The notes under the pieces: model-generated
The model's database searches: none
What the model was told of the DNA's origin: nothing
What the model saw: only the letters and a program-made list of their open reading frames with translations
Translations under genes and position numbers: made by a program
Shown here: in pieces, positions 1 through 64,000 of the stretch
How positions within the stretch are numbered: position 1 is the stretch's first letter
Layout: each line of letters begins with the position of its first letter
Assembly (NCBI GenBank): GCA_000442015.1
Contig: KE560949.1
Location: forward strand, 24,835 to 88,834
Reading direction: 5' to 3'
Origin: Rozella allomycis CSF55
Lineage: Eukaryota; Rozellomycota
Length of the DNA: 64,000 nt

Positions 1-1080
1 GTTTCTGAATGATAAAGTGACAAATTTCTGCCATGTAAGACAAACCAGTATCTTTTCCAGAGCTTACTTGAGGAAGTAAAAGTAAATTACTGGGATTATC
101 ATATCTTCTTTGTATAATGTTATAAATCCTTCCTGCTCTACAGTATCTGGCACTATTTGGGCTTCTTTCTCGTCTTCTTCGTAAAATGTTGCCACATACA
201 TATTCATTTGAGCTATACCGTCTTTGTCATGTGAATTCTTTCGCAGTAAAAACGTGCCAAGTGCGAAATCAGACGTGATTTTTGATTTAATCTCCAGATT
301 CACTGACCCAAGAATTTGATGATTATTTGATAACGCGTATCCAATGTTGCTTGATTTACCTCTAATGGTCCCCATAAAACTTTTTGTTTTTGAAGCGATC
401 GACTTTTCCTGAATACTTTGGTTTAAGGATATTTTTAAGGGCATGTCATATTGTAGGTCTCTTCATACAAAAAAACTTTAAGCTATTACACCAGGAAAGA
501 ATCTTGCACGGACATTATTTCAAATGGTGAAAATGTCTTTGTTTTCAGGCAAATATTCCCTGAAGTCAGGGTGAGAAATATTGGAGATGAAGCTAATTAA
601 ATAAACGCTTATTTGGGTACTATCTATAGTTTGCTTCAGATGGATTTTATCTATTTTGATCAGTAACTTGGCTTCCTTTTCATTGAAGGTTTGGGTTTTC
701 ATATCGGCAATATTATTGTTGAAAACACTTAATACATCAGCATGTTTCTTTGAATTCCCTATCTTCATAGTTTTTGTTTTGTTCAGTAAGTCTTTAAAGG
801 TAGAGCGACTCAAGGTGCTTTTAAAGCTTTTAATGCTTTGGGTATCGTCATCACTATGCATATTTCTTTCCTTAAGTATAACATAACAGTCGGCTTTTGT
901 GTTAACATTCAAGTTTTCAATCCATTTTAAAGCATTTTCAGAGATAGCCGTAGAGTTAATATGTAAGTTTCCTGGAAGCCTTTCACGAAGAATAGTAGGT
1001 ATAGATACTTCTGTGCTTTCATATGCGGTGTCTTCGTATTGAAATGAAGATACACTAAGTCGACGGGAAATAGAGTTCAT
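1..1080 (-). CDS. Unknown protein, 3' end beyond the window edge
   Basis: I do not recognise this protein. Start is taken at the ATG at 1080; an in-frame ATG at 1125 is possible, but it lies almost on the stop of the upstream exchanger gene. Two separate ORFs (520-1143 and 64-444) join with the rest only after removing three mini-introns of 28, 29 and 26 nt, each GT...AG, leaving one open frame to base 1. The N-terminus is Ser-rich and polar; the middle reads like beta-strand segments (FLTLTSGNICL, GSVNLEIKS), and the end has GRIYNIIQRRYDNPSNLLLL. No signal peptide or membrane helix is visible. The frame continuity across three introns supports a real gene; function is open. Confidence 0.5.
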
Positions 1081-1160
1081 CGTGGTAAACAAAAACAAAA
1101 ACTTGTGAATAAACAACAACATCATTGTTGAAATATAATACAATGTTCATGTTATATTTA

Positions 1161-2873
1161 TTATGGTTGGGGGAGTAATATTCCTAGCCCTAACAGGAAT
1201 GAAAACGGCAGGTATAAAACGTAAATTCCTATCAGGACAACTCCAAAATATCTTGGTATTTTATACTTATAAAATGTTGACGTTGATACTAGTGTTATCA
1301 ATGCCGCGAGGACAAGAACAGCGAACGCAAGGTAAATATCTATCATTCCTGTAAATGCAGGAAGAATTGGACCATCACTTAAATTTAAATTCAGCAAAGA
1401 CACCCCTAACGTCAAAAGGACGTTTTGTATAGGGCCACAAAATATTGCTGTTACTGCAGTCTCAAAACTTCCAGATCGTGCAATTGCAATGTTTGCAATT
1501 AAATCCCCAAAAGAATTACCCCATGCTAAGATAATGATACCAAGAACTGCATCTTTAATCTTTAGGACCATGCCAATAGTTTGAAGTAGCTCAACTACAT
1601 CTTGAGTTACTGCGTAGATCCAAAATATAGTAACAACAAATGCATAGATGACAATTAATAAATTATACACGGGATGAGATTTCCATGAAGATGTTTTAGC
1701 AAAAATAAGTGAAAATATGAAGGATAATGTCATTACGATGTACGACAAAGGGAAGCCATTGATATTCTCGTTTAACTTTCCAGAAAGAAATAAGATTAAG
1801 AAAAAAGAGCAGAATGGATTGATAACAAGTCGAATTCTATAAAGAACTAGGCTTTCAAATTTCCAAGCATTGTTTTGATCTATATCCATGTCATCCAACA
1901 AAGGAGGGACAGACAAGATTGATATTAATTCTATAGGAGATTTTAAAATAAAGATAATTCTGTCAATTAAATTAAGATTATGAAATCCTGAATAGTCTAT
2001 CAAATATTTAGGCAAGTGTCTAAAATTAAATGTTGTTTCATTGGAAACGTCTTTAACTATCTTGTCTTCATTCGCAATCAAGCTATGTTTTCTGATTTGA
2101 AAAAGTATAACAGAGCCTATATGTAATGCATAAGTTATAAGAAAAAGAACCGGAACCCACAAAGGTAGATACCTTGTCTGAGCAATAGCAACTACCCCGA
2201 CCACAGAAAGTAAAAATAAGATAATATTTTTAACAAATGAAACTTTTGAAAGCGAATTTTGACGCTCACTAACAAAAAATTGGATGCTTTCTTTTCTTGA
2301 TAGCGTCGTTTGCATTTCGATTGCACCAGAAGACACAGTTGTATCTGATGAAGGTTTTTGAATGTCAACATCACAAAAATCAGATTTCTTTGCAACTAAT
2401 ATTACAATACCAAGCACAAATGTTGTTATAAACAAGCCAGATCCAACAGATGAACCAAATACCATCCCGGCTTTTTCTTGTGTACCGGTTAATGCTGTGA
2501 AAAAATCTGGAGCGCCATTTCCAATCGCTAAAAGTGTAACACCGGCTACATCAGGCGATAACTTCAAATATTGAGATATTATTTCAAGTGACTTGCATAA
2601 ATGTTTATCTGATATTACAAATAGAAACAGGAAGAATAGTATAAGTAACATCAGACCGCATAAAAGCATCAGAAAAGGGCTCTTTAATTGACAAAAATAC
2701 AAAGCATTGTAATTTATCATTGACTCTGACTTACATTCCACCAACGAATATCTACATGCATCACTACTTGACAACGATGGCAAAGTTGTACAATCAAATT
2801 GGCTGCTTGAACTTTGCCCCAACACATTCGCTAAATGACTCACTAAGAATACTAGTAAGGTAAATTTGTTCAT
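1161..2873 (-). CDS. Cation/Ca2+ exchanger, NCLX/CCX type (CaCA superfamily)
   Basis: A single-exon 570-residue polytopic membrane protein. It has an N-terminal signal peptide (MNKFTLLVFLVSHLANVLG), a short Cys-containing luminal segment, and two clusters of membrane helices around a polar loop (about residues 165-270). The two inverted alpha repeats of the Ca2+/cation antiporter superfamily are present: TLLAIGNGAPDFFTALTG near residue 117 and LAWGNSFGDLIANIAIARSG near residue 450, with the acidic residues that bind the cation. The GNGAPD plus AWGNSFGD pair is typical of the NCLX (SLC8B1)/plant CCX branch rather than NCX. Members exchange Ca2+ for Na+, K+ or Li+ in mitochondria or other endomembranes; which membrane is used here cannot be read from the sequence. 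It ends about 80 bp from the next gene on the same strand. Confidence 0.9.
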   Translation of the reverse strand: MNKFTLLVFLVSHLANVLGQSSSSQFDCTTLPSLSSSDACRYSLVECKSESMINYNALYFCQLKSPFLMLLCGLMLLILFFLFLFVISDKHLCKSLEIISQYLKLSPDVAGVTLLAIGNGAPDFFTALTGTQEKAGMVFGSSVGSGLFITTFVLGIVILVAKKSDFCDVDIQKPSSDTTVSSGAIEMQTTLSRKESIQFFVSERQNSLSKVSFVKNIILFLLSVVGVVAIAQTRYLPLWVPVLFLITYALHIGSVILFQIRKHSLIANEDKIVKDVSNETTFNFRHLPKYLIDYSGFHNLNLIDRIIFILKSPIELISILSVPPLLDDMDIDQNNAWKFESLVLYRIRLVINPFCSFFLILFLSGKLNENINGFPLSYIVMTLSFIFSLIFAKTSSWKSHPVYNLLIVIYAFVVTIFWIYAVTQDVVELLQTIGMVLKIKDAVLGIIILAWGNSFGDLIANIAIARSGSFETAVTAIFCGPIQNVLLTLGVSLLNLNLSDGPILPAFTGMIDIYLAFAVLVLAALITLVSTSTFYKYKIPRYFGVVLIGIYVLYLPFSFLLGLGILLPQP

Positions 2874-3209
2874 CTATGATAATGTTTGCCTGCGCCACTC
2901 TATGAATTCTTTCCATGAGCAGTTAAATAAAGCAAATAAATCTACCACTTATTACTTAAGATAAATTATCAGGCAAAAAGCATAAGCGTCATTCATTAAA
3001 TTTTTCTAATTAAACAACCTTATTTATTGCATTCCAAAATTTCATTATTGGGAAGCGATGATAAGAGATTTATCAATCAATGATGCCGCTTCCATTTCAA
3101 CATGATTTTTATAGGTAAATTCGATGAACTGACCTAGGATTCAGCTTTNTTTAGGAAGCGGTGATAAGAGATTTATCAATCAATGATGACGCTTCCATTA
3201 ACATGATTT
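2874..3209. other. Intergenic stretch with an assembly duplication
   Basis: Between the exchanger start and the RING gene stop. It holds no ORF of its own. Its distal half (3051-3148) is a near copy of the 3' end of the RING gene that follows the N at 3149. Confidence 0.6.
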
Positions 3210-3249
3210 TTATAGGTAAATTCGATGAACTGACCTAGGATTCAGCTTT
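3051..3249. repeat. Direct duplication of about 97 bp flanking a single N
   Basis: Positions 3051-3148 and 3154-3249 are near-identical (a few substitutions and one 2-base indel) and are separated by the N at 3149. Both copies contain the last codons and stop of the RING-finger gene. The pattern fits two contig ends, probably from two alleles, that overlapped but were not merged. Confidence 0.8.
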
Positions 3250-3734
3250 TTTCTACAGATCGGACATAACTTTGTTGTTCTGCCAGCTTCTACTAGACAC
3301 GAGTAACAACCCAAATGTCCACATGCCGTGGTAGATAATTCTTCGGCTTCTTCGTTCAAGCAAATAGGACAACGGACAGATGGTTTACTTTTCTTAGATT
3401 TCCTGGTCTTACAGTCTTCTCCACTTTTAGTTCCTTCATCTTCACTTATCAAGTCAATAACTACATGTTTAAATTTATCATTAGAACCTCTATCGTCATC
3501 GCTGTCAACAATTATGACGGGGTTCGGTTGTTTGACTACAATCGGAGAAAGAATCTTATCTTCTATTATATTTATGGTATCTTTTTTATCCACCTTGGAT
3601 TTACGGCTAGTCCTTCGTGCAGACATCGAGTTCTGAAGAGTTTGAAATTTTGGTTTCCTGGGGTCAGGAAGAATAACATTTGGAGAATATTCATCGGAAG
3701 AAAATTCATAATTAAAGTCCACATTTGAAATCAT
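3210..3734 (-). CDS. RING-finger E3 ligase, RNF4/SLX8-like (SUMO-targeted)
   Basis: 174 residues. The C-terminal third is a C3HC4 RING: CPIC, then CGHLGCYSC, then CPIC, followed by a short tail ending RSVHRIYL, the layout seen at the very C-terminus of RNF4 and Slx8. Upstream are two hydrophobic-acidic stretches that look like SUMO-interacting motifs, PVIIVDSDDD and HVVIDLISEDE, in a low-complexity basic/acidic N-terminus. This combination is the hallmark of SUMO-targeted ubiquitin ligases, which ubiquitinate poly-SUMOylated nuclear proteins during DNA repair. The 3' end is repeated across the N at 3149, almost certainly an assembly artefact. Single exon; the ATG at 3734 is the first in frame. 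Confidence 0.8.
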   Translation of the reverse strand: MISNVDFNYEFSSDEYSPNVILPDPRKPKFQTLQNSMSARRTSRKSKVDKKDTINIIEDKILSPIVVKQPNPVIIVDSDDDRGSNDKFKHVVIDLISEDEGTKSGEDCKTRKSKKSKPSVRCPICLNEEAEELSTTACGHLGCYSCLVEAGRTTKLCPICRKKLNPRSVHRIYL

Positions 3735-4067
3735 TTTTGAATGAAAGACGCTGGTTTTTGACCCAATACCTACTTAGCCACACGAAATGTCCAAGTCCTA
3801 ATATCGTGATTGTTTGACACCATCTAGTCTCGTGATGTAACAAAATATAATTCGTCGAAAATTTATATTCATATTTCGAAATTATTGATCTCTTTTTACC
3901 TTCATGTATCATCTGAAACTCTAGCATAAAAACTCTATTCTTCATTTCATGATTTCATCAAAATGATCTAATTCATTAAGATAAAGAAATCTTCAAAAAA
4001 ATTATAAGTTTGCTATAAAAGTATGCAAATAATTTATAATTTTATTATATATATTATCATTTGAAAA
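3735..4067. other. Intergenic, no gene seen
   Basis: A 77-codon minus-strand ORF runs through this stretch, but it has no recognisable composition or motif. I read it as the 5' flank of the RING gene and the 3' flank of BUD23. Confidence 0.5.
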
Positions 4068-5013
4068 TTAGAATCGAGGACGTCTTTTGCGAGCAGTGTA
4101 TTTAGAATCTTCTGGCACATTAATTTTGCCTCGTTTTCTATTTAATTCCTTCTTTCTCAACACCCAATCCTTATCTTTAACATTCTTTTTACCCTTCCTT
4201 TTTCTCTCCCTTGTTCGTTCTGATACGCTTGCCTGCACACTATCATCTTCACCTGTACCTAGAGCGATAGGGGCTACATATTCTCCCGAGGAGCCAGTAA
4301 ACAAGCAAAGATAATACTTTTTGGCTTTTGTGCTATGAGGATAGTCGATAACAATTCCACCGGTAAATCCTGCCTTCATAGCGCTTGTTGTGATCATAGT
4401 AATCTGATCAGGATGATCAGGATAAAATTGAAAAACCGCGCGGGCACCTCTGCAAAGCGAAGAATACAAAGTTCCAAAAAATCTATTCAGGCGATGGTAA
4501 GGGCTATTAATTTTCTTGTCAGCGTTACATAACCATTGGAGAGCGGATACACTTTTCTTAAAAAAAGTATGTTTTCTACCTTATTGCTCCATCAAATGAA
4601 CCAGGCCTAAAGCAAACACCTGTTCCCATATCGTGAAGCATCAAATCTCCATCAGCTTCTCTTTCTCTTGCGATATCTAATAAAAACCAATCTGTTCAAT
4701 GTACCCAACATTGAAGAACTGATGTCCAAGCCAACCCAATGATGACCGGACTCTGAAAGGACTTCACCGGATAATCCAGACCCGCAACCAATATCCAAAA
4801 TAAATCTTGGGGAATCGTCTTGTATGTTTAGTAATTCAATACATCTCTCTGACATTTCGGCTTGAATCTGAATGATACGAGTACTGATTTTATTTGAAAA
4901 AAGTATGGATTACTTTGAAGAGTATTTTTTAGCCTCAGATTCGTTATAAAACTATTTTATTCATAAATTTAAATTACTATTTCAGGTGGAGCTTGAAGTT
5001 CTGGCCTTGACAT
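4068..5013 (-). CDS. BUD23: 18S rRNA (guanine-N7)-methyltransferase BUD23
   Basis: Five exons joined by introns of 26, 30, 28 and 28 nt (4952-4977, 4884-4913, 4677-4704, 4552-4579) give 277 residues. The N-terminus MSRPELQAPPEIFYN and the following SNTRIIQIQAEM match the family, as do the SAM-binding motif I DIGCGSGLSGE, then SALQWLCNAD, and the long basic C-terminal tail rich in KR. BUD23/WBSCR22 methylates a G in helix 43 of 18S rRNA with TRMT112/Trm112 and is needed for 40S maturation. Start and exon choice are fixed by homology to the family. It is divergent from the PRPP synthetase gene, with about 280 bp between starts. Confidence 0.95.
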
Positions 5014-5296
5014 GATTTTCTAAATTTTTTGAAGCCAAGCCCCAGAATAAAATAATGTGAAACCTGCAATCTGGCTACTAAATTCTATAATTTCTCTTAT
5101 CTTTACTTAAATAGCTATTTCATGGTTGTCCGCCTGAAAAGCTCAAGAAAGGAATCTTTGCATTCAAGAGCATGCTTTATGAATTATGGCTTTCTGGAAC
5201 AGTCAGACTACTAAGGTTGCACATCTTAAGTTTTATTTTTGTCTTTTGATAGTGACATGGTGCTAAGAACGTAAGCCTCAAAAATTGAAATTTGAA

Positions 5297-6343
5297 ATGT
5301 CCAATTCCATAAAGTTGATTACTGGAAATTCACATCCCGAGTTGGCTAAACTTGTAGCCAAAAAACTTCACGTGGAAGTAGCGAAAATACTACCTGTAAA
5401 GCTAACCAACCAAGAAATATCAATCATTATTGGGGAATCAGTTAGAGACGAAGATGTCTTTATTTTACAAACTAATTGTGGAGAGATAAATGACCATTTA
5501 ATGGAATTATTGATGATTATATCTGCATGTAAATCTGCATCAGCAAGAAGAATAACAGCGGGTACAGTCTAGTTTTGAATCAAAATAGTTTTACCATGTT
5601 ACCCCTATTCTCGGGCAGATAAAAAAGATAAGGCTCGAGCTCCAATTACTGCAAAGCTAGTGGCTAATATGATAACGGTTGCAGGGGCTGACCATATTAT
5701 AACGTTAGACTTGTAAGGAATACATTCGACTTTATTTCGGGCATGCCTCACAAATACAGGGATTTTTCGATATACCAGTGGATAATCTATATGCAGAGCC
5801 TATGCTTGCAAAGTATATAAAAGAGAATATTCCAGATTACAAAAACGCAGTGGTTGTCAGTCCTGACAGTGGTGGCGCAAAACGCTGTACATCTCTCGCA
5901 GATAGACTTGACACTGACTTTGCATTAGTATATAATATTAACTATATAAACGGTAGATTCATAAAGAAAGAAAACGCGCTAATGAAGTCTCGCGGATGGT
6001 TCTAGTAGGAGAAGTGGCAGGAAAAGTGGCGATCATTGTCGATGATATGGCTGACACATGTGGGACTCTTGGTTTGGCAGCACAAGTATTGATTGAGCAT
6101 GGAGCTAAATGTGTATATGCGATTGTAGTCCACGGGATTTTGTCCGGTAAGGCCCTGAAGGTTATTAATGAATCTGCACTATCGGAGGTTGTTGTTACAA
6201 ATACAATACCACACCAAGAAAAGAAAGAAATTTGTCCAAAACTAAAGACAATTGATATTTCATGCATAATATCAGAAGCTATTAGACGTACTCACAATGG
6301 AGAATCAGTTTCTTATTTATTTTCAAATGCACCGGGACTTTAA
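5297..6343 (+). CDS. PRS: Ribose-phosphate pyrophosphokinase (PRPP synthetase)
   Basis: 320 residues after splicing, close to the usual 318. Motifs: N-terminal [12 protein letters not shown], the ATP loop region [17 protein letters not shown], the [21 protein letters not shown] segment, [11 protein letters not shown], and the PRPP-binding loop [10 protein letters not shown]. It makes PRPP from ribose-5-phosphate and ATP for nucleotide, His and Trp synthesis. Introns: 27 nt (after residue 92), 28 nt at 5713-5740, and 29 nt just before [11 protein letters not shown]. The second one has a normal GTAAGG donor but must end in CGG, not AG, to restore the invariant LDLHASQ reading; see findings. The start is the ATG at 5297. 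Confidence 0.95.
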
Positions 6344-6363
6344 AAAATAAATGTAAAAAATAA

Positions 6364-8333
6364 TTATAATTTATTGTCCAAAGAAAAATAAGAACTTCTT
6401 TTAAACCCTGGTGTTGTAAGAGCGTCTTCTAATTCCATTGACATGTCTTCAGCATCATAATAAACACAGCTGTCTACAGGTATATCATTTCTTAATGTAA
6501 AAGAAGCATTCTCTTCTAGCGCTTTGCACAAAAGATTATTGGTGATGGAGTCGCCCGGTTTCAAACTTAATGCCTATTTGTATCGCATGAGACGATTTTA
6601 CTTTATGATAATATTCTATAGCTTCTGAAAATTCATTTTTTTGATGATACAGATAACCGATGCACAGGTATGGATAGTAATCACTTGGTTTAACAAGCTG
6701 TGCATTCTCAAAGCAAGTCAAACTGTTTCTAAAATCGCTATAATAAAAAATAAAGTTTCTTACTGGAGATTTCTGTAAACTTGACCTAAATTTATGTTCA
6801 GCTTGAACAGCGAATCTCCTTCAGTAGAGAACGTTTTCGATAATTCTTTAGCTTTTTGGAAATAGGGGAGCGCTTTCTCATAACTTTTAATTATTTGTTT
6901 CAAATTTACTTTTGATTTTTATAATGCAAAATCCCAAGTTCATTTTGAACTTGAGGATCTTCTGGACAAATTTTCTCGGCTTCAATCAAAAATTGTTCAG
7001 CAGCTTGAAGATTATTAGTTAAATGGTGCTCGATTCCAATAGCAAGGAGAGGCAAATGACATCCTACAAAATGCCTTGATGCAGATGAATATGCAGAAAT
7101 GGCTTGGTCATGTTCGCCCGCCATCGCAAAGGAATGTCCAAATGCTAACCACCCACTGGAAAATAGAGGTTCCAAAGAATATGATTTTGAGAGATATCTG
7201 CGAGCTTCATCAAGTTTGTTTATTAAAAGGTAATACAACCCAATAGTAAACCACGTTACGCCTTTTTGGGGATAAAGCTTTACCAACTCATGTCCCATTT
7301 GAAACAAAACATTTTTCTTTTTTAATTGATACAAAACTGAAACATGAAGTGTTAAAACGTCAATAACGTGGGGATCCTTTTTAAGAATCTTGGACGTCGT
7401 AGTTAAACAATCTTCATACGCACCTGTAATAAAATATCTTTCGGCTTGTTGTAAAAGTACAAATGGTGTTTCTAAAGAGTTTAAATTCTCTTGACTTGAC
7501 AAAATCCCTCGATTCGCATAGTCTAATGCCAAATACTTTTATTGCGGGTAAAATATTATTACTTTCTTTAATTTTATACTGTACATTTGGTATAGAAAAG
7601 TACTTGCTGTTGAAGGAAGCTGAGAAAATTGAATGCTTTGTAAAAGTTCAATCTCCTCCTCTTTGGTTAACATATGATTGCTCATCAATGCATTAAATGC
7701 TTGAAAGCAAGTGGGATCAGCCAATATAGCCTTTCTATAAAATTCACTGGATCGTTTAAAGTTTTCCAATTTGTAATGAATTGAGGCCATTAGACAATAT
7801 ACTTGCGGTAAAAGCTTACGATCACCCAATGAATGAACTTTAAAATCAAACATTTCTAATTACCTGGATCAAAATTTTCCAAGAGACAAAGGGCCTGCTC
7901 AAATTGCTCAAGCTTAATGTGGCATTTAGCGGCAATTATCATGGCTTTTGGATTTTTAATGCTTAAAAACTTTGAGGCATGAGCTAAACATCTATGGTAT
8001 TGGTTATTTTTATACAGAAGATCACAAAATTCTAGCTCCTCGTTAATATCATCTACACAATCATTTAAACCTGCATTGTGTACCAGTAATTCCTATTAAT
8101 GTCTCATGGTAAAATAAAGCTGTTTCAAAATCTCCTAAATTGTTGTAGTTGTTAATTTCTTGTTTCAAAAACGGAATCAGATGCTTAAACGCTGAAACAT
8201 CTGATTTCAAATCAAAATTATCAGGAATTTCATAATCAACATTCGCATGACTTTTGGGGCTATGAGCAAATGGTGAAAATGAAAATATTAAACTCTTTCT
8301 GTTATTCGGAGTCGTAAACGCTCTCTTCATTCT
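6364..8333 (-). CDS. CDC16: Anaphase-promoting complex TPR subunit CDC16/APC6
   Basis: Seven exons (introns 31, 26, 27, 26, 26 and 28 nt) encode 601 residues made mostly of TPR repeats. Family landmarks: an N-terminal helix pair ending GDFETALFYHETLIGITG, several TPRs, and the diagnostic FVGCHLPLLAIGIEHHLTNN followed by AEKICPEDPQVQNELGILHY. CDC16 is a scaffold TPR subunit of the APC/C ubiquitin ligase that drives anaphase and mitotic exit. The start is uncertain: the ORF extends upstream to an ATG at 8471, only 7 bp from the divergent RHO start, but that extension looks like translated promoter, so I chose 8333. The C-terminal tail after the last TPR is short and divergent. Confidence 0.9.
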
Positions 8334-8478
8334 CCAAGCCACTGAGTCAACATCAAGTGAAATTGTTAATGAAATAAATTGAAAACATTCATTTTTTAAA
8401 TGATTATTATGGTCGCCGATTTCCACTTTATTATTTTTTGTAAAGTGCCTAACGTAAACAAACAAATTCATTGCAGCA

Positions 8479-9145
8479 ATGTCGTCGGTTATTCGCAAGA
8501 AAATAGTCATAGTAGGGGATGGTGCCTGTGGAAAGACATGTCTTTTAATTGTTTATTCTAAGAAAGAATTTCCAGAGGTAGATGTCTTTATGCATGAGAT
8601 AACTTAGAAATACGTACCCACAGTTTTTGAAAATTATGTTGCAGACATTACTGTGGATGGAAAACACATTGAATTGGCTCTATGGGATACGGCTGGACAG
8701 GAGGATTATGATCGATTAAGGCCATTGTCTTACCCAGACACTGACACAGTGCTTGTTTGTTTTTCTGTTGATAATCCAGTTTCATTGGAAAATGTGGAAT
8801 CTAAGGTACCATCATCCTATATGATCAAGTTAGTGGTATCCGGAAGTAGTCCACTTTTGTGAAGGTGTCCCAATTATACTGTTGGCTTTGAAGTCTGATC
8901 TTCGAAATGATGAGAGGACTATAGAAGAATTAAAAAAGAATAATCTAAAGCCTGTATCTTTCGATGAAGTACGTCTAACATATCGACCTTATTAGGGATT
9001 GGCAATGGCCAACAAAATAAATGCATACAAGTACATTGAATGTTCAGCAAGAAAGAATGAAAAGGTCTACGATGTGTTTGAGCACGCAACGCGGGCTGCT
9101 TTAATGTCCAGAAAGAAAAACAAACTCAAATGTCTATTGATGTAA
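8479..9145 (+). CDS. RHO1: RHO-family small GTPase (RHO1/RhoA type)
   Basis: Four exons with introns at 8578-8607, 8806-8833 and 8969-8995 (30, 28, 27 nt) give 193 residues, exactly the RhoA length. G1 GDGACGKT, switch [11 protein letters not shown], switch [19 protein letters not shown], a KSDL in the NKxD position (N replaced by K-S), and ECSA (G5) are present. The C-terminus is basic and ends CLLM, a CaaX box. Rho proteins regulate actin, cell polarity and wall synthesis. The CaaX ends in Met, which usually favours farnesylation, whereas typical Rho1/RhoA end in Leu for geranylgeranylation. Divergent from CDC16. Confidence 0.95.
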
Positions 9146-9171
9146 AAATAATAAATCTAATTCTTCTTACT

Positions 9172-9996
9172 TTATTGGCTTTTAAAACAACACATTGATA
9201 AGTGACTGAAAGACCATACATCATTTTCTTTATGGATCACCCCGTGAGATTGCGATGACGCACCATTGAAAATAAGCAAAGGAAGAAAATGGTCAAGTGT
9301 AGGATGTGCCTCAAAAAATGTTTCAATTCCCATGGCAGCATCCATAAATTTTTTGCCATTCAACCTTACACTTTTAGTCAATAATTCGAACAATTCATCC
9401 TTAAATTTCATTGCGTAAGGGGCCGGTGGAGAATCAACCTTTAGATGCCCCATATCCTTAAATGCTTTACTGAGATTATGAGTAACACTTCCGCTACAAA
9501 CAAGTGCATAATTATCATTCAACAATGGTTCTAAACTTTGTCCTAGTTTTGTCAACAAGTCAAAATCTTTTGTTTCAGGAATTTGAATCTGCAAAATTTG
9601 CATATTACCATCTGGAAACATATACTTGCATGGTATCCAAACACCATGATCTAAACCTCGCTCGCTTTTTTGAACTGACACACCCAAACCCATTTCAATA
9701 GTCTTTGCAAGCAAATCTACGGATTCAAGTGATGGTTTAGGGAATGAATACTTTATATCATATATGCCTTTAAAAAACTCTCCGAAATCATGTATTATCT
9801 TGTTTGCCACATTGATGTGGATTGTTTTGTTTGCCTGATAATTGAAATTGTACCAGTGAGCACTGAGGAAAATAACTCCTTTAACTTTATCGTTTTGCAT
9901 CGATCTACCAAGATTAGACCAATATTTAATCGTTTCCTTGTCTTCGCCTTTTAGTAAGGAGCCTGGACCACCATGACCTAAGAAATAACAATGCAT
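9172..9996 (-). CDS. LigB-type extradiol ring-cleavage dioxygenase (DODA-like)
   Basis: 274 residues, single exon, the usual size for this family. The N-terminal LGHGGPGSLL supplies the first metal-ligand His region, FLSAHWYNF the second, GLDHGVWIPCKYMFP a conserved His/pocket segment, and CSGSVTHNLSKAF the later conserved His. Family members are class III non-haem Fe(II)/Zn enzymes that open catechol rings; plant and fungal DODA act on L-DOPA. The true substrate here cannot be deduced. The gene is convergent with RHO, with 26 bp between stops. No targeting signal is seen, so it is likely cytosolic. Confidence 0.88.
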   Translation of the reverse strand: MHCYFLGHGGPGSLLKGEDKETIKYWSNLGRSMQNDKVKGVIFLSAHWYNFNYQANKTIHINVANKIIHDFGEFFKGIYDIKYSFPKPSLESVDLLAKTIEMGLGVSVQKSERGLDHGVWIPCKYMFPDGNMQILQIQIPETKDFDLLTKLGQSLEPLLNDNYALVCSGSVTHNLSKAFKDMGHLKVDSPPAPYAMKFKDELFELLTKSVRLNGKKFMDAAMGIETFFEAHPTLDHFLPLLIFNGASSQSHGVIHKENDVWSFSHLSMCCFKSQ

Positions 9997-10297
9997 TATA
10001 GTTATGTAAAATTTGTAATTTGTGGATTAAATTGTTGAAAAATAAAGCATGAAGAATTGTGTCCATGTCTTCAAATTTGTGAGAGAGTCAGTGGGAAAAT
10101 TTAATTGTCAATTATTGTTTTCTAACACTTTATGAAATAAATCGCAATTAAACCTAAAAATTAATGAGCTTGACCTTCATTACACGTTACAACGAGAGAC
10201 AAGTTAATCATTTTCTAGATCCATGGCATAATAATTATTATAGAGACTTTGGCAAATATTTTTTACTTTCAACATCGCATTGGTGGCTCAGACAATC
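9997..10297. promoter_or_regulatory. Shared upstream region of the dioxygenase and NPC1 genes
   Basis: A 301-bp AT-rich interval between two divergent start codons. No ORF or recognised motif was found. Confidence 0.4.
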
Positions 10298-13200
10298 ATG
10301 AACACGTTAATTTATCATTTTGTGCTATTAGCACATTTGCTATCAATCATTGCCTCGAAATGTGTCATGAAAGGATTTTGCAATCCAAAGAAAAAGCTAT
10401 ATTGTGCAGTGGACACTGAACCGGTGCCTGTAAACTAATTGTATTTGAATCATGTAGATTACCGATCAATTATTTAAAAGAGACCTAATTAAACTGTGCG
10501 GTAAAAAATACGATCGGTTCGCTTGTTGTGACAAGGAGCAGTTAAAGTACTTTTCATCCCAAATGGAACGTGCCAGACTAATTGTTGGAGATTGCCCAGC
10601 TTGTTTTGAAAACTTTAAAAATGTGTGGTGTTCGGCAACATGTTCTGCATCTCAATCTGATTTCATGAAGGTTAATGAGATTGACAAGCGGGATAATTCT
10701 GTGTTGAAGTTGACGTATGCTGTTACCGAAGCCTACGCGGATGGACTATTCGACTCGTGCAAGCAAATAACATTGGGAATGAGTAATAAAAAGGCGTATG
10801 AATTTATTACTGGGAATACTCCAGTGAGGAATGGTAAAGATTTCTTGGACATTTTGGGCCGGTCTGTTGATGAGAAGGGAAACTCGCCTTATCATATTAG
10901 TTTTGTTGTACAAGATGATGATGTAAATGTGAATGATACGATTTTAAAACCATTGAATAATAAAATGCATACATGTTTTGATGAGGAATACAAATGTAAC
11001 TGTGTGGATTGTTTGGGGTCATGTGGACCGCCTGATCCATGGCCTATCAATAAATCGCCATGCTTGATTGCAGAAATGAGATGTTCAACATTGTTTTTGA
11101 TTATTTCACAATCAATTTTTCTGATTATCATCTTTATCGCCTTTCTGATTTCCAAAAGGATTGAAAAATGGAAAGAAAATGTTGAGGTTGAAAGCATTGA
11201 AAGTGAGCCATTCATCTTTGGAACACAAAAGCTGAAGAGTGGAAAATTGAATGATTTAAGCCATCGACTATTTTACAGGCTTGGATTGACGATGGCCAGG
11301 CATCCATATAAAGTATTATCAATTACTTTATTTATTGTGTGTTTGAGTGCTCTTTCTTTTCTGTGGAATGAATTTCAGGTAGAAACGGACCCAGTTAAGC
11401 TGTGGGTGAGTCCGAATTCTGAGAGTCTTCGACAAAAGGAATATTTTGATAATACATTTGGTCCATTCTATAGAATTGAGCAGTTGATTTTTACAACGAG
11501 TGGTGGAGATAGTATTGTTCAAAGAAATGTGATTGATGAGGTATTCAAGATTGAAATGGATATTATGAAACTAAAAGCAGAACACCAAAATAGTACAGTG
11601 AAGATTAATGATTTGTGTTTTGAAGCTATCCCTGGGCGCTGTATGGTTCAAACAGTTACGGATGTATGGAAAGATTATGACACATTTAAAAAGTCGAGTG
11701 ATTGGAAAAGTGATTTTAATAAATGTACAGAAACGCCTGTGAATTGCTTGTATGGAGATAGAGCGCCATTAATGCCCGAGGTTGTTCTTGGCGGGAAAAT
11801 TGGCAATCAATTTGACCAAGCCTCTGCTTTTATAACGACAATTCTGTTGAATAACTATGTAAATAAAACACGTTTAGCTCCAGCTGAAATTTGGGAATCT
11901 AATCTAAGAAAATATTTGGTTGAAAAGAAGGTTGAATTGGCAGAGAAAGGGATTAACTTGTCGTTTTCTACAGAGAGTAGTCTTGAGATTGAATTGAATA
12001 AGAATAACTCTGCCAATCTAGTTGCGATAATATTGAGTTATTTAATAATGTTTGTGTATGTTCAGATAGCATTGGGTAGATTTTCTACGTGGAAAAGAGT
12101 GTTTATTGATTCAAGGGGATTATTAGCATTTGGTGGGATAATGATAGTTGGGTTTTCCATTTTGATATCATTTTCATTCTTTAATGCGATTAGATTAAAG
12201 ACGACGATGATTATAGCTGAAGTGATACCATTTCTAGTGTTGGCTATTGGTGTTGATAATATTTTTATTCTTGTTCACATGTTTGATAGAACGAGTCATA
12301 ATCTTTCCATTGAAGAGCGAATAGCAAGAGCATTGGGTAGAAGTGGTCCAAGTATTCTTCTAACTGCGTTGACTGAGACAGCCGCTTTTTCCATTGGTGG
12401 GTTTATTTCAATGCCATCTGTGAGTTCATTTTCACTTTATGCAGCTGTTGCCATTTTTGTTGATTTTATTCTTCAAATTACTTGCTTTGTGAGTTTATTA
12501 ACGATTGATTCTAAAAGACATTTAGATAATAGAATTGATTGCTTTCCTTGTGTTTCTCTTCCAAAATCTTCATATAACTTTAAATCATCAATTTTACATC
12601 GATATATGAAAAATATTCATTCTAGATTCCTTTCAAAGACCAGAGTCAGATATTCCATTCTAGTTTTGTTCACTACAACGTTTTTTGCGTCACTTTATGG
12701 ATTGTTTAATATTCAAATAGGATTGGATCAAAAGGTAGCGTTACCGAGTGATTCTTATCTTGTTGAGTATTTTAGAAACGTTGAAAATCATTTGATGATT
12801 GGACCACCCTTGTATTTTGTTGTGCGGGGGTTAAACATTACAGATCAACAAGGACAATATATAATAAGCAGCAAATTCTGGAAAGATGCAAACATTTATT
12901 CATTGGTAATAAATTTAACTATTTTATTTGAATAGAATGCAATAATTGAAACAAATAGACAAGTTTCTGATACAATGATAGCCACTCCAGTTTCTAATTG
13001 GCTTGACGATTATTTTGTTTGGCTTTCAAATCCTGATGGTTGTTGTGTTGATGAAGAAACAGACTTTTGTATGGAACCAGAATTTAGATTTATGAATGAA
13101 TCTTTAAAAGGAGAAAAATTTCTTTCTTATCTTTCTCAGTTTCTTAATCAAGTCCCAGATGAAAGTTGTCCTTCAGCTGGTAGAGCTGCTTATTCATCTT

Positions 13201-14025
13201 CAATCGTTCCTGACTACAACAAGACAACAATTGTAGCATCAAACTTTAGAACTTATTTCAATGTTTTAAAAACCCAAAATGATTTTATTCAAGCAATGAA
13301 ATCTGCAAATGCAATGACAGAAATAATAAAGCGACACAACAAAGTCAATGATGAACCAATTGATATTTATCCTTATTCAATCTTTTTTATCTTTTTTGAA
13401 CAATATTTAACTGTTGTTCAAACAGCTTTAACTGTTCTTTCAATCGTCACAGCAATCATCTTTGTCTTTTCATTTCTTTTATTACAAAGTTTGTCTCTTG
13501 CTATTCTCATCACTCTAATGATCATTTCAATTCTGGTTCATCTTGGTGCCATAATGTCTGTATGGGATATTACACTCAACGCTGTTTCAATAGTCAATAT
13601 GGTCATAGCTGCTGGCATCTCCGTTGAATTCTGCTCTCACATTACTAGAGCTTATCTCGTCACAATTGGAAGCAAAATAGAAAGAATGCAACAAGCTCTA
13701 AGCGACTTTGGTAGCTCTGTAATCCATTCAACTCTCGTTCATCTAGGTTCTCAGTGGAATTACACTAACTAAACTCTTTGGTGTCATTGTTCTATTGCTA
13801 GCTCCATCAAAAATATTCCAAATATTCTACTTTAGAATGTACATTTCTATCGTCCTCTTAGGATTCCTCCATGGGTTAGTCTACTTGCCCGTCCTATTGT
13901 CCTTCTTTGGCCCAAATTATGTCCTGGTCACTAAACACGTCCCCTTTTCTGAAGTAGATGACGTACCAGAAGACGAAGACGCTATCAACACCAGTGATCC
14001 AATAATAGGCTCTGATGAACAATAA
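10298..14025 (+). CDS. NPC1: NPC1-type intracellular sterol transporter
   Basis: Four exons with introns 10430-10457, 12906-12935 and 13719-13746 (28, 30, 28 nt) encode 1213 residues. It has an N-terminal signal peptide and the Cys-rich sterol-binding domain ([27 protein letters not shown]), a first membrane helix, the sterol-sensing domain including [12 protein letters not shown] and [15 protein letters not shown], a middle Cys-rich luminal domain ([17 protein letters not shown]), and the second helix bundle ending [24 protein letters not shown]1 is an RND-superfamily protein of the lysosome/vacuole membrane that exports sterol. The last intron restores [11 protein letters not shown], which fixes the splice. 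Slightly shorter than the human protein (1278). Confidence 0.96.
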
Positions 14026-14089
14026 ATAAATTAGATTTCTCTCAATTTCACCTCTTATCTCAACTTGGCGCTAAGCCATCCACACAAAA

Positions 14090-14363
14090 ATGGGCAATGG
14101 TCAGAAAGCTCAAATGAAGCGCGAAAAAAACTCAAAACTCAACAACGGTGCCGGAAAAAGTCAATTAAAATCTGTAAAATTTAAAAACCATAAAGATTAG
14201 AACCAAAATGCAAAGTCAATCATTTGCAAAATTTGCAGGTCAACATTCCTTTGCACCGCAAATATCACGCAGTAATATTAATTTATATAATTGGAAAAGA
14301 CTATCAGATCACGCCACGAATAAACACAACAAACAAGTCAGCGAGTGCTTTGACGGATACTAA
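14090..14363 (+). CDS. Small ZNF706/4F5-family zinc-finger protein
   Basis: Easily missed: no single ORF is long enough to stand out. Splicing two introns (14174-14200, 27 nt; 14272-14299, 28 nt) gives 72 residues. The N-terminus MGNGQKAQMKREKN followed by GKSQLKS and then a single finger CKICRSTFLC...H...H reproduces the layout of the ZNF706/At2g23090 family (small eukaryotic proteins of about 75 residues). Function is not well established in the family. It is convergent with the ERV1-type gene, about 30 bp between stops. The clean in-frame splicing plus family match make this a confident call. Confidence 0.88.
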
Positions 14364-14391
14364 TGCGAAATAAATGTAAATAAATTGCTCT

Positions 14392-14898
14392 TTACTTGCC
14401 ACATGAGCCGTCCTTTGGTCTATTCTTCCACCTCTCAAACACCTTGGAGCAATCAAATATCGGTTTCCCCAGTCTGTCATTAACTTCATTGTGCATCTCG
14501 CACATCCACATTGATAAATCAGTTCGCGATTTAGTTCTAGGCGGGTCCTGCTTCAAGTACTGCTGCATATGGTCTGCACAATATCCACACGGATAAAACT
14601 TTGAAAACTTTTCCAACAAGATCTGCATATCCTTTTCCTGCTGCGATGTGGGCTTCTCGGGATAGTATGCAGCCATAGTATGCAGGTATGTCCACGTATG
14701 TGCGCCCAGTTCTTTAGAGTCTGGAGGGCACGGCATCTTTTGGGTCTTTTTCGTGGTTGCTGCTTTCATTATGCCTGCGGCCGAGGCTGCAAACGCTTCT
14801 GGAGTGGCAGTCGATTTAAATGCATCTTTTTGCGCTTTGGTGGCCCATTCGTTTATATTGTCGCACACTCCACAATCCTCTGAGCTGTTTTTGGACAT
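14392..14898 (-). CDS. ERV1: ERV1/GFER-type sulfhydryl oxidase
   Basis: 168 residues, single exon. The Erv/ALR FAD domain is complete: CPPDSKELGAHTWTYLHTMA, the redox-active CxxC in KFYPCGYCADHM, the WMCEMHNEVNDRLGKP segment carrying FAD-contact residues, and the final structural Cys in FDCSKVFERW. The N-terminal extension has a shuttle-like CGVC pair (residues 9-12) and an Ala-rich linker. In the mitochondrial intermembrane space Erv1 reoxidises Mia40 and passes electrons to cytochrome c, driving import of small Cys-rich proteins. There is no cleavable presequence, as expected for an IMS protein. Confidence 0.94.
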   Translation of the reverse strand: MSKNSSEDCGVCDNINEWATKAQKDAFKSTATPEAFAASAAGIMKAATTKKTQKMPCPPDSKELGAHTWTYLHTMAAYYPEKPTSQQEKDMQILLEKFSKFYPCGYCADHMQQYLKQDPPRTKSRTDLSMWMCEMHNEVNDRLGKPIFDCSKVFERWKNRPKDGSCGK

Positions 14899-14916
14899 TT
14901 GCGAAAATCTGGAATT

Positions 14917-15072
14917 CTAAATTGAATGGCATTGACGTGTTCTGATATCTGTAAATTTCTTGTAGCTGTATTTGTTCCTCCTCTTGGTGTCTACTTTGAA
15001 GTTGGGTGTGGTAAAGACTTGATCATTAATGTGCTTTTGACAATTTTCGGTTACCTTCCCGGGATTCTTCAT
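14917..15072 (-). CDS. Short ORF of unknown status upstream of ERV1
   Basis: An uninterrupted 51-codon frame from an ATG at 15072 to a stop 18 bp before the ERV1 start on the same strand. The product would be Lys/Arg-rich (DTKRRNKYSYKKFTDIR). I do not recognise it. It could be a small basic protein, an upstream ORF on the ERV1 transcript, or chance. Confidence 0.2.
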   Translation of the reverse strand: MKNPGKVTENCQKHINDQVFTTPNFKVDTKRRNKYSYKKFTDIRTRQCHSI

Positions 15073-15162
15073 GCTATCTATATAATCTTAAAGTACTAGC
15101 CGAAACTACAATGTTTGAAGTTAATTTAAATAAATTCTTTTAATCAAAAGCTATAATTTATT

Positions 15163-16314
15163 TTATAGGATAATGCAACAACCAGATTTTTCATCTACTT
15201 GCGGCTTCTCTTCCCTTACAACTTCTTGATTATCTGAAGCTACAGGACTACTTTCTATTATTGGTTCAGGAATTTCAATTGGGCTTTGTTGAACTTGTTT
15301 TGTTTCCACAATTATAGTCTCGGGCAATTCTGGGACAACTTGATCTTCATTTTTCTTTTCTTGGGTGTCGATTATTTGAGGAGGCTCGACGACTACTTGG
15401 CATTCTTGTTCCGTTACATCATTTTCGCAGAGTGTTGATTCAACAACTGCCGATTCAGGTTCCTGGGAAGCATGATTTTGTTCGACTTCACTGATTTCCT
15501 CTACTTGTGGTTCATATACTGGCACAGCTTCTACTATTGGCTCTACTTTTTCCATCTCAACAACTTGTTTAATAGTTTCTTCTTCAACATTTTCTTTAGG
15601 AATGGAAACTTCTTCGATTGGCTTTTCACTTTGGTCTAGATTTTCTTCTTCAACATGTTCATCAGCAGGGGCTTCAGCCTTTTCATTATTTTCAACTTCT
15701 TTCTCTTCGGTTTCAATCTTTTCTTCTTTCTCTTCAATTTCAACCTTTTCCTCTTTCTCTTCAATTTCAATCTTTTCTTCTTTTTCCTCCTTTTCACTTT
15801 CCTCAGACTCTTCCTTTACCTCCCCACTCAACACCATCTCCACGACATTTTCATCTCCATCCAACGGAATCTCCTGTCTCACAACCTCTCCCCCATTCTC
15901 CTCGCCCTTGACACTGTCATCGTCCGTCTGATCATTTGCCGTCACAAACGACTGTTCCACAAACGTAATCTCATGTTTCGCATTTTCATCCTCCTCCATC
16001 ATAATTTCCTGGCAGCCTCTACTTTCAGCACCAACGCAACCCTGGTCGATGGGAGTGTTTGTGTGATGATTGCTATTTATGTCGTGATTTGAATCACCGA
16101 CTGATTGCACTTTGGGATCTTGCATAGTAGGAATAGAATCGGGATTTTTGTCCAGGTCGAGTGTGTCGTGCGACGTGATGGCTGTTTGAGGAGTCGTTAC
16201 TAGTTAATAAAGAGATTGTTTTTTACGACCATTGGCTTTTTTAGATCTCAGGGTGGCACGCTTTTTGAGTGTTGCTTGGCGCTTTTTCTTGTTGGATTTT
16301 TTTAGTTTGGTCAT
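15163..16314 (-). CDS. Acidic low-complexity protein with basic N-terminus and CaaX-like end
   Basis: Two exons. The first (from the ATG at 16314) encodes a strongly basic head, MTKLKKSNKKKRQATLKKR; a 27-nt intron (30 nt with the alternative donor; both keep the frame) joins it to a long Glu/Val-rich second exon, about 374 residues in all. The middle contains a degenerate repeat of about 10 residues, EKEEKIEIEE / EKEEKVEIEE / EKEEKIETEE. The protein ends SGCCIIL: the CIIL box is a typical geranylgeranylation signal and the preceding Cys could be palmitoylated. I infer a membrane-tethered acidic protein. No family recognised. The start lies 139 bp from the divergent CCDC40 start. Confidence 0.7.
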
Positions 16315-16453
16315 AGGTGGCTGATAACGAATTGTATGGGATGTAAAATTAATGTGAATGAAATGAGAAAATATGTCGTTATTGAAGGTTTTTATTTGTT
16401 TCTGTTGGATGATTTATTTCCTTGGATAACTGTTGTTTATATCTAGAGTTGTT

Positions 16454-19400
16454 ATGAATGAAGATATAGGAAATGAATCGAGTGAAGTTATTAATAAAGA
16501 TAATAATGTGAACGAGCAAGAAGATGTAAATGACAATGTGAATGAAGAAACTGAAATAGTTGAGCAACCACAAGATGACTCGAATGCAGAAATAGAAATT
16601 CAAGAGACTAATGAACAGCTAGAATCTAATGTACCGTTAGAATCGGATGAACAAATTGAATCAAATGATCAAGAAGCTGTGGGTGTAACTCTGTCAAAAG
16701 AGCAAGCTGAATCACCATTAGAAGCAGATGCACAGCTTAAATCTAGAGATCAAGTACCGAATACCCAAGTTGAATCAAATGCACCAATCGAAGAATATTT
16801 ACCACTTGAATCAAATGATCAATTGCAGACTAACGAGCCAGTAGAATCAAATGACCAAGTACCAAATAATGAACCTGACGCAACAAATGAGCTATTCGAA
16901 GCTAATGCACAATTTAAATCGAATTACGAAGCACTGGATAATGAGCCTGTAGAATTAAATGAGTTAGTTGAAGCTAGTGCGCAATTTGAATCAAATCAAC
17001 AAATAGAATCTAATGATGAAAGAGATGTAGTATTATCGAAAGATAATATACTATCTATTAGTCAAACAGAGTCTAATAGCCAACTAGAGTCTAATAACCA
17101 AATCGAACCACAACGAAGCAATGTACAATCAAATGAAATACTAGCTACCAGTGAAGCTATGGAATCAATGGAGTTGAATAATTTGCCAGACTTGTCATTG
17201 ATAGATCCCAGCAACGTAACAAGAATAATAAAAATAAAAATAGCCATTGATTTCCAGAGTGCAAAAGACCCTGTACAATTTACTGCAAGAAAGAGCCAAC
17301 AAACTAGAGCAAGAATTTAGCGAAAAAGTAAATAAATTAATTTAACGATTTAAAGGAAGAAGAAGCCAAAAGAGTGAAGAATGAGCGTGAAGAGTTGGGC
17401 GTTGNAAGAGTGAAGAACGAGCGGGAAGAGCTGGGCGTTGACTTGTACCACATCCAGCAAGAGTTAGCGCGCATGCAAGCGGACATTAATTCCAAGGAAG
17501 CAATGTTGAAAGATGTGCAGCGAGAACGACAAGAGTATGAGAGCAAGTTGGCTAGTATTTCCGAGGAGCATCAAGAGTGTTATAAAAAGTGGATGGACAA
17601 GAACAAATCGCTGGAGAAGAATAAGCTTGAGCTTGAGAGGGTGAGCAAGGCGGTTACGCAGGTGACAAAGTACCAGCGGGAGGTTGAAGATGAGATTATG
17701 ATAGCGAAGCGGACGACGTTGAAGGCGGAGAAGGAGTTGATGGAAAGAGAGATTGAAAAGAAAAGGCAGGATTATTTTATTGAGAGGCTGGAGGAGCAAC
17801 TTAGGCAGTTGCAGGAGAGGTGTGCGATGTATGAGAGTCAGTTGGAGAGTCAGAAGAAGGAGACGCAAGTTGCGTTGGATACGCTTCATGATGCGAATTT
17901 TGAGATGGAGGTAATTAAAGAGATTGAAATTTAAAAGTCTGTGTTGTTGGAAAAGAAGCAGTTGATTCAGCAGTGGAACTATTCATTGATATCGTTGCAA
18001 AAGAGGGAAGATTTGCTGAGGGGGATTGAGGGTGAGATTGAAAAGGAGAAGAATGAGTTGTTGAATTTGAATGGCGAGATTAATGGGTTTAAGCATTCGA
18101 TGAGAAGGCAGCAAGAGCAGGAGGAGATATTGACTGGACTGTTGATGAAACTGGAGAATGAAGTTGAGAATATAAAGAAGCACATTCAAGCAATGAATGA
18201 ACAAAAGGATAAATTGAAGGATTCGTATGCGTTGTATTCAAAGTCGCTGAACCAAGCGCAGAATGAACTGAACATTGTTTCACATGTAAGAGATGAATGA
18301 TTGATAAAATAAAGGAAAAAGCGCAGGTTGAGAATGAAGTGAATTCTGTGCAAAAGCAAACAGTGAAAGTGCAAGAAGAGATTAAGAGGTTGGATGAAGA
18401 GATAATGGAACAATTGCAAAACCAACTTTGTTTGAACAAGGGATCAGATAGTACAAAGAGAGATGATAAAAAGATGAAAAGTTTAATTCATGAAAAAGTA
18501 AAAATAAAGATTGAAAGATTTAAAGGAATCGATTGTTTCTCAATTGCAAAATGAGATTTCATTGAATTCAGCAGAAATTTTGAATTCGAATGGAAGAATA
18601 TTGATTTACAAGAAGAGATTGAAAGAGTTGAGTGAAACATTGAAAGAGAATGATGAAAATTTAGAGAAATATGAAGTTGAGATTAGAAGGAATAATGATT
18701 TGTTAACAAAGAAGCAATCGCAGGTAGATTTGTTGAATAAAAAGTATGAACAATTGTCAAGCAAGTTGGTTGATGGAAGTGAAAGTTTGGGACCATTAGA
18801 AGCCAATTTGTATCAATTAACAAAAGAGTTTAATGAAACAGAAAAAGAGAATTTAAATTTATCAAATTATTGGTTGAAAGCACAAAATGATCTTGTAGTG
18901 TTGAATCAACAAATGGAATTAGAACAAGAAGAAATTCATCAAATTTCAATGAAATTAAATATTTTAAAAAGAAAAAAATTATTGTTGAATCAAAAATATG
19001 AATCTGAAGAAAAAGAATTTTTTCAATTTCAAAAAAATATTCGCAAACTTCAAAACGATATTTCTAAAATAAATTTAATCTTGAGCAAACAGAATTCTAT
19101 TCAATCGCAATTAGAAGAAAACAATTTAGGCTTAGAAATTCATTTTAGAAATAAACTCAAAGTAAATTGTTTAAAGAAATCATCAATAGGACTCTGAAAT
19201 TGAATCACTCAGATTAGAAGATGATTTGTACAATTTAAAACAAGAAAAGAAACAAATTTTAATTGATTTAGTAGAGAAAGAGTAAATCTATTTCAATTCA
19301 TTCAATAGACGCCAAATAATGTTATGGGAAAAGAAAATTCAAATTGCAAAAGAAACTCAAGAAGCTCTAGATCCTTCTGTTGGTGCCAAACAAGTAAATG

Positions 19401-20046
19401 AAATGGAAAAAGAAATTCATAAAATGAAAATTAGATATTCTCAAATTGAAAAATTACAAGAAAAAATGGTTTCTGACATGGAATTATGTCTATTCAAACA
19501 CGAAGCTATAACAACAAAGTAAATCAAGTTATTTTAAATGAAATAGATCAAAAACTATTAAAAAATCAACTACTCTAATAAACATTCAAAAAAATATTTC
19601 AGATTTAAACAAACGACTCAAAAACATTATCCAAGAAATCAAAGACACTGACAAGAATTTATCCCTTCTAAAAGACTCTCAATCTAAACTAGAATTATTC
19701 GTCAAAGACACTGACACTGCTTGCAAAACACTCTCTTCAAAAGAATCTGAACTTTTAAACAAAATTAATCAATTAATAGAAATAAAACAAAAAGTAATTT
19801 CAATCATTATATCAATTTTAGAATTCTTATGATCTACTCAGATGTCAATTGCAACAGAAAAGATTCAGTCAAGTTAAAGAAGGGAAATACAAATTTGCTT
19901 GCAAGGATTTAAATCAATTTCCAAATGAATTCAAAAAACAGAAAGAAAAATGTGGAAAAATTAAAAATGTTTTGGATTCTCTAGTTTCCTCTTTTCCGCA
20001 TGTAAAGAATGATGTTGAGAATATCATGAAATTGGCTCTTCAATAA
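16454..20046 (+). CDS. CCDC40: Coiled-coil ciliary ruler protein CCDC40 (FAP172)
   Basis: Ten exons with nine introns of 27-29 nt; 1113 residues as assembled. An acidic N-terminal third with degenerate ESN-type repeats (LESNDQ, VESNDQV) is followed by a long coiled coil carrying family landmarks: NPLISRVQKTLYNLL, REELGVDLYHIQQELARMQ, KKQLIQQWNYSLISLQKRE, ESLGPLEANLYQL, RQIMLWEKKIQIAKE and the C-terminal VKEGKYKFACKDL. CCDC40 forms with CCDC39 the 96-nm molecular ruler of motile axonemes. The N at 17405 is flanked by a 35-bp near-repeat (17370-17404 and 17406-17440) that doubles 12 codons; the human protein has one copy, so this is probably an unmerged contig overlap. The start is the ATG at 16454. 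Confidence 0.93.
17370..17440. repeat. 35-bp duplication around N at 17405
   Basis: Two copies of a 35-bp stretch inside CCDC40 differ at three positions and are separated by one N. As with the case at 3149 this looks like overlapping contig ends from two alleles. Confidence 0.75.
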
Positions 20047-20167
20047 ATTGGTTTTTTTAAACTTTATTTAAGTATATTAAAAGCTGAGGTTTTAAACATT
20101 TAAGATTTTAGACATGTCATTGACAAATGTTTAATTTTACAATCTATATTTCTATTTATACCCCGGN
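20047..20167. other. CCDC40 3' flank up to a contig join
   Basis: About 120 bp of AT-rich 3' flank ending in the N at 20167. Nothing recognised. Confidence 0.5.
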
Positions 20168-20275
20168 ATTTGGATATTCCATATTCAGTTAATATGTTAG
20201 TTGTAATTATGTATTTTGTTCCTTCTAAAAGAGGTATTAATGTTAAAAGTCCTTCTGTTTCAGATTTATCCCCTT
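20168..20275 (-). mobile_element. Fragment of the Helitron helicase gene
   Basis: About 100 bp that match, almost base for base, the helicase coding region at about 32549-32650, including the codons for the segment before GTKYIITTNILTEYG. It breaks off abruptly after about 20275. Confidence 0.7.
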
Positions 20276-20286
20276 ATATCGTTACC

Positions 20287-20324
20287 CGCCGTCCCATTTA
20301 CGAAATCTACAAAATGGGACGGCG
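20287..20324. repeat. Perfect hairpin with 13-bp arms
   Basis: Arms 20287-20299 (CGCCGTCCCATTT) and 20312-20324 are exact reverse complements with a 12-nt loop. The stem is GC-rich in a very AT-rich region and lies next to transposon fragments, so it may be a terminal or subterminal hairpin of an element. It has no coding potential. Confidence 0.6.
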
Positions 20325-20458
20325 ACATTGCAAAACACTTTTATAGCAAAAAAACTTGAAATTTTGGTGCTGTTTTACGATATTTAATCATTATTAAATC
20401 ATGTTTCATTATTTGAGTATATTATCGACTGTTGGTTGTAATTTTAATTTGCATTTTN

Positions 20459-21522
20459 TACGTCGTTGGCAAGGTATTTCTAGTATAATTTATCGTATTG
20501 GGTCTTCATGAACGATTATAAAATTTATGTTAATTATCTATAGAGTAACGTTAATAGCTTTATTAAAGTTTTAATTCTAATCTATCGTCAATGACTTTGG
20601 CGGATTTTCTCTAGCGTATTTTAAGATTGAGGTTTTTAGTGGCGGATGTTATCATTGTATTTAGTACTACTGGTACTACCTTTAAATATGTGTCAGGGTA
20701 TAAGTACTTATGCTATCGTCATAGACTCTTCTTGGGTCAGATATTAATTATTCTATTTATTTATTCTAAATTGTATGGTTCTGTGTATGGATATTTTTAA
20801 TATAGGTAAGAATATTAGTTGTAACTTAAATTCATTTTACACATTGTTTGGTTTTGTTCAGTTTGTTACTATATACAATTTTTTATTTCAGGTTAGATAC
20901 TTGAAATGTAAAGTTTTAAAATTTATTTTTATTATATGTGAAATAAGTTATTGCATTGATAAGTATAAATCATTTAACTTTTTAGGATATTTTTGCCATA
21001 TATTTTGTTTTGTGTCAATCGATAAGTCATGAATTCGTTTCAATTCTGCTAAATGATCTTTTGTTGGTTTATGTTTAAGGATTTGATCTTTAGACATTGG
21101 TTCATTAAATAAAATGAGGCCGTCAAAATCTTTAACTCTTAATAAGACAGTGTATGTTTCTAAAAAAAGATTTACATTGCTTAAATTAATGATAATGTTT
21201 GGAATAGTTTGACTTTGTGCTCTGTAAAATGTATAAGAATGCGCAGGACATATGGGAAAGTGTGTTCTCTTAATTGATATTGTCTTTAAAATGTTATTGT
21301 TCGTTACGTAATCTAATTTTATATACTTTTGAATTGGAAATATTATTGCTCTTTTGTCATTGGTAGTTGTAAATATATTATTCCAGTTAATAGGTTTTAT
21401 TTTTGAATCAAATTCTACTTCTAAATATGATGGAATGTTATTTTCATAAAACATTTTTACTAACGTAAATGATGTACATTTGGATATTCCATATTCAGTT
21501 AATATGTTAGTTGTAATTATGT
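20459..21522 (-). mobile_element. Helitron-type element, 3' fragment (copy A) with helicase C-terminus
   Basis: A contig bounded by N at 20458 and 21523. It aligns along its length with the left end of the longer copy at about 31530-32590. The minus-strand ORF 20948-21522 encodes the C-terminal part of a PIF1-family helicase: TKYIITTNILTEYG-like start, PICPAHSYTFYRAQSQTIP (the SF1B motif region usually read as AHKVQGQT) and YTVLLRVKDFDGLILF (VALSRV-like). In this copy that part is intact, whereas the other copy is frameshifted here. The 480 bp left of the stop are non-coding and carry degenerate subrepeats. Confidence 0.75.
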
Positions 21523-21523
21523 N

Positions 21524-21620
21524 CCTGGTCTCTTCTTTTTCCAAATCACTTGATACAATCTTTTAATGATAGTGTTGATTGTGAAAGATATATGAGGTAT
21601 AGTAATAATGCTCCAATCAT
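21524..21620 (-). CDS. 5' end of a possible secreted protein, cut by a contig join
   Basis: From the ATG at 21620 a signal-peptide-like start (MIGALLLYLIYLSQSTLSLK) runs toward the N at 21523, where the contig ends. An in-frame TGA occurs before the N, unless a mini-intron is spliced there. Too short to classify; could be chance. Confidence 0.2.
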
Positions 21621-22032
21621 GAATTCGTCTGCGTATACTCTTTCTAACAATTAAAATATAAGAGATTTCCGCCAAAAACATTTCGACTTGTATTTTGTCA
21701 AACTTGTCAATTTATATATTCCATTCACAAATATTCACCTTTAAATTATAAATAATATAATTACTCATAATTTCAATCATCTAGGCATGACACGTCAGGC
21801 ATCGTTCTGGTTCAAAATTAATTCTTTTCAGCCCACTGTTACGTCATTATAGTATATCTTCCTTATTTTCTATGTGGAATAATTTGTATTTTTAATTTAA
21901 CCTGCATCGTGGATCTGCCTATTTTAGCAGGTACAGGGATGATTGGAAATTTGGTAATGGCTATTTTTAAATGTGGCGCAGTGAAGCAAGGGTGCGTATA
22001 AAAGTTGCTTCGAATTTCTGAACCCTGGCCAA

Positions 22033-23362
22033 ATGAAATATTTTGCTGTTTGGACTACCTGTGCTTTCTTATTTAGTGCGTTTGTACTCTGTGAAGATCT
22101 AAGAAAGTACGAAACACTCAAGAAACGCCTTGCTAGTGTACGAGGAACGAAATAGTCATATCTCTCTTTTGTTTCCATACGCAGGAACTCTATGGAATCA
22201 AATGGACGACAAAGAATTTTTTTTCCCAAGATATAATTACGAAGAGTATGTGAGACTAGAAAGTGGGCAAGTGGTTGAATATTTACCATATTTAATTGAA
22301 CAAAAACAAGAAAATTAAAAGTTTCTTCGGATGATTCTCTTTTGGATCCTAAAAGAAATTATATGTCTGATGCTGTTGAAAATGATTATGTGAATTTAGT
22401 TAAATTGTTGGTTGGCACAAATAGCGATGAAAGATACTTTTCCTTCTTATCATCTAAAGAGTTACCAAATCATTTAATTTATCAAATTATTGAATTGAAG
22501 CGCATTGAAATACTTAATTATCTAATGGACAAGGGTGTTATTAAAGAAGAAATTCTTTTCGCATGTTTGCAAACATTTAAAGATCGCCAAAAAGTTGATG
22601 AATTCTTAAAAGAAGTTCAAAGTGTTTCTCTACCTTTATTGGAATATGTTTCTTCTGTTCAAAGTGACGTATCAGTTGAGAAAATGAGCTCCATTTAAAT
22701 AAAGGAATTGAATTCTCGAAAATTATTGTTGTCTATTGAACCAAACCTCATAATTCAAGATACAAAGGAAGAACTAGATTGAAATGATCCAACGGTTTTA
22801 CTAAAGAACATTTTTGACACCAGCCCAGAATCATTTCCCAAAGAGTATGAAACTTTAAAGGAGACATTGAATCCGCATTTATTTTTCTACACTGATAAAA
22901 AAGAAAAATCCATCAAATCTGTTCTTGAACCGCTTTTCAGTAATAGAATAGAAAATAGAATGGTAATTTTAAAAGAAATCCTGAAAGATTTCCCTGAAGT
23001 ATTTTACACTGAAATTGTATTTTTTGAAATATTTAAGAAAGGCGTTCAATTGTTTAAGTTTGTTCTTGAACCTACAAAAGACTTTCACATCTATTTACAA
23101 AATCTTTACATTGAAGATTCTAATAGAAAGCAATCCTATTTCGTTTTTGATCAGTATAAACCCTCATTTGATATCTATTCTTGTTAATTCTGGTGCCTTC
23201 CCACTTTCATTTCGTTTGAATAATTCATTTAACGTCGCTCAAAGAATATTGGTGTCTGACGTTTACAATTCGCTTCGTAACTATAATCAAGTTGAAGTGG
23301 AAGAAGCATTGACGCATCCTAGTCTTGGAATGAACTTTTCTCCCAATTGTCTAAATCAATAG
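22033..23362 (+). pseudogene. Decayed or multi-exon ORF region, product unknown
   Basis: Overlapping open segments on the plus strand (22033-22316, 22342-22698, 22730-23187, 23160-23362) share one composition and direction but need frame changes to connect. Some breaks can be explained by mini-introns: a 28-nt GT...AG intron after MKYFAVWTTCAFLF, and a 30-nt one with a GTTGAG donor near 22670. Others cannot: all three frames are closed around 22775, and the switch near 23150 has no splice pair. Parts resemble ankyrin-like helical repeats (NYLMDKGVIKEEILFACLQ, HLISILVNSGAF). I read it as a pseudogene or a fast-evolving gene with sequence errors, running into transposon sequence at about 23320. 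Confidence 0.35.
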
Positions 23363-23363
23363 T

Positions 23364-24299
23364 TGGAATATTGTCTCTGTAAGATAATATACCATTTACA
23401 TATATCATACTATCTTGAATTTCTTCTAAGTCTTCAGTTAGAAATGTAAGACTTTGAATTTTAATTACTGATAAAGAATCTTCTTCATTATCATTGGGTA
23501 CTTTGAATAACATAGGCATTATTAAGTATTTNATAATAATAATAAGAAATAATCAATTAATCCATACTAAGAAAAACACATATATTAAAATTAAGATATA
23601 TGTAGTTAGAGGCTTTTTCGTTCGTCTGTTTAGTTTGTCGTAAACTTTGTTATCTTCTTTGTACTTTGCATCAAGTCTTTTTATGTGCATGTATTGCTTT
23701 TTCTTTTTTCTAAGTTGATTTTCTTTATGTATACTATATGGCATTACTGTAACCAGGGTGTATGTTTTATTAAAATAACGTTAAAATGTAAAATTTAATT
23801 TTTTTAAAGACAATGTCAATGTGGTTTATTTTATAATTGAAATGATTTTGTTTTTTACGTACTTTATGCATTTAGAGTATCTTAATCCTCAAAAATTGGA
23901 TAGTAAAATAACAAATTCATATTGCGTCCTCATTAATGAGTATGAAATATTTAGAGTAACTTCAATAGCCTTATTAAGGTTGTGAATTCTATGGTATCGT
24001 CATACCATTTACATATTTCATACTATCTTGAATTTTTATGTACGACTTTGAATTCTAATTACTGATAAAGAATCGTCTTCATTATCATTGGGTACTTTGA
24101 ATAACATAGGCATTATTAAGTATTTGTTCTTAGTCGACTTAATATTTTCTAAAAGTAATCCTATTCCATTAACTTGTACACCCGCAATAGGTATTTTCAT
24201 TAAAAGTTTCATCATTTCAAGTAGTCAATTTATAACCTCTTAAAATAAACTTTAATAAGATAAAAAAATTCGTTAAAGTCTATTTTTTTAGTAAATTTC
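23364..24299 (-). mobile_element. Further Helitron-related fragments
   Basis: Two pieces, one on each side of the N at 23532, repeat each other: 23440-23531 and 24036-24128 are near-identical and both encode, on the minus strand, the start MPMLFKVPNDNE. Positions 23905-24010 match 31438-31530 at the left end of the long Helitron copy. A minus-strand ORF at 23553-23744 encodes a short basic segment with a C-terminal hydrophobic helix that I cannot place. The stretch ends in the N at 24300. Confidence 0.55.
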
Positions 24300-24320
24300 N
24301 CTTAGAATTAATCTCTCTCC

Positions 24321-25400
24321 ATGTATCACATATTTTTAACATTATTATACTGTACTCTAGTCGTCTCGCAAACAGAACCAAAAGATATTCAAATCACTTC
24401 ACTCCACCAGCTAAAAGATTTTGAAATGTTCAACGGGAAATTTGAAAAATATCAGTACATTCAAGATCCTATATTCAAGGAGTTTCCATTGTTCTTGGGA
24501 GAAAGAAAAAGGAGTGAACAGTGCGTGCAATACATAAGTGCAAAATTTGTTAGTGCAGATAGTCTAAGAATAACTGTGGATAAATCGCTTATTAAAAATT
24601 ACACCGTCTTTTGTTTGGATAAACTTCATATGGTTGCTGCATCTCGTCAAGTATCATCTATGAACACCTTTGACATTGATTATATTGTGAATCAAAAGGC
24701 CGCTGAGATGTTTCTAACGAGAGAAATGATAGTTTTTCGAAAAGCTAAATTCCAGAGCTCATCGAAAGTGGAATATGGAGCATTTGTCTATGACGAAAAC
24801 GGCCGCGCAAACGAAGTCGGAATTATATCAGAACAATTTAAGACAGAAATTAACGATTCTCACTTAATCATAGAAGTACCGGCCTCCAAAATACTTCAAA
24901 GTCCAGTTCTTGTAGATTGGGATATACATCACCTAGAAGGTGACGGTACAACTTTACCGATAAAAATCTCAGTTAAAAAGGTACTTCCACCGTTTAAAAC
25001 TTTGACTGAAATGACATTATGGCCAAATCATCATACTTTCAATCAATGGCAAATGGGAGTTGATGAAATACATTTACGTGTCATTAAAGTCAAGGATGAT
25101 GGAAAATTAGAAGAATTTCAAATTTTAAAAGTTAACCTTGAAGAAAAACAATATTTTCAGACGGAAATTCCTTTTGGTGTTTACCTCGTTTGTAATGAGT
25201 ATGGAATTTGCCTAAACGTTTCTTTTTTTACACGAGATCGCCATATAGAGAAAGTATTTGATAATGCTACAGCTAAACCTCTCACGGATGACCGCCGTGA
25301 ATATTTTGTCGGTATCGCTGCAATTTGTATTTTTGTAACATTTTTCCTTGTCCCTGTAATCGCCCTCGTTTATTTGAAACGCGTGAAAATTGAAGCGTAA
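24321..25400 (+). CDS. Type I membrane protein, unknown family
   Basis: 359 residues, single exon. An N-terminal signal peptide (MYHIFLTLLYCTLVVSQ), a beta-rich ectodomain of about 310 residues with few Cys, one membrane helix near the C-terminus (YFVGIAAICIFVTFFLVPVI) and a very short basic tail. No family recognised. The membrane-proximal ectodomain has VYLVCNEYGICLNVSFF. The convergent neighbour has a similar element, FFVCTPLGICRTV, in a similar place, so the two may be distant paralogs. About 46 bp separate the two stops. Confidence 0.75.
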   Translation: MYHIFLTLLYCTLVVSQTEPKDIQITSLHQLKDFEMFNGKFEKYQYIQDPIFKEFPLFLGERKRSEQCVQYISAKFVSADSLRITVDKSLIKNYTVFCLDKLHMVAASRQVSSMNTFDIDYIVNQKAAEMFLTREMIVFRKAKFQSSSKVEYGAFVYDENGRANEVGIISEQFKTEINDSHLIIEVPASKILQSPVLVDWDIHHLEGDGTTLPIKISVKKVLPPFKTLTEMTLWPNHHTFNQWQMGVDEIHLRVIKVKDDGKLEEFQILKVNLEEKQYFQTEIPFGVYLVCNEYGICLNVSFFTRDRHIEKVFDNATAKPLTDDRREYFVGIAAICIFVTFFLVPVIALVYLKRVKIEA

Positions 25401-25446
25401 ATGATAAAATAAATGTATTTTTTATTGGCTATCAAAATGTCTTTAT

Positions 25447-27204
25447 TTATATTTTAGGCTTGTGTGAGATTGGCGATGAGGCTTCTTGGTAGAATGGAAT
25501 TGCAAAATTATTCAGCATTCTTTGGTTAGAACTTGCTTTTGATTTACTCCTTATAAAGATAACGGTTTTGATTGATATGATTAATGCTATGATACTCACA
25601 AATACTAATAGAAATGATTTCAAGGCAGTTTCAATTGTTTCAAAAGGGCTCCTTATCGCTATGAAACAGCTATTAACAAAGGCGCCAAGTTCAGTAATAT
25701 AATCTGTAGTTGAACATAACTCATGATCTCCTTCATCTAGTAATACGTTTTCAGCGTTTGCGACCATTGAATTCACTTCATACTTCACACTTTTACGAAC
25801 TCCCGCGACAGTCCTGCAAATCCCTAATGGAGTGCATACAAAAAATTGAGTTTTGCTTTCCCCATGAGTTAACAAACGCATATGCAACCTAAGCTTTAGT
25901 CCCAATAAAGTAAATCCTTCTACTTTATCAATATGTGAGCAAGACGAAGGTTGATATAAGTATAAAGCAACGCCTCCAGGCGACCCTATTCCTGTTATAA
26001 TACATTCTATTATGTCGTTAGATTTTTGTTCGCAACTGAAGTCGTTTATCTCACCATAGTTTTCATAAAACGTGTTAATTTGAACTTCGGATTCGAGAAC
26101 AGTTGTCAATCGGGCATCAGGATTAATACCGCGGAAGTTGAACGTGTTGAAGGAAGTTCTTTCTACTTTAAATTCTTCAAAATCATTGCTAGGTTCGAAC
26201 AAAGGTAGGTTTGACCAGTCAGATTTGCTATATTCCATGTTATAATCTTGAAAGGAATATGATTCTTGGACGATCATGTCCCCTTCAACTTCCAAAAAGA
26301 ACTTCTCGTAAACTTTTACAGTGTCAATTGTGTTAGATCCTATAGGCTCAAATAATTTTCCATTTTTCATGACGACTAGCTTTTTGAATAAAGGGTTGAC
26401 GAAATCTGATTTATGAACCAAAGAAATCTTAATATCGTTAATATCATTATCCGAATGGTTCGCTAAGGCTTCATTAATTGTACCTGTTATTTGTGTAATA
26501 TCATCTGAAGAAATGACTTGGCCATCCGGAGAAATACGTTGCACTTCATATACTGCGACCTCCGTTACTTTACTACCAAATTCAATAAGCTGAACATTAT
26601 CCTCATTCCAAACGCATTTCCAAAATATACAAAATTTGGTAGAACATTTGGCCACCTTCCTTATTTCCTTTGCATTAAAAAATGAATATTGCTTATTTCC
26701 AGGTAAAATCCAAAATTTTATCATTTTAACATTACTTTCAGTAGAACAAAATTCTTTAGGATTTCTTTTTATAATTTTCATATCATTTTCAGCATCATCA
26801 GTACATTTTGGACCATTCTCAGTTACGTGTATATTGGCTCCCCTCAATGCCTTTCTATCCACAGAAAATTCTTCCCTTAGTTCTTTGAGCTTTATTTTAA
26901 ATCCTTCATTAACTGTATATCCATTTGGCATATCTTGTTTGGTGTTGAAACATAACACTGCATGTGGGTTCATTGAAACTTGCGATACAACTTTCAATTG
27001 TTCAATTCCATTTCTGGTTATACTAAACGAAGAGCTAGACTGAGTATATGCACTATGACAATCATTCCAAATGCCAGGATCGGTTGTTGGAGGCGGATCA
27101 AGAAATTTACAAGTCTCACCGTTTGCGTCAGTTGGCCTTTCGGTATTTGCCTTTGAAAGTGACACTAGCACGAAGAATATATTTACAATATGCGATCTTA
27201 ACAT
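25447..27204 (-). CDS. Large type I membrane glycoprotein-like protein, unknown family
   Basis: 585 residues, single exon. Signal peptide (MLRSHIVNIFFVLVSLSKA), a Cys-containing ectodomain of about 500 residues with Cys pairs such as CSTKFCIFWKC near residue 187, then VCTPLGIC, a C-terminal membrane helix (FLLVFVSIIALIISIKTVIF) and a 35-residue basic/polar tail. Size and layout fit a cell-surface receptor or adhesin; class II fusogens also have this layout, but I see no diagnostic motif. No family recognised. It shares a VC-x(3)-GIC element with the convergent neighbour. Confidence 0.75.
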   Translation of the reverse strand: MLRSHIVNIFFVLVSLSKANTERPTDANGETCKFLDPPPTTDPGIWNDCHSAYTQSSSSFSITRNGIEQLKVVSQVSMNPHAVLCFNTKQDMPNGYTVNEGFKIKLKELREEFSVDRKALRGANIHVTENGPKCTDDAENDMKIIKRNPKEFCSTESNVKMIKFWILPGNKQYSFFNAKEIRKVAKCSTKFCIFWKCVWNEDNVQLIEFGSKVTEVAVYEVQRISPDGQVISSDDITQITGTINEALANHSDNDINDIKISLVHKSDFVNPLFKKLVVMKNGKLFEPIGSNTIDTVKVYEKFFLEVEGDMIVQESYSFQDYNMEYSKSDWSNLPLFEPSNDFEEFKVERTSFNTFNFRGINPDARLTTVLESEVQINTFYENYGEINDFSCEQKSNDIIECIITGIGSPGGVALYLYQPSSCSHIDKVEGFTLLGLKLRLHMRLLTHGESKTQFFVCTPLGICRTVAGVRKSVKYEVNSMVANAENVLLDEGDHELCSTTDYITELGAFVNSCFIAIRSPFETIETALKSFLLVFVSIIALIISIKTVIFIRSKSKASSNQRMLNNFAIPFYQEASSPISHKPKI

Positions 27205-27565
27205 TTTTAGAGGCTAAGCAAACGTTTGATTAGTTATTAATGTCATCAAAATTGATTTCATCAAAATTAATTTCGGATAAATTGAATCAATGGTGACTGA
27301 ATTATTAATTAAAAACTATTTGTCATCTTAGATTATGTACTTTTGACACTGTAAGACTGTACTTACAAAATGCGAAGCCAAAATCATTCATCATCTTTCA
27401 ATTTTGTCATGACTCATGATTCATCTCTACTTCCACAACATAAACGAAATTTTAATTCAATAATTAAAATATTGCAGCGATAAGTTTTGATGACCTGTGT
27501 CCTTCATATTAATTATAAATCAAAAATCAAATAATATATAACAAATTAACAATAAACGGAAAATT
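27205..27565. other. Intergenic, no gene seen
   Basis: 361 bp of AT-rich sequence upstream of the membrane protein and downstream of the small spliced gene. It holds short A/T runs and no usable ORF or RNA motif. Confidence 0.5.
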
Positions 27566-27881
27566 TTATTCAACAGATGCGGATTGCTGTGGGTTCTGGA
27601 ATTTAGTCATTTGTCTGAGACCAGTCAGGTGACGCTGCTTCATCATAAGTAAGTTTTCAAGATGTTCAATATCCGCTCTGAGTTCTTCAAGTCGCCACAT
27701 AATCATGGATTGATGTAAATAATTTTCAGCCTTGTTGAACGGGGCTTTCGAAGCGTCCCAAGTTTGCTCTGGAGTCTAATCCTTAAATTTGACTTAAATG
27801 AATTACTTCTGCTTTGTTAGGTAAAAGAGTACCGAGTTGAACGCTCTGGAGATACTGTTCAGAATTTTCCACGTTCGTCAT
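27566..27881 (-). CDS. Small spliced gene, unknown helical protein
   Basis: Two exons joined by a 31-nt GT...AG intron at 27776-27806 give 94 residues from the ATG at 27881: MTNVENSEQYLQSVQLGTLL, then WDASKAPFNKAENYL and a long amphipathic helix WRLEELRADIEHLENLLMMK. The open frame continues about 15 codons upstream (LLKWLAGDPGKFFRL) before a stop, so a first exon may be missing. No family recognised; the composition looks like a small coiled-coil subunit of a complex. Confidence 0.6.
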
Positions 27882-28034
27882 TAGTCTGAAAAATTTACCG
27901 GGGTCGCCCGCAAGCCATTTTAGTAACTAAAAATAAAGCGAGATCACAATAACATTGAAATCGAATCATAAAGGAATTTATTTTCGTTATATTGGAAATT
28001 AAGAGATCAGTGATGAATTATGAGGGATATGGCA

Positions 28035-28640
28035 TTAAACTTTTAAGGTTTTTTGTCTTGATAATTTAATCCTATTATCCAAATCAAATGCAGATATGTC
28101 ATTATTTTTATACGCCCATGAGTAGAAGCTAGAGATTATTATGGTAAGGATAATGTGAATGCCGTAAACACAAAAAGTGAGAACACTCATAATAATTCCA
28201 TTAAAATTGTCTATTTCTGTGTAATCTTTAACTTCAATGAACGATATATCAACTGCTGTTGCCAAAAGAATTGTTCCAACCAAACTAATTAGGAAAGGCG
28301 AGATCACTAGGAATGCAACGAGGAATACAGACCTCGCAGGAGAACGATCAAGCATTATAAAATTGATAAAGATATAGATCATAAATAGAATCTGAAGCGT
28401 AATACTAACAATGAACAGGATTTTTGAAGTGTTAAATAATTTGCCAGATTCTCCCTCTAATATATCACCTCCAAATATTTTAAATGAATACGTAATATGA
28501 TGGGAATTCTTTGAGTAAACCGCCACTGCAAATGGAGTAAATAGTCCTAGTAAACCCAAACACGCTTGAATGGCGGCAAGAAATATGTGAGCTATGTAAA
28601 CCTGGATGGGTGCAGAAATTTTAAGAATATCATAAATCAT
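28035..28640 (-). CDS. Four-helix integral membrane protein, unknown
   Basis: 201 residues, single exon, with four hydrophobic segments at roughly residues 15-42, 70-92, 103-127 and 145-168 and a polar C-terminal tail ending KLSRQKTLKV. A long loop between the first two helices (about 25 residues, ending GGDILEGESGK) recalls claudin/SUR7-type tetraspans in layout only. No signature motif was found, so the family is open. The start lies about 110 bp downstream of the RPL11 stop on the same strand. Confidence 0.7.
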   Translation of the reverse strand: MIYDILKISAPIQVYIAHIFLAAIQACLGLLGLFTPFAVAVYSKNSHHITYSFKIFGGDILEGESGKLFNTSKILFIVSITLQILFMIYIFINFIMLDRSPARSVFLVAFLVISPFLISLVGTILLATAVDISFIEVKDYTEIDNFNGIIMSVLTFCVYGIHIILTIIISSFYSWAYKNNDISAFDLDNRIKLSRQKTLKV

Positions 28641-28753
28641 ATAAAGACGTTAATGTAAAAATGATCACGCAGAAGCCTCGAGATTAAAATCATTCACGTG
28701 AAAATTTAAAAATAGAACAGAAGTTATGAATGGCTATTTTTATTGCAGAATAC

Positions 28754-29390
28754 TTATTTTCCAGAAACAATTCCATCAAACTTGAATCAATAAAATAATT
28801 TAATCTTACAGTTTTCTTGTACCATTCGATGGCGTCTTGTTTGGTCAATTTGTGTGGACGGCCAACCTTAGCACGGCAGTGCTTGCGGCGAGCAACACGG
28901 AAACCAGGGCGGGAAAGGACAACATAAAAGTCCATACCGTAGATACCGATATTTGGATCATATTTAATTCCAAGATCAATGTGTTCTTGAATACCGAATC
29001 CAAAGTTTCCAGTGTTAGAAAAGTTTTCTGATTTAAGTTCGTATTCCTTGACCTTTAATCCTCTTTCAAGAATTTCCTTTGCTTTTGGTCCACGAACAGT
29101 GCAGTGAACAGCGATCTTTTCATTACGACGAACACCGAATTGACGAATAGTAATGGCAGCCTTGGAGAAAACTGGGGTTTGACCAGTGAGTTGTTCAAGA
29201 ACTTTAGCAGCACGAGTGAGACGATCTCCGGATTCACCAACACAGATATTTAAGCAAAGCTTCCAGATATAGATATCACGCATGACGTTTTTCTTTGCTG
29301 ATTCCTCGGCCTAAATATTAGTTTGCACTTTTAAAAAATAAAATAACATGTTCAACGTTAAAATAACAAAAGTGGACGTATTTTTACCAT
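28754..29390 (-). CDS. RPL11: 60S ribosomal protein L11 (uL5)
   Basis: Three exons: the ATG alone (29388-29390), 28810-29310, and 28754-28780; 176 residues. The match to uL5 is strong: [63 protein letters not shown] and, after the last 29-nt intron, the C-terminal [10 protein letters not shown]. It binds 5S rRNA with uL18 in the central protuberance. The first intron (29311-29387) is 77 nt and follows the start codon directly, a layout common in ribosomal protein genes of fungi and the only long intron I find in the window. Confidence 0.95.
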
Positions 29391-29472
29391 TTCTAATACA
29401 GGGGTGAACAGGGGTCTTGGAAAAAAAGAATTCTGAAAATTCAAAGTCCGAAATTTCAGGCGATTTTGAGTT

Positions 29473-31436
29473 TTATTTAGTTATAATAGTTATCAAGTTA
29501 TTAATATGATTCGAAAGTTGAGAGGAAACTCTATTCAAATTTTGTTGAAGGTCTGTCACACTTGAAGGGTAGTCTCTGTCTAAGAGCCGAGAATTTGATG
29601 TTCCATAAGCCATGTAAATGCAGGATTGAATGTGTTGGCCTTGAAGATATTTAAGTTGACAGATATTTTCTTTTAAATATTGTATGAAAGTGTCGAATTG
29701 CAACTTTCTAATTAAGGTTTCAAATTTTGCTATGAATATGATAAAATTGTTGTGATGTGTTTCAAGTGCTTGGAAGAAATTTTCAGTACTGGGATCCTTT
29801 TTAGAAGTTTCGCCTAAATGTTCCAATGATTGCAATAATATAACATTTGCGCTTTGAATCTTTATGGATTGGATTCGCTCTATTTTTTCACAGAATGATT
29901 CATCGAATGGAATATTAGAAAGATTATTAGTTAGAGGATAAAGATATAAAATGCTTCTTAGTCGTGACATCCCAGGGATTTGATTAACCATTTCTCTCAT
30001 CGTGTTTGAAATCATACTTTTTTGCCATTTAACAAATTCAAGATTGTATTGATCATTTATAGTTATAGAATTTTTCATTTCTTTTAAAAGATTGAAATAC
30101 TTTTCAAACATTGTATTGTAAATCATAAAGTCAAAGTGGTTAGAGGTAGAAAAGAGTACTTTGGATAATTCTATCCAAATCAAACCCAATTTACTTATTT
30201 GTTTTAGTGTCTCTGATGTTATTTGTGTTTTACTTTCAGGATTTTTCTCATATATGTGGATTAGATCATTGAGGCTTTGGTCTATTTTATCCATCAAAGA
30301 TAGACAGTCGTTGATTAAAGGTTTACCATTACTGAAAGTTATTTGTTTCACGTTATTGCTTTCAGATTGTTTCTCTTTAATGCCATCTCGCACTTCAAAG
30401 ATTATTGGCAGCACTTTGTTTATGTCATCTAGCATTGTTTCTGATAGTCCGCTATGATTAGTCCATAACTTAGAGATGTGATCGTCTTTATTCTCTTTTT
30501 GGGTAATATCCCATGAAATGGGTGTGTTGCAAATAGTATCGATGCATGAAATATCTTGAAAGTCTATCAATGTTCCGTCTGCACTAAATTCTATAAGATC
30601 TTGGTCATCAATTTTATCATTTTCTATGTTTTATTTATGATAGAAATGTTACCTGAAAGACATCCATCCTCTCCATTCCAAGAGACTTTGTAAGGAACTT
30701 TGATGACTAAATCTTTCCTTAATGCTACTAAAGCGGTTATTTTAACATAATAATCAATATTTATAGTTTTTGATAACTTTCCGTCCGGCCCTAAACCTTC
30801 TTTGAATTGAGTGCTTGGGCAAAGCATGTGGATACCTTTCCCTGTATAGACAGAAGCAACACAATCAACGGCTACATTAATGTCAGGCTTAATAGAAAAT
30901 AAAATTTCTTTTTTAGAGCTTCCCTTTTCAAATCGATGCTCTACATATGCGATAGTTGATTTGTATTGTTCACTTAAAGTGGGATGAATTACAAATGAAG
31001 CCTTTTGTTTTAAAGTTACCTTTAGCCCACTACAAACTTTTGAAGGATCTTCCAATCTAACTTTTAACGTCAATGGGTCTTCAGGTCCAACAATATCTTT
31101 CTCTAGTGTCACTTCAAGATTCAAAAGTTTCTTTCTCGGAATGAGAAACGGTTTCGATTTGGAGCTTTCGAAGACCGATTTTGGAACAAATGATTCAACA
31201 TGGCGAACATTGAACGATAAACAAGCGCATGAATGTTGATGATATATCCATGCATTTCTAAATATATTCCCTGCTTCAATGACGCGGTTGCCAATATCTG
31301 CTATAGAATTTTGTTTGCCCAGGTACGCAAACACTATATACGAAACGCCGCATTCTTGTTCCGACGGATACATAGTCAAAGACGGTGGTAAATGACTTGG
31401 AATATTAATAGCAAACGGAAAGTAATTATCATCTGG
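29473..31436 (-). CDS. Arrestin-domain protein with long C-terminal helical extension, N-terminus missing
   Basis: Two segments joined by a 29-nt intron give about 644 visible residues. The first part is an arrestin fold: FPFAINIPSHLPPSLTM and ECGVSYIVFAYLGK (end of the N-domain), LNLEVTLEKDIVGPEDPLTLKV (start of the C-domain), and YYVKITALVALRKDLVIKVPY. This is nearer to beta/visual arrestins than to fungal alpha-arrestins in its wording. It is followed by about 380 residues of helical sequence that I cannot assign. Arrestins bind phosphorylated receptors and recruit trafficking factors. The gene stops at the N at 31437, beyond which lies transposon sequence, so roughly the first 80-100 residues are absent. 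Confidence 0.8.
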
Positions 31437-32249
31437 NATAACAAATTGATATTGTGTCGTCACTAATGAGTATAAAATATTTAGAGAAACTTCAATAGCT
31501 CTATTAAGGTTGTGAATTCTATGGTATCGTCAACGTCATTGGCAGGGTATTTCTAGTTACTTATCGTATTGGGTCTTCATGAACGATTGTAAAATTTATG
31601 TTAATTATCCATAGAGAAACTTTAATACCTCTATTAAAGTTTTTAATTCTAATCTATCGTCAATGACTTAAGGGGATTTTCTCTAGCGTATTTTAAGATT
31701 CAGGTTTTTAGTGACGGATGTTATCATTGTATTTATTACTACTGGTACTACCTGAAAATATGTGTCAGGGTATTAGTACTTATGCTATCGTCATAGACTC
31801 GTTTTGGGTCAGATATTAATTATTCTATTCATTTATTCTAAATTGTATGGTTCTGTGTATGGATGTTTTTAATATAGGTAAGATTATTAGTTGTTACTTA
31901 AATTCATTTTACACATTGTTTGGTTTTGTTCAGTATGTTACATATATACAATTTTTTATGATACTTGAAATGTAAAGTTTTAAAATCTATTTTTATTATA
32001 TGTTAAATAAGTTATTGCATTGATAAGTAAAAATCATTTAACGATTTAGGATATTTCTGCCATATATTTTGTTTTGTTTCAATCGATAAGTCATGAATTC
32101 GTTTCAATTCTGCTAAATGATCTTTTGTTGGTTTATGTTTAAGGATTTGTTCTTTAGACATTGGTTCATTTAATAAAATGAGGCCGTCGAAATCTTTAAC
32201 TCTGGATAAGACAGTGTATGTTTCTAAAAAAGTTTTACATTGCGTTAAA

Positions 32250-34094
32250 TTAATGATAATGTTTGGAATAGTTTGACTTTGCGCTCTGTAAAATGTATAA
32301 ATATGCAGGACATATAGGAAATTGTGTTCTCTTAATTGATATTGTTTTTAAAATGTTATTGTTCGTTACGTAATCTAATTTTATATACTTTTGAATTGGA
32401 AATATTATTGCTCTTTTGTCATTGGTAGTTGTAAATATATTATTCCAGTTAATAGGTTTTATTTTTGAATCAAATTCTACTTCTAAATATGATGGAATGT
32501 TATTCTCATAAAATATTTTTAATAACGTAAATGGTGTACATTTGGATATTCCATATTCAGTTAATATGTTAGTTGTAATTATGTATTTTGTTCCTTCTAA
32601 AAGAGGTATTAATGTTGAAAGTCCTTCTGTTTCTGTTTCAGATTTATCTTTATTTTGAATTTGACAACTTTGAATTTGTTCTTCGGTTAAATTGAATTTG
32701 TTACATTTGTCATCGGCGATTGCCCATGATATTGATTTATTGTTTAATTCAGCAATATTTATAAGTTTTTTAAAATTGATAAGCATTCGTATGTTATTGA
32801 ATGGAGTCAATATTGGTGCCTTATTCCAAGGTTCTTTATTGAAACCTATGTGTTCATTGTTTGTAAGACATCTTGCATTTAATTTTGCGATATGATCTTC
32901 AGTAATTATACTTTGACGATAATTTTCTAAAAAGTTCCCATAGTCTGTACTTGCACGAAGATTTTTAGTAAGTTCAAATACATATTCTACTTCATGAAAT
33001 AGCATAATTCCTTTTTGATAATTTGAAACATTTGTATTTAATAAGTTTGTATGTAAGTCCAGTTCACCTAAATTTGTATCATAATTTTTGAAATGGTTTA
33101 TATTTTTATATAAGGGATCTTTTCGAACTGGTGGTAATTGTAATAGGTCTCCTGATAAAAAAAGATTAATGCCTCCAAATAAAGTGTCTATATCTGTGTT
33201 GACTTCATTGATTCTGTACGATGGTATACAATTATGCATTTTGTAAAAATCAGTGGCTGCAGTATTATATATTTCGTCAACTACTAATGTATTAATATTT
33301 TGCCAACAGGTAGCTTGTATATGGTTTTGAAATGTATTTGGTTTTGTATGATGTTTATTCCAGTTGAAAAGATGATGAATGGTACTACCGTTTATGTTTT
33401 TTGCAGCTGTCCCAGTAGGTGCACATTTTTGAAAACACTCATTCAAGTTATGATATGAAAAATATTGATGTAAAGCGTGAATAATGTGAGATTTTCCTGT
33501 TCCAGCATATCCTAATATTGACATTGTTAATGGTGGTATTGGTAGTCCTTTTATTTGTCCTTCAAAGTTAGTTGCAAATGTTATAAAAGGAAGAATTTGA
33601 TCTTTTTCTAATCTAAATTGATTAATAATATGTTGCATTAAGGGAAAATTCGGGGTCCAAATGTCTTCATATTTGAAAAATGAAATATGTGAGTATGTAA
33701 AGATTTTGTTTTTGTTTTCATTTATGTTATCTTTTAATGTGGTTAATTTGTTAATGGTGTCATTAAAGGATTTATTTTTTAATTCATTATATAGAATTTG
33801 TAATTCTTTGATATCGACATTGTCTTTACTGTAAGATGGTATTGAATTAAGATATATTTCAGCGTCAATTATATGATTTGCTACTAATTGGTTCCATACT
33901 AATAATGATTTATTATTACATTTTTTGGGAATGAGCGAATTAATGTATTCATCATCAATGTTTTCTGATGTTATCATATTTTCAGTGTTATCTAAGTTTT
34001 CGTTTTCTGATTCAGTAAAATAATCTTCCTCATCTTCTGTATTTGTCAAAGTAGTAGTTGTAGTATACATTTTTCTAGAAGAAGGTATTTCCAA
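32250..34094 (-). pseudogene. PIF1-family helicase of a Helitron, C-terminally frameshifted
   Basis: 614 codons. Walker A GYAGTGKSH, CAPTGTAAKNINGSTIHHLF (motif Ia region), LVVDEIYNT (Walker B), FLSGDLLQLPPV (motif III) and the later TKNLRAS identify an SF1B PIF1-like helicase. Near 32305 this copy has lost bases relative to copy A, so the final motif region (SYTFYRAQSQTIP in copy A) is out of frame and the protein ends early. Acidic low-complexity N-terminus. Confidence 0.8.
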
Positions 34095-34286
34095 ATGTCC
34101 AGTTTTATATTTCTGAATTGCGTCATAAGAGTCTTGTACAATGTTAATGTTTTGATAATATTGTTGAAGATAAAAGTTAATGGTATTTCTGTTATTATTA
34201 GGAATTTGTAAATTATTGACTATTTTATTTGCTTTTGTTAAGAATGTTTCATTGTCATCTATAATGTTTTTAACATTTGTGCAAGA

Positions 34287-34970
34287 CTAAAAGAATAACC
34301 ATATAAATTTTGCAAAATCATTAGATTGTATTTCATCAATATTGTTATCTAATTTTTCATTAACAGGTATAAATGGATCCATAAATATTGGATGTTTATG
34401 AATAATTTTATGATATACGTTTTGTACTTTAGTTTGACTTTGTGGGTGTTTATTGTCAAAAGAGATTTCATGCGGCAAATTATTTTTATCTACTTTTTGA
34501 ACTCTTGCAAAATATTCCATCGGTGTCATGTTTATTAAAATATTGCCTCGGTGGATGTAATCTAAGTATTGATTAGAATTGTCACTTAAATTTATCCAAA
34601 TTTGTTTATGAATGCTAATGTCTTCGTCGAAATAATTGTTTAATTGGTCTATAAATATTCTCCAATAAATAAGTGTATATTTGTAAGACGTATAAAATGT
34701 ATTATGTTTTCGTAATAAAAAAGCTATTGTAGCATTACCATGTTGTTGTTGAGATGTTAGTGCATAAAAACAAGTTCGTAATATTTTTGCACCTTTTGAT
34801 AATTTTGTGGATTCTTTTTGATTGTTAGCTAAATTCTTTTTTAACATCATTTCCCATAGGTTTATGTTATTTATTTCTGTTAAAAATGGATATTGACTTT
34901 GATATATTGCAGTAACTAAACCTGTAATTCCTGAATAAACAAATCTTCCATTAGTGTTGCAATTTAACAA
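34287..34970 (-). pseudogene. Helitron polyprotein segment between Rep and helicase
   Basis: A 227-codon ORF just upstream of the helicase ORF on the same strand. It contains the segment that in Helitron proteins precedes PIF1: VYSGITGLVTAIYQ, CFYALTSQQQHGNATIAFLL and QYLDYIHRGNILINMTPMEY, the last corresponding to the DYIYRP...LYDF motif of other Helitrons. A stop and about 190 bp separate it from the helicase ORF, so the polyprotein is broken. Confidence 0.65.
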
Positions 34971-35186
34971 ACAATTAAGTAGTAAATTGGTTTCAACCGT
35001 GTTTTTATTTGCTCTGATCTTCGCAAATTTATATGTCCGATATTATTTGAGTATGTAAGGGTTAGGTCCCGACGTCCTGGCGGTTCCGGAACACGCAGTG
35101 AACACTGACATTAAAGNATAAACAATTACGTGTGAAAATGAAAACAATTTATTTTACATCAATCAGTATAGCATGCATTAATTGAT

Positions 35187-36784
35187 TTACCATCCAGAAA
35201 AATCACCAAACCCGCGAATTTTTGTTTTTGATAGTGATGTAATTGATGAGCCAGATGGGGTAGCGCTGTTGGATTTGCTGGTATTCACATCATTTTTCAA
35301 ATACTTTCCAACTTTGCTGGTCTGGCTTTGTTCATTCCTTTTTGACATGTATTCGGCCACAGTTTCTTTGAGTTTCGGTTGGGGAGCGACTCTGTTCTTT
35401 TTCTTTTCGATTTTCTTTTTATATTCATCAAAAGGATCAGCGAGAATTTGATGATCTTTAATAAAAATATCGCTCGTTGGTCGATCATTTGAATCTGTTG
35501 GAATATCTTCCATTTTGCTCAATGATTCCATTCCTCCGACAACTTTACCAAAAATTGAATGTTTTCCATCCAAATGAGATGCATTTCCAAAAGTAATAAA
35601 ACTAATTCAATAATTTACGTAATTTTACAATTGAGATCCGTTGGTGTCTTTGCCGCTGTTCGCCATTGATAAGATACCACGTGAATCATGCTTTAAAGTA
35701 TCATGAAATTCATCTTTAAAAGATTTTTTCCAGAAAGATTCGCCGCCACGCCCAGTGCCAGTGGGATCTCCACCTTGAATCATAAAATTTCGAATGCTTC
35801 GATGAAATTTCACATTCTTGTAATAATCAGATCTCAGAAGCATTAAAAAGTTGTAACAAGTTTTTGGAACTTTTTCAGAATACAATTCTATGTTAAGCTC
35901 ACCCAAATTTGTAATTAAGCGAACATAACCTGTTTGAAGAAGAGAAATGATTTACTGTTTGTCTTGATTGTCGTGTACATTAATTCTTCTTCGTCAAATA
36001 ACGCTTGTTCTTGAACAGTTACGATAGGCATCGTAGTAGATGTTAAAGACGCAGCCATTCTGCCTTTCGAATAGGGAGCAGCATTATAAGGGTTTCTTTT
36101 TGGCTTAACGAAAGATTCCACAGTAGAAGTTTGTTTCAGCATTTCAAGCGCAGTTTCCGTATCCATAGGCTTTTCTTTAACTTCTTTAACAACATCATTC
36201 AATCCATGTTTCAAATGATGGAAAGTAGACATGTTTTGTTTTTGGAGATGCAAAGGATCTTGTATAGTAATCACATCTTTCCTAGTAAAAGGCTCATCAG
36301 TAATCAAATCTCTCCACATTTTTATCCTTGCATTAAGCATTTCAATTGTTTGCGCCAAGTAAACATGTCCTGATACTTTATTCGCAACGATATGTGAATG
36401 ATCTGTAAAAACTTGAAATGTCACTGGATCGATGTATTCATCTTGTGAATTTTTATGGAAAGTCAGTTTAATCAATTCATCTGATTTCAACGGCTTTCCA
36501 TTCACCTACATAAAGCTGTATCAAAACTCATACTGGATTTGTCCCGTATTTTCTAATAAAAGGCAGAATATAAATCAAATCAAAAACAGTTCCATCTTCC
36601 GTACAAACAGGCGTCCCAAAAGGCTGCAAAGAAAGCGCACAACAATAAAACGGCAGTCTTCTGAAATCCGTTTCGCTGTTTTCATTATTCTTTTTTCCTC
36701 CAAATATATTCACCCACTCTGAATGCGTGATATAAAGTTTATCTATTGAATACACGAGAATAAAGTACCTGTCCATTTGCCCAT
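35187..36784 (-). CDS. PPIL2: U-box cyclophilin, spliceosomal peptidyl-prolyl isomerase PPIL2 (CYP60)
   Basis: Five exons (introns 26, 28, 26, 27 nt) encode 496 residues. Order: N-terminal [12 protein letters not shown], a U-box ([26 protein letters not shown]), a second U-box-like part ([17 protein letters not shown]), a linker with [12 protein letters not shown], and a cyclophilin domain ([38 protein letters not shown]). It ends GFGDFSGW, the conserved family C-terminus. PPIL2 joins spliceosomal complexes and has ubiquitin-ligase activity. The first exon is only five codons (MGKWT). The gene begins just inside the contig that starts at the N at 35117. Confidence 0.95.
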
Positions 36785-36827
36785 TTTATTTAGGAAATTT
36801 CAGAAATAGAAATTGTTTTGTTTTTGG

Positions 36828-39800
36828 ATGGAGTGGAAGCAGAGATTGCAGCACGGAATCAAGGATGCGAGGTATAGGCATTTGAAGGCTTTGAATGATA
36901 AATTGAAGTGGGGGACGGTTGATGTGGAGGAGATTGTGGGGGTTGAGGGCATGGAACTGCTTTTTGAGGAGATGAGGGGCGATGAAATGTTCAAGGAGAT
37001 TGTGGAGAATATCATAAATGAATGTGTAAGATTATTTTTGTGGTGAGATATAAGAGACGAGTGAAGCCAGAGTTTATGGGAAATAAATTGAATAGTGTTG
37101 TATTGTTGAATGAGTTTAATCGACAGGAGAATAAAAAGGAGATATACAAACCGATTGCGTTAGGGAATAGAGTCAAAACTGTTCCTATACCGTCGCTGAC
37201 ATTTAACGTACCAAAAATTTCTTCATTCTACATTTCGTTGCCAGTCGATTTATCGCCTCTTCAGAAATATTTATTAGAAGAATTTTTTGAAAAATCATCC
37301 AGCGTTGAAAGTTTTGTTTCTCTTTCATTTGAAATTTTGTTTAATAGATTACTATCAAATGTAGATTCAATGTTATTCCTAGGTGAGCCTAAACTAATGT
37401 CAGTGTTTAATAAAGCACTAATGAATGATGAGACTATAGATACAACGTTGCATTGTCTTTCTCTATTGATTAGAAGAATTGAAAAGGATGTTGCGTTGAA
37501 TGAGGTTGAAGTAAAGGATTTGGATAAAGCGTTGCATTATTTTTCGCATAATATATTTCATCAATTGATGCCTTTGACTAGAATAAATAGATTTATGTTT
37601 CGAATCTTGTTGATTGTTGAAAGGTTAATTCCATGGCTTAGCTTTTATGTGAAATCGACGGAAATGCATGAAGATTATCTGCAAGGGATTATGGATGTGT
37701 ATATAAATGTGTTGGATTATTTAACGGAAGAAAATAAACAGTTGATGGTGTTGGTGAATTGCTCCAATGTAATAAAGAGGCTTGCAACGGTTGGAGGTTT
37801 TGACTGTTGTAATGTTTTAAAGAGATTGATGAAATATGAATTGGTCATGAAAATAACAAGAAAGAGAATGAGATTGAATTTAATTAAAGAAGATAATCAA
37901 GAAATGCTTTGTTTGATGGATTTTCAGGATTTAATGTCGCCAGTTGAAGAAGATAGGAAGGAAGCTGTTAGAAGACTAGTAAAGACTGAGAGTGTTATGA
38001 ATAATTCATGGAATGTTTTGATAGAAGATGTTTACGTTGAACCAATAAAGATTAATGGTGTTGATAAAGTTAATAATCTGAAGAGTTATTTGGAATCATT
38101 AGAGTCATTTGATGAAAGATCTTTAGGGTCTATTTGTGTTTATTTATCTAATAATAATAAAGATTGTGAGGGAAATGAATTGTTGGTTGAAATATTTAAT
38201 CAGAATGTTGAAACAATTCTATCGTCTTCTATTTCTGAAATTTCGTTAATTTTGGAATGTTTGATTTATCTTTTTCCATTAATAAATGTAAATAAAGTAA
38301 TGACCAAATTAAAATGCTTATTATTCCATAGTGATTTGATGATTAGAAATAGGATGGTTAAACTTGTAAAGAGAACAATTGAAGGATTGAAGATTGATGT
38401 TGATGGAGAGTTTTATGAGTTTAAGAATTATTTGATGAATGAGCAAGTGTATTTTGATAGAATAATGACTAGTAAAAGTCATTTAGAGTGTCATGAAGCA
38501 ATAAATGAGTATAAGAGTGTGTTGTATGTGATTGATCCTAATGGAGGGTTGATGAATAGAAACATTGTAAAGATTTTGGATAAATTTTTTAATGTGATTC
38601 CTGTGAGTGTTAATGATTTTAAATTGTTGCGACATATTTGTTGGTTTTTGATTAATCAAATTGAACTAAAAAAGATTGAAGCAGAGTTTATTGAAATAAC
38701 AAAAGTGTTGAATGTTGTTGAAGAATTGATTAGAGACAAGAAGCAGCCGATGGTTTATGTTGAAGATTTGAGTGTTGAATGGAAATTAACGTTGGATGAT
38801 CTTTCTGAACTTTTGTTTAAAATAAAGAGAAATAAAAAGAGTTCAAATGATTTTAAGAGAATTAAAAAGTTTATTGAATTTAGTTTGAATGATGATTTTA
38901 CATTGTTTCATTTGAACATGTGGGGATTGCTAATAAATTCAAATTTTGATGATGTTTCATTTTTAAATGATTATTTAATAAAATCAAATGACAATTTAAC
39001 AAGGCCAATCCCAAAAAGAATAATTTTTGCTTTTTGTTGCCTATTTAGGTTTGACCAGGGTATTCCAATTGAATTAATTTCTTCTTTTCTTTGGATTGAA
39101 AAAGTTAATATTTTAGCATGGAATATTCTAACTAGATTATTAAAGTTTGAATTGAAGAATATATTTGAGAATATTCCAGATATTATAGATTCAAGTTTGA
39201 AATGTTTTCTTGATTCATTGAATCCAATCAATTTGAGGATTTCAAGTTTGAATTTTATTTTAAAACTTGCTTCATTTTTAACTGATGAAGAAAAGATTGA
39301 ATTGGTTAAAGTTTTTGAAAAATTTAATCTTTTTGTTTATGCTAAAGAGATTAATAATATTTCCTTGTTGAAGCCAATTGCGTGTTTATTTCATTGTTAT
39401 CCATGTAATGAACATTTAAATTCTTTAATAAATCATTTCATTGATTCTACTGATAGCTCAATAGATTCATCGTTTGATCAACTTGTAGCTTCACTTTGCT
39501 GTTCAAGTAATCCAGATTATTTTAAATTGCAACCTTTAATTCAAAAAACATTATTTATTCCTTTAATAATAAAATTATATGAAAATGATCAATTAAATTT
39601 AATTCAAACGTTGGACACTTCATCTTTATATTCTCAACCAATTTCATTACAATTTCTACATTTAATCAAACTAGAAATTAAATCAAACAATTTCAATAAT
39701 TTAAATTTAATGAAAAATTTATTTAAAAATTTAATTAATGAATTTTCTTCTTTTGATGAACAATTCAAACAATCAATCCTTGAATGCATTTCCTTGTTAA

Positions 39801-40743
39801 GAGATCATCTATTACAAGATTTATTAAATTCAAATTTTCTAGATTATATTTCTGATTTAATTATTCATTCTAAAAATATTGATTTAAACTTTTATTTAAA
39901 TTTCATCATTTCAATAACTTACAATCAAATTTCAATCAAACTGAAATTAGGAAAATTACAAAATAAATTGATTGAATTAATAAAAGTTTCAAATAATGAA
40001 TTGGCGTTCAAAACTCTTTTAAATTTAATCAAAAATTGTTCAGAAAATAAAAAGAATTTAATAAATTCAAATTTCGTTGATTTTTGTTTAAATCAATTGG
40101 AATCCAAATCTACTCTAGTTGAATACCTTATTGACATGTTCTCTTCACTCTCTTTGGATCAAGATTGTCTCATTTGTTTATTAAAAACTAATTTGTTCAA
40201 TATTTGTTATTCATTTCTTAAAAATGCTACTAAATCTCAAAGAGACGCCTCGCTTCAATTGAAAAAGAAAAAGGCTAAATACTTTCTTGAATATATAGCG
40301 CTAGTGGCTAGATTCAAAGAAACTACAAATCTATTCATTAAAAATCACGGTAATTTTATTTCATTTTTATTAATAGATTTTGTTTCAATCATTTTTGATG
40401 TTTTACATTTTTGTTCATTAAGAGAAATTCAAATCATTTCTTGTAAGATTCTTGTCACTTTGGCTTCCTTTAAAGAATTAAAATCTCATTTCATTTCTCT
40501 TGGTAATTCAATCATCAAGTATCAATATTAGAACATTTCATACCAATTGTTGAAAGCTTATTAAATACTCAAGACACTCAACTAGTTCATTTAACGACCA
40601 GTATGATTTGGCTTCTTTTATTTAATAATCAAAAAGTGAAATCATTTCTGAAAAATCATAATTTTGGTGATAAATTGAATTCAATTTCAACCGCGAATAA
40701 TCAACAAACCATTTCTCCAATTCAAAAGTTATTAACAATTTAA
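36828..40743 (+). CDS. Rotatin-like armadillo-repeat protein (centriole/basal body)
   Basis: Three exons (introns 37026-37054 and 40503-40531, both 29 nt) encode 1285 residues of almost pure helix, consistent with ARM/HEAT repeats. The N-terminal 65 residues (RLQHGIKDARYRHLKALNDK ... EEIVENIINEC-like pattern) fit the rotatin N-terminal domain in spacing of the L, H, R and K positions; the next block (SLPVDLSPLQKYLLEEFF, FLGEPKLMSVF) and the C-terminal SMIWLLLFNNQKVKSFLKNH also read like rotatin. Rotatin/Ana3 is needed for centriole elongation and basal-body function. Shorter than human rotatin (over 2200). Very AT-rich coding sequence. The family assignment rests on pattern, not on a catalytic motif. 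Confidence 0.6.
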
Positions 40744-40773
40744 ATAAAGAAATTAAATTCATTCAAAGTTTAT

Positions 40774-42052
40774 TTAAATCTTTTCATATTCAAGTTTACT
40801 TTCAAGTTTCTTTGAATCTGCAACCTTTCTCACTGCCTTCATGAAATCATCTTGAACGACATAATCACGTTCATCACGGATAGCAAACATCCCTTTAACT
40901 TTCATTCAATAATTATTCTTACCTGCTTCAGTACACACATTTCTCAAATCAGCTCCATTAAACCCTTCAGACAATTTCACAATCGCTTCATAATCAATCT
41001 CTCCATTTTTAGCCATTGGAGATGAATGAATCTTCAAAATATCAACTCTTCCCTGTTCATTAGGCAAAGGTATCTCAATCTTTCTATCCAATCTACCAGG
41101 TCTAAGAAGCGCCGGATCCAAAGTGTCAGGTCTATTCGTCGCCATGATCATCTTCACTTGTCCAAGAACATCAAATCCATCCATTTGGTTCAAAAGTTCC
41201 ATCAACGTTCTTTGGATCTCTCTATCAGACGAATTTCCATCTGAAAATCTTCTCCCTCCAATCGCATCAATCTCATCCATAAAAATAATACACGGCTGGT
41301 TCTCACGTGCATAACCTTTCATAAAGTTTATTTTAGCTTACCAAACATCTCTCTAATCATTCTAGCACTCTCGCCAATATACTTGTCTACAATAGCAGAT
41401 GACACAACTTTAAGAAAATTCGTCTCCAATGTACTGGCCACTGCTCTAGCCAGCAATGTCTTTCCTGTTCCCGGTGGTCCATACAACAAAACACCCTTGG
41501 GTGGTTTGATCCCAACTCTCAAAAACAGTTCAGGATTAATCAACGGAAGCTCAATCACCTCCCGAATCTCTCTAATCTGGTCTTGCAATCCTCCAACATT
41601 GGAAAACGTAACGTTTCCTGGATCTTCCATCGACATGTTATAAACCGCAGGATCAACCTCGCGTGGCAACATTCTCATTATAGTCAAAGTAGTAACATCA
41701 AGCGACACCCGAGTTCCATGCACAAGCTTACTCTTGTCCAATCGGTTTCTACACCCAACAATATATCTAGGCCCACTCGTCGTCTTTACAATAACTATCT
41801 ATCAAACTTCACACCCTTACATTTGTCATCATCCAGCTGCTTCATAACTTCTCCGATAATCTGTCCAACAGATTGAAGAGCCTTCATATCCTCTTCAGTC
41901 TTTTCATAATTCTTTTGCAGGTCGCGAAGCCCCAAACGCACTATTTAACTTATAATGTCGCTTTTACATTCCTTTAATTTTGCTTCAATTTCACGATGCT
42001 CAAGAAGCTTCTTTCGATAGCTCGTAAGCGCTTGGCTGCGTCGATCGTCCAT
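40774..42052 (-). CDS. RPT4: 26S proteasome regulatory ATPase RPT4 (PSMC6)
   Basis: Five exons (introns 27, 26, 26, 30 nt) encode 389 residues, the same as human PSMC6. N-terminal coiled coil [20 protein letters not shown]-fold segment [20 protein letters not shown], Walker A GPPGTGKT, the [14 protein letters not shown] pore-loop region, Walker [16 protein letters not shown], the Arg-finger segment [14 protein letters not shown] and a C-terminus [14 protein letters not shown]4 is one of six AAA+ subunits that unfold substrates into the proteasome. The exact length match confirms the splicing. Confidence 0.97.
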
Positions 42053-42125
42053 TACAATCGATGACATTCACCAGGGTCTCTACTAAACACCCAAAAACAT
42101 CTTAAATAATTCTAAAATCTCTTTA

Positions 42126-43198
42126 TTATATTCTCAAGGAAGAATATGTCTTCATTTGCGATATATTGCTGCCTGATGTATTTGGCTTGTATGGCAGGTT
42201 TCTCATACTGGAAATCTGATTGGGGAGCGTAGTTTCAGCGACGTATGATGGAAGTGGTGACGGAATAGTTGGCGTAGGCACTGGATTCGGACTCAGTTGC
42301 TTTTTGGAGAGTTCGATGATCACTACAACGGCTTTTCCCGCGTCTTCACTAGTATCACATTGCTGAAAGTGTACCTGAATTCTCTTTTCGTGCGTCTATC
42401 CCGAATTGCACAATGTCGCCCGTTTTCACCTTGTATGGTCGACTCTCCGTACCAGACTCGCTCAACCGCACACCATTCTGGAACGTGCCGCACTGACTGC
42501 CAAGATCTTTGATGAACACCTAGTACACACTTGATCGTATATTACATTGTCTCCGTCGGCCCATATTTCGGCATGGTTTCTTGAAATCACTTTACTGCCG
42601 AAAATAATGGTCCTGTCGGGATAATTGGGGTCATGCATGCGACCGATTCTCACAGGCTGGATCAGCGCTCTTTCCTCTAGTTTTTCAGTATCGCCTTGTA
42701 TTTTCAGGATTAATACGGGTATCACACCCGCCATGTCTTTTCTTGGGATCATCAGAGACATTGATACATCAGCTGGCATGAATACAGGTAATATTGCATA
42801 CCGGAGATTGCATCAATCCATTCACGGGAAGATGAAATAGATCTTGTCATAAATATCCATGTCCTCAAGCCTTCTTTATGCAGCTTCCATCCATATGAAA
42901 AATCTCTGTCATTTCTAATATCTGATGCGTGCAATGTTGAAACATCATACAATGCGACATTTATAGCGTTTCTTGGCTCTTTGTCCTAGAACATATATCA
43001 ATGCAACTTACTTTTTCCGATGAATAATAATACATAATCTTATTCAGTTTGTCGTATGCTACAAATCTAAGAACCCACCTTTTGCCATTTCGGCAAAGTT
43101 TTTCTAAATAGTCGCAAATAAATGTCGGATTTATCTAATGAATAGGTTTTGTACGTATCTACCTGGCATTCAAGAGCCGTGGGTATTTTAAAAGACAT
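42126..43198 (-). CDS. PH-FHA domain protein
   Basis: Six exons (introns 28, 26, 29, 26, 31 nt) encode 310 residues. Residues about 15-120 form a PH domain (YLEKLCRNGKRWVLRFVAY, ending TWIFMTRSISSSREWIDAI). Residues about 145-235 form an FHA domain: VRIGRMHDPNYPD, the SKVISRNHAEIW signature with phospho-Thr-binding Arg/Ser/Asn-His, then DLGSQCGTFQNGVRL. A Pro/Ser-rich tail follows. PH binds phosphoinositides and FHA binds phosphothreonine, so the protein probably recruits phosphorylated partners to membranes. I know of PH-FHA proteins in fungi but cannot name an ortholog. Confidence 0.85.
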
Positions 43199-43262
43199 TA
43201 CTTTGTCACAATACCAAGGTTACCGAATAACACTACAAAAAATGTTTATTTTAAAGCGTAAT

Positions 43263-44404
43263 CTATGCATATAAATTATAGTAATAAGGTATTGTCAATG
43301 CAAGACTTAGAGCTATCAGTGACAAATACGTGATGGTTTTAAACTCAGTCTTGGATTTTCTATTGGTATTCTTCATATTCTCAATTTTTAATTTTATTTT
43401 TGGGAGACTTCGAATATCATACAATGACTCCCAGTTCTTGGCATACGCCATGACAGGAGAGTTTCTTAAATTTAAATGTGCATTAGAGTTTACCTGTCTA
43501 AACGATAGCGAAAACGATGAAATGAAACTTCTTTATACAAATTGCAGGCATCTATAATTGCGGATTCAAAATCAATTGAGTTGATGTTCTGGGTGCAAAT
43601 CATATGAATGGTGCTATAATCTTTGTCATCGGCATTTAAAATCTGTTTTTCTGATTGTTTAATAACCTTTCAATTAAAACGAAATACCTTACAGCTGCGC
43701 AGAGGTATAGGATCATTATAGGATTGGACAAGAGGAGAAAGTCATAAATACGGCAAACTGTTTTAAATGAGGACACATCATGAGCGAACCATGTAATTAT
43801 CCAACTGATTGCAAAATGCGGGAGTGAGTCTGACCTAATATTTATGCTACATGTTCCGTACTCTTTTAATAGGCTGTGAATCTTGGGCGAGCTTTTGTGT
43901 AAAAGTCGCATTAGAATCTCGATCCATACATTCACGTTATGAAAATCTTTAGACATAAATTGTCTCAGGTAAAAATTGGAAAGATTATCTAAAAACGATA
44001 TTGTGTATTCTATAGGCACTACAAGTAGCACTGTACAAGCAATGTCATGATATCCCTTGATAACAATAAAGAATGTAGAATACCTGATAATAATTTAAAT
44101 GTGGATTATTAATGAGAACATAAAGTATGATATAGAGCAGTTTTCTTCTGAGTGTCAAACGTATTTTGTGATCCTCAAATATGTGTAGAGATCTGTCAAC
44201 ATCCAATTTAACTTGATAATAAAGTGGGTAATGAGAGAAAATTTCTGGGTCAAATGTATCCTCTATTCTTTCTCCGCTTGAAAATAGAACTTTGGGCCAA
44301 ATCTTTGGCCTGTACTTTTCAGGAAATCCATTTCTACGCCTAGAATATTCTTTAAGTTTTTTGTAATCAAATGATTTTATAGCTTCAATGATGGCTTCTT
44401 TCAT
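43263..44404 (-). CDS. TBC-domain Rab GAP, TBC1D20/GYP8-like
   Basis: Four exons (introns 28, 26, 29 nt) encode 352 residues. The TBC domain runs from PEKYRPKIWPKVLF through VKLDVDRSLHIFEDH (with the usual catalytic Arg region) and NPHLNYYQGYHDI (catalytic Gln) to WIITWFAHDVSSFKTVCRIYDFLL. The C-terminus has one membrane helix (YLSLIALSLALTIPYYYN). This TBC plus C-terminal anchor is the layout of TBC1D20, the ER-bound GAP for Rab1. The last intron joins the soluble part to the anchor exon. Confidence 0.9.
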
Positions 44405-44483
44405 GGTTTATGAAATTTCCCTGAACAATATCATTTTCCTCAGAATGAGCTTATATATATTTACCAATTCTATTTATAACACA

Positions 44484-44583
44484 GCTCCCGTAGCTCAGTT
44501 GGTTAGAGCGTGATGCTTATATGGTTCCACCATGTCGAACTCAAGATACGTTGAGGCCACCGGTTCGAGCCCGGTCGGGAGCA
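44484..44583 (+). tRNA. tRNA-Ile(UAU), intron-containing
   Basis: A 7-bp acceptor stem (GCTCCCG / CGGGAGC) with discriminator A, D arm GCTC...GAGC containing the A box TAGCTCAGTTGG, and T arm ACCGG TTCGAGC CCGGT with the B box GGTTCGAGCCC. The anticodon loop reads CTTATA, giving UAU. The gene is 100 bp, leaving about 26 bp for an intron after position 37, as is usual for this tRNA in many eukaryotes. The anticodon stem as I fold it is weak (several G-U pairs), so the intron borders are tentative. Confidence 0.75.
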
Positions 44584-44604
44584 TTCTTTTCTCAATTTTG
44601 CTAA

Positions 44605-44793
44605 TTGCATTTTTCCAAATCACTAACAATAATGCTATTCAATGGCATTCAATTTTCAAAAACGATTGTAGAGGCTATAATGTNTTTTGTACTAGATCAG
44701 TACGATGAAAGTTACAACAGAGACTTCATTGACCCTATTTGTGGTAAATATCAACCTCCCTCGTACGGATCTACCTCTTTTTCGGTTAAGTAG
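44605..44793 (+). CDS. Short ORF interrupted by an N, unknown
   Basis: A 62-codon frame containing the N at 44684, so its continuity is not certain. The sequence (FVLDQYDESYNRDFIDP) has no recognised relatives. It may be chance at a contig join between the tRNA and the TERT 3' end. Confidence 0.2.
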   Translation: MHFSKSLTIMLFNGIQFSKTIVEAIMXFVLDQYDESYNRDFIDPICGKYQPPSYGSTSFSVK

Positions 44794-44906
44794 ACCATTT
44801 TGCATTGGGGAAATAGAAACGCATGTATTTAAATGCACTTAGATGTATCAAATTACGTAAAGAAAATTAACAAAATAAAGATTTTATTGATATCAATTAG
44901 AACCAT

Positions 44907-47900
44907 TTAATATATTGAGTAGGATAGTTCATTTTCTTGAGTCTCTATAAAGCATAATGCCTCCTTACAGTTGCAATCGTTGACTTTCATTTTTTGTATC
45001 ACCGTTTCTAACCTTTTAATTAAATTGAAATGTGCAGATTTTCTTGTTCCCATTGAATTTTGATAGCCATATATTGCTATTCTTACAAACAAAAATAAAT
45101 TCTATTACACAGTGAAAATGTTCTTTTGAACATTAAATTGTATATTTTTCTTTTGTTTTATTACACTATATGCATATTCTATAGATTCAAATAACGCCTT
45201 AAAAATGAAGTCTGTATTACAATCTTTATAGACTCGCTTGTTTAATTCCTTAAGGTACAAGTGGAGTTTTAAACCACACAAGTAAAAATTGAGGTATAAA
45301 TTTAGGAGCATAATGTTTAAGCTATTCAATTCAGGATCAAAATATAGGGGATGTAGCTTAGACTTTAGAAACCAATTGTTTTTTGATAAAATATTTTACT
45401 GTTTCAATTTGGTTTTAAGTTTTTCTCCAAAATGGTTTCCACATTCGACCGTAAGTGTATCTGCAATGTTGAAGCCAACAAATTTAGAATAATCACAAAT
45501 TACTTCTAAGTTCCTGCAATTTATCTGTAACCCACACCAAGGAAAACCTTTAATAGAATTTGAAATAATTTCATACATTCATTTTCAATCACGGAGCACT
45601 TCAATTCTGATGATTTATAGTTAACGTAGGTTTTCATTTCCTGGATAAAGCAATTGTATCCAGGAAAACCTTTTTCTAATCTTTGAACAAATTTATCAAC
45701 AATATCTTTATCTAGGGAAACGCATATAAAGTCATCAACGTATCGCATGACGAGGCAATTTTTATTGGCTATAAAATAACTTAAATGCTCTCTGTCCATT
45801 GAACCATAGAATAAAGAACACATTAAAGTTGACAAAATGGATCCTTGAGGAACACCGCACTTTTGTTCATAATAATCTTTGCCAATCTATTAACACATAT
45901 TGAATTTGTTACCTTTACTAAATTATGTTTCAAATGATTTTCCAAAAGATTCAACAGGGATTCTTTATCTTCAATAGGATGTGCAACTTGATCAACAATA
46001 ATAGCGTTTGATAATTCATTAAACTCCTTGTTAACGAATGCATCGAAAACAGATTTGCAAGCAATATCGTCAGCCTCTCTGAAGAATTTGCGTTTGATTT
46101 TATCAAAAGATTTACAAACCATAAAATATCTTCTGATCAAATAATAGTCATCATTCAATAATCTACTGATGATAGGCAGCAATTTATCGCAGGGAATCGA
46201 GTCAAAGCAAGCTCGTACATCTAACTTGGCCATATAAAAACGTTTAAACGTCACAGATTGACAATTATTATCATGAAATTTTCTTACTTTGGATCAATCT
46301 TACATGAATGAGCAAAGGCTTTCAATCTATCATGTATATCAGACAAACCTAGCACCGAAACTCCAAGAGACTCTTGTTTCTGAACATTATAAAACATAGT
46401 TAATCTTACTTTTTCTTTTAGCAACACACAAAATAGATTTTGAAGCATTGAATTAATCGACATTCCATGCGGATTTAATGGATGTTTGTTTGCTATTTCC
46501 TTGCAAAGAATTGGCTATTATATGTATACCAAGGGTATTGCGTTCTTCCTTTTAAGATTAACTATTGGGCGCATCCCGTTTTCTTTAGGTAACAATCTCA
46601 TAAATGAAAAACCAAGCGTCCTGTTGGCCATGGTGGTCAACGCTTGTTTCTAATCATTTAAAATATGAATAGTTACTGTTCGTACAGGCTGATAAAGATC
46701 GTTTATGATATTTTCTAACACAGGATTCGACAAGGCAATCCAGACATCGTGTCGAAAATAGAATATTCTATGTCGATATGACGTTGTTTCAGTGACATAG
46801 AAATGTCCCTTTCATACACGCTTAAATAATTTACTCTGATTAGTGGAATAATAAAGCCATTAAAGATCCATTTGAGTAGATTGTGAACAAGTTTTGTGGC
46901 ACAAGATATTTCTGTCTTTGAGTATTTTGATTTCTCACTAAAGAGCCATTTAAATTCTTTTATTTTTATCCCTTGCATTATTTCATGCATATCAATAGTC
47001 TCCCGTCTTCGTAATGAGACAAAAGTAGAAATCTTTTTGAATAAAACTTTCTTATTGTGTTCTCCTGTTAATTCAGATGGAATAATCTTCTGATAAACAC
47101 ATATTAAAAATCGAACGACCTTGTTTTCCAATAAATACACATTGTACTTTTTCATAAGGGGTATGTTCGTTGTTTATTATTGGACAGTATTCATTGAGTA
47201 ATGGATATGTGTTAGTTTTAGAGGCCTTTATTAGGATTTTTTTAAAGTATTCTGTGCCCTTTTTCATCATATTGTTTAGTTTTTTGCACATGAAAACTTG
47301 GTTGAGCATAAAATCGATTTCATCGTAATTTGAACAATTAAAAATGTCTATTCAGGCAGCTTGAATTATATTACGAGTTTGAGGAAACCCAAAAAGTGGG
47401 ACATTTTTGTTCAAGAAGGCTGGCCTGGCATAGTAAATCCTGGATCTCTCGATATCTGAATTAGCTTGATTTTCTTTTTTCGCCTCAACTGGCGGCCCTG
47501 TAATTTGGATATAAGCATCTTTCTCTGAGATCTTTCGAAATAGAAATGACTTTGTCAATAATGTAATGTAGGGTTCCTCCCCGTATTGTTGGACAAAATT
47601 ATGCCAAAAAGGTAAAAGCATCATATTTACCAGAGTGTTCGGATTTGTATTTTCTAAAAGCATTTCAAAGTTCAATGAAGAGCTCTTATCATGACCAGAC
47701 GATGTGATAATACCTTTTTGAATCCAAGTGTTATTAAATTCTTAGTTCCCTTATTTATTTCTTCCAGAATACAATTCACAAGCAAATCTTTAAGGGGTAT
47801 CTTTGATGATTTTATATTCATGTGTGTCAAATTGCCGTACTCTTCTTTTCGTATCACAATCTTGAACTCTTTTGCAAATTCATTATTTGAATATAAGTTG

Positions 47901-47962
47901 AAAACTTGGGTAAAATCTATAATAACAAACTCTGTTGAATTAAATATAGCTTCCAAAATCAT
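44907..47962 (-). CDS. TERT: Telomerase reverse transcriptase
   Basis: Twelve exons and eleven introns of 26-30 nt give an open frame of 917 residues. TRBD: KTNTYPLLNEYCP region, RFLICVYQKIIPSELTG, the FVSLRRRETIDMHEIMQGIK motif, and motif T/T' HFYVTETTS. RT motifs: 1 and 2 (FSFMRLLPKENGMRPIVNLK), A with the first Asp (FYMAKLDVRACFDSIP), B' (CGVPQGSILSTLMCSLFYG), C with the catalytic pair (MRYVDDFICVS), D, and E (CFPWCGLQI). A CTE follows. TERT copies the RNA template to extend telomeres. Two of the introns (46262-46287 and 45373-45399) have a GTAA donor but must end in TTG to keep the frame. The start codon is 28 bp from the divergent P450 reductase start. The N-terminal TEN region is not clearly recognisable. 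Confidence 0.95.
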
Positions 47963-47990
47963 TTATAGTTTGCCTTTGAAATTTCCGACC

Positions 47991-50108
47991 ATGTTTGCCG
48001 TTTTCGACGTTTGGGATTTTTTAATCCTGTTAGCATTAGCTATTGGATCTTTCTTGTATTTTAAAGGAAAAGACTTTACATTTTTTTCTAAAACGCGTGA
48101 AGTTGAAAAGGACACAACGCCAGTTCAGCAGGTTTCGGCATATATCAATACAAGAAACTTTGTTGAAAAAATGATTTTAAATAATAAGCATGTTATTATT
48201 TTCTATGGATCTCAAACTGGAACAGCTGAAGATTATGCAAATGGCTTGGCCAAGGAACTACAAGAATATGGATTGGAGTCGATTGCTGCTGATCTCGATG
48301 ATTATGATATGGATAATTTGAATAGTCTACCGAGTGATAGATTTGTCATTTTTCTTCTGGCTACCTACGGCGAAGGCGAGCCCACTGACAATGCCGCTGC
48401 TTTCTATTCTGGGTTAATGGAAAGCAATGAAAATTTGGAAAATGTTCATTTTGCCTTGTTTGGTCTAGGAAATACAACATATGAACATTATAACAAAGTT
48501 GGAAATGACGTTTTTGACAAACTAGTTAAATTGAACGCCGCTCCATTAATTGAGAAAGGCTTAGGCGATGCTGATAAATCGTAATCTTTATACTGAATTG
48601 TTTTATTAGAATGGAGGAAGACTTTTTAACTTGGAAGGAAACCCTGATTCCGGAGCTGTGCATATTTTTCAAAATCCCGCCAATTAAAAAGAACAGAAAG
48701 TAAATTTATGTTTTTAAGATCCTAAAGAGAGTGTATTTACAAATTAATAGAACTCGATTTTACAGACATAAAACCCAAAACTAGATGGGGTAGCAAAAAG
48801 TAAAAGGTTTTAAAATGCTTAATTAGCCCAAACGTTTATGATGCGAATAATCCATATTATACCAAAATTGTTGGCTACAAAAATTTGACGCCCTATGCTG
48901 ATAGAGTTTGCATGAAAATTGACCTCCAAATCGAAAAAGATTTGGCATACCAAACTGGAGATCATTTAGGTGTATTACCTGAGAACGATCCCGATAAAGT
49001 TCTATTGTTAGCCACCTTGTTAGGAATTTGTGAAAAACTGGATGAAATGTTCAATTTAATTCCAGTGGACCCTTCATCTAAAAAGTCTATTTTTCCTTGC
49101 CCAACTACTCATAGAATCGCATTAACAAATTTCATTGATATTTTAGCCATTCCAAAAACAAGCACCGTTGCATTATTGGCAGATTACGCGGAAAATGAAG
49201 GTGAAAAAGACCATTTATTAAGTTTGATTGGTACAACAAACAAGGAGAGATATTACGATTACATTATCAACCCTTGTAGAACAATCATCAATATTTTACA
49301 AGAACATTCTTCGATCAAAATACCAGTGAATGTTCTATATGAATCATTACCGAAACTTCAAGTTAGATATTATTCAATATCTTCGTCGTCTTTAGTAAAA
49401 TAGTTTTAATCAAAGTAAAGATTTCACCTGAGACTGTATCAATTACAGCTGTGCGGCTCGAATACAAAACCACGTTAGGGGCAATTAGAAAGGGAATTGC
49501 AACACACTTTCTTTTCAATAAATCGCAAGAATTAAACTCGGGAATTCCAGTCTTTATTAGAAAATCAAACTTTAGATTACCAAAGAATCCTCAATTACCT
49601 GTGATTATGATAGGGCCTGGAACTGGAATAGCTCCATTCTTTGCGTTTATTCAAGAACGAGCATTTAAGAAGAGTAACGGTAACTAAAAGCATATCTCTC
49701 TATTAGGACAACCAATTGGACCAACAGTTCTTTATTTTGGTTGTAGAAACGAATCAAGAGATTTCATGTATAAAGACGAATTGACTACATACGTAGAATC
49801 AGGGTTACTTACTCTGCACACAGCGTTCTCCAGAGACCAAGTACTTTGTTTTCATTATGCTTATTTAGGAAAAGAAAATATATGTCCAAAATAGGTTGCT
49901 CGAAAATGGCCAAGAGATGTATGAATTGGTCAATAACAAAAACGCGGTGATATATGTTTGCGGAGATGCCAAGAATATGGCGAGAGAAGTGAACAAGGCT
50001 TGGTGTGATATTTTTGAAAAGCACGGTTCAATGTCACAACAACAAGCTGTTGACAAAGTTAAACAATTACGCTCTAAAGGTCGATATTTAGAGGATATTT
50101 GGAGTTGA
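47991..50108 (+). CDS. CPR: NADPH-cytochrome P450 reductase
   Basis: Seven exons (introns 29, 28, 27, 26, 27, 28 nt) encode 650 residues. N-terminal membrane anchor (FLILLALAIGSFLYF), FMN domain (FYGSQTGTAEDYANGLAKEL, LATYGEGEPTDNA, FGLGNTTYEHYN), FAD domain (YQTGDHLGVLPEND, RYYSISSSS), NADPH domain (IGPGTGIAPFFAFIQER, YFGCRNESRDFMYKDEL, YVCGDAKNMAREV) and the terminal YLEDIWS with its flavin-stacking Trp. It passes electrons from NADPH to ER cytochromes P450, squalene monooxygenase and haem oxygenase. Splicing is fixed by the family pattern. Confidence 0.96.
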
Positions 50109-50192
50109 ATAATAAAATAGATTATTGTCAAATGTTCATTTATCAATTTTAAGTTATTGTAGTCGGATTGCGAAAGACGAAATTTCTGGTTT

Positions 50193-51681
<1,489 letters not shown>

Positions 51682-51760
51682 TCATTAAATATAAATCTAA
51701 TAAACCTTTTATACATTTAGTGTTGAAATTGTTCACGCCCAAATCCCAGCCACCAAAAAA

Positions 51761-52951
51761 ATGAATTATCTAACGCCTTTTCAGAAAGGCCTACTGGCAT
51801 TATTCCTTGTTGTATTCTTAGAAAGCGCTTCAGACTTTCTTATTCAAGTAATTTTCAGGCCTATATTTTATGCTTAGCACTTTCAACGCGAAGCTGTAAA
51901 GATTGAGCATACCAATCGATCATTCATGTCTACATATTTCGCCATGTTCGTTTTACAATTTTATTTACCTATGTTTTACTTTGGGTAAGCTATTTTGACT
52001 ATTCGTGACACAGAAAATCAGTTAAGCAATGCTATGGTCAAAAACCTGAGTGTGTCGTTTCTTCAACTAAAACAAACTCTGTATATTCTGACAAAGAAAA
52101 AGAAAAATCTCTTCGAACTGAGGAAACTGAAAGTTGTAAGAATAGTGACCATGGTCCGTATACATTTAACAAGGTAAAAGAATGTGATTTGAAAAATGTA
52201 GACATTCAAAATATCTATTTTATTTGGCTTTCTGTACTTTATTGAAATGTATTTTGATACATTCTCGCTGTGCTCTATATCTGTCGCATCTAGCTCAATC
52301 CTCAGCAACATGTCATCTATCTTTACTCTAATCCTGTCCATCCCTTTGAAAATTGAAAGGGCTACGTTTTTTAAAGTGATTGCCGCGATAATTACAATTG
52401 CTAGTGCAGGATTACTGTGCCTTGATACTGAAAGCAATCACCCAATGGGAATTATATTTGCGTTACTTTGTGCATTTGCTTTTAGTTGTTATTCAGTTCT
52501 TTTGAGAAAATTGGCACCCCAAGAAGACAGATTAAATACTGTATTGTTATTTGGCTTGGTTGGTGTGATTAATTTGCTTACCCTGTGGCCATTTATGTTT
52601 ATTTTACATTACATGGGAGTTGAAACACTGGAAATACCCCCTAAATCTGTTATGATTGAATTAATTCTGACTCATGTCATTTGTACATTTCCTCAAGTCT
52701 ATTTCTTGATCTATGCCCAGAAACGAACGTCACCTGTAGTAGTCTCGATTGGCATGGGAATGAGTATTCCTTTATCCATTGTTGGAAACATATTGATTAA
52801 TAATGAATTTCCTACACCCATGATGTTAATATCTGGTATATGCGCATTAGTTGGCTTTGTGTTTGTTAATTTGGCTGAATTTAAACCAAAGTGGGATGAA
52901 ATAATCCAGTCCCGGATTACGTCTTTTTTCCACAAGAATTTTTGCCGGTAG
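51761..52951 (+). CDS. Drug/metabolite-superfamily transporter, SLC35F5-like
   Basis: Four exons (introns 30, 29, 28 nt) encode 367 residues with about ten hydrophobic helices split by a polar loop of about 60 residues after the second helix. The wording (FFKVIAAIITIASAGLLCLD, FAFSCYSVLLRKLAP, VYFLIYAQKRTSPVVVSIGM, ICALVGFVFVNLAE) fits the SLC35F5/EamA group, including the long polar loop. Members are solute carriers of vacuolar or Golgi membranes with mostly unknown substrates. Follows VPS4 by about 80 bp. Confidence 0.82.
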
Positions 52952-53032
52952 CGTTCCTTCAAGCCTGGAATATGCTGATGCAAATAAACTTAATATTTTA
53001 GTATTTGAAAATAAGAGAAGCACCGATTTTAT

Positions 53033-53954
53033 TTAAAACAATTTATCTAGAGCCTTCTTAGACACTTCGACACCAAAGAAACAAGCAGCATTGGCAGGGA
53101 ACGCTCTGATCATGGCTGGACCTAATCCTCTAAATAGGGCGCCTGGGCCTTCATTTTTGACAAGCTTAGAAAACACATCAACTGCTCCTGTGTACATGCC
53201 CTCTGGTGCTGACTGTAATCTTGATTTAACAACATCTGCAGGTATTGCTACCGCCCAGTTAGCTATTCCGGCTGCACCTCCTGCAAACAAAACTGCCATC
53301 GAATTCAATTGGTCAGGAGTGGATCCAGCTGGAGTTAATAATTTTTTTGTTATTTCATACGCGCCAAAATAGGCGACTGATCCTGGAATATCTCTTGCTA
53401 AAGTTGCACCAGTTCCCCTAAAGATTGATCTCATACCACCCTCCTTGTATAATTTAGCTGCAGCATCGATAGGCCCAGAATATAGCTTTTCCTTTCCTGC
53501 ACCTTGTGTCTGCAAAAGCACTTTAATTCTTTCCGATGGCGCCATTAGGGCAGTAGCAGGAATTGCGGAAAATCCACCCGCAAATAGAATTTGAGACATC
53601 GCTAATGGCTCATCTGGTCCACTTCTCCATAAAGTTTTGGCGATGGATTTGCCAAGATCATATCCCCAAAAGCATATTGCAAATATCGGTGTGACCTATG
53701 TCATATTATTGAGCATTAGTTACTCCAACAAGAGGGGTGGCCATTCCTCTGTATAATCCTTTTATGCCTTCTTTTGCAAATATAGTTTTAACCGCATTGA
53801 ACAAACCTGTGTATTCTTTAGATGTTTGGAGACGAACTTTGATCAAATCAAATGGATGACCAACAAAAACAAGACACATGCCTCCAAATCCGCCAGATAA
53901 GAAACTTTTGATACTTTGATATTTGTTGACCTTGGCTGATTCAGTGTCCGACAT
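53033..53954 (-). CDS. CRC1: Mitochondrial carnitine/acylcarnitine carrier
   Basis: Two exons (28-nt intron) encode 297 residues, three mitochondrial-carrier repeats with the Px[DE]xx[KR] signatures [27 protein letters not shown] and [25 protein letters not shown] in repeat 2 and the [23 protein letters not shown] wording of repeat 3 identify the carnitine/acylcarnitine branch (SLC25A20/CRC1). It exchanges acylcarnitine for carnitine across the inner membrane for beta-oxidation of fatty acids. Convergent with the SLC35F5-like gene. Confidence 0.92.
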
Positions 53955-54203
53955 TGCTTACCAGGGTATTTCCATGTGAAATATTTAAAATATGTCTCAT
54001 GTGAACGTGTAGGATATCTCTTTCAGTTTAGTTATAAATTCAAACTCGTTTTACACTTAATTTACACCTTAATCAATATTATATTTTCTGTCAAGCAAAT
54101 TCGCAATTTATTTCTACGAGTCTATTTACTAGTATTATTTGGCGCGTCAGCAATTAATTTCTCCCTAAATGATGGTGAGATATGAGAAATCGAAATTTCT
54201 AAA

Positions 54204-56478
54204 ATGCCTGTCCATCATTTAGATTTTTTTCTTGCCGAAATAAGAGTTATACATAATGATAAACTCTCTTCTATTGAAGGAATAAGACTTGGAATTGATG
54301 CTCAATATTGGTTACGTCGTATAGTTGGAAGAGAAGCGTACCATACGATGATGGGAGGTGCTCCCTGGGACTTTAGAGCACACATAGAAAAAGAAATTAA
54401 TATTCTAAAGTAAATTTTTAGTCTATAATTGTTAAAGAAAATTAAAAATCACGCCAGTTTTTGTATTTCCGGGGTTGTCGTTGTGTGTTAAAGGGAGCAA
54501 GCCAAAATTTCCTAATGACAAGGAGCGAATGGAAAAACGGGAGGCTGCTTGGAATCTTTATGAGAACGGAGAAGTTGATAAAGCATTGAATCTATTTTCG
54601 TCGACATCCAGTATCTATAATTTTCATGAATAATATAGATGGCCAAAGTAATGAAATGATGATGCAACACTTGATGCTTATTTTAAGAGAATTGAATGTT
54701 GAATTTATGAGAGCTCCATATTCGTCGTTGGCTCAATTGGCATACTTTGCTTCCAGTGAAATCAATTACGTACATTTAGTTTTCGCTCCTTCTGATATTC
54801 TACTGTATCAAGTAGAGAGAGTGATAATTGCTCTTGATTGCGACAAAGATGTTTGCAATTGGGTTGACAAGGAGCAATTGTTGCATGAAATCCAGTTAGA
54901 CGAAGATCAATTTTTAGATTTTTGTTTATTGGCTGGATATGAAGACTGCCCAACCTTTCCTCCTTTTGCTGAGACCCCTGGATCTTTCAATATAAAGTCC
55001 GTATTTGAGATTTTCAAGCAATATGGCTCTGGATCATATATTATTTCTAGTTATTACGATCACCCTAAAGTCAAGGAGATTAACTATGGAGATATATTCG
55101 CGAGATCTAAATGTTACGTAAAACATCATTTAATCATGGATGAAAATGCAAGTGTGCAGCCCCTCGACATGGACACATCTCCTTCGTAAAAATGAATTTT
55201 ATTGATTATAGCGACTTACATGAAATAATAGGAAGTCAATTACCACAAGTTGTTTATTTTCTTTTGTCTCTTGGCTATCTTTCTCCTCATACGATCAATG
55301 GTCTTTTAAGTGGAAACTTTATGGAATATCGACCCTTGTGTGGTGGGAATACCAAGGAATACAAAAATTTCTTGAGAGATCACATAGCTACTTACACTCA
55401 AACTTTGAATTATTTGACCCATACTTTGCACGGGTACTTTAGAAATTCTAAAGTGGTAAGAGGTACCTTAAATCACTATTAGAATGTTTCATATTGGTTT
55501 GATTATGAACACAAGCTAAAGGTCCCATTGGAGCACAACTTTAGCCCCTCGCTTTACGAGTCTCTAAATTGGATTGTTCCACATGACTTTCGACATTTCA
55601 TTCATCAACTTAACGTAAATAATTTTCTATTTATTAATAAGCAAAACAAGACTGATTTATTTGCTTGTTTAAGGTTCCTTCGCATATCCCCTGAAAGTGG
55701 GTATAGAACCAGGGGTTTGTTGTCGAATTCGCCATTAACAACGAAAGATGAAGTTTTGGCATCAATTTTTTGGAGATTTTTGGAGTTGAGAAATTTTATT
55801 GACACTGAACACATCTTGACATTTAACGGTACTGCATTGTCTACCTTGGAAACCTTACATCAAGAAGAAATACTATTAGCTGTTGAACTGATGAAGTCCA
55901 AGTTACTTCATGGTAGACCGTTTTCCAATGAAATCTTAGAATTGGAATCTAAAGAAGATGTCTACATTCGCTTGATATCCAGAGCTTGTTGTTTACTTCA
56001 TCCAATTTCCAAGTTGGACTCCCAGTGGAATGGTAAAGTTGATAGGTACTTGTTGCCTTTTGTTTCATGCATCAATTCTTTGAAAAGCTCTTTTAGAGGT
56101 TTAATGGATGCAATACTAGTTAGTCTTGCCTATCACGACCACTTAGAACTTACTCCTACTCAATTTCATGATATTTTAACCTCTATGCCATTTTCAATTC
56201 AATCTTCCTCGGCTCTTGGCTGTCTTTGCTCACGTTTCCTTCAATTATACAAACTCGAGTCTGGACCAAAAATATTCAAAACTCTTTCATCAGAGTACAC
56301 TGGTTGGGGTAACGTTGCAATGGACCTTAAAGTCTGTATGGAATTCTTTGATCAAGTAACTGCCGTTGTTAAATTTATTTATCAAAACTTTCGCGGGATT
56401 CCCGAGGCTGTCTATAATGAATTCTCTGAAGCCAATGATTGGCTTCAAGGACCAAAAAAATTACTTTTAAATATATAA
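54204..56478 (+). CDS. MKT1: MKT1-like post-transcriptional regulator
   Basis: Five exons (introns 28, 28, 26, 27 nt) encode 721 residues. The N-terminal half is an XPG/PIN-like nuclease fold (IRLGIDAQYWLRRIVG, RAPYSSLAQLAYF, DEDQFLDFCLLAGYEDCPTFP); catalytic acids are only partly kept, as in yeast Mkt1. The C-terminal half is the MKT1-specific helical domain (LRNFIDTEHILTFNG, GPKIFKTLSSEYTGWGNVAMDL). Yeast Mkt1 acts with Pbp1 and Pbp4 in regulating mRNAs such as HO and those for mitochondrial proteins. The family is largely fungal (also in trypanosomes), which is useful for placing the organism. Confidence 0.9.
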
Positions 56479-56626
56479 AGCGCTATTTTGTTCCTTTTTA
56501 TTTTAAATTTGTTCCTGTTCTAGTATTTGTTGATTGGGCGGCTTAGTTACGGGAATCGCCCGACATTGTTTAGTCGCATTGTAAAATTAAACCTTGATTG
56601 TAATCACTAGTCATTATAATAAAACA

Positions 56627-57797
56627 ATGGGTATTTGTGCTAGCAAAGAAGATCAAGAGAACAAACGCAAAAATGAAGAGATTGAGAATCAATTAAAAAA
56701 TGAACAATTAAAAGCCAGCAAGGAAGTAAAGATGCTTTTATTGGGTAAGATGGTCTTGATTGATTAATATAGGTGCTGGTGAATCCGGCAAGAGTACTAT
56801 TCTTAAACAGATGAAATACATTTATGATGGTGGTTACAATGAAGACGAGAAAGATTCTTTCAAAGAAATTATCTTCTCTAACACAGTTCAGTCCATGAGA
56901 GTTATCCTGGAGGCTATGGATCGATTATCAATTCCACTAGGAGATTCAGGCAACCAAAAGTTTAAGGATGTCCTTTTTGCTCTTCCAAGTCAAATCGAGA
57001 GTGAAAGTTTTCCAAAAGACGCCGCTGAAGCCATTAAGGCTTTATGGGCGGATACTGGAGTACAGGAAGCCTTCCGTCGCTCCTCTGAGTATCAATTGAA
57101 TGACTCTGCCAAATAGTAACCGTAATTTTTTTACTTAAGCAGCTACTTTGAGTCTATAGATCGTATTTCAGATCCTACGTACAAACCAACAGACCAGGAT
57201 GTTCTTCGTTCTCGTGTCAAGACCACAGGTATCACAGAAAGCACTTTTACAATTGGTGATTTAACATACAAGTATATTTATTGGGTGTTATTTTTAGGTT
57301 ATTTGATGTTGGTGGTCAAAGGTCTGAACGAAAGAAATGGATTCATTGTTTTGAAAACGTTACTGCTATTGTTTTCTTAGTGGCCATTTCTGAATATGAC
57401 CAGAAGTTGGTCGAAGATGAGTCTGTCAATCGAATGAATGAGGCCTTGACGTTGTTTGACTCTATTTGTAATAGCAGATGGTTCGTCAAAACCTCCATCA
57501 TCTTGTTTTTAAATAAGATTGATAGATTCAAAGATAAAATACTTGTTTCTCCCATCGAAGCTACATTTCCAGAATATACCGGTAAAATTATACCAGTGGC
57601 TACAAATAGGTGGTACTGACTTTGATTCAGCGTGCAAGTTCTTTTCAGACAAGTTTACATCTTTGAATCAATCAGAAACAAAGCAGATTTACGTCCACTT
57701 TACTTGTGCTACTGATACTAACCAAATTAAGTTTGTTATGGCTGCGGTTAATGATATTATCATTCAAGCTAATCTACGTGACTGTGGTCTCCTTTAA
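56627..57797 (+). CDS. Heterotrimeric G protein alpha subunit (Gi-like)
   Basis: Five exons (introns 28, 27, 26, 28 nt) encode 353 residues, the usual G-alpha size. MGICAS at the N-terminus carries the N-myristoylation Gly and palmitoylation Cys. P-loop GAGESGKST, helical domain, switch I with catalytic Arg ([11 protein letters not shown]), switch [23 protein letters not shown] and [12 protein letters not shown] are all present. It ends DCGLL, keeping the Cys four residues from the end that is ADP-ribosylated in Gi proteins by pertussis toxin. It couples GPCRs to cAMP or MAPK pathways. Confidence 0.95.
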
Positions 57798-57914
57798 AAC
57801 GTCAATAAATCAGCTTCTTTTCTTTGACAAGATATCATTTACCTTTTTCGAATACCTAAAAGTTGTAGACATACATTTTTTGATCTCGGCTGTTGCCTAG
57901 ATACTTTCAAAGGA

Positions 57915-59838
57915 ATGCATGCCATCGAATCCAACTTCAGCAGTACAAATAATGTCGACGCAAACAGCAACGAAGATGTTAAGCAAAGTGATATTAATCC
58001 GTTAAACTCGTTATTGCGCAAAGATATTTTAGATACGTTTTGGACATACAAAGAAAAGACAAAATCAATTCTTTTTGATAACCCAATGGAGGTTTCTGAA
58101 TACTTTCCAATGATGAAATACATGACTGGCGCTACCAAAAGGGAAAATCTTATTGTCGAAAAAACCTTGGACGATCTCGATCATTTGCCGGCTATTCAAA
58201 ATAATCATTTTATTACCAGCAAGGTCAAAAACTCTACAGAAACGCCCTTGTTGAATTTATATAATAACTACAGGCGAGAAGATATAAATAAGTTAAGAGT
58301 TAACCGAAAGTCTGAGAAAACACACGCAATGCCCTTGGAAAACAATAAGTTTCAACAAGAAGTCAATCAAGTTCAACCCAAGAATTGGTCCGAACTACAC
58401 AATATGATGGGTAATTGTATTTAGGGCGTAAGAAAGATCAGGCAAAAGCTTTCAAATTCGATAAGACAACAGATATTGAGTTTGATGGAGTTGTGGAAAA
58501 TACAAGGAGGAAGGATAACCGGAGTAATAAAAGAAAAGAGGAAATTGATATAACTATGAATATAACCAACCAAAAGTACGACAATGAAATAAGCAAAGTA
58601 TTGATGAAGCAAAAAAAGGTTATGACAATGACGGAAGAAATTAGATCCCTCATAAAGGATTTGCAATCCAACGAAAGCATGAAATTTGCTTTTTATGAGG
58701 GGATTGGTAGAATATTATTTGCAATTAGTAGTTAAGAACATCGAAAGAAACTGCAGATGGCTAAAGAGAAGTACAATTTTGTTTCATCAAATAAATCGAT
58801 AAGAAATGACAAATTGGAAAAAATAAAGGAATCAGTAACAATATTAGTATTATATTTTTGGCAATTCTGCATGAAGAAAAATTAGACAAAATATTGAAGA
58901 CTAAAAGAATTATAGAAGCTGATAGGCTAGAAAAAATCCTTAAATCATTGAAAAAGAAAGGAACCAAAGTAATGCGTTATAAATATCGGCTATATAGCTT
59001 TACATAGTTCAAATGAAGGATACAGAAAACGACATCTTCAACAAACGACAGAAATGGTCTTGTCTAATTAAGCTATTTGCAAGACTACAGGAATTAAAGA
59101 ATAATCAAAAGGTATATCTATATATTTTCTTGCATCGAAGGCCAATCAAGTTGAACTCAAAGAGAGGCAAACTCAAAAATGGGCTATTGATATGATCCAA
59201 TCATTTTATCTCAAACATCATAAAGAAATAGGAGAGAAAAGATATCAAGTATCTCTAGCCGCTCTAAAAAAGTATAATTTATCATGCGATGAATATAGGG
59301 TTCTACCGCCTTACGTCCACTGTTGGGTAAAAAACCGTCAAGACCAGGCCTCTTCCATCATTCAAAAATTCGTTCGTGACAATGTTGATATGGCTTCAAT
59401 TATGAGACTGTCAAAAACATTTTTGTTATCAGGTAATCAAACTATACGCAACTTTATTTAAAGTCCTCAAAATTCAAAAAGTTTACCGCGATTATTCAGA
59501 GTTTATTAACGCACAAGTTATTCTAATTGCTTATCAATTTGAAAAGTACAAAAAGCAAAAGATTATTGACTCTTTAAAGAAGCCTACTCAAGAAGAAATT
59601 AACACTATAAAAAATTTGACTACTTTTAATGGTGTGATTTTCACTGATGATATTGAAAAAACTGATAAAAAATTGGACCAGATTGAGTTATTTTTAAGAA
59701 AAAGAAGGCATAAACATCTTCAATCTCCTAACAAAACTGGAAAACGACACAAAGTACTAACCACTTCATTTGTAATAACATTAGATACTTTTACTCAAAT
59801 CCGAGCTTGAAGAGCTAGAAAAACGGATATTGGATTGA
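57915..59838 (+). CDS. Lysine-rich coiled-coil protein with IQ-like motifs, unknown
   Basis: Eight exons (introns 26, 30, 26, 29, 29, 31, 31 nt) give 573 residues in one frame. The N-terminal 190 residues are polar and unstructured; the rest is charged helix with two IQ-like stretches, SSIIQKFVRDN and VLKIQKVYRDY, that could bind calmodulin or an EF-hand light chain. The C-terminus is coiled coil (LKSELEELEKRIL). The third intron (58835-58860) has a GTAAC donor and seems to end in TTG. I do not recognise the family; the composition resembles axonemal or centrosomal proteins, which is inference only. Confidence 0.65.
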
Positions 59839-59957
59839 AGAATGCGCTTATTAAATAAAACATCTAAAAAAAATTTTCTACTTATTCATTATTATGCAAT
59901 ATGAAAAACAAGACTATTAAAGATGACGAGAACAAACAATTTATTTCATTATATATA

Positions 59958-62900
59958 TTAGTTTTTCATTCGATAGGCTTGTACCTGAGGCATTGGAGGA
60001 GGAGGCGGTGGAGGTATTCCACTTGTCACATTCTGATTGCCACCTGTTCGAGGTTGTGGTCCTTGTTGTCTTGCCACAGACGCAGCGACGTAATTTTTCT
60101 GTACTTGGATGTTGTCTTTAAAATAAACAAAAAATGAATACCTTGAGTTTCCTGGCTTTCAAATCTTTCAATCGGTCCTATGATAAAGGCAGAATAAAAT
60201 TACTTGTGGGTGGTCTTCTGTTTTGTTGAGTTTGTGGTAAGGCCTGCTGGGTCGCTTTTTTATAAAGAAATTATTTAATTTACGTATTTCATCATATTCG
60301 TTGTTCAAGTTCGTATTTCTATACATTTGTGAAGGTGGGGGAGGTGGGGGTACGGCCATTTTTATTGGAGAAGGTTTGTTAGGAATCGATTCCAATTCAT
60401 AACTATTTGCGTAAGCTGATGGAGCCATAGGACGAAATTGCTCCGCGTTCCGGTTATTCGAAAACTGAGGTCCAGACGTTATACTATTATTGCTATTATT
60501 GAATTTTTCTGGAGGCGGAGGAGGCGGAATTGGATTATATGCTTGTTTTTTAGAATTTAAGCGTGCCTGCTCTATGTTCTCGCTAATTGAGGACTGGGAG
60601 ATTTGTCCGGTGGTGTTATGGAATGATGGAGGAGGAGGAGGAGGAATTGGATTAAGAGTTTGTTGTTTAGAATTTGGACGCAGCTGCTCCGCGTTTCGGG
60701 TACCGGAAAACTGAGATTCCACATCCAGAGGAACATTATTATGGAAAGTTGGTGGTGGAGGTGGAATTGCATTATTTTTTTGTTGTTTAGAAATCGGAAG
60801 AAACTTCTCCGTGTCTCGACTATTAGAAATTTGAGATCCCAGAGGTGCATTATTATGGAATGATGGTGGTGGTGGAGGCGGAGGAATTTGGTTATTAGGT
60901 TGTTGTTTAGAATTTGGAAGCTTCTGCTCTGTGATCCGGCCATTAGAAAACTGAGATTCTAGACTCACATTATTATTATTGAATTTTGATGAGGGTGGAG
61001 GAGGGTTTTGAGTTTGGACTTTGGAGTTTATACGAGATTGCTCAGAGGTCCTGTCATTCGAAGACTGAGCTACTTGATTTGCAAACTTCCCACTATTACT
61101 GAATGCTGGAGGAGGCGGAGGAATTTGGTTATTAGCCTGTTTTTGTTGCCTATTGTTTGGATATGAATATTCGTAGCCTTCGTCTTGTGCATTATCAATA
61201 GAATCAGAAATGTTTTGAAAATTAGCTACTCTTGGAGGCGATGAAATTTCATGGTTTTGTAGCCCCTGTCTCATATTTAGGTTAGTTCGGCTGTTATTGG
61301 TAATGGGACCTTCTGATGATATATATTGTTGTTGGGACTGTATTTTTGGAGGTATATTTTGCGGCTGTCGGGCATTCAGGCTCATACCGTACGATTCTGG
61401 AGGACTGTTATTTTGAATTCGTGACTGAGGTTGTCTCGTATTCTTTTCCATTTTCTTTATGTTCTCATTTTCAATAGGCGAGTCTTCTTCATCTTCATTA
61501 ACGTTATTGTTGCGATTTTGAGACGTTGAACGGATTGTATTAGTGCCATAACCTTTTCCGGGAGGCGGTGGAATAGTCTTTGGGACGTTATGACTGTTCA
61601 TAGACTGCTTGGGATTAACGGCACTCACATTCTCAGTATAAGGTGAATGCCCTACTTCCGCCATTGCAGCATTGGTTTTCTTCAGTTTCGCCTTTCTAAG
61701 TTGATCAGCAAGTGTTCCTGTTTCTGGTGGCTCGGGGTAATCTTTTATCTTTTTAAAAAGGTTTTACCTGCAGCATCTGTCGATTGGATGGTTGGCGATG
61801 TTTTAGCGGCAACCAATGGCTTAGTTTGGGCCAGTGGTGGTGCAGTAGCAGCTGTTAAATTTTGCTTCTTTAGTTTGGCATTTTTTAACTTTTCGGCTAA
61901 ACTTGATGATACGGGACTGAATTCTTCGTCATTAGGATTCGTATCTAGTTTGTTATTTTGCGTTATAGCGCTGGTAGTACTCCACTGGTTGTTTTTGTCA
62001 ACTTCATGATCCTTCTGTGACTGTGTAGATATCTTATTTAATTTTGCTTTTTTTAATTTTTCTGCCAAGGAGGAAGTTTTTTCAATCTCGTCGGTCTCAT
62101 TCTCATTCTTTGATGTTGGACTATAATTGTATGAGACTTGTTCTTTGTAATTATGATTAATCGATTCATTTTCCGCTTCTATATTTTGGTCATAATCAAA
62201 ATTCTGGTTATTCATCATTCCTTGATAATCTACAATAGAAGACTTAAGATGAAGCGTACTTTTATGGTACTCAGTGTCAAATGATTGAATATTTTGTGTT
62301 TCTATATAAGCAGACGAAAATTCGTTTTCGACATAAGAATTATTGTTTGAATAAGAGTTAATTATCGTGCTAGGAGAATAAACACTTCCTTGATTATAAC
62401 CGGCATGATTTTGCTCTTGGTACTCTAAGAAAATCGAGTAACCATCTTTACGATTGTTATTATTTCTGATAGGATTAGCCATTTCAGTTTCTATATTTTA
62501 GATTCAATTTTAACCATACTCGCAGACATCGGTTTTCTTATTGTGTTCATGTTTTGGATTGGTGGAGGAGGGGCGTTTCTACTAATAGGAGTAGATATGC
62601 TATTTGAAGTGCTGTGTTGAAAAACATCATCAGTATTAGAGGTAAATGAACTTGAGTCAAGATCAGTTGTATTCCTTTTGTTATCAACGTTGGCATTTAT
62701 ATATTTATCTAAATATAACGTTTTTCAAATTGGTACAATTGCTATTTCCCAGTGGCATATTATTAGAGGGTGTTTGACTCTTGTTACTTTGGCCTCTTTT
62801 TGGAGCTATTTGAATAAAAAAAGTATTAGATACGATTATTTTGCAAATAATCTAACCTTATCTGTATGGCCCGCATGTCTTCTTCAATTTTACGTAATGC

Positions 62901-63424
62901 CAGAGATGACGTTGGCATTCCAAGTTCTTCATTGTTCTCCACAGTCTTCTGGTACCATTTACGAGCTGCTTCTAACTCTTTTCTCGCTTTTTGAAGATTA
63001 TAATCATAAAGATTAACACTTGCTATTTCCATTTGTTGCATCCATTCAAAATTTTTTGTCTGCGAACCAGAATCAAGAAAGAATTGAGATCCTTCTACCG
63101 CTCTAAACATTATAACATTTCTTTTTTCTTTGTAAAAATACGACATCACAATGCTCTCTTCTATGGAAATTGTTATTTCTGGCTTTTCAAAGTTTTCACA
63201 CTTTTATCATCCATAAATTGTGTTACTTTTTCTTTAGACTGATATAATTGAAGATACATTCCTTTAAGGACGCCAAAAAATGGGACCCAATGTCTATTTT
63301 TTGCTCTGGTTCCACCAGCTTCTTGATCAGTCTTCACATTGAGAGGTCCTCTACAATATTCAATTGATATTGCCGGCATTTGATCCGGTATTACATCAGC
63401 CCCTTTCTCGTCGACTTTGCTCAT
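59958..63424 (-). CDS. PH-domain protein with GAB/WH2-like motifs and polyproline repeats
   Basis: Nine exons (introns 26, 28, 28, 29, 26, 29, 26, 26 nt) join into 1082 residues. Order: N-terminal PH domain (HWVPFFGVLKGMYLQLYQSK, ISIEESIVMSYFYKEKRNV, MFRAVEG), recalling EFA6/PSD PH domains; a coiled coil (ARKELEAARKWYQK); a linker with APPPPIQ; three copies of a G-actin-binding-like motif (SLAEKLKKAKLNK, SLAEKLKNAKLKK, TLADQLRKAKLKK); then about nine polyproline stretches (IPPPPPPPSFHN type), several in imperfect tandem repeats of about 35 residues with the wording NSKQQ. The C-terminus has GIPPPPPPPMPQVQAYRMKN. This suggests a membrane-recruited scaffold that gathers profilin-actin. The domain combination is unfamiliar to me. 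Confidence 0.75.
60480..61130 (-). repeat. Imperfect tandem repeat encoding polyproline units
   Basis: Inside the PH/polyproline gene, units of roughly 105-115 bp recur about six times. Each unit encodes a Gln/Asn segment with SKQQ, a run of 5-7 Pro, then FHNN/FNNN and a Ser/Arg/Glu-Gln segment. Units differ in length and by many substitutions. Confidence 0.7.
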
Positions 63425-63511
63425 TGTCGCTGCCTTGGCAACCTACCTGGTTGATGATCGCAAATGTTAACAACTAAACCTAAACCGTAGGATAATCTTT
63501 TGATTTTAAAA

Positions 63512-63955
63512 ATGAATTCTCTTTCGCTTCCAAGAAAGAAAGTTGACAGATTAAGAAAGAAAACGGCGTTAAGGATCAAGAATGAAATTCGTAAAAAGTC
63601 CCCAGAAACTTTGGACGATGAGGACATCCAGAGACTCGCATCTGAACTAAATGAAAGCTTCGAGAAGGTTAAAAAGTTTGTTAAACGACATAAACCTGAA
63701 AAAGAAAAGGTCAATTATGACACAAACAAGGACTTTATAATTCCACAAATTGCTGAAGAAAACAATGATTTCCCCCAAAATACGTCATCAGAAGTTAGAA
63801 ATATATCACTTTCGGATTTATTGTACAACAATAAATCAAATTCTCTAGAAGAAGACCAAACCTCGTCAGTTTCAGACGAAGACGATTTGGTATCAATCAA
63901 TGACGAGGATTTGGAAAAATTTCTATTAAATGAATACTTGTTTCATCAAGACTAA
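63512..63955 (+). CDS. Small basic/acidic nuclear-type protein, unknown
   Basis: 147 residues, single exon, from the ATG at 63512. The N-terminal 75 residues are very basic and helical (LPRKKVDRLRKKTALRIKNE) with a helix-turn-helix-like stretch LASELNESFEKVKKFVKRHK reminiscent of the last two helices of a homeodomain. The C-terminal half is acidic and Ser-rich, ending DEDLEKFLLNEYLF, a style seen in transcription and chromatin factors. No family recognised. It is divergent from the PH/polyproline gene with 87 bp between starts. Confidence 0.6.
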   Translation: MNSLSLPRKKVDRLRKKTALRIKNEIRKKSPETLDDEDIQRLASELNESFEKVKKFVKRHKPEKEKVNYDTNKDFIIPQIAEENNDFPQNTSSEVRNISLSDLLYNNKSNSLEEDQTSSVSDEDDLVSINDEDLEKFLLNEYLFHQD

Positions 63956-64000
63956 ATAAATAACCTTTCAAATTCCTACTTTACTTTGAAACTTACCAAG

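What the first reader, a model, noticed from the sequence alone, without database searches (positions are those of the whole stretch)
1..63500. About 105 spliceosomal introns, all but one 26-31 nt
Splicing the genes by hand against conserved protein patterns gave about 105 introns in 26 genes. Their lengths run from 26 to 31 nt, nearly all with GTA donors and AG acceptors. After removal, coding lengths are exact multiples of three in every complete gene, and several match family lengths exactly (RHO 193, RPT4 389). This is close to the smallest intron size known outside ciliates and nucleomorphs, and the very narrow range suggests a measured or intron-defined splicing mechanism.
Basis: partly seen in the sequence, partly recalled or inferred. 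Interest (0 to 1): 0.75.

Follow-up and report, generated by a model that had tools for sequence, protein, structure and literature searches.

The report
Tiny introns measured by a ruler
The genes of this microscopic fungal parasite are cut by very many tiny introns of 26 to 32 letters, and the sequence suggests that the cell finds the inner reaction point of each intron by counting a fixed distance from its start rather than by reading a sequence word.

Summary
With a flat length prior (15-150 nt), a gene finder on 264 kb puts 301 of 472 GT-AG introns at 26-32 nt (25 nt: 1; 26 nt: 90); three decoy signals give flat histograms. The window has 88 such introns, 87 with GTA. The genome is Rozella allomycis CSF55.

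An A sits at position 23 from the 5' splice site in each main length class: 325 of 446 introns; in unseen sequence 70 of 88. A branch-point motif anchored at the 5' end fits far better than at the 3' end (log-likelihood 173.8 v 89.0). The 3' site is the first AG whose A is at position 25 or later: 446 of 446; held out 88 of 88, or 56 of 57 under the flat prior. U1, U2 and U6 are canonical, but U2 pairing at this register is hardly above other registers.

Best reading: branch site set by a ~22-nt caliper, then first AG. Stentor and Yarrowia anchor the branch point at the 3' end. No RNA data tested; 66 of 446 lack A at 23 and 24.

The parts
1..64000. 88 predicted introns of 26-31 nt in the window (both strands); the 29 listed below lie in genes checked against homologues, the other 59 have coordinates printed
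8053..8083 (-). CDC16 intron 1, 31 nt, A23
7838..7863 (-). CDC16 intron 2, 26 nt, A23 (beside a variable loop; the public model P0220 drops 12 residues here)
7536..7562 (-). CDC16 intron 3, 27 nt, A23 (public model drops 19 residues here)
6884..6909 (-). CDC16 intron 4, 26 nt, A23 (public model ends here)
6738..6763 (-). CDC16 intron 5, 26 nt, A23
6574..6601 (-). CDC16 intron 6, 28 nt, A23
8578..8607 (+). RHO intron 1, 30 nt, A at 24
8806..8833 (+). RHO intron 2, 28 nt, A23
8969..8995 (+). RHO intron 3, 27 nt, A23
41941..41967 (-). RPT4 intron 1, 27 nt, A23
41795..41820 (-). RPT4 intron 2, 26 nt, A23
41316..41341 (-). RPT4 intron 3, 26 nt, A23
40893..40922 (-). RPT4 intron 4, 30 nt, A23
48581..48609 (+). 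NADPH-P450 reductase intron 1, 29 nt, no A at 23 or 24
48700..48727 (+). NADPH-P450 reductase intron 2, 28 nt, no A at 23 or 24
48800..48826 (+). NADPH-P450 reductase intron 3, 27 nt, A23 (alignment gap nearby)
49395..49420 (+). NADPH-P450 reductase intron 4, 26 nt, A23
49680..49706 (+). NADPH-P450 reductase intron 5, 27 nt, A23
49841..49868 (+). NADPH-P450 reductase intron 6, 28 nt, A23
50356..50381 (+). VPS4 intron 1, 26 nt, no A at 23 or 24
50512..50542 (+). VPS4 intron 2, 31 nt, A23 (in the variable linker, alignment gaps nearby)
50605..50633 (+). VPS4 intron 3, 29 nt, A23
50908..50936 (+). VPS4 intron 4, 29 nt, A23
51168..51194 (+). VPS4 intron 5, 27 nt, A23; the one GTT donor
51327..51353 (+). 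VPS4 intron 6, 27 nt, A23
56745..56772 (+). G-alpha intron 1, 28 nt, A23
57116..57142 (+). G-alpha intron 2, 27 nt, A23
57272..57297 (+). G-alpha intron 3, 26 nt, no A at 23 or 24
57582..57609 (+). G-alpha intron 4, 28 nt, A23

Best explanation
These are U2-type spliceosomal introns of Rozella allomycis cut down to the bare geometry of the machine. Shown in the sequence: a GTA donor; in about three introns of four an A at position 23 counted from the donor, whatever the intron length; and a 3' end at the first AG whose A is at position 25 or later. Inferred: the A is the branch point. The spliceosome, docked on the 5' splice site by U1 and then U6, presents one spot about 22 nt downstream, and the adenosine lying there becomes the branch, with almost no help from U2 base pairing. 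After branching, the first AG at least 2 nt further on is used. The lower length limit (26 = 23 + one base + AG) and the upper one (about 9 nt after the A) then follow from the machine's geometry. What tells real introns from chance matches is AT-richness, an A at position 4, and the donor and acceptor context.
For: Fixed A: A at position 23 in 86, 65, 70, 72, 66 and 62% of introns of 26, 27, 28, 29, 30 and 31 nt (two of the five 32-nt ones), neighbours mostly 25-50%. In the 29-32 nt classes position 23 lies outside the acceptor weights of the gene finder: 90 of 132. All of 27-32 nt: 218 of 322, p 1e-30. Held-out 50 kb with frozen models: 70 of 88 (p 9e-17), and 46 of 57 with the flat length prior. 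Raw genome matches GTAAGT..TAG of 26-32 nt outside all training sequence, no gene finder: A at 23 in 27 of 50, against 12, 14 and 15 of 50 at positions 20, 21 and 22 and 11 of 36 at 24. Motif EM: 5'-anchored 173.8, 3'-anchored 89.0, unanchored 85.1. First-AG rule: 446 of 446, and 301 of 301 in the flat-prior set; held out 88 of 88 and 56 of 57; 15.7 violations expected in the main set, none seen. U2 carries GUAGUA intact, yet intron complementarity to it at register 23 is 2.96 of 6 pairs, against 2.61-3.06 at the other ten registers. Sharp edge genome-wide: 11 matches at 25 nt, 84 at 26 nt. Homology-checked genes: A23 in 24 of 29 introns, A24 in one more.
Against: No RNA read or lariat was seen; that the A is the branch point is inference. 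Of 446 introns, 121 lack A23, and 66 have A at neither 23 nor 24; four of the 29 homology-checked introns are like that. In the 26-nt class, and weakly in 27 and 28 nt, the acceptor weights cover position 23, so those figures are partly circular. In the raw list the excess is modest (27 of 50; over all 85 listed, 49% at 23 but also 44% at 26 in the few that are long enough). Where A23 is present, U2 complementarity is 3.04, the highest of the eleven registers by a small margin (others 2.58-2.95), so U2 pairing may contribute a little. The rules alone are not sufficient: 136 exonic GTAs satisfy them too, with at most slight depletion. The pattern search's own reversed-word control gave 58 and 59 matches, so only the 25 v 26 comparison is informative; the 27-nt word with A23 and TTAG gave 19 against a reversed control of 14. 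I expected Slu7 or U2AF to be lost; both families gave matches.
Confidence: 0.7

Rival explanations
1. The fixed A23 is the branch point, but nothing measures: deletion pressure has shrunk every intron to the shortest 5'SS-branch distance the spliceosome tolerates, and 22 nt is merely that minimum. A longer spacing would also be spliced.
For: The same balance of deletion and a functional floor is proposed for mikrocytids (PMC10245619 section 7); the genome is small and gene-dense (9.97 Mb; 121 models in 264 kb).
Against: A pure floor predicts a tail of spacings above the minimum. The fitted distribution is 71% at 23 and 6.5% at 24, nothing above 1% beyond 24, while the distance from A23 to the AG, under the same deletion pressure, spreads over 3-9 nt. 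Only 37 of 490 calls lie outside 25-32 nt.
Confidence: 0.2
2. The A at 23 is not the branch point but another positional contact (for example with U6, Prp8 or a bridging protein), the true branch being a variable A elsewhere.
For: U2 complementarity at this register is hardly raised; 66 of 446 introns have A at neither 23 nor 24, and these too have T at 22 (61%), as have those with A24 (62%), so the data do not show a whole motif shifting by one.
Against: The learned motif around the A is TNA with T two bases before (0.56), as in the core of a YTRAY branch sequence; no other A-rich position of this kind exists between donor and acceptor; the 3' AG rule starts exactly 2 nt after this A.
Confidence: 0.12
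3. The pattern is an artefact of the gene finder, or of introns copied from one recent element.
For: Length prior and acceptor weights were learned from the data.
Against: Flat-prior run, decoy signals, frozen held-out run and raw genome patterns agree. Positions 7-20 show no shared sequence, so the introns are not recent copies of one element.
Confidence: 0.03

Closest known systems
Stentor coeruleus 15-16 nt introns (PMC9505925, section 5 read; passages)
   Same: Ultrashort AT-rich GT-AG introns, no strong branch consensus, branch A at a set place; U1 and U2 recognition sequences conserved.
   Different: There the branch A is at position 10 of 15-nt and 11 of 16-nt introns, a constant 5-nt tail: anchored from the 3' end. 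In Rozella the loop is constant (23) and the tail varies from 3 to 9 nt.
Yarrowia lipolytica, Giardia, Trichomonas introns with constrained BP-AG distance (PMC2483917, passages)
   Same: Very short distance from branch point to 3' AG; branch point tied to one splice site.
   Different: Those are tied to the 3' AG, with a strong branch consensus in intron-poor genomes; here the tie is to the 5' splice site, the consensus is almost nil and introns of 26-32 nt number about 2.4 per kb of coding sequence.
Mikrocytid 16-17 nt introns (PMC10245619, section 7 read)
   Same: Narrow size range in a reduced parasite.
   Different: Highly conserved intron sequences, only two lengths, 224 introns, reduced spliceosome.
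Chlorarachniophyte nucleomorph introns, 18-21 nt (as reported in PMC10245619)
   Same: Many introns in a narrow short range.
   Different: Shorter; branch-point geometry not compared here.
Paramecium bursaria and Nyctotherus introns (PMC12862383, PMC2633312, passages)
   Same: Medians 24 and 23 nt; no branch motif found in Nyctotherus by AlignACE.
   Different: P. bursaria lengths run 15-100 nt; no hard floor or 5'-anchored A is reported in the passages I saw. Not re-analysed here.
Human short introns and the Smu1/RED requirement (PMC6692369, passages and Discussion part 1 of 2)
   Same: The 5'SS-branch distance, not intron length, is the limiting quantity.
   Different: Human B complex needs about 52 nt (17-nt and 14-nt helices plus 15 nm); Rozella has 22 nt, so both extended helices cannot form as in human.

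Membership tests
U2-type spliceosomal introns | GT donor and AG acceptor | tested here: met
   Required by the search, but the decoys TG..GA, GA..TG and AG..GT give no length peak; learned donor is GTA 97% over 446 introns
U2-type spliceosomal introns | Genome encodes U1, U2, U6 with the standard recognition sequences | tested here: met
   U1 ACUUACCUG, U2 GUAGUA, U6 ACAGAGA (U1 scores 69.0 against a gathering score of 69.5). U4 and U5 not searched genome-wide
U2-type spliceosomal introns | Removal restores conserved proteins | tested here: met
   VPS4, G-alpha, NADPH-P450 reductase to PDB chains; RPT4 and CDC16 to fungal and animal homologues; a few of the 29 junctions lie beside alignment gaps (see full report)
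U2-type spliceosomal introns | Excised from RNA as lariats | not testable with these tools
   No RNA data held
Introns with 3'-anchored branch point (Stentor, Yarrowia type) | Branch A at a constant distance from the 3' AG | tested here: not met
   The A moves from -4 to -8 from the 3' end as length goes from 26 to 30; 3'-anchored model 89.0 against 173.8 for 5'-anchored
Intron-poor lineages with strict branch consensus (microsporidia, Yarrowia) | Strong branch-point sequence | tested here: not met
   Only the A (0.73 over all, 0.87 in the fitted motif) and a weak T two bases before it stand out
Ultrashort-intron genomes | Nearly all introns under about 35 nt | tested here: met
   453 of 490 introns called in 264 kb are 24-33 nt; two of the 11 longer calls in the window lie in open frames and are probably false, the rest are unresolved
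Paramecium-type selection on 3n introns | Deficit of lengths divisible by three | tested here: not met
   27 nt: 93, between 26 nt: 124 and 28 nt: 97; in-frame stops in 3n introns 79% against 69% shuffled, but the gene finder favours that

The most novel reading that the evidence does not exclude
In Rozella the branch site of nearly all introns is chosen by a molecular caliper: the adenosine about 22 nt from the 5' splice site reacts whatever its sequence context, U2 pairing carries almost no information, and the 3' splice site is the first AG from 2 nt beyond it. Given the donor, both other reaction points are fixed by counting. This would reverse the usual order, in which U2 reads the branch site and spacing to the 5' site is free.
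Probability: 0.55. Interest if true: 0.85.

Novelty: new variant of a known kind. Interest (0 to 1): 0.72.

Why it matters
It offers a natural, genome-wide case in which 5'SS-to-branch spacing, studied in human mostly with shortened constructs, is held to about one nucleotide while branch sequence is nearly free. That makes the role of geometry against U2 base pairing directly testable. The spacing is well under the roughly 52 nt that the human B complex structure would need (PMC6692369), so Rozella's early spliceosome must be arranged differently. It also matters for annotation: the public CDC16 model of this species drops 12 and 19 residues at a 26-nt and a 27-nt intron and ends at the fourth junction; other gene models and intron statistics may be affected (inference). 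Rozella is treated as sister to Microsporidia (PMC8476143, passage), which have lost nearly all introns, so it may show the state before that loss (inference).

Tried and rejected
A conventional branch consensus counted from the 3' end was looked for first and not found; tabulating by length class then revealed the 5' anchoring. Loss of Slu7 or U2AF, which very short branch-to-AG distances might allow (recalled from yeast work), was tested and not supported: Slu7 146 bits over its cut-off; U2AF_lg 126.7 bits, under its curated cut-off of 310, with adjoining pieces on the same contig, while the control also rang weakly in two bacteria, so U2AF65 itself is likely but not proven. RED, the human short-intron factor: no match, but the tool states that nothing rang anywhere, so this is not evidence of absence. 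Avoidance of ruler-compatible decoys in exons: 117 at offset 23, 109-188 at the other offsets tested, so at most slight. Introns outside 26-32 nt: 44 of 490 listed; two are probably false, the others, among them seven of 25 nt, are undecided. A shift of the whole motif by one in A24 introns: I first read it so, but the introns with A at neither place have the same T at 22; dropped, and for that reason the confidence was lowered by 0.02 and the second rival raised by 0.02. snRNAs within the fetched stretches: only tRNAs (U1 begins at the end of L013). Amoeboradix and Sanchytrium were considered because of size and GC (PMC8371127, passages) and dropped.

Literature: 'constant distance' + branch point + splice site + intron length gave 0 papers; 'fixed distance' + branch point + short introns gave 1, on polypyrimidine tracts, seen as a listing only; Rozella + intron length gave 5, of which by title only PMC8476143 treats spliceosomal introns, and in the passages that I saw it gives Rozella intron density (2.53 per kb) and no length; Rozella allomycis + introns + splicing gave 21, 20 listed, read only as a listing. 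I found no printed report of the fixed spacing by these searches in an open-licence library; the Rozella genome paper of 2013 (recalled, not held) may mention intron size.
Full report
WHERE IT IS FROM. The window is contig C99, 24835-88834, of a 9.97 Mb, 213-contig genome. The window's CDC16 gene matches 'TPR-like protein [Rozella allomycis CSF55]' at 93% over 69%, on a record whose longest contig is 88,834 bases, exactly the end coordinate of C99 in the window's placement. 414 of the 416 residues of that public protein lie in three blocks identical to my 660-aa model; what is missing lies before residue 61, at introns 2 and 3 and after junction 4. So it is the same species, annotated with wrong splices. 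R. allomycis is placed in Rozellomycota.

THE OBSERVATION. On the window plus twenty 10-kb stretches of the same genome it GT..AG introns: 26 nt 90, 27 nt 64, 28 nt 58, 29 nt 50, 30 nt 25, 31 nt 9, 32 nt 5, but 25 nt 1 and 24 nt 1; the rest are scattered over all lengths. Decoy signals, trained in the same way, give 433-436 'introns' with no peak and 40-42 between 24 and 33 nt. With the learned length prior the same sequence gives 490 introns, 453 of them 24-33 nt, 99 in the window, and 2.44 introns of 26-32 nt per kb coding; extrapolated by length, about 17,000 in the genome (rough). A check without gene models: GTAAGT and ATAG at a total length of 25 occur together 11 times in the genome, at 26, 84 times. 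The tool's reversed-word control (58 and 59) is made of other words and is no measure of chance here.

ARE THEY INTRONS? Six genes were compared with relatives: VPS4, G-alpha, NADPH-P450 reductase, RPT4 and CDC16, and RHO by its Pfam match. At the ten RPT4 and CDC16 junctions the query had no gap within four columns at nine and one gap at one; CDC16 junction 2 lies beside a variable loop and two of five homologues have a one-column gap there. In VPS4 and the reductase, one junction each lies near alignment gaps in variable linkers.

THE RULER. Sorted by length, the introns show one more conserved base, at a position that slides when counted from the 3' end (-4 in 26-nt introns, -5, -6, -7, -8 in the next classes) and stands still counted from the 5' end: A at 23 in 86, 65, 70, 72, 66 and 62% (26 to 31 nt). 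Position 21 is T in 52%. An EM fit of a five-base motif with free positions gains 173.8 log units when positions are counted from the 5' splice site, 89.0 from the 3' site with the same number of position parameters, and 85.1 with no anchor; 71% of the weight falls at 23 and 6.5% at 24. Of 121 introns without A23, 55 have A24 and 66 have neither. Five further 10-kb stretches, not used for training, gave A23 in 70 of 88 introns with frozen parameters, and 46 of 57 with the flat length prior. One search found 642 raw matches and listed 100; 85 of these are 26-32 nt and 50 of these lie outside all training sequence: 27 have A23, against 12, 14 and 15 at positions 20, 21 and 22.

THE 3' END. In all 446 introns of 26-32 nt (and 301 of 301 of the flat-prior set) the acceptor is the first AG whose A lies at position 25 or beyond. 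Start points of 24 and 26 predict 438 and 322 of 446. Earlier AGs are common: 24 of 446 at A23-G24 and 8 of 322 at A24-G25 are passed over. At the AG rate of positions 7-22, 15.7 exceptions were expected and none seen (p about 1e-7). Held out: 88 of 88, and 56 of 57 under the flat prior, so one exception is known. One caution: where two AGs lie three bases apart in frame, the gene finder's length preference could hide an exception.

THE MACHINE. U2, U1 and U6 were found once each, full length: U2 with GUAGUA, U1 with ACUUACCUG, U6 with ACAGAGA. SF1 and Slu7 have matches over their curated cut-offs; U2AF_lg matches are below it. Introns make little use of what these RNAs could read: donor position 5 is G in 22% and position 6 T in 44%, and the bases around position 23 have 2.96 of 6 possible pairs with U2 against 2.61-3.06 at the ten other registers; counting only introns with A at the register, 3.04 against 2.58-2.95, a small excess. 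Chance matches to the rules in exons exist (136 against 315 real introns with GTA and A23); core GC, A at position 4 and the donor and acceptor context separate the two sets with a combined AUC of 0.949, though these weights were trained on the real introns.

INTERPRETATION. The simplest account is that A23 is the branch point, placed by distance. Human B-complex geometry needs about 52 nt between 5' splice site and branch: a 17-nt U6 helix, a 14-nt U2 helix and 15 nm between (PMC6692369 Discussion part 1). With 22 nt, both helices cannot be extended as in human. If the short intron forces a tight arrangement, only one place can reach the donor, and sequence reading by U2 becomes nearly unnecessary. 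Steps shown: positions and rules in DNA. Steps inferred: branch identity, caliper, first-AG use.

COMPARISON. Stentor's tiny introns keep a constant 5-nt tail and vary the loop (PMC9505925 section 5); Yarrowia, Giardia and Trichomonas keep a constant branch-to-AG distance (PMC2483917 passages). Rozella does the reverse. For Paramecium, Nyctotherus, mikrocytids and nucleomorphs I saw no statement of a 5'-anchored branch point in the parts read; I could not re-analyse them. In microsporidia, the relatives of Rozella, the E. [quoted passage not shown]

LIMITS. No RNA evidence. About 15% of introns (66 of 446) have A at neither 23 nor 24. In the 26-28 nt classes the acceptor weights touch position 23; the 29-32 nt classes (90 of 132) do not have this flaw. 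My automatic models contain errors outside the short class. Whether 22 nt is a measured distance or only the shortest workable one needs spacing mutants.

Noticed in passing
window 6364-8510 (-), P0220: The public R. allomycis CDC16 model is 416 aa against 660 aa here: it starts at residue 61, drops 12 residues at intron 2 and 19 at intron 3, and stops at junction 4.
   Followed up: yes
window 3149 and 17405: Single N flanked by an exact repeat: 50 nt shared by the two flanks of 3149, 12 exact nt offset by 36 at 17405, the latter doubling 11 residues of a coiled-coil protein; looks like assembly joins. The other eight Ns share no word over 9 nt between their 150-nt flanks.
   Followed up: yes
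window 32012-34847 (-) and 20951-21562 (-): A PIF1-like helicase (PF05970, 1.6e-15, in frame 32253-34286) and, about 11 kb away, a fragment closely resembling the C-terminal part of that gene model: perhaps remnants of a mobile element.
   Followed up: partly
window 44484-44583 (+): A tRNA match spans 100 bases, so it probably holds a tRNA intron of roughly 27 nt; tRNA introns are cut by another enzyme.
   Followed up: no
window 9172-9996 (-): Intronless extradiol dioxygenase (LigB type); the named taxa among the 99 hits are bacterial apart from one yeast, at about 25-33% identity: a possible gene from bacteria.
   Followed up: partly
window 24321-25400 (+) and 25447-27204 (-): Two convergent intronless frames of 359 and 585 aa with signal-like starts and hydrophobic stretches near the C-terminus, no Pfam match.
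   Followed up: partly
window 51168-51194 (+): A GTT donor, the only non-GTA one among the 88, inside VPS4 where the protein alignment is gap-free.
   Followed up: yes
whole genome G000: RED (PF07808), needed in human for introns with short 5'SS-branch distance, gave no match; the tool warns this does not show absence.
   Followed up: partly
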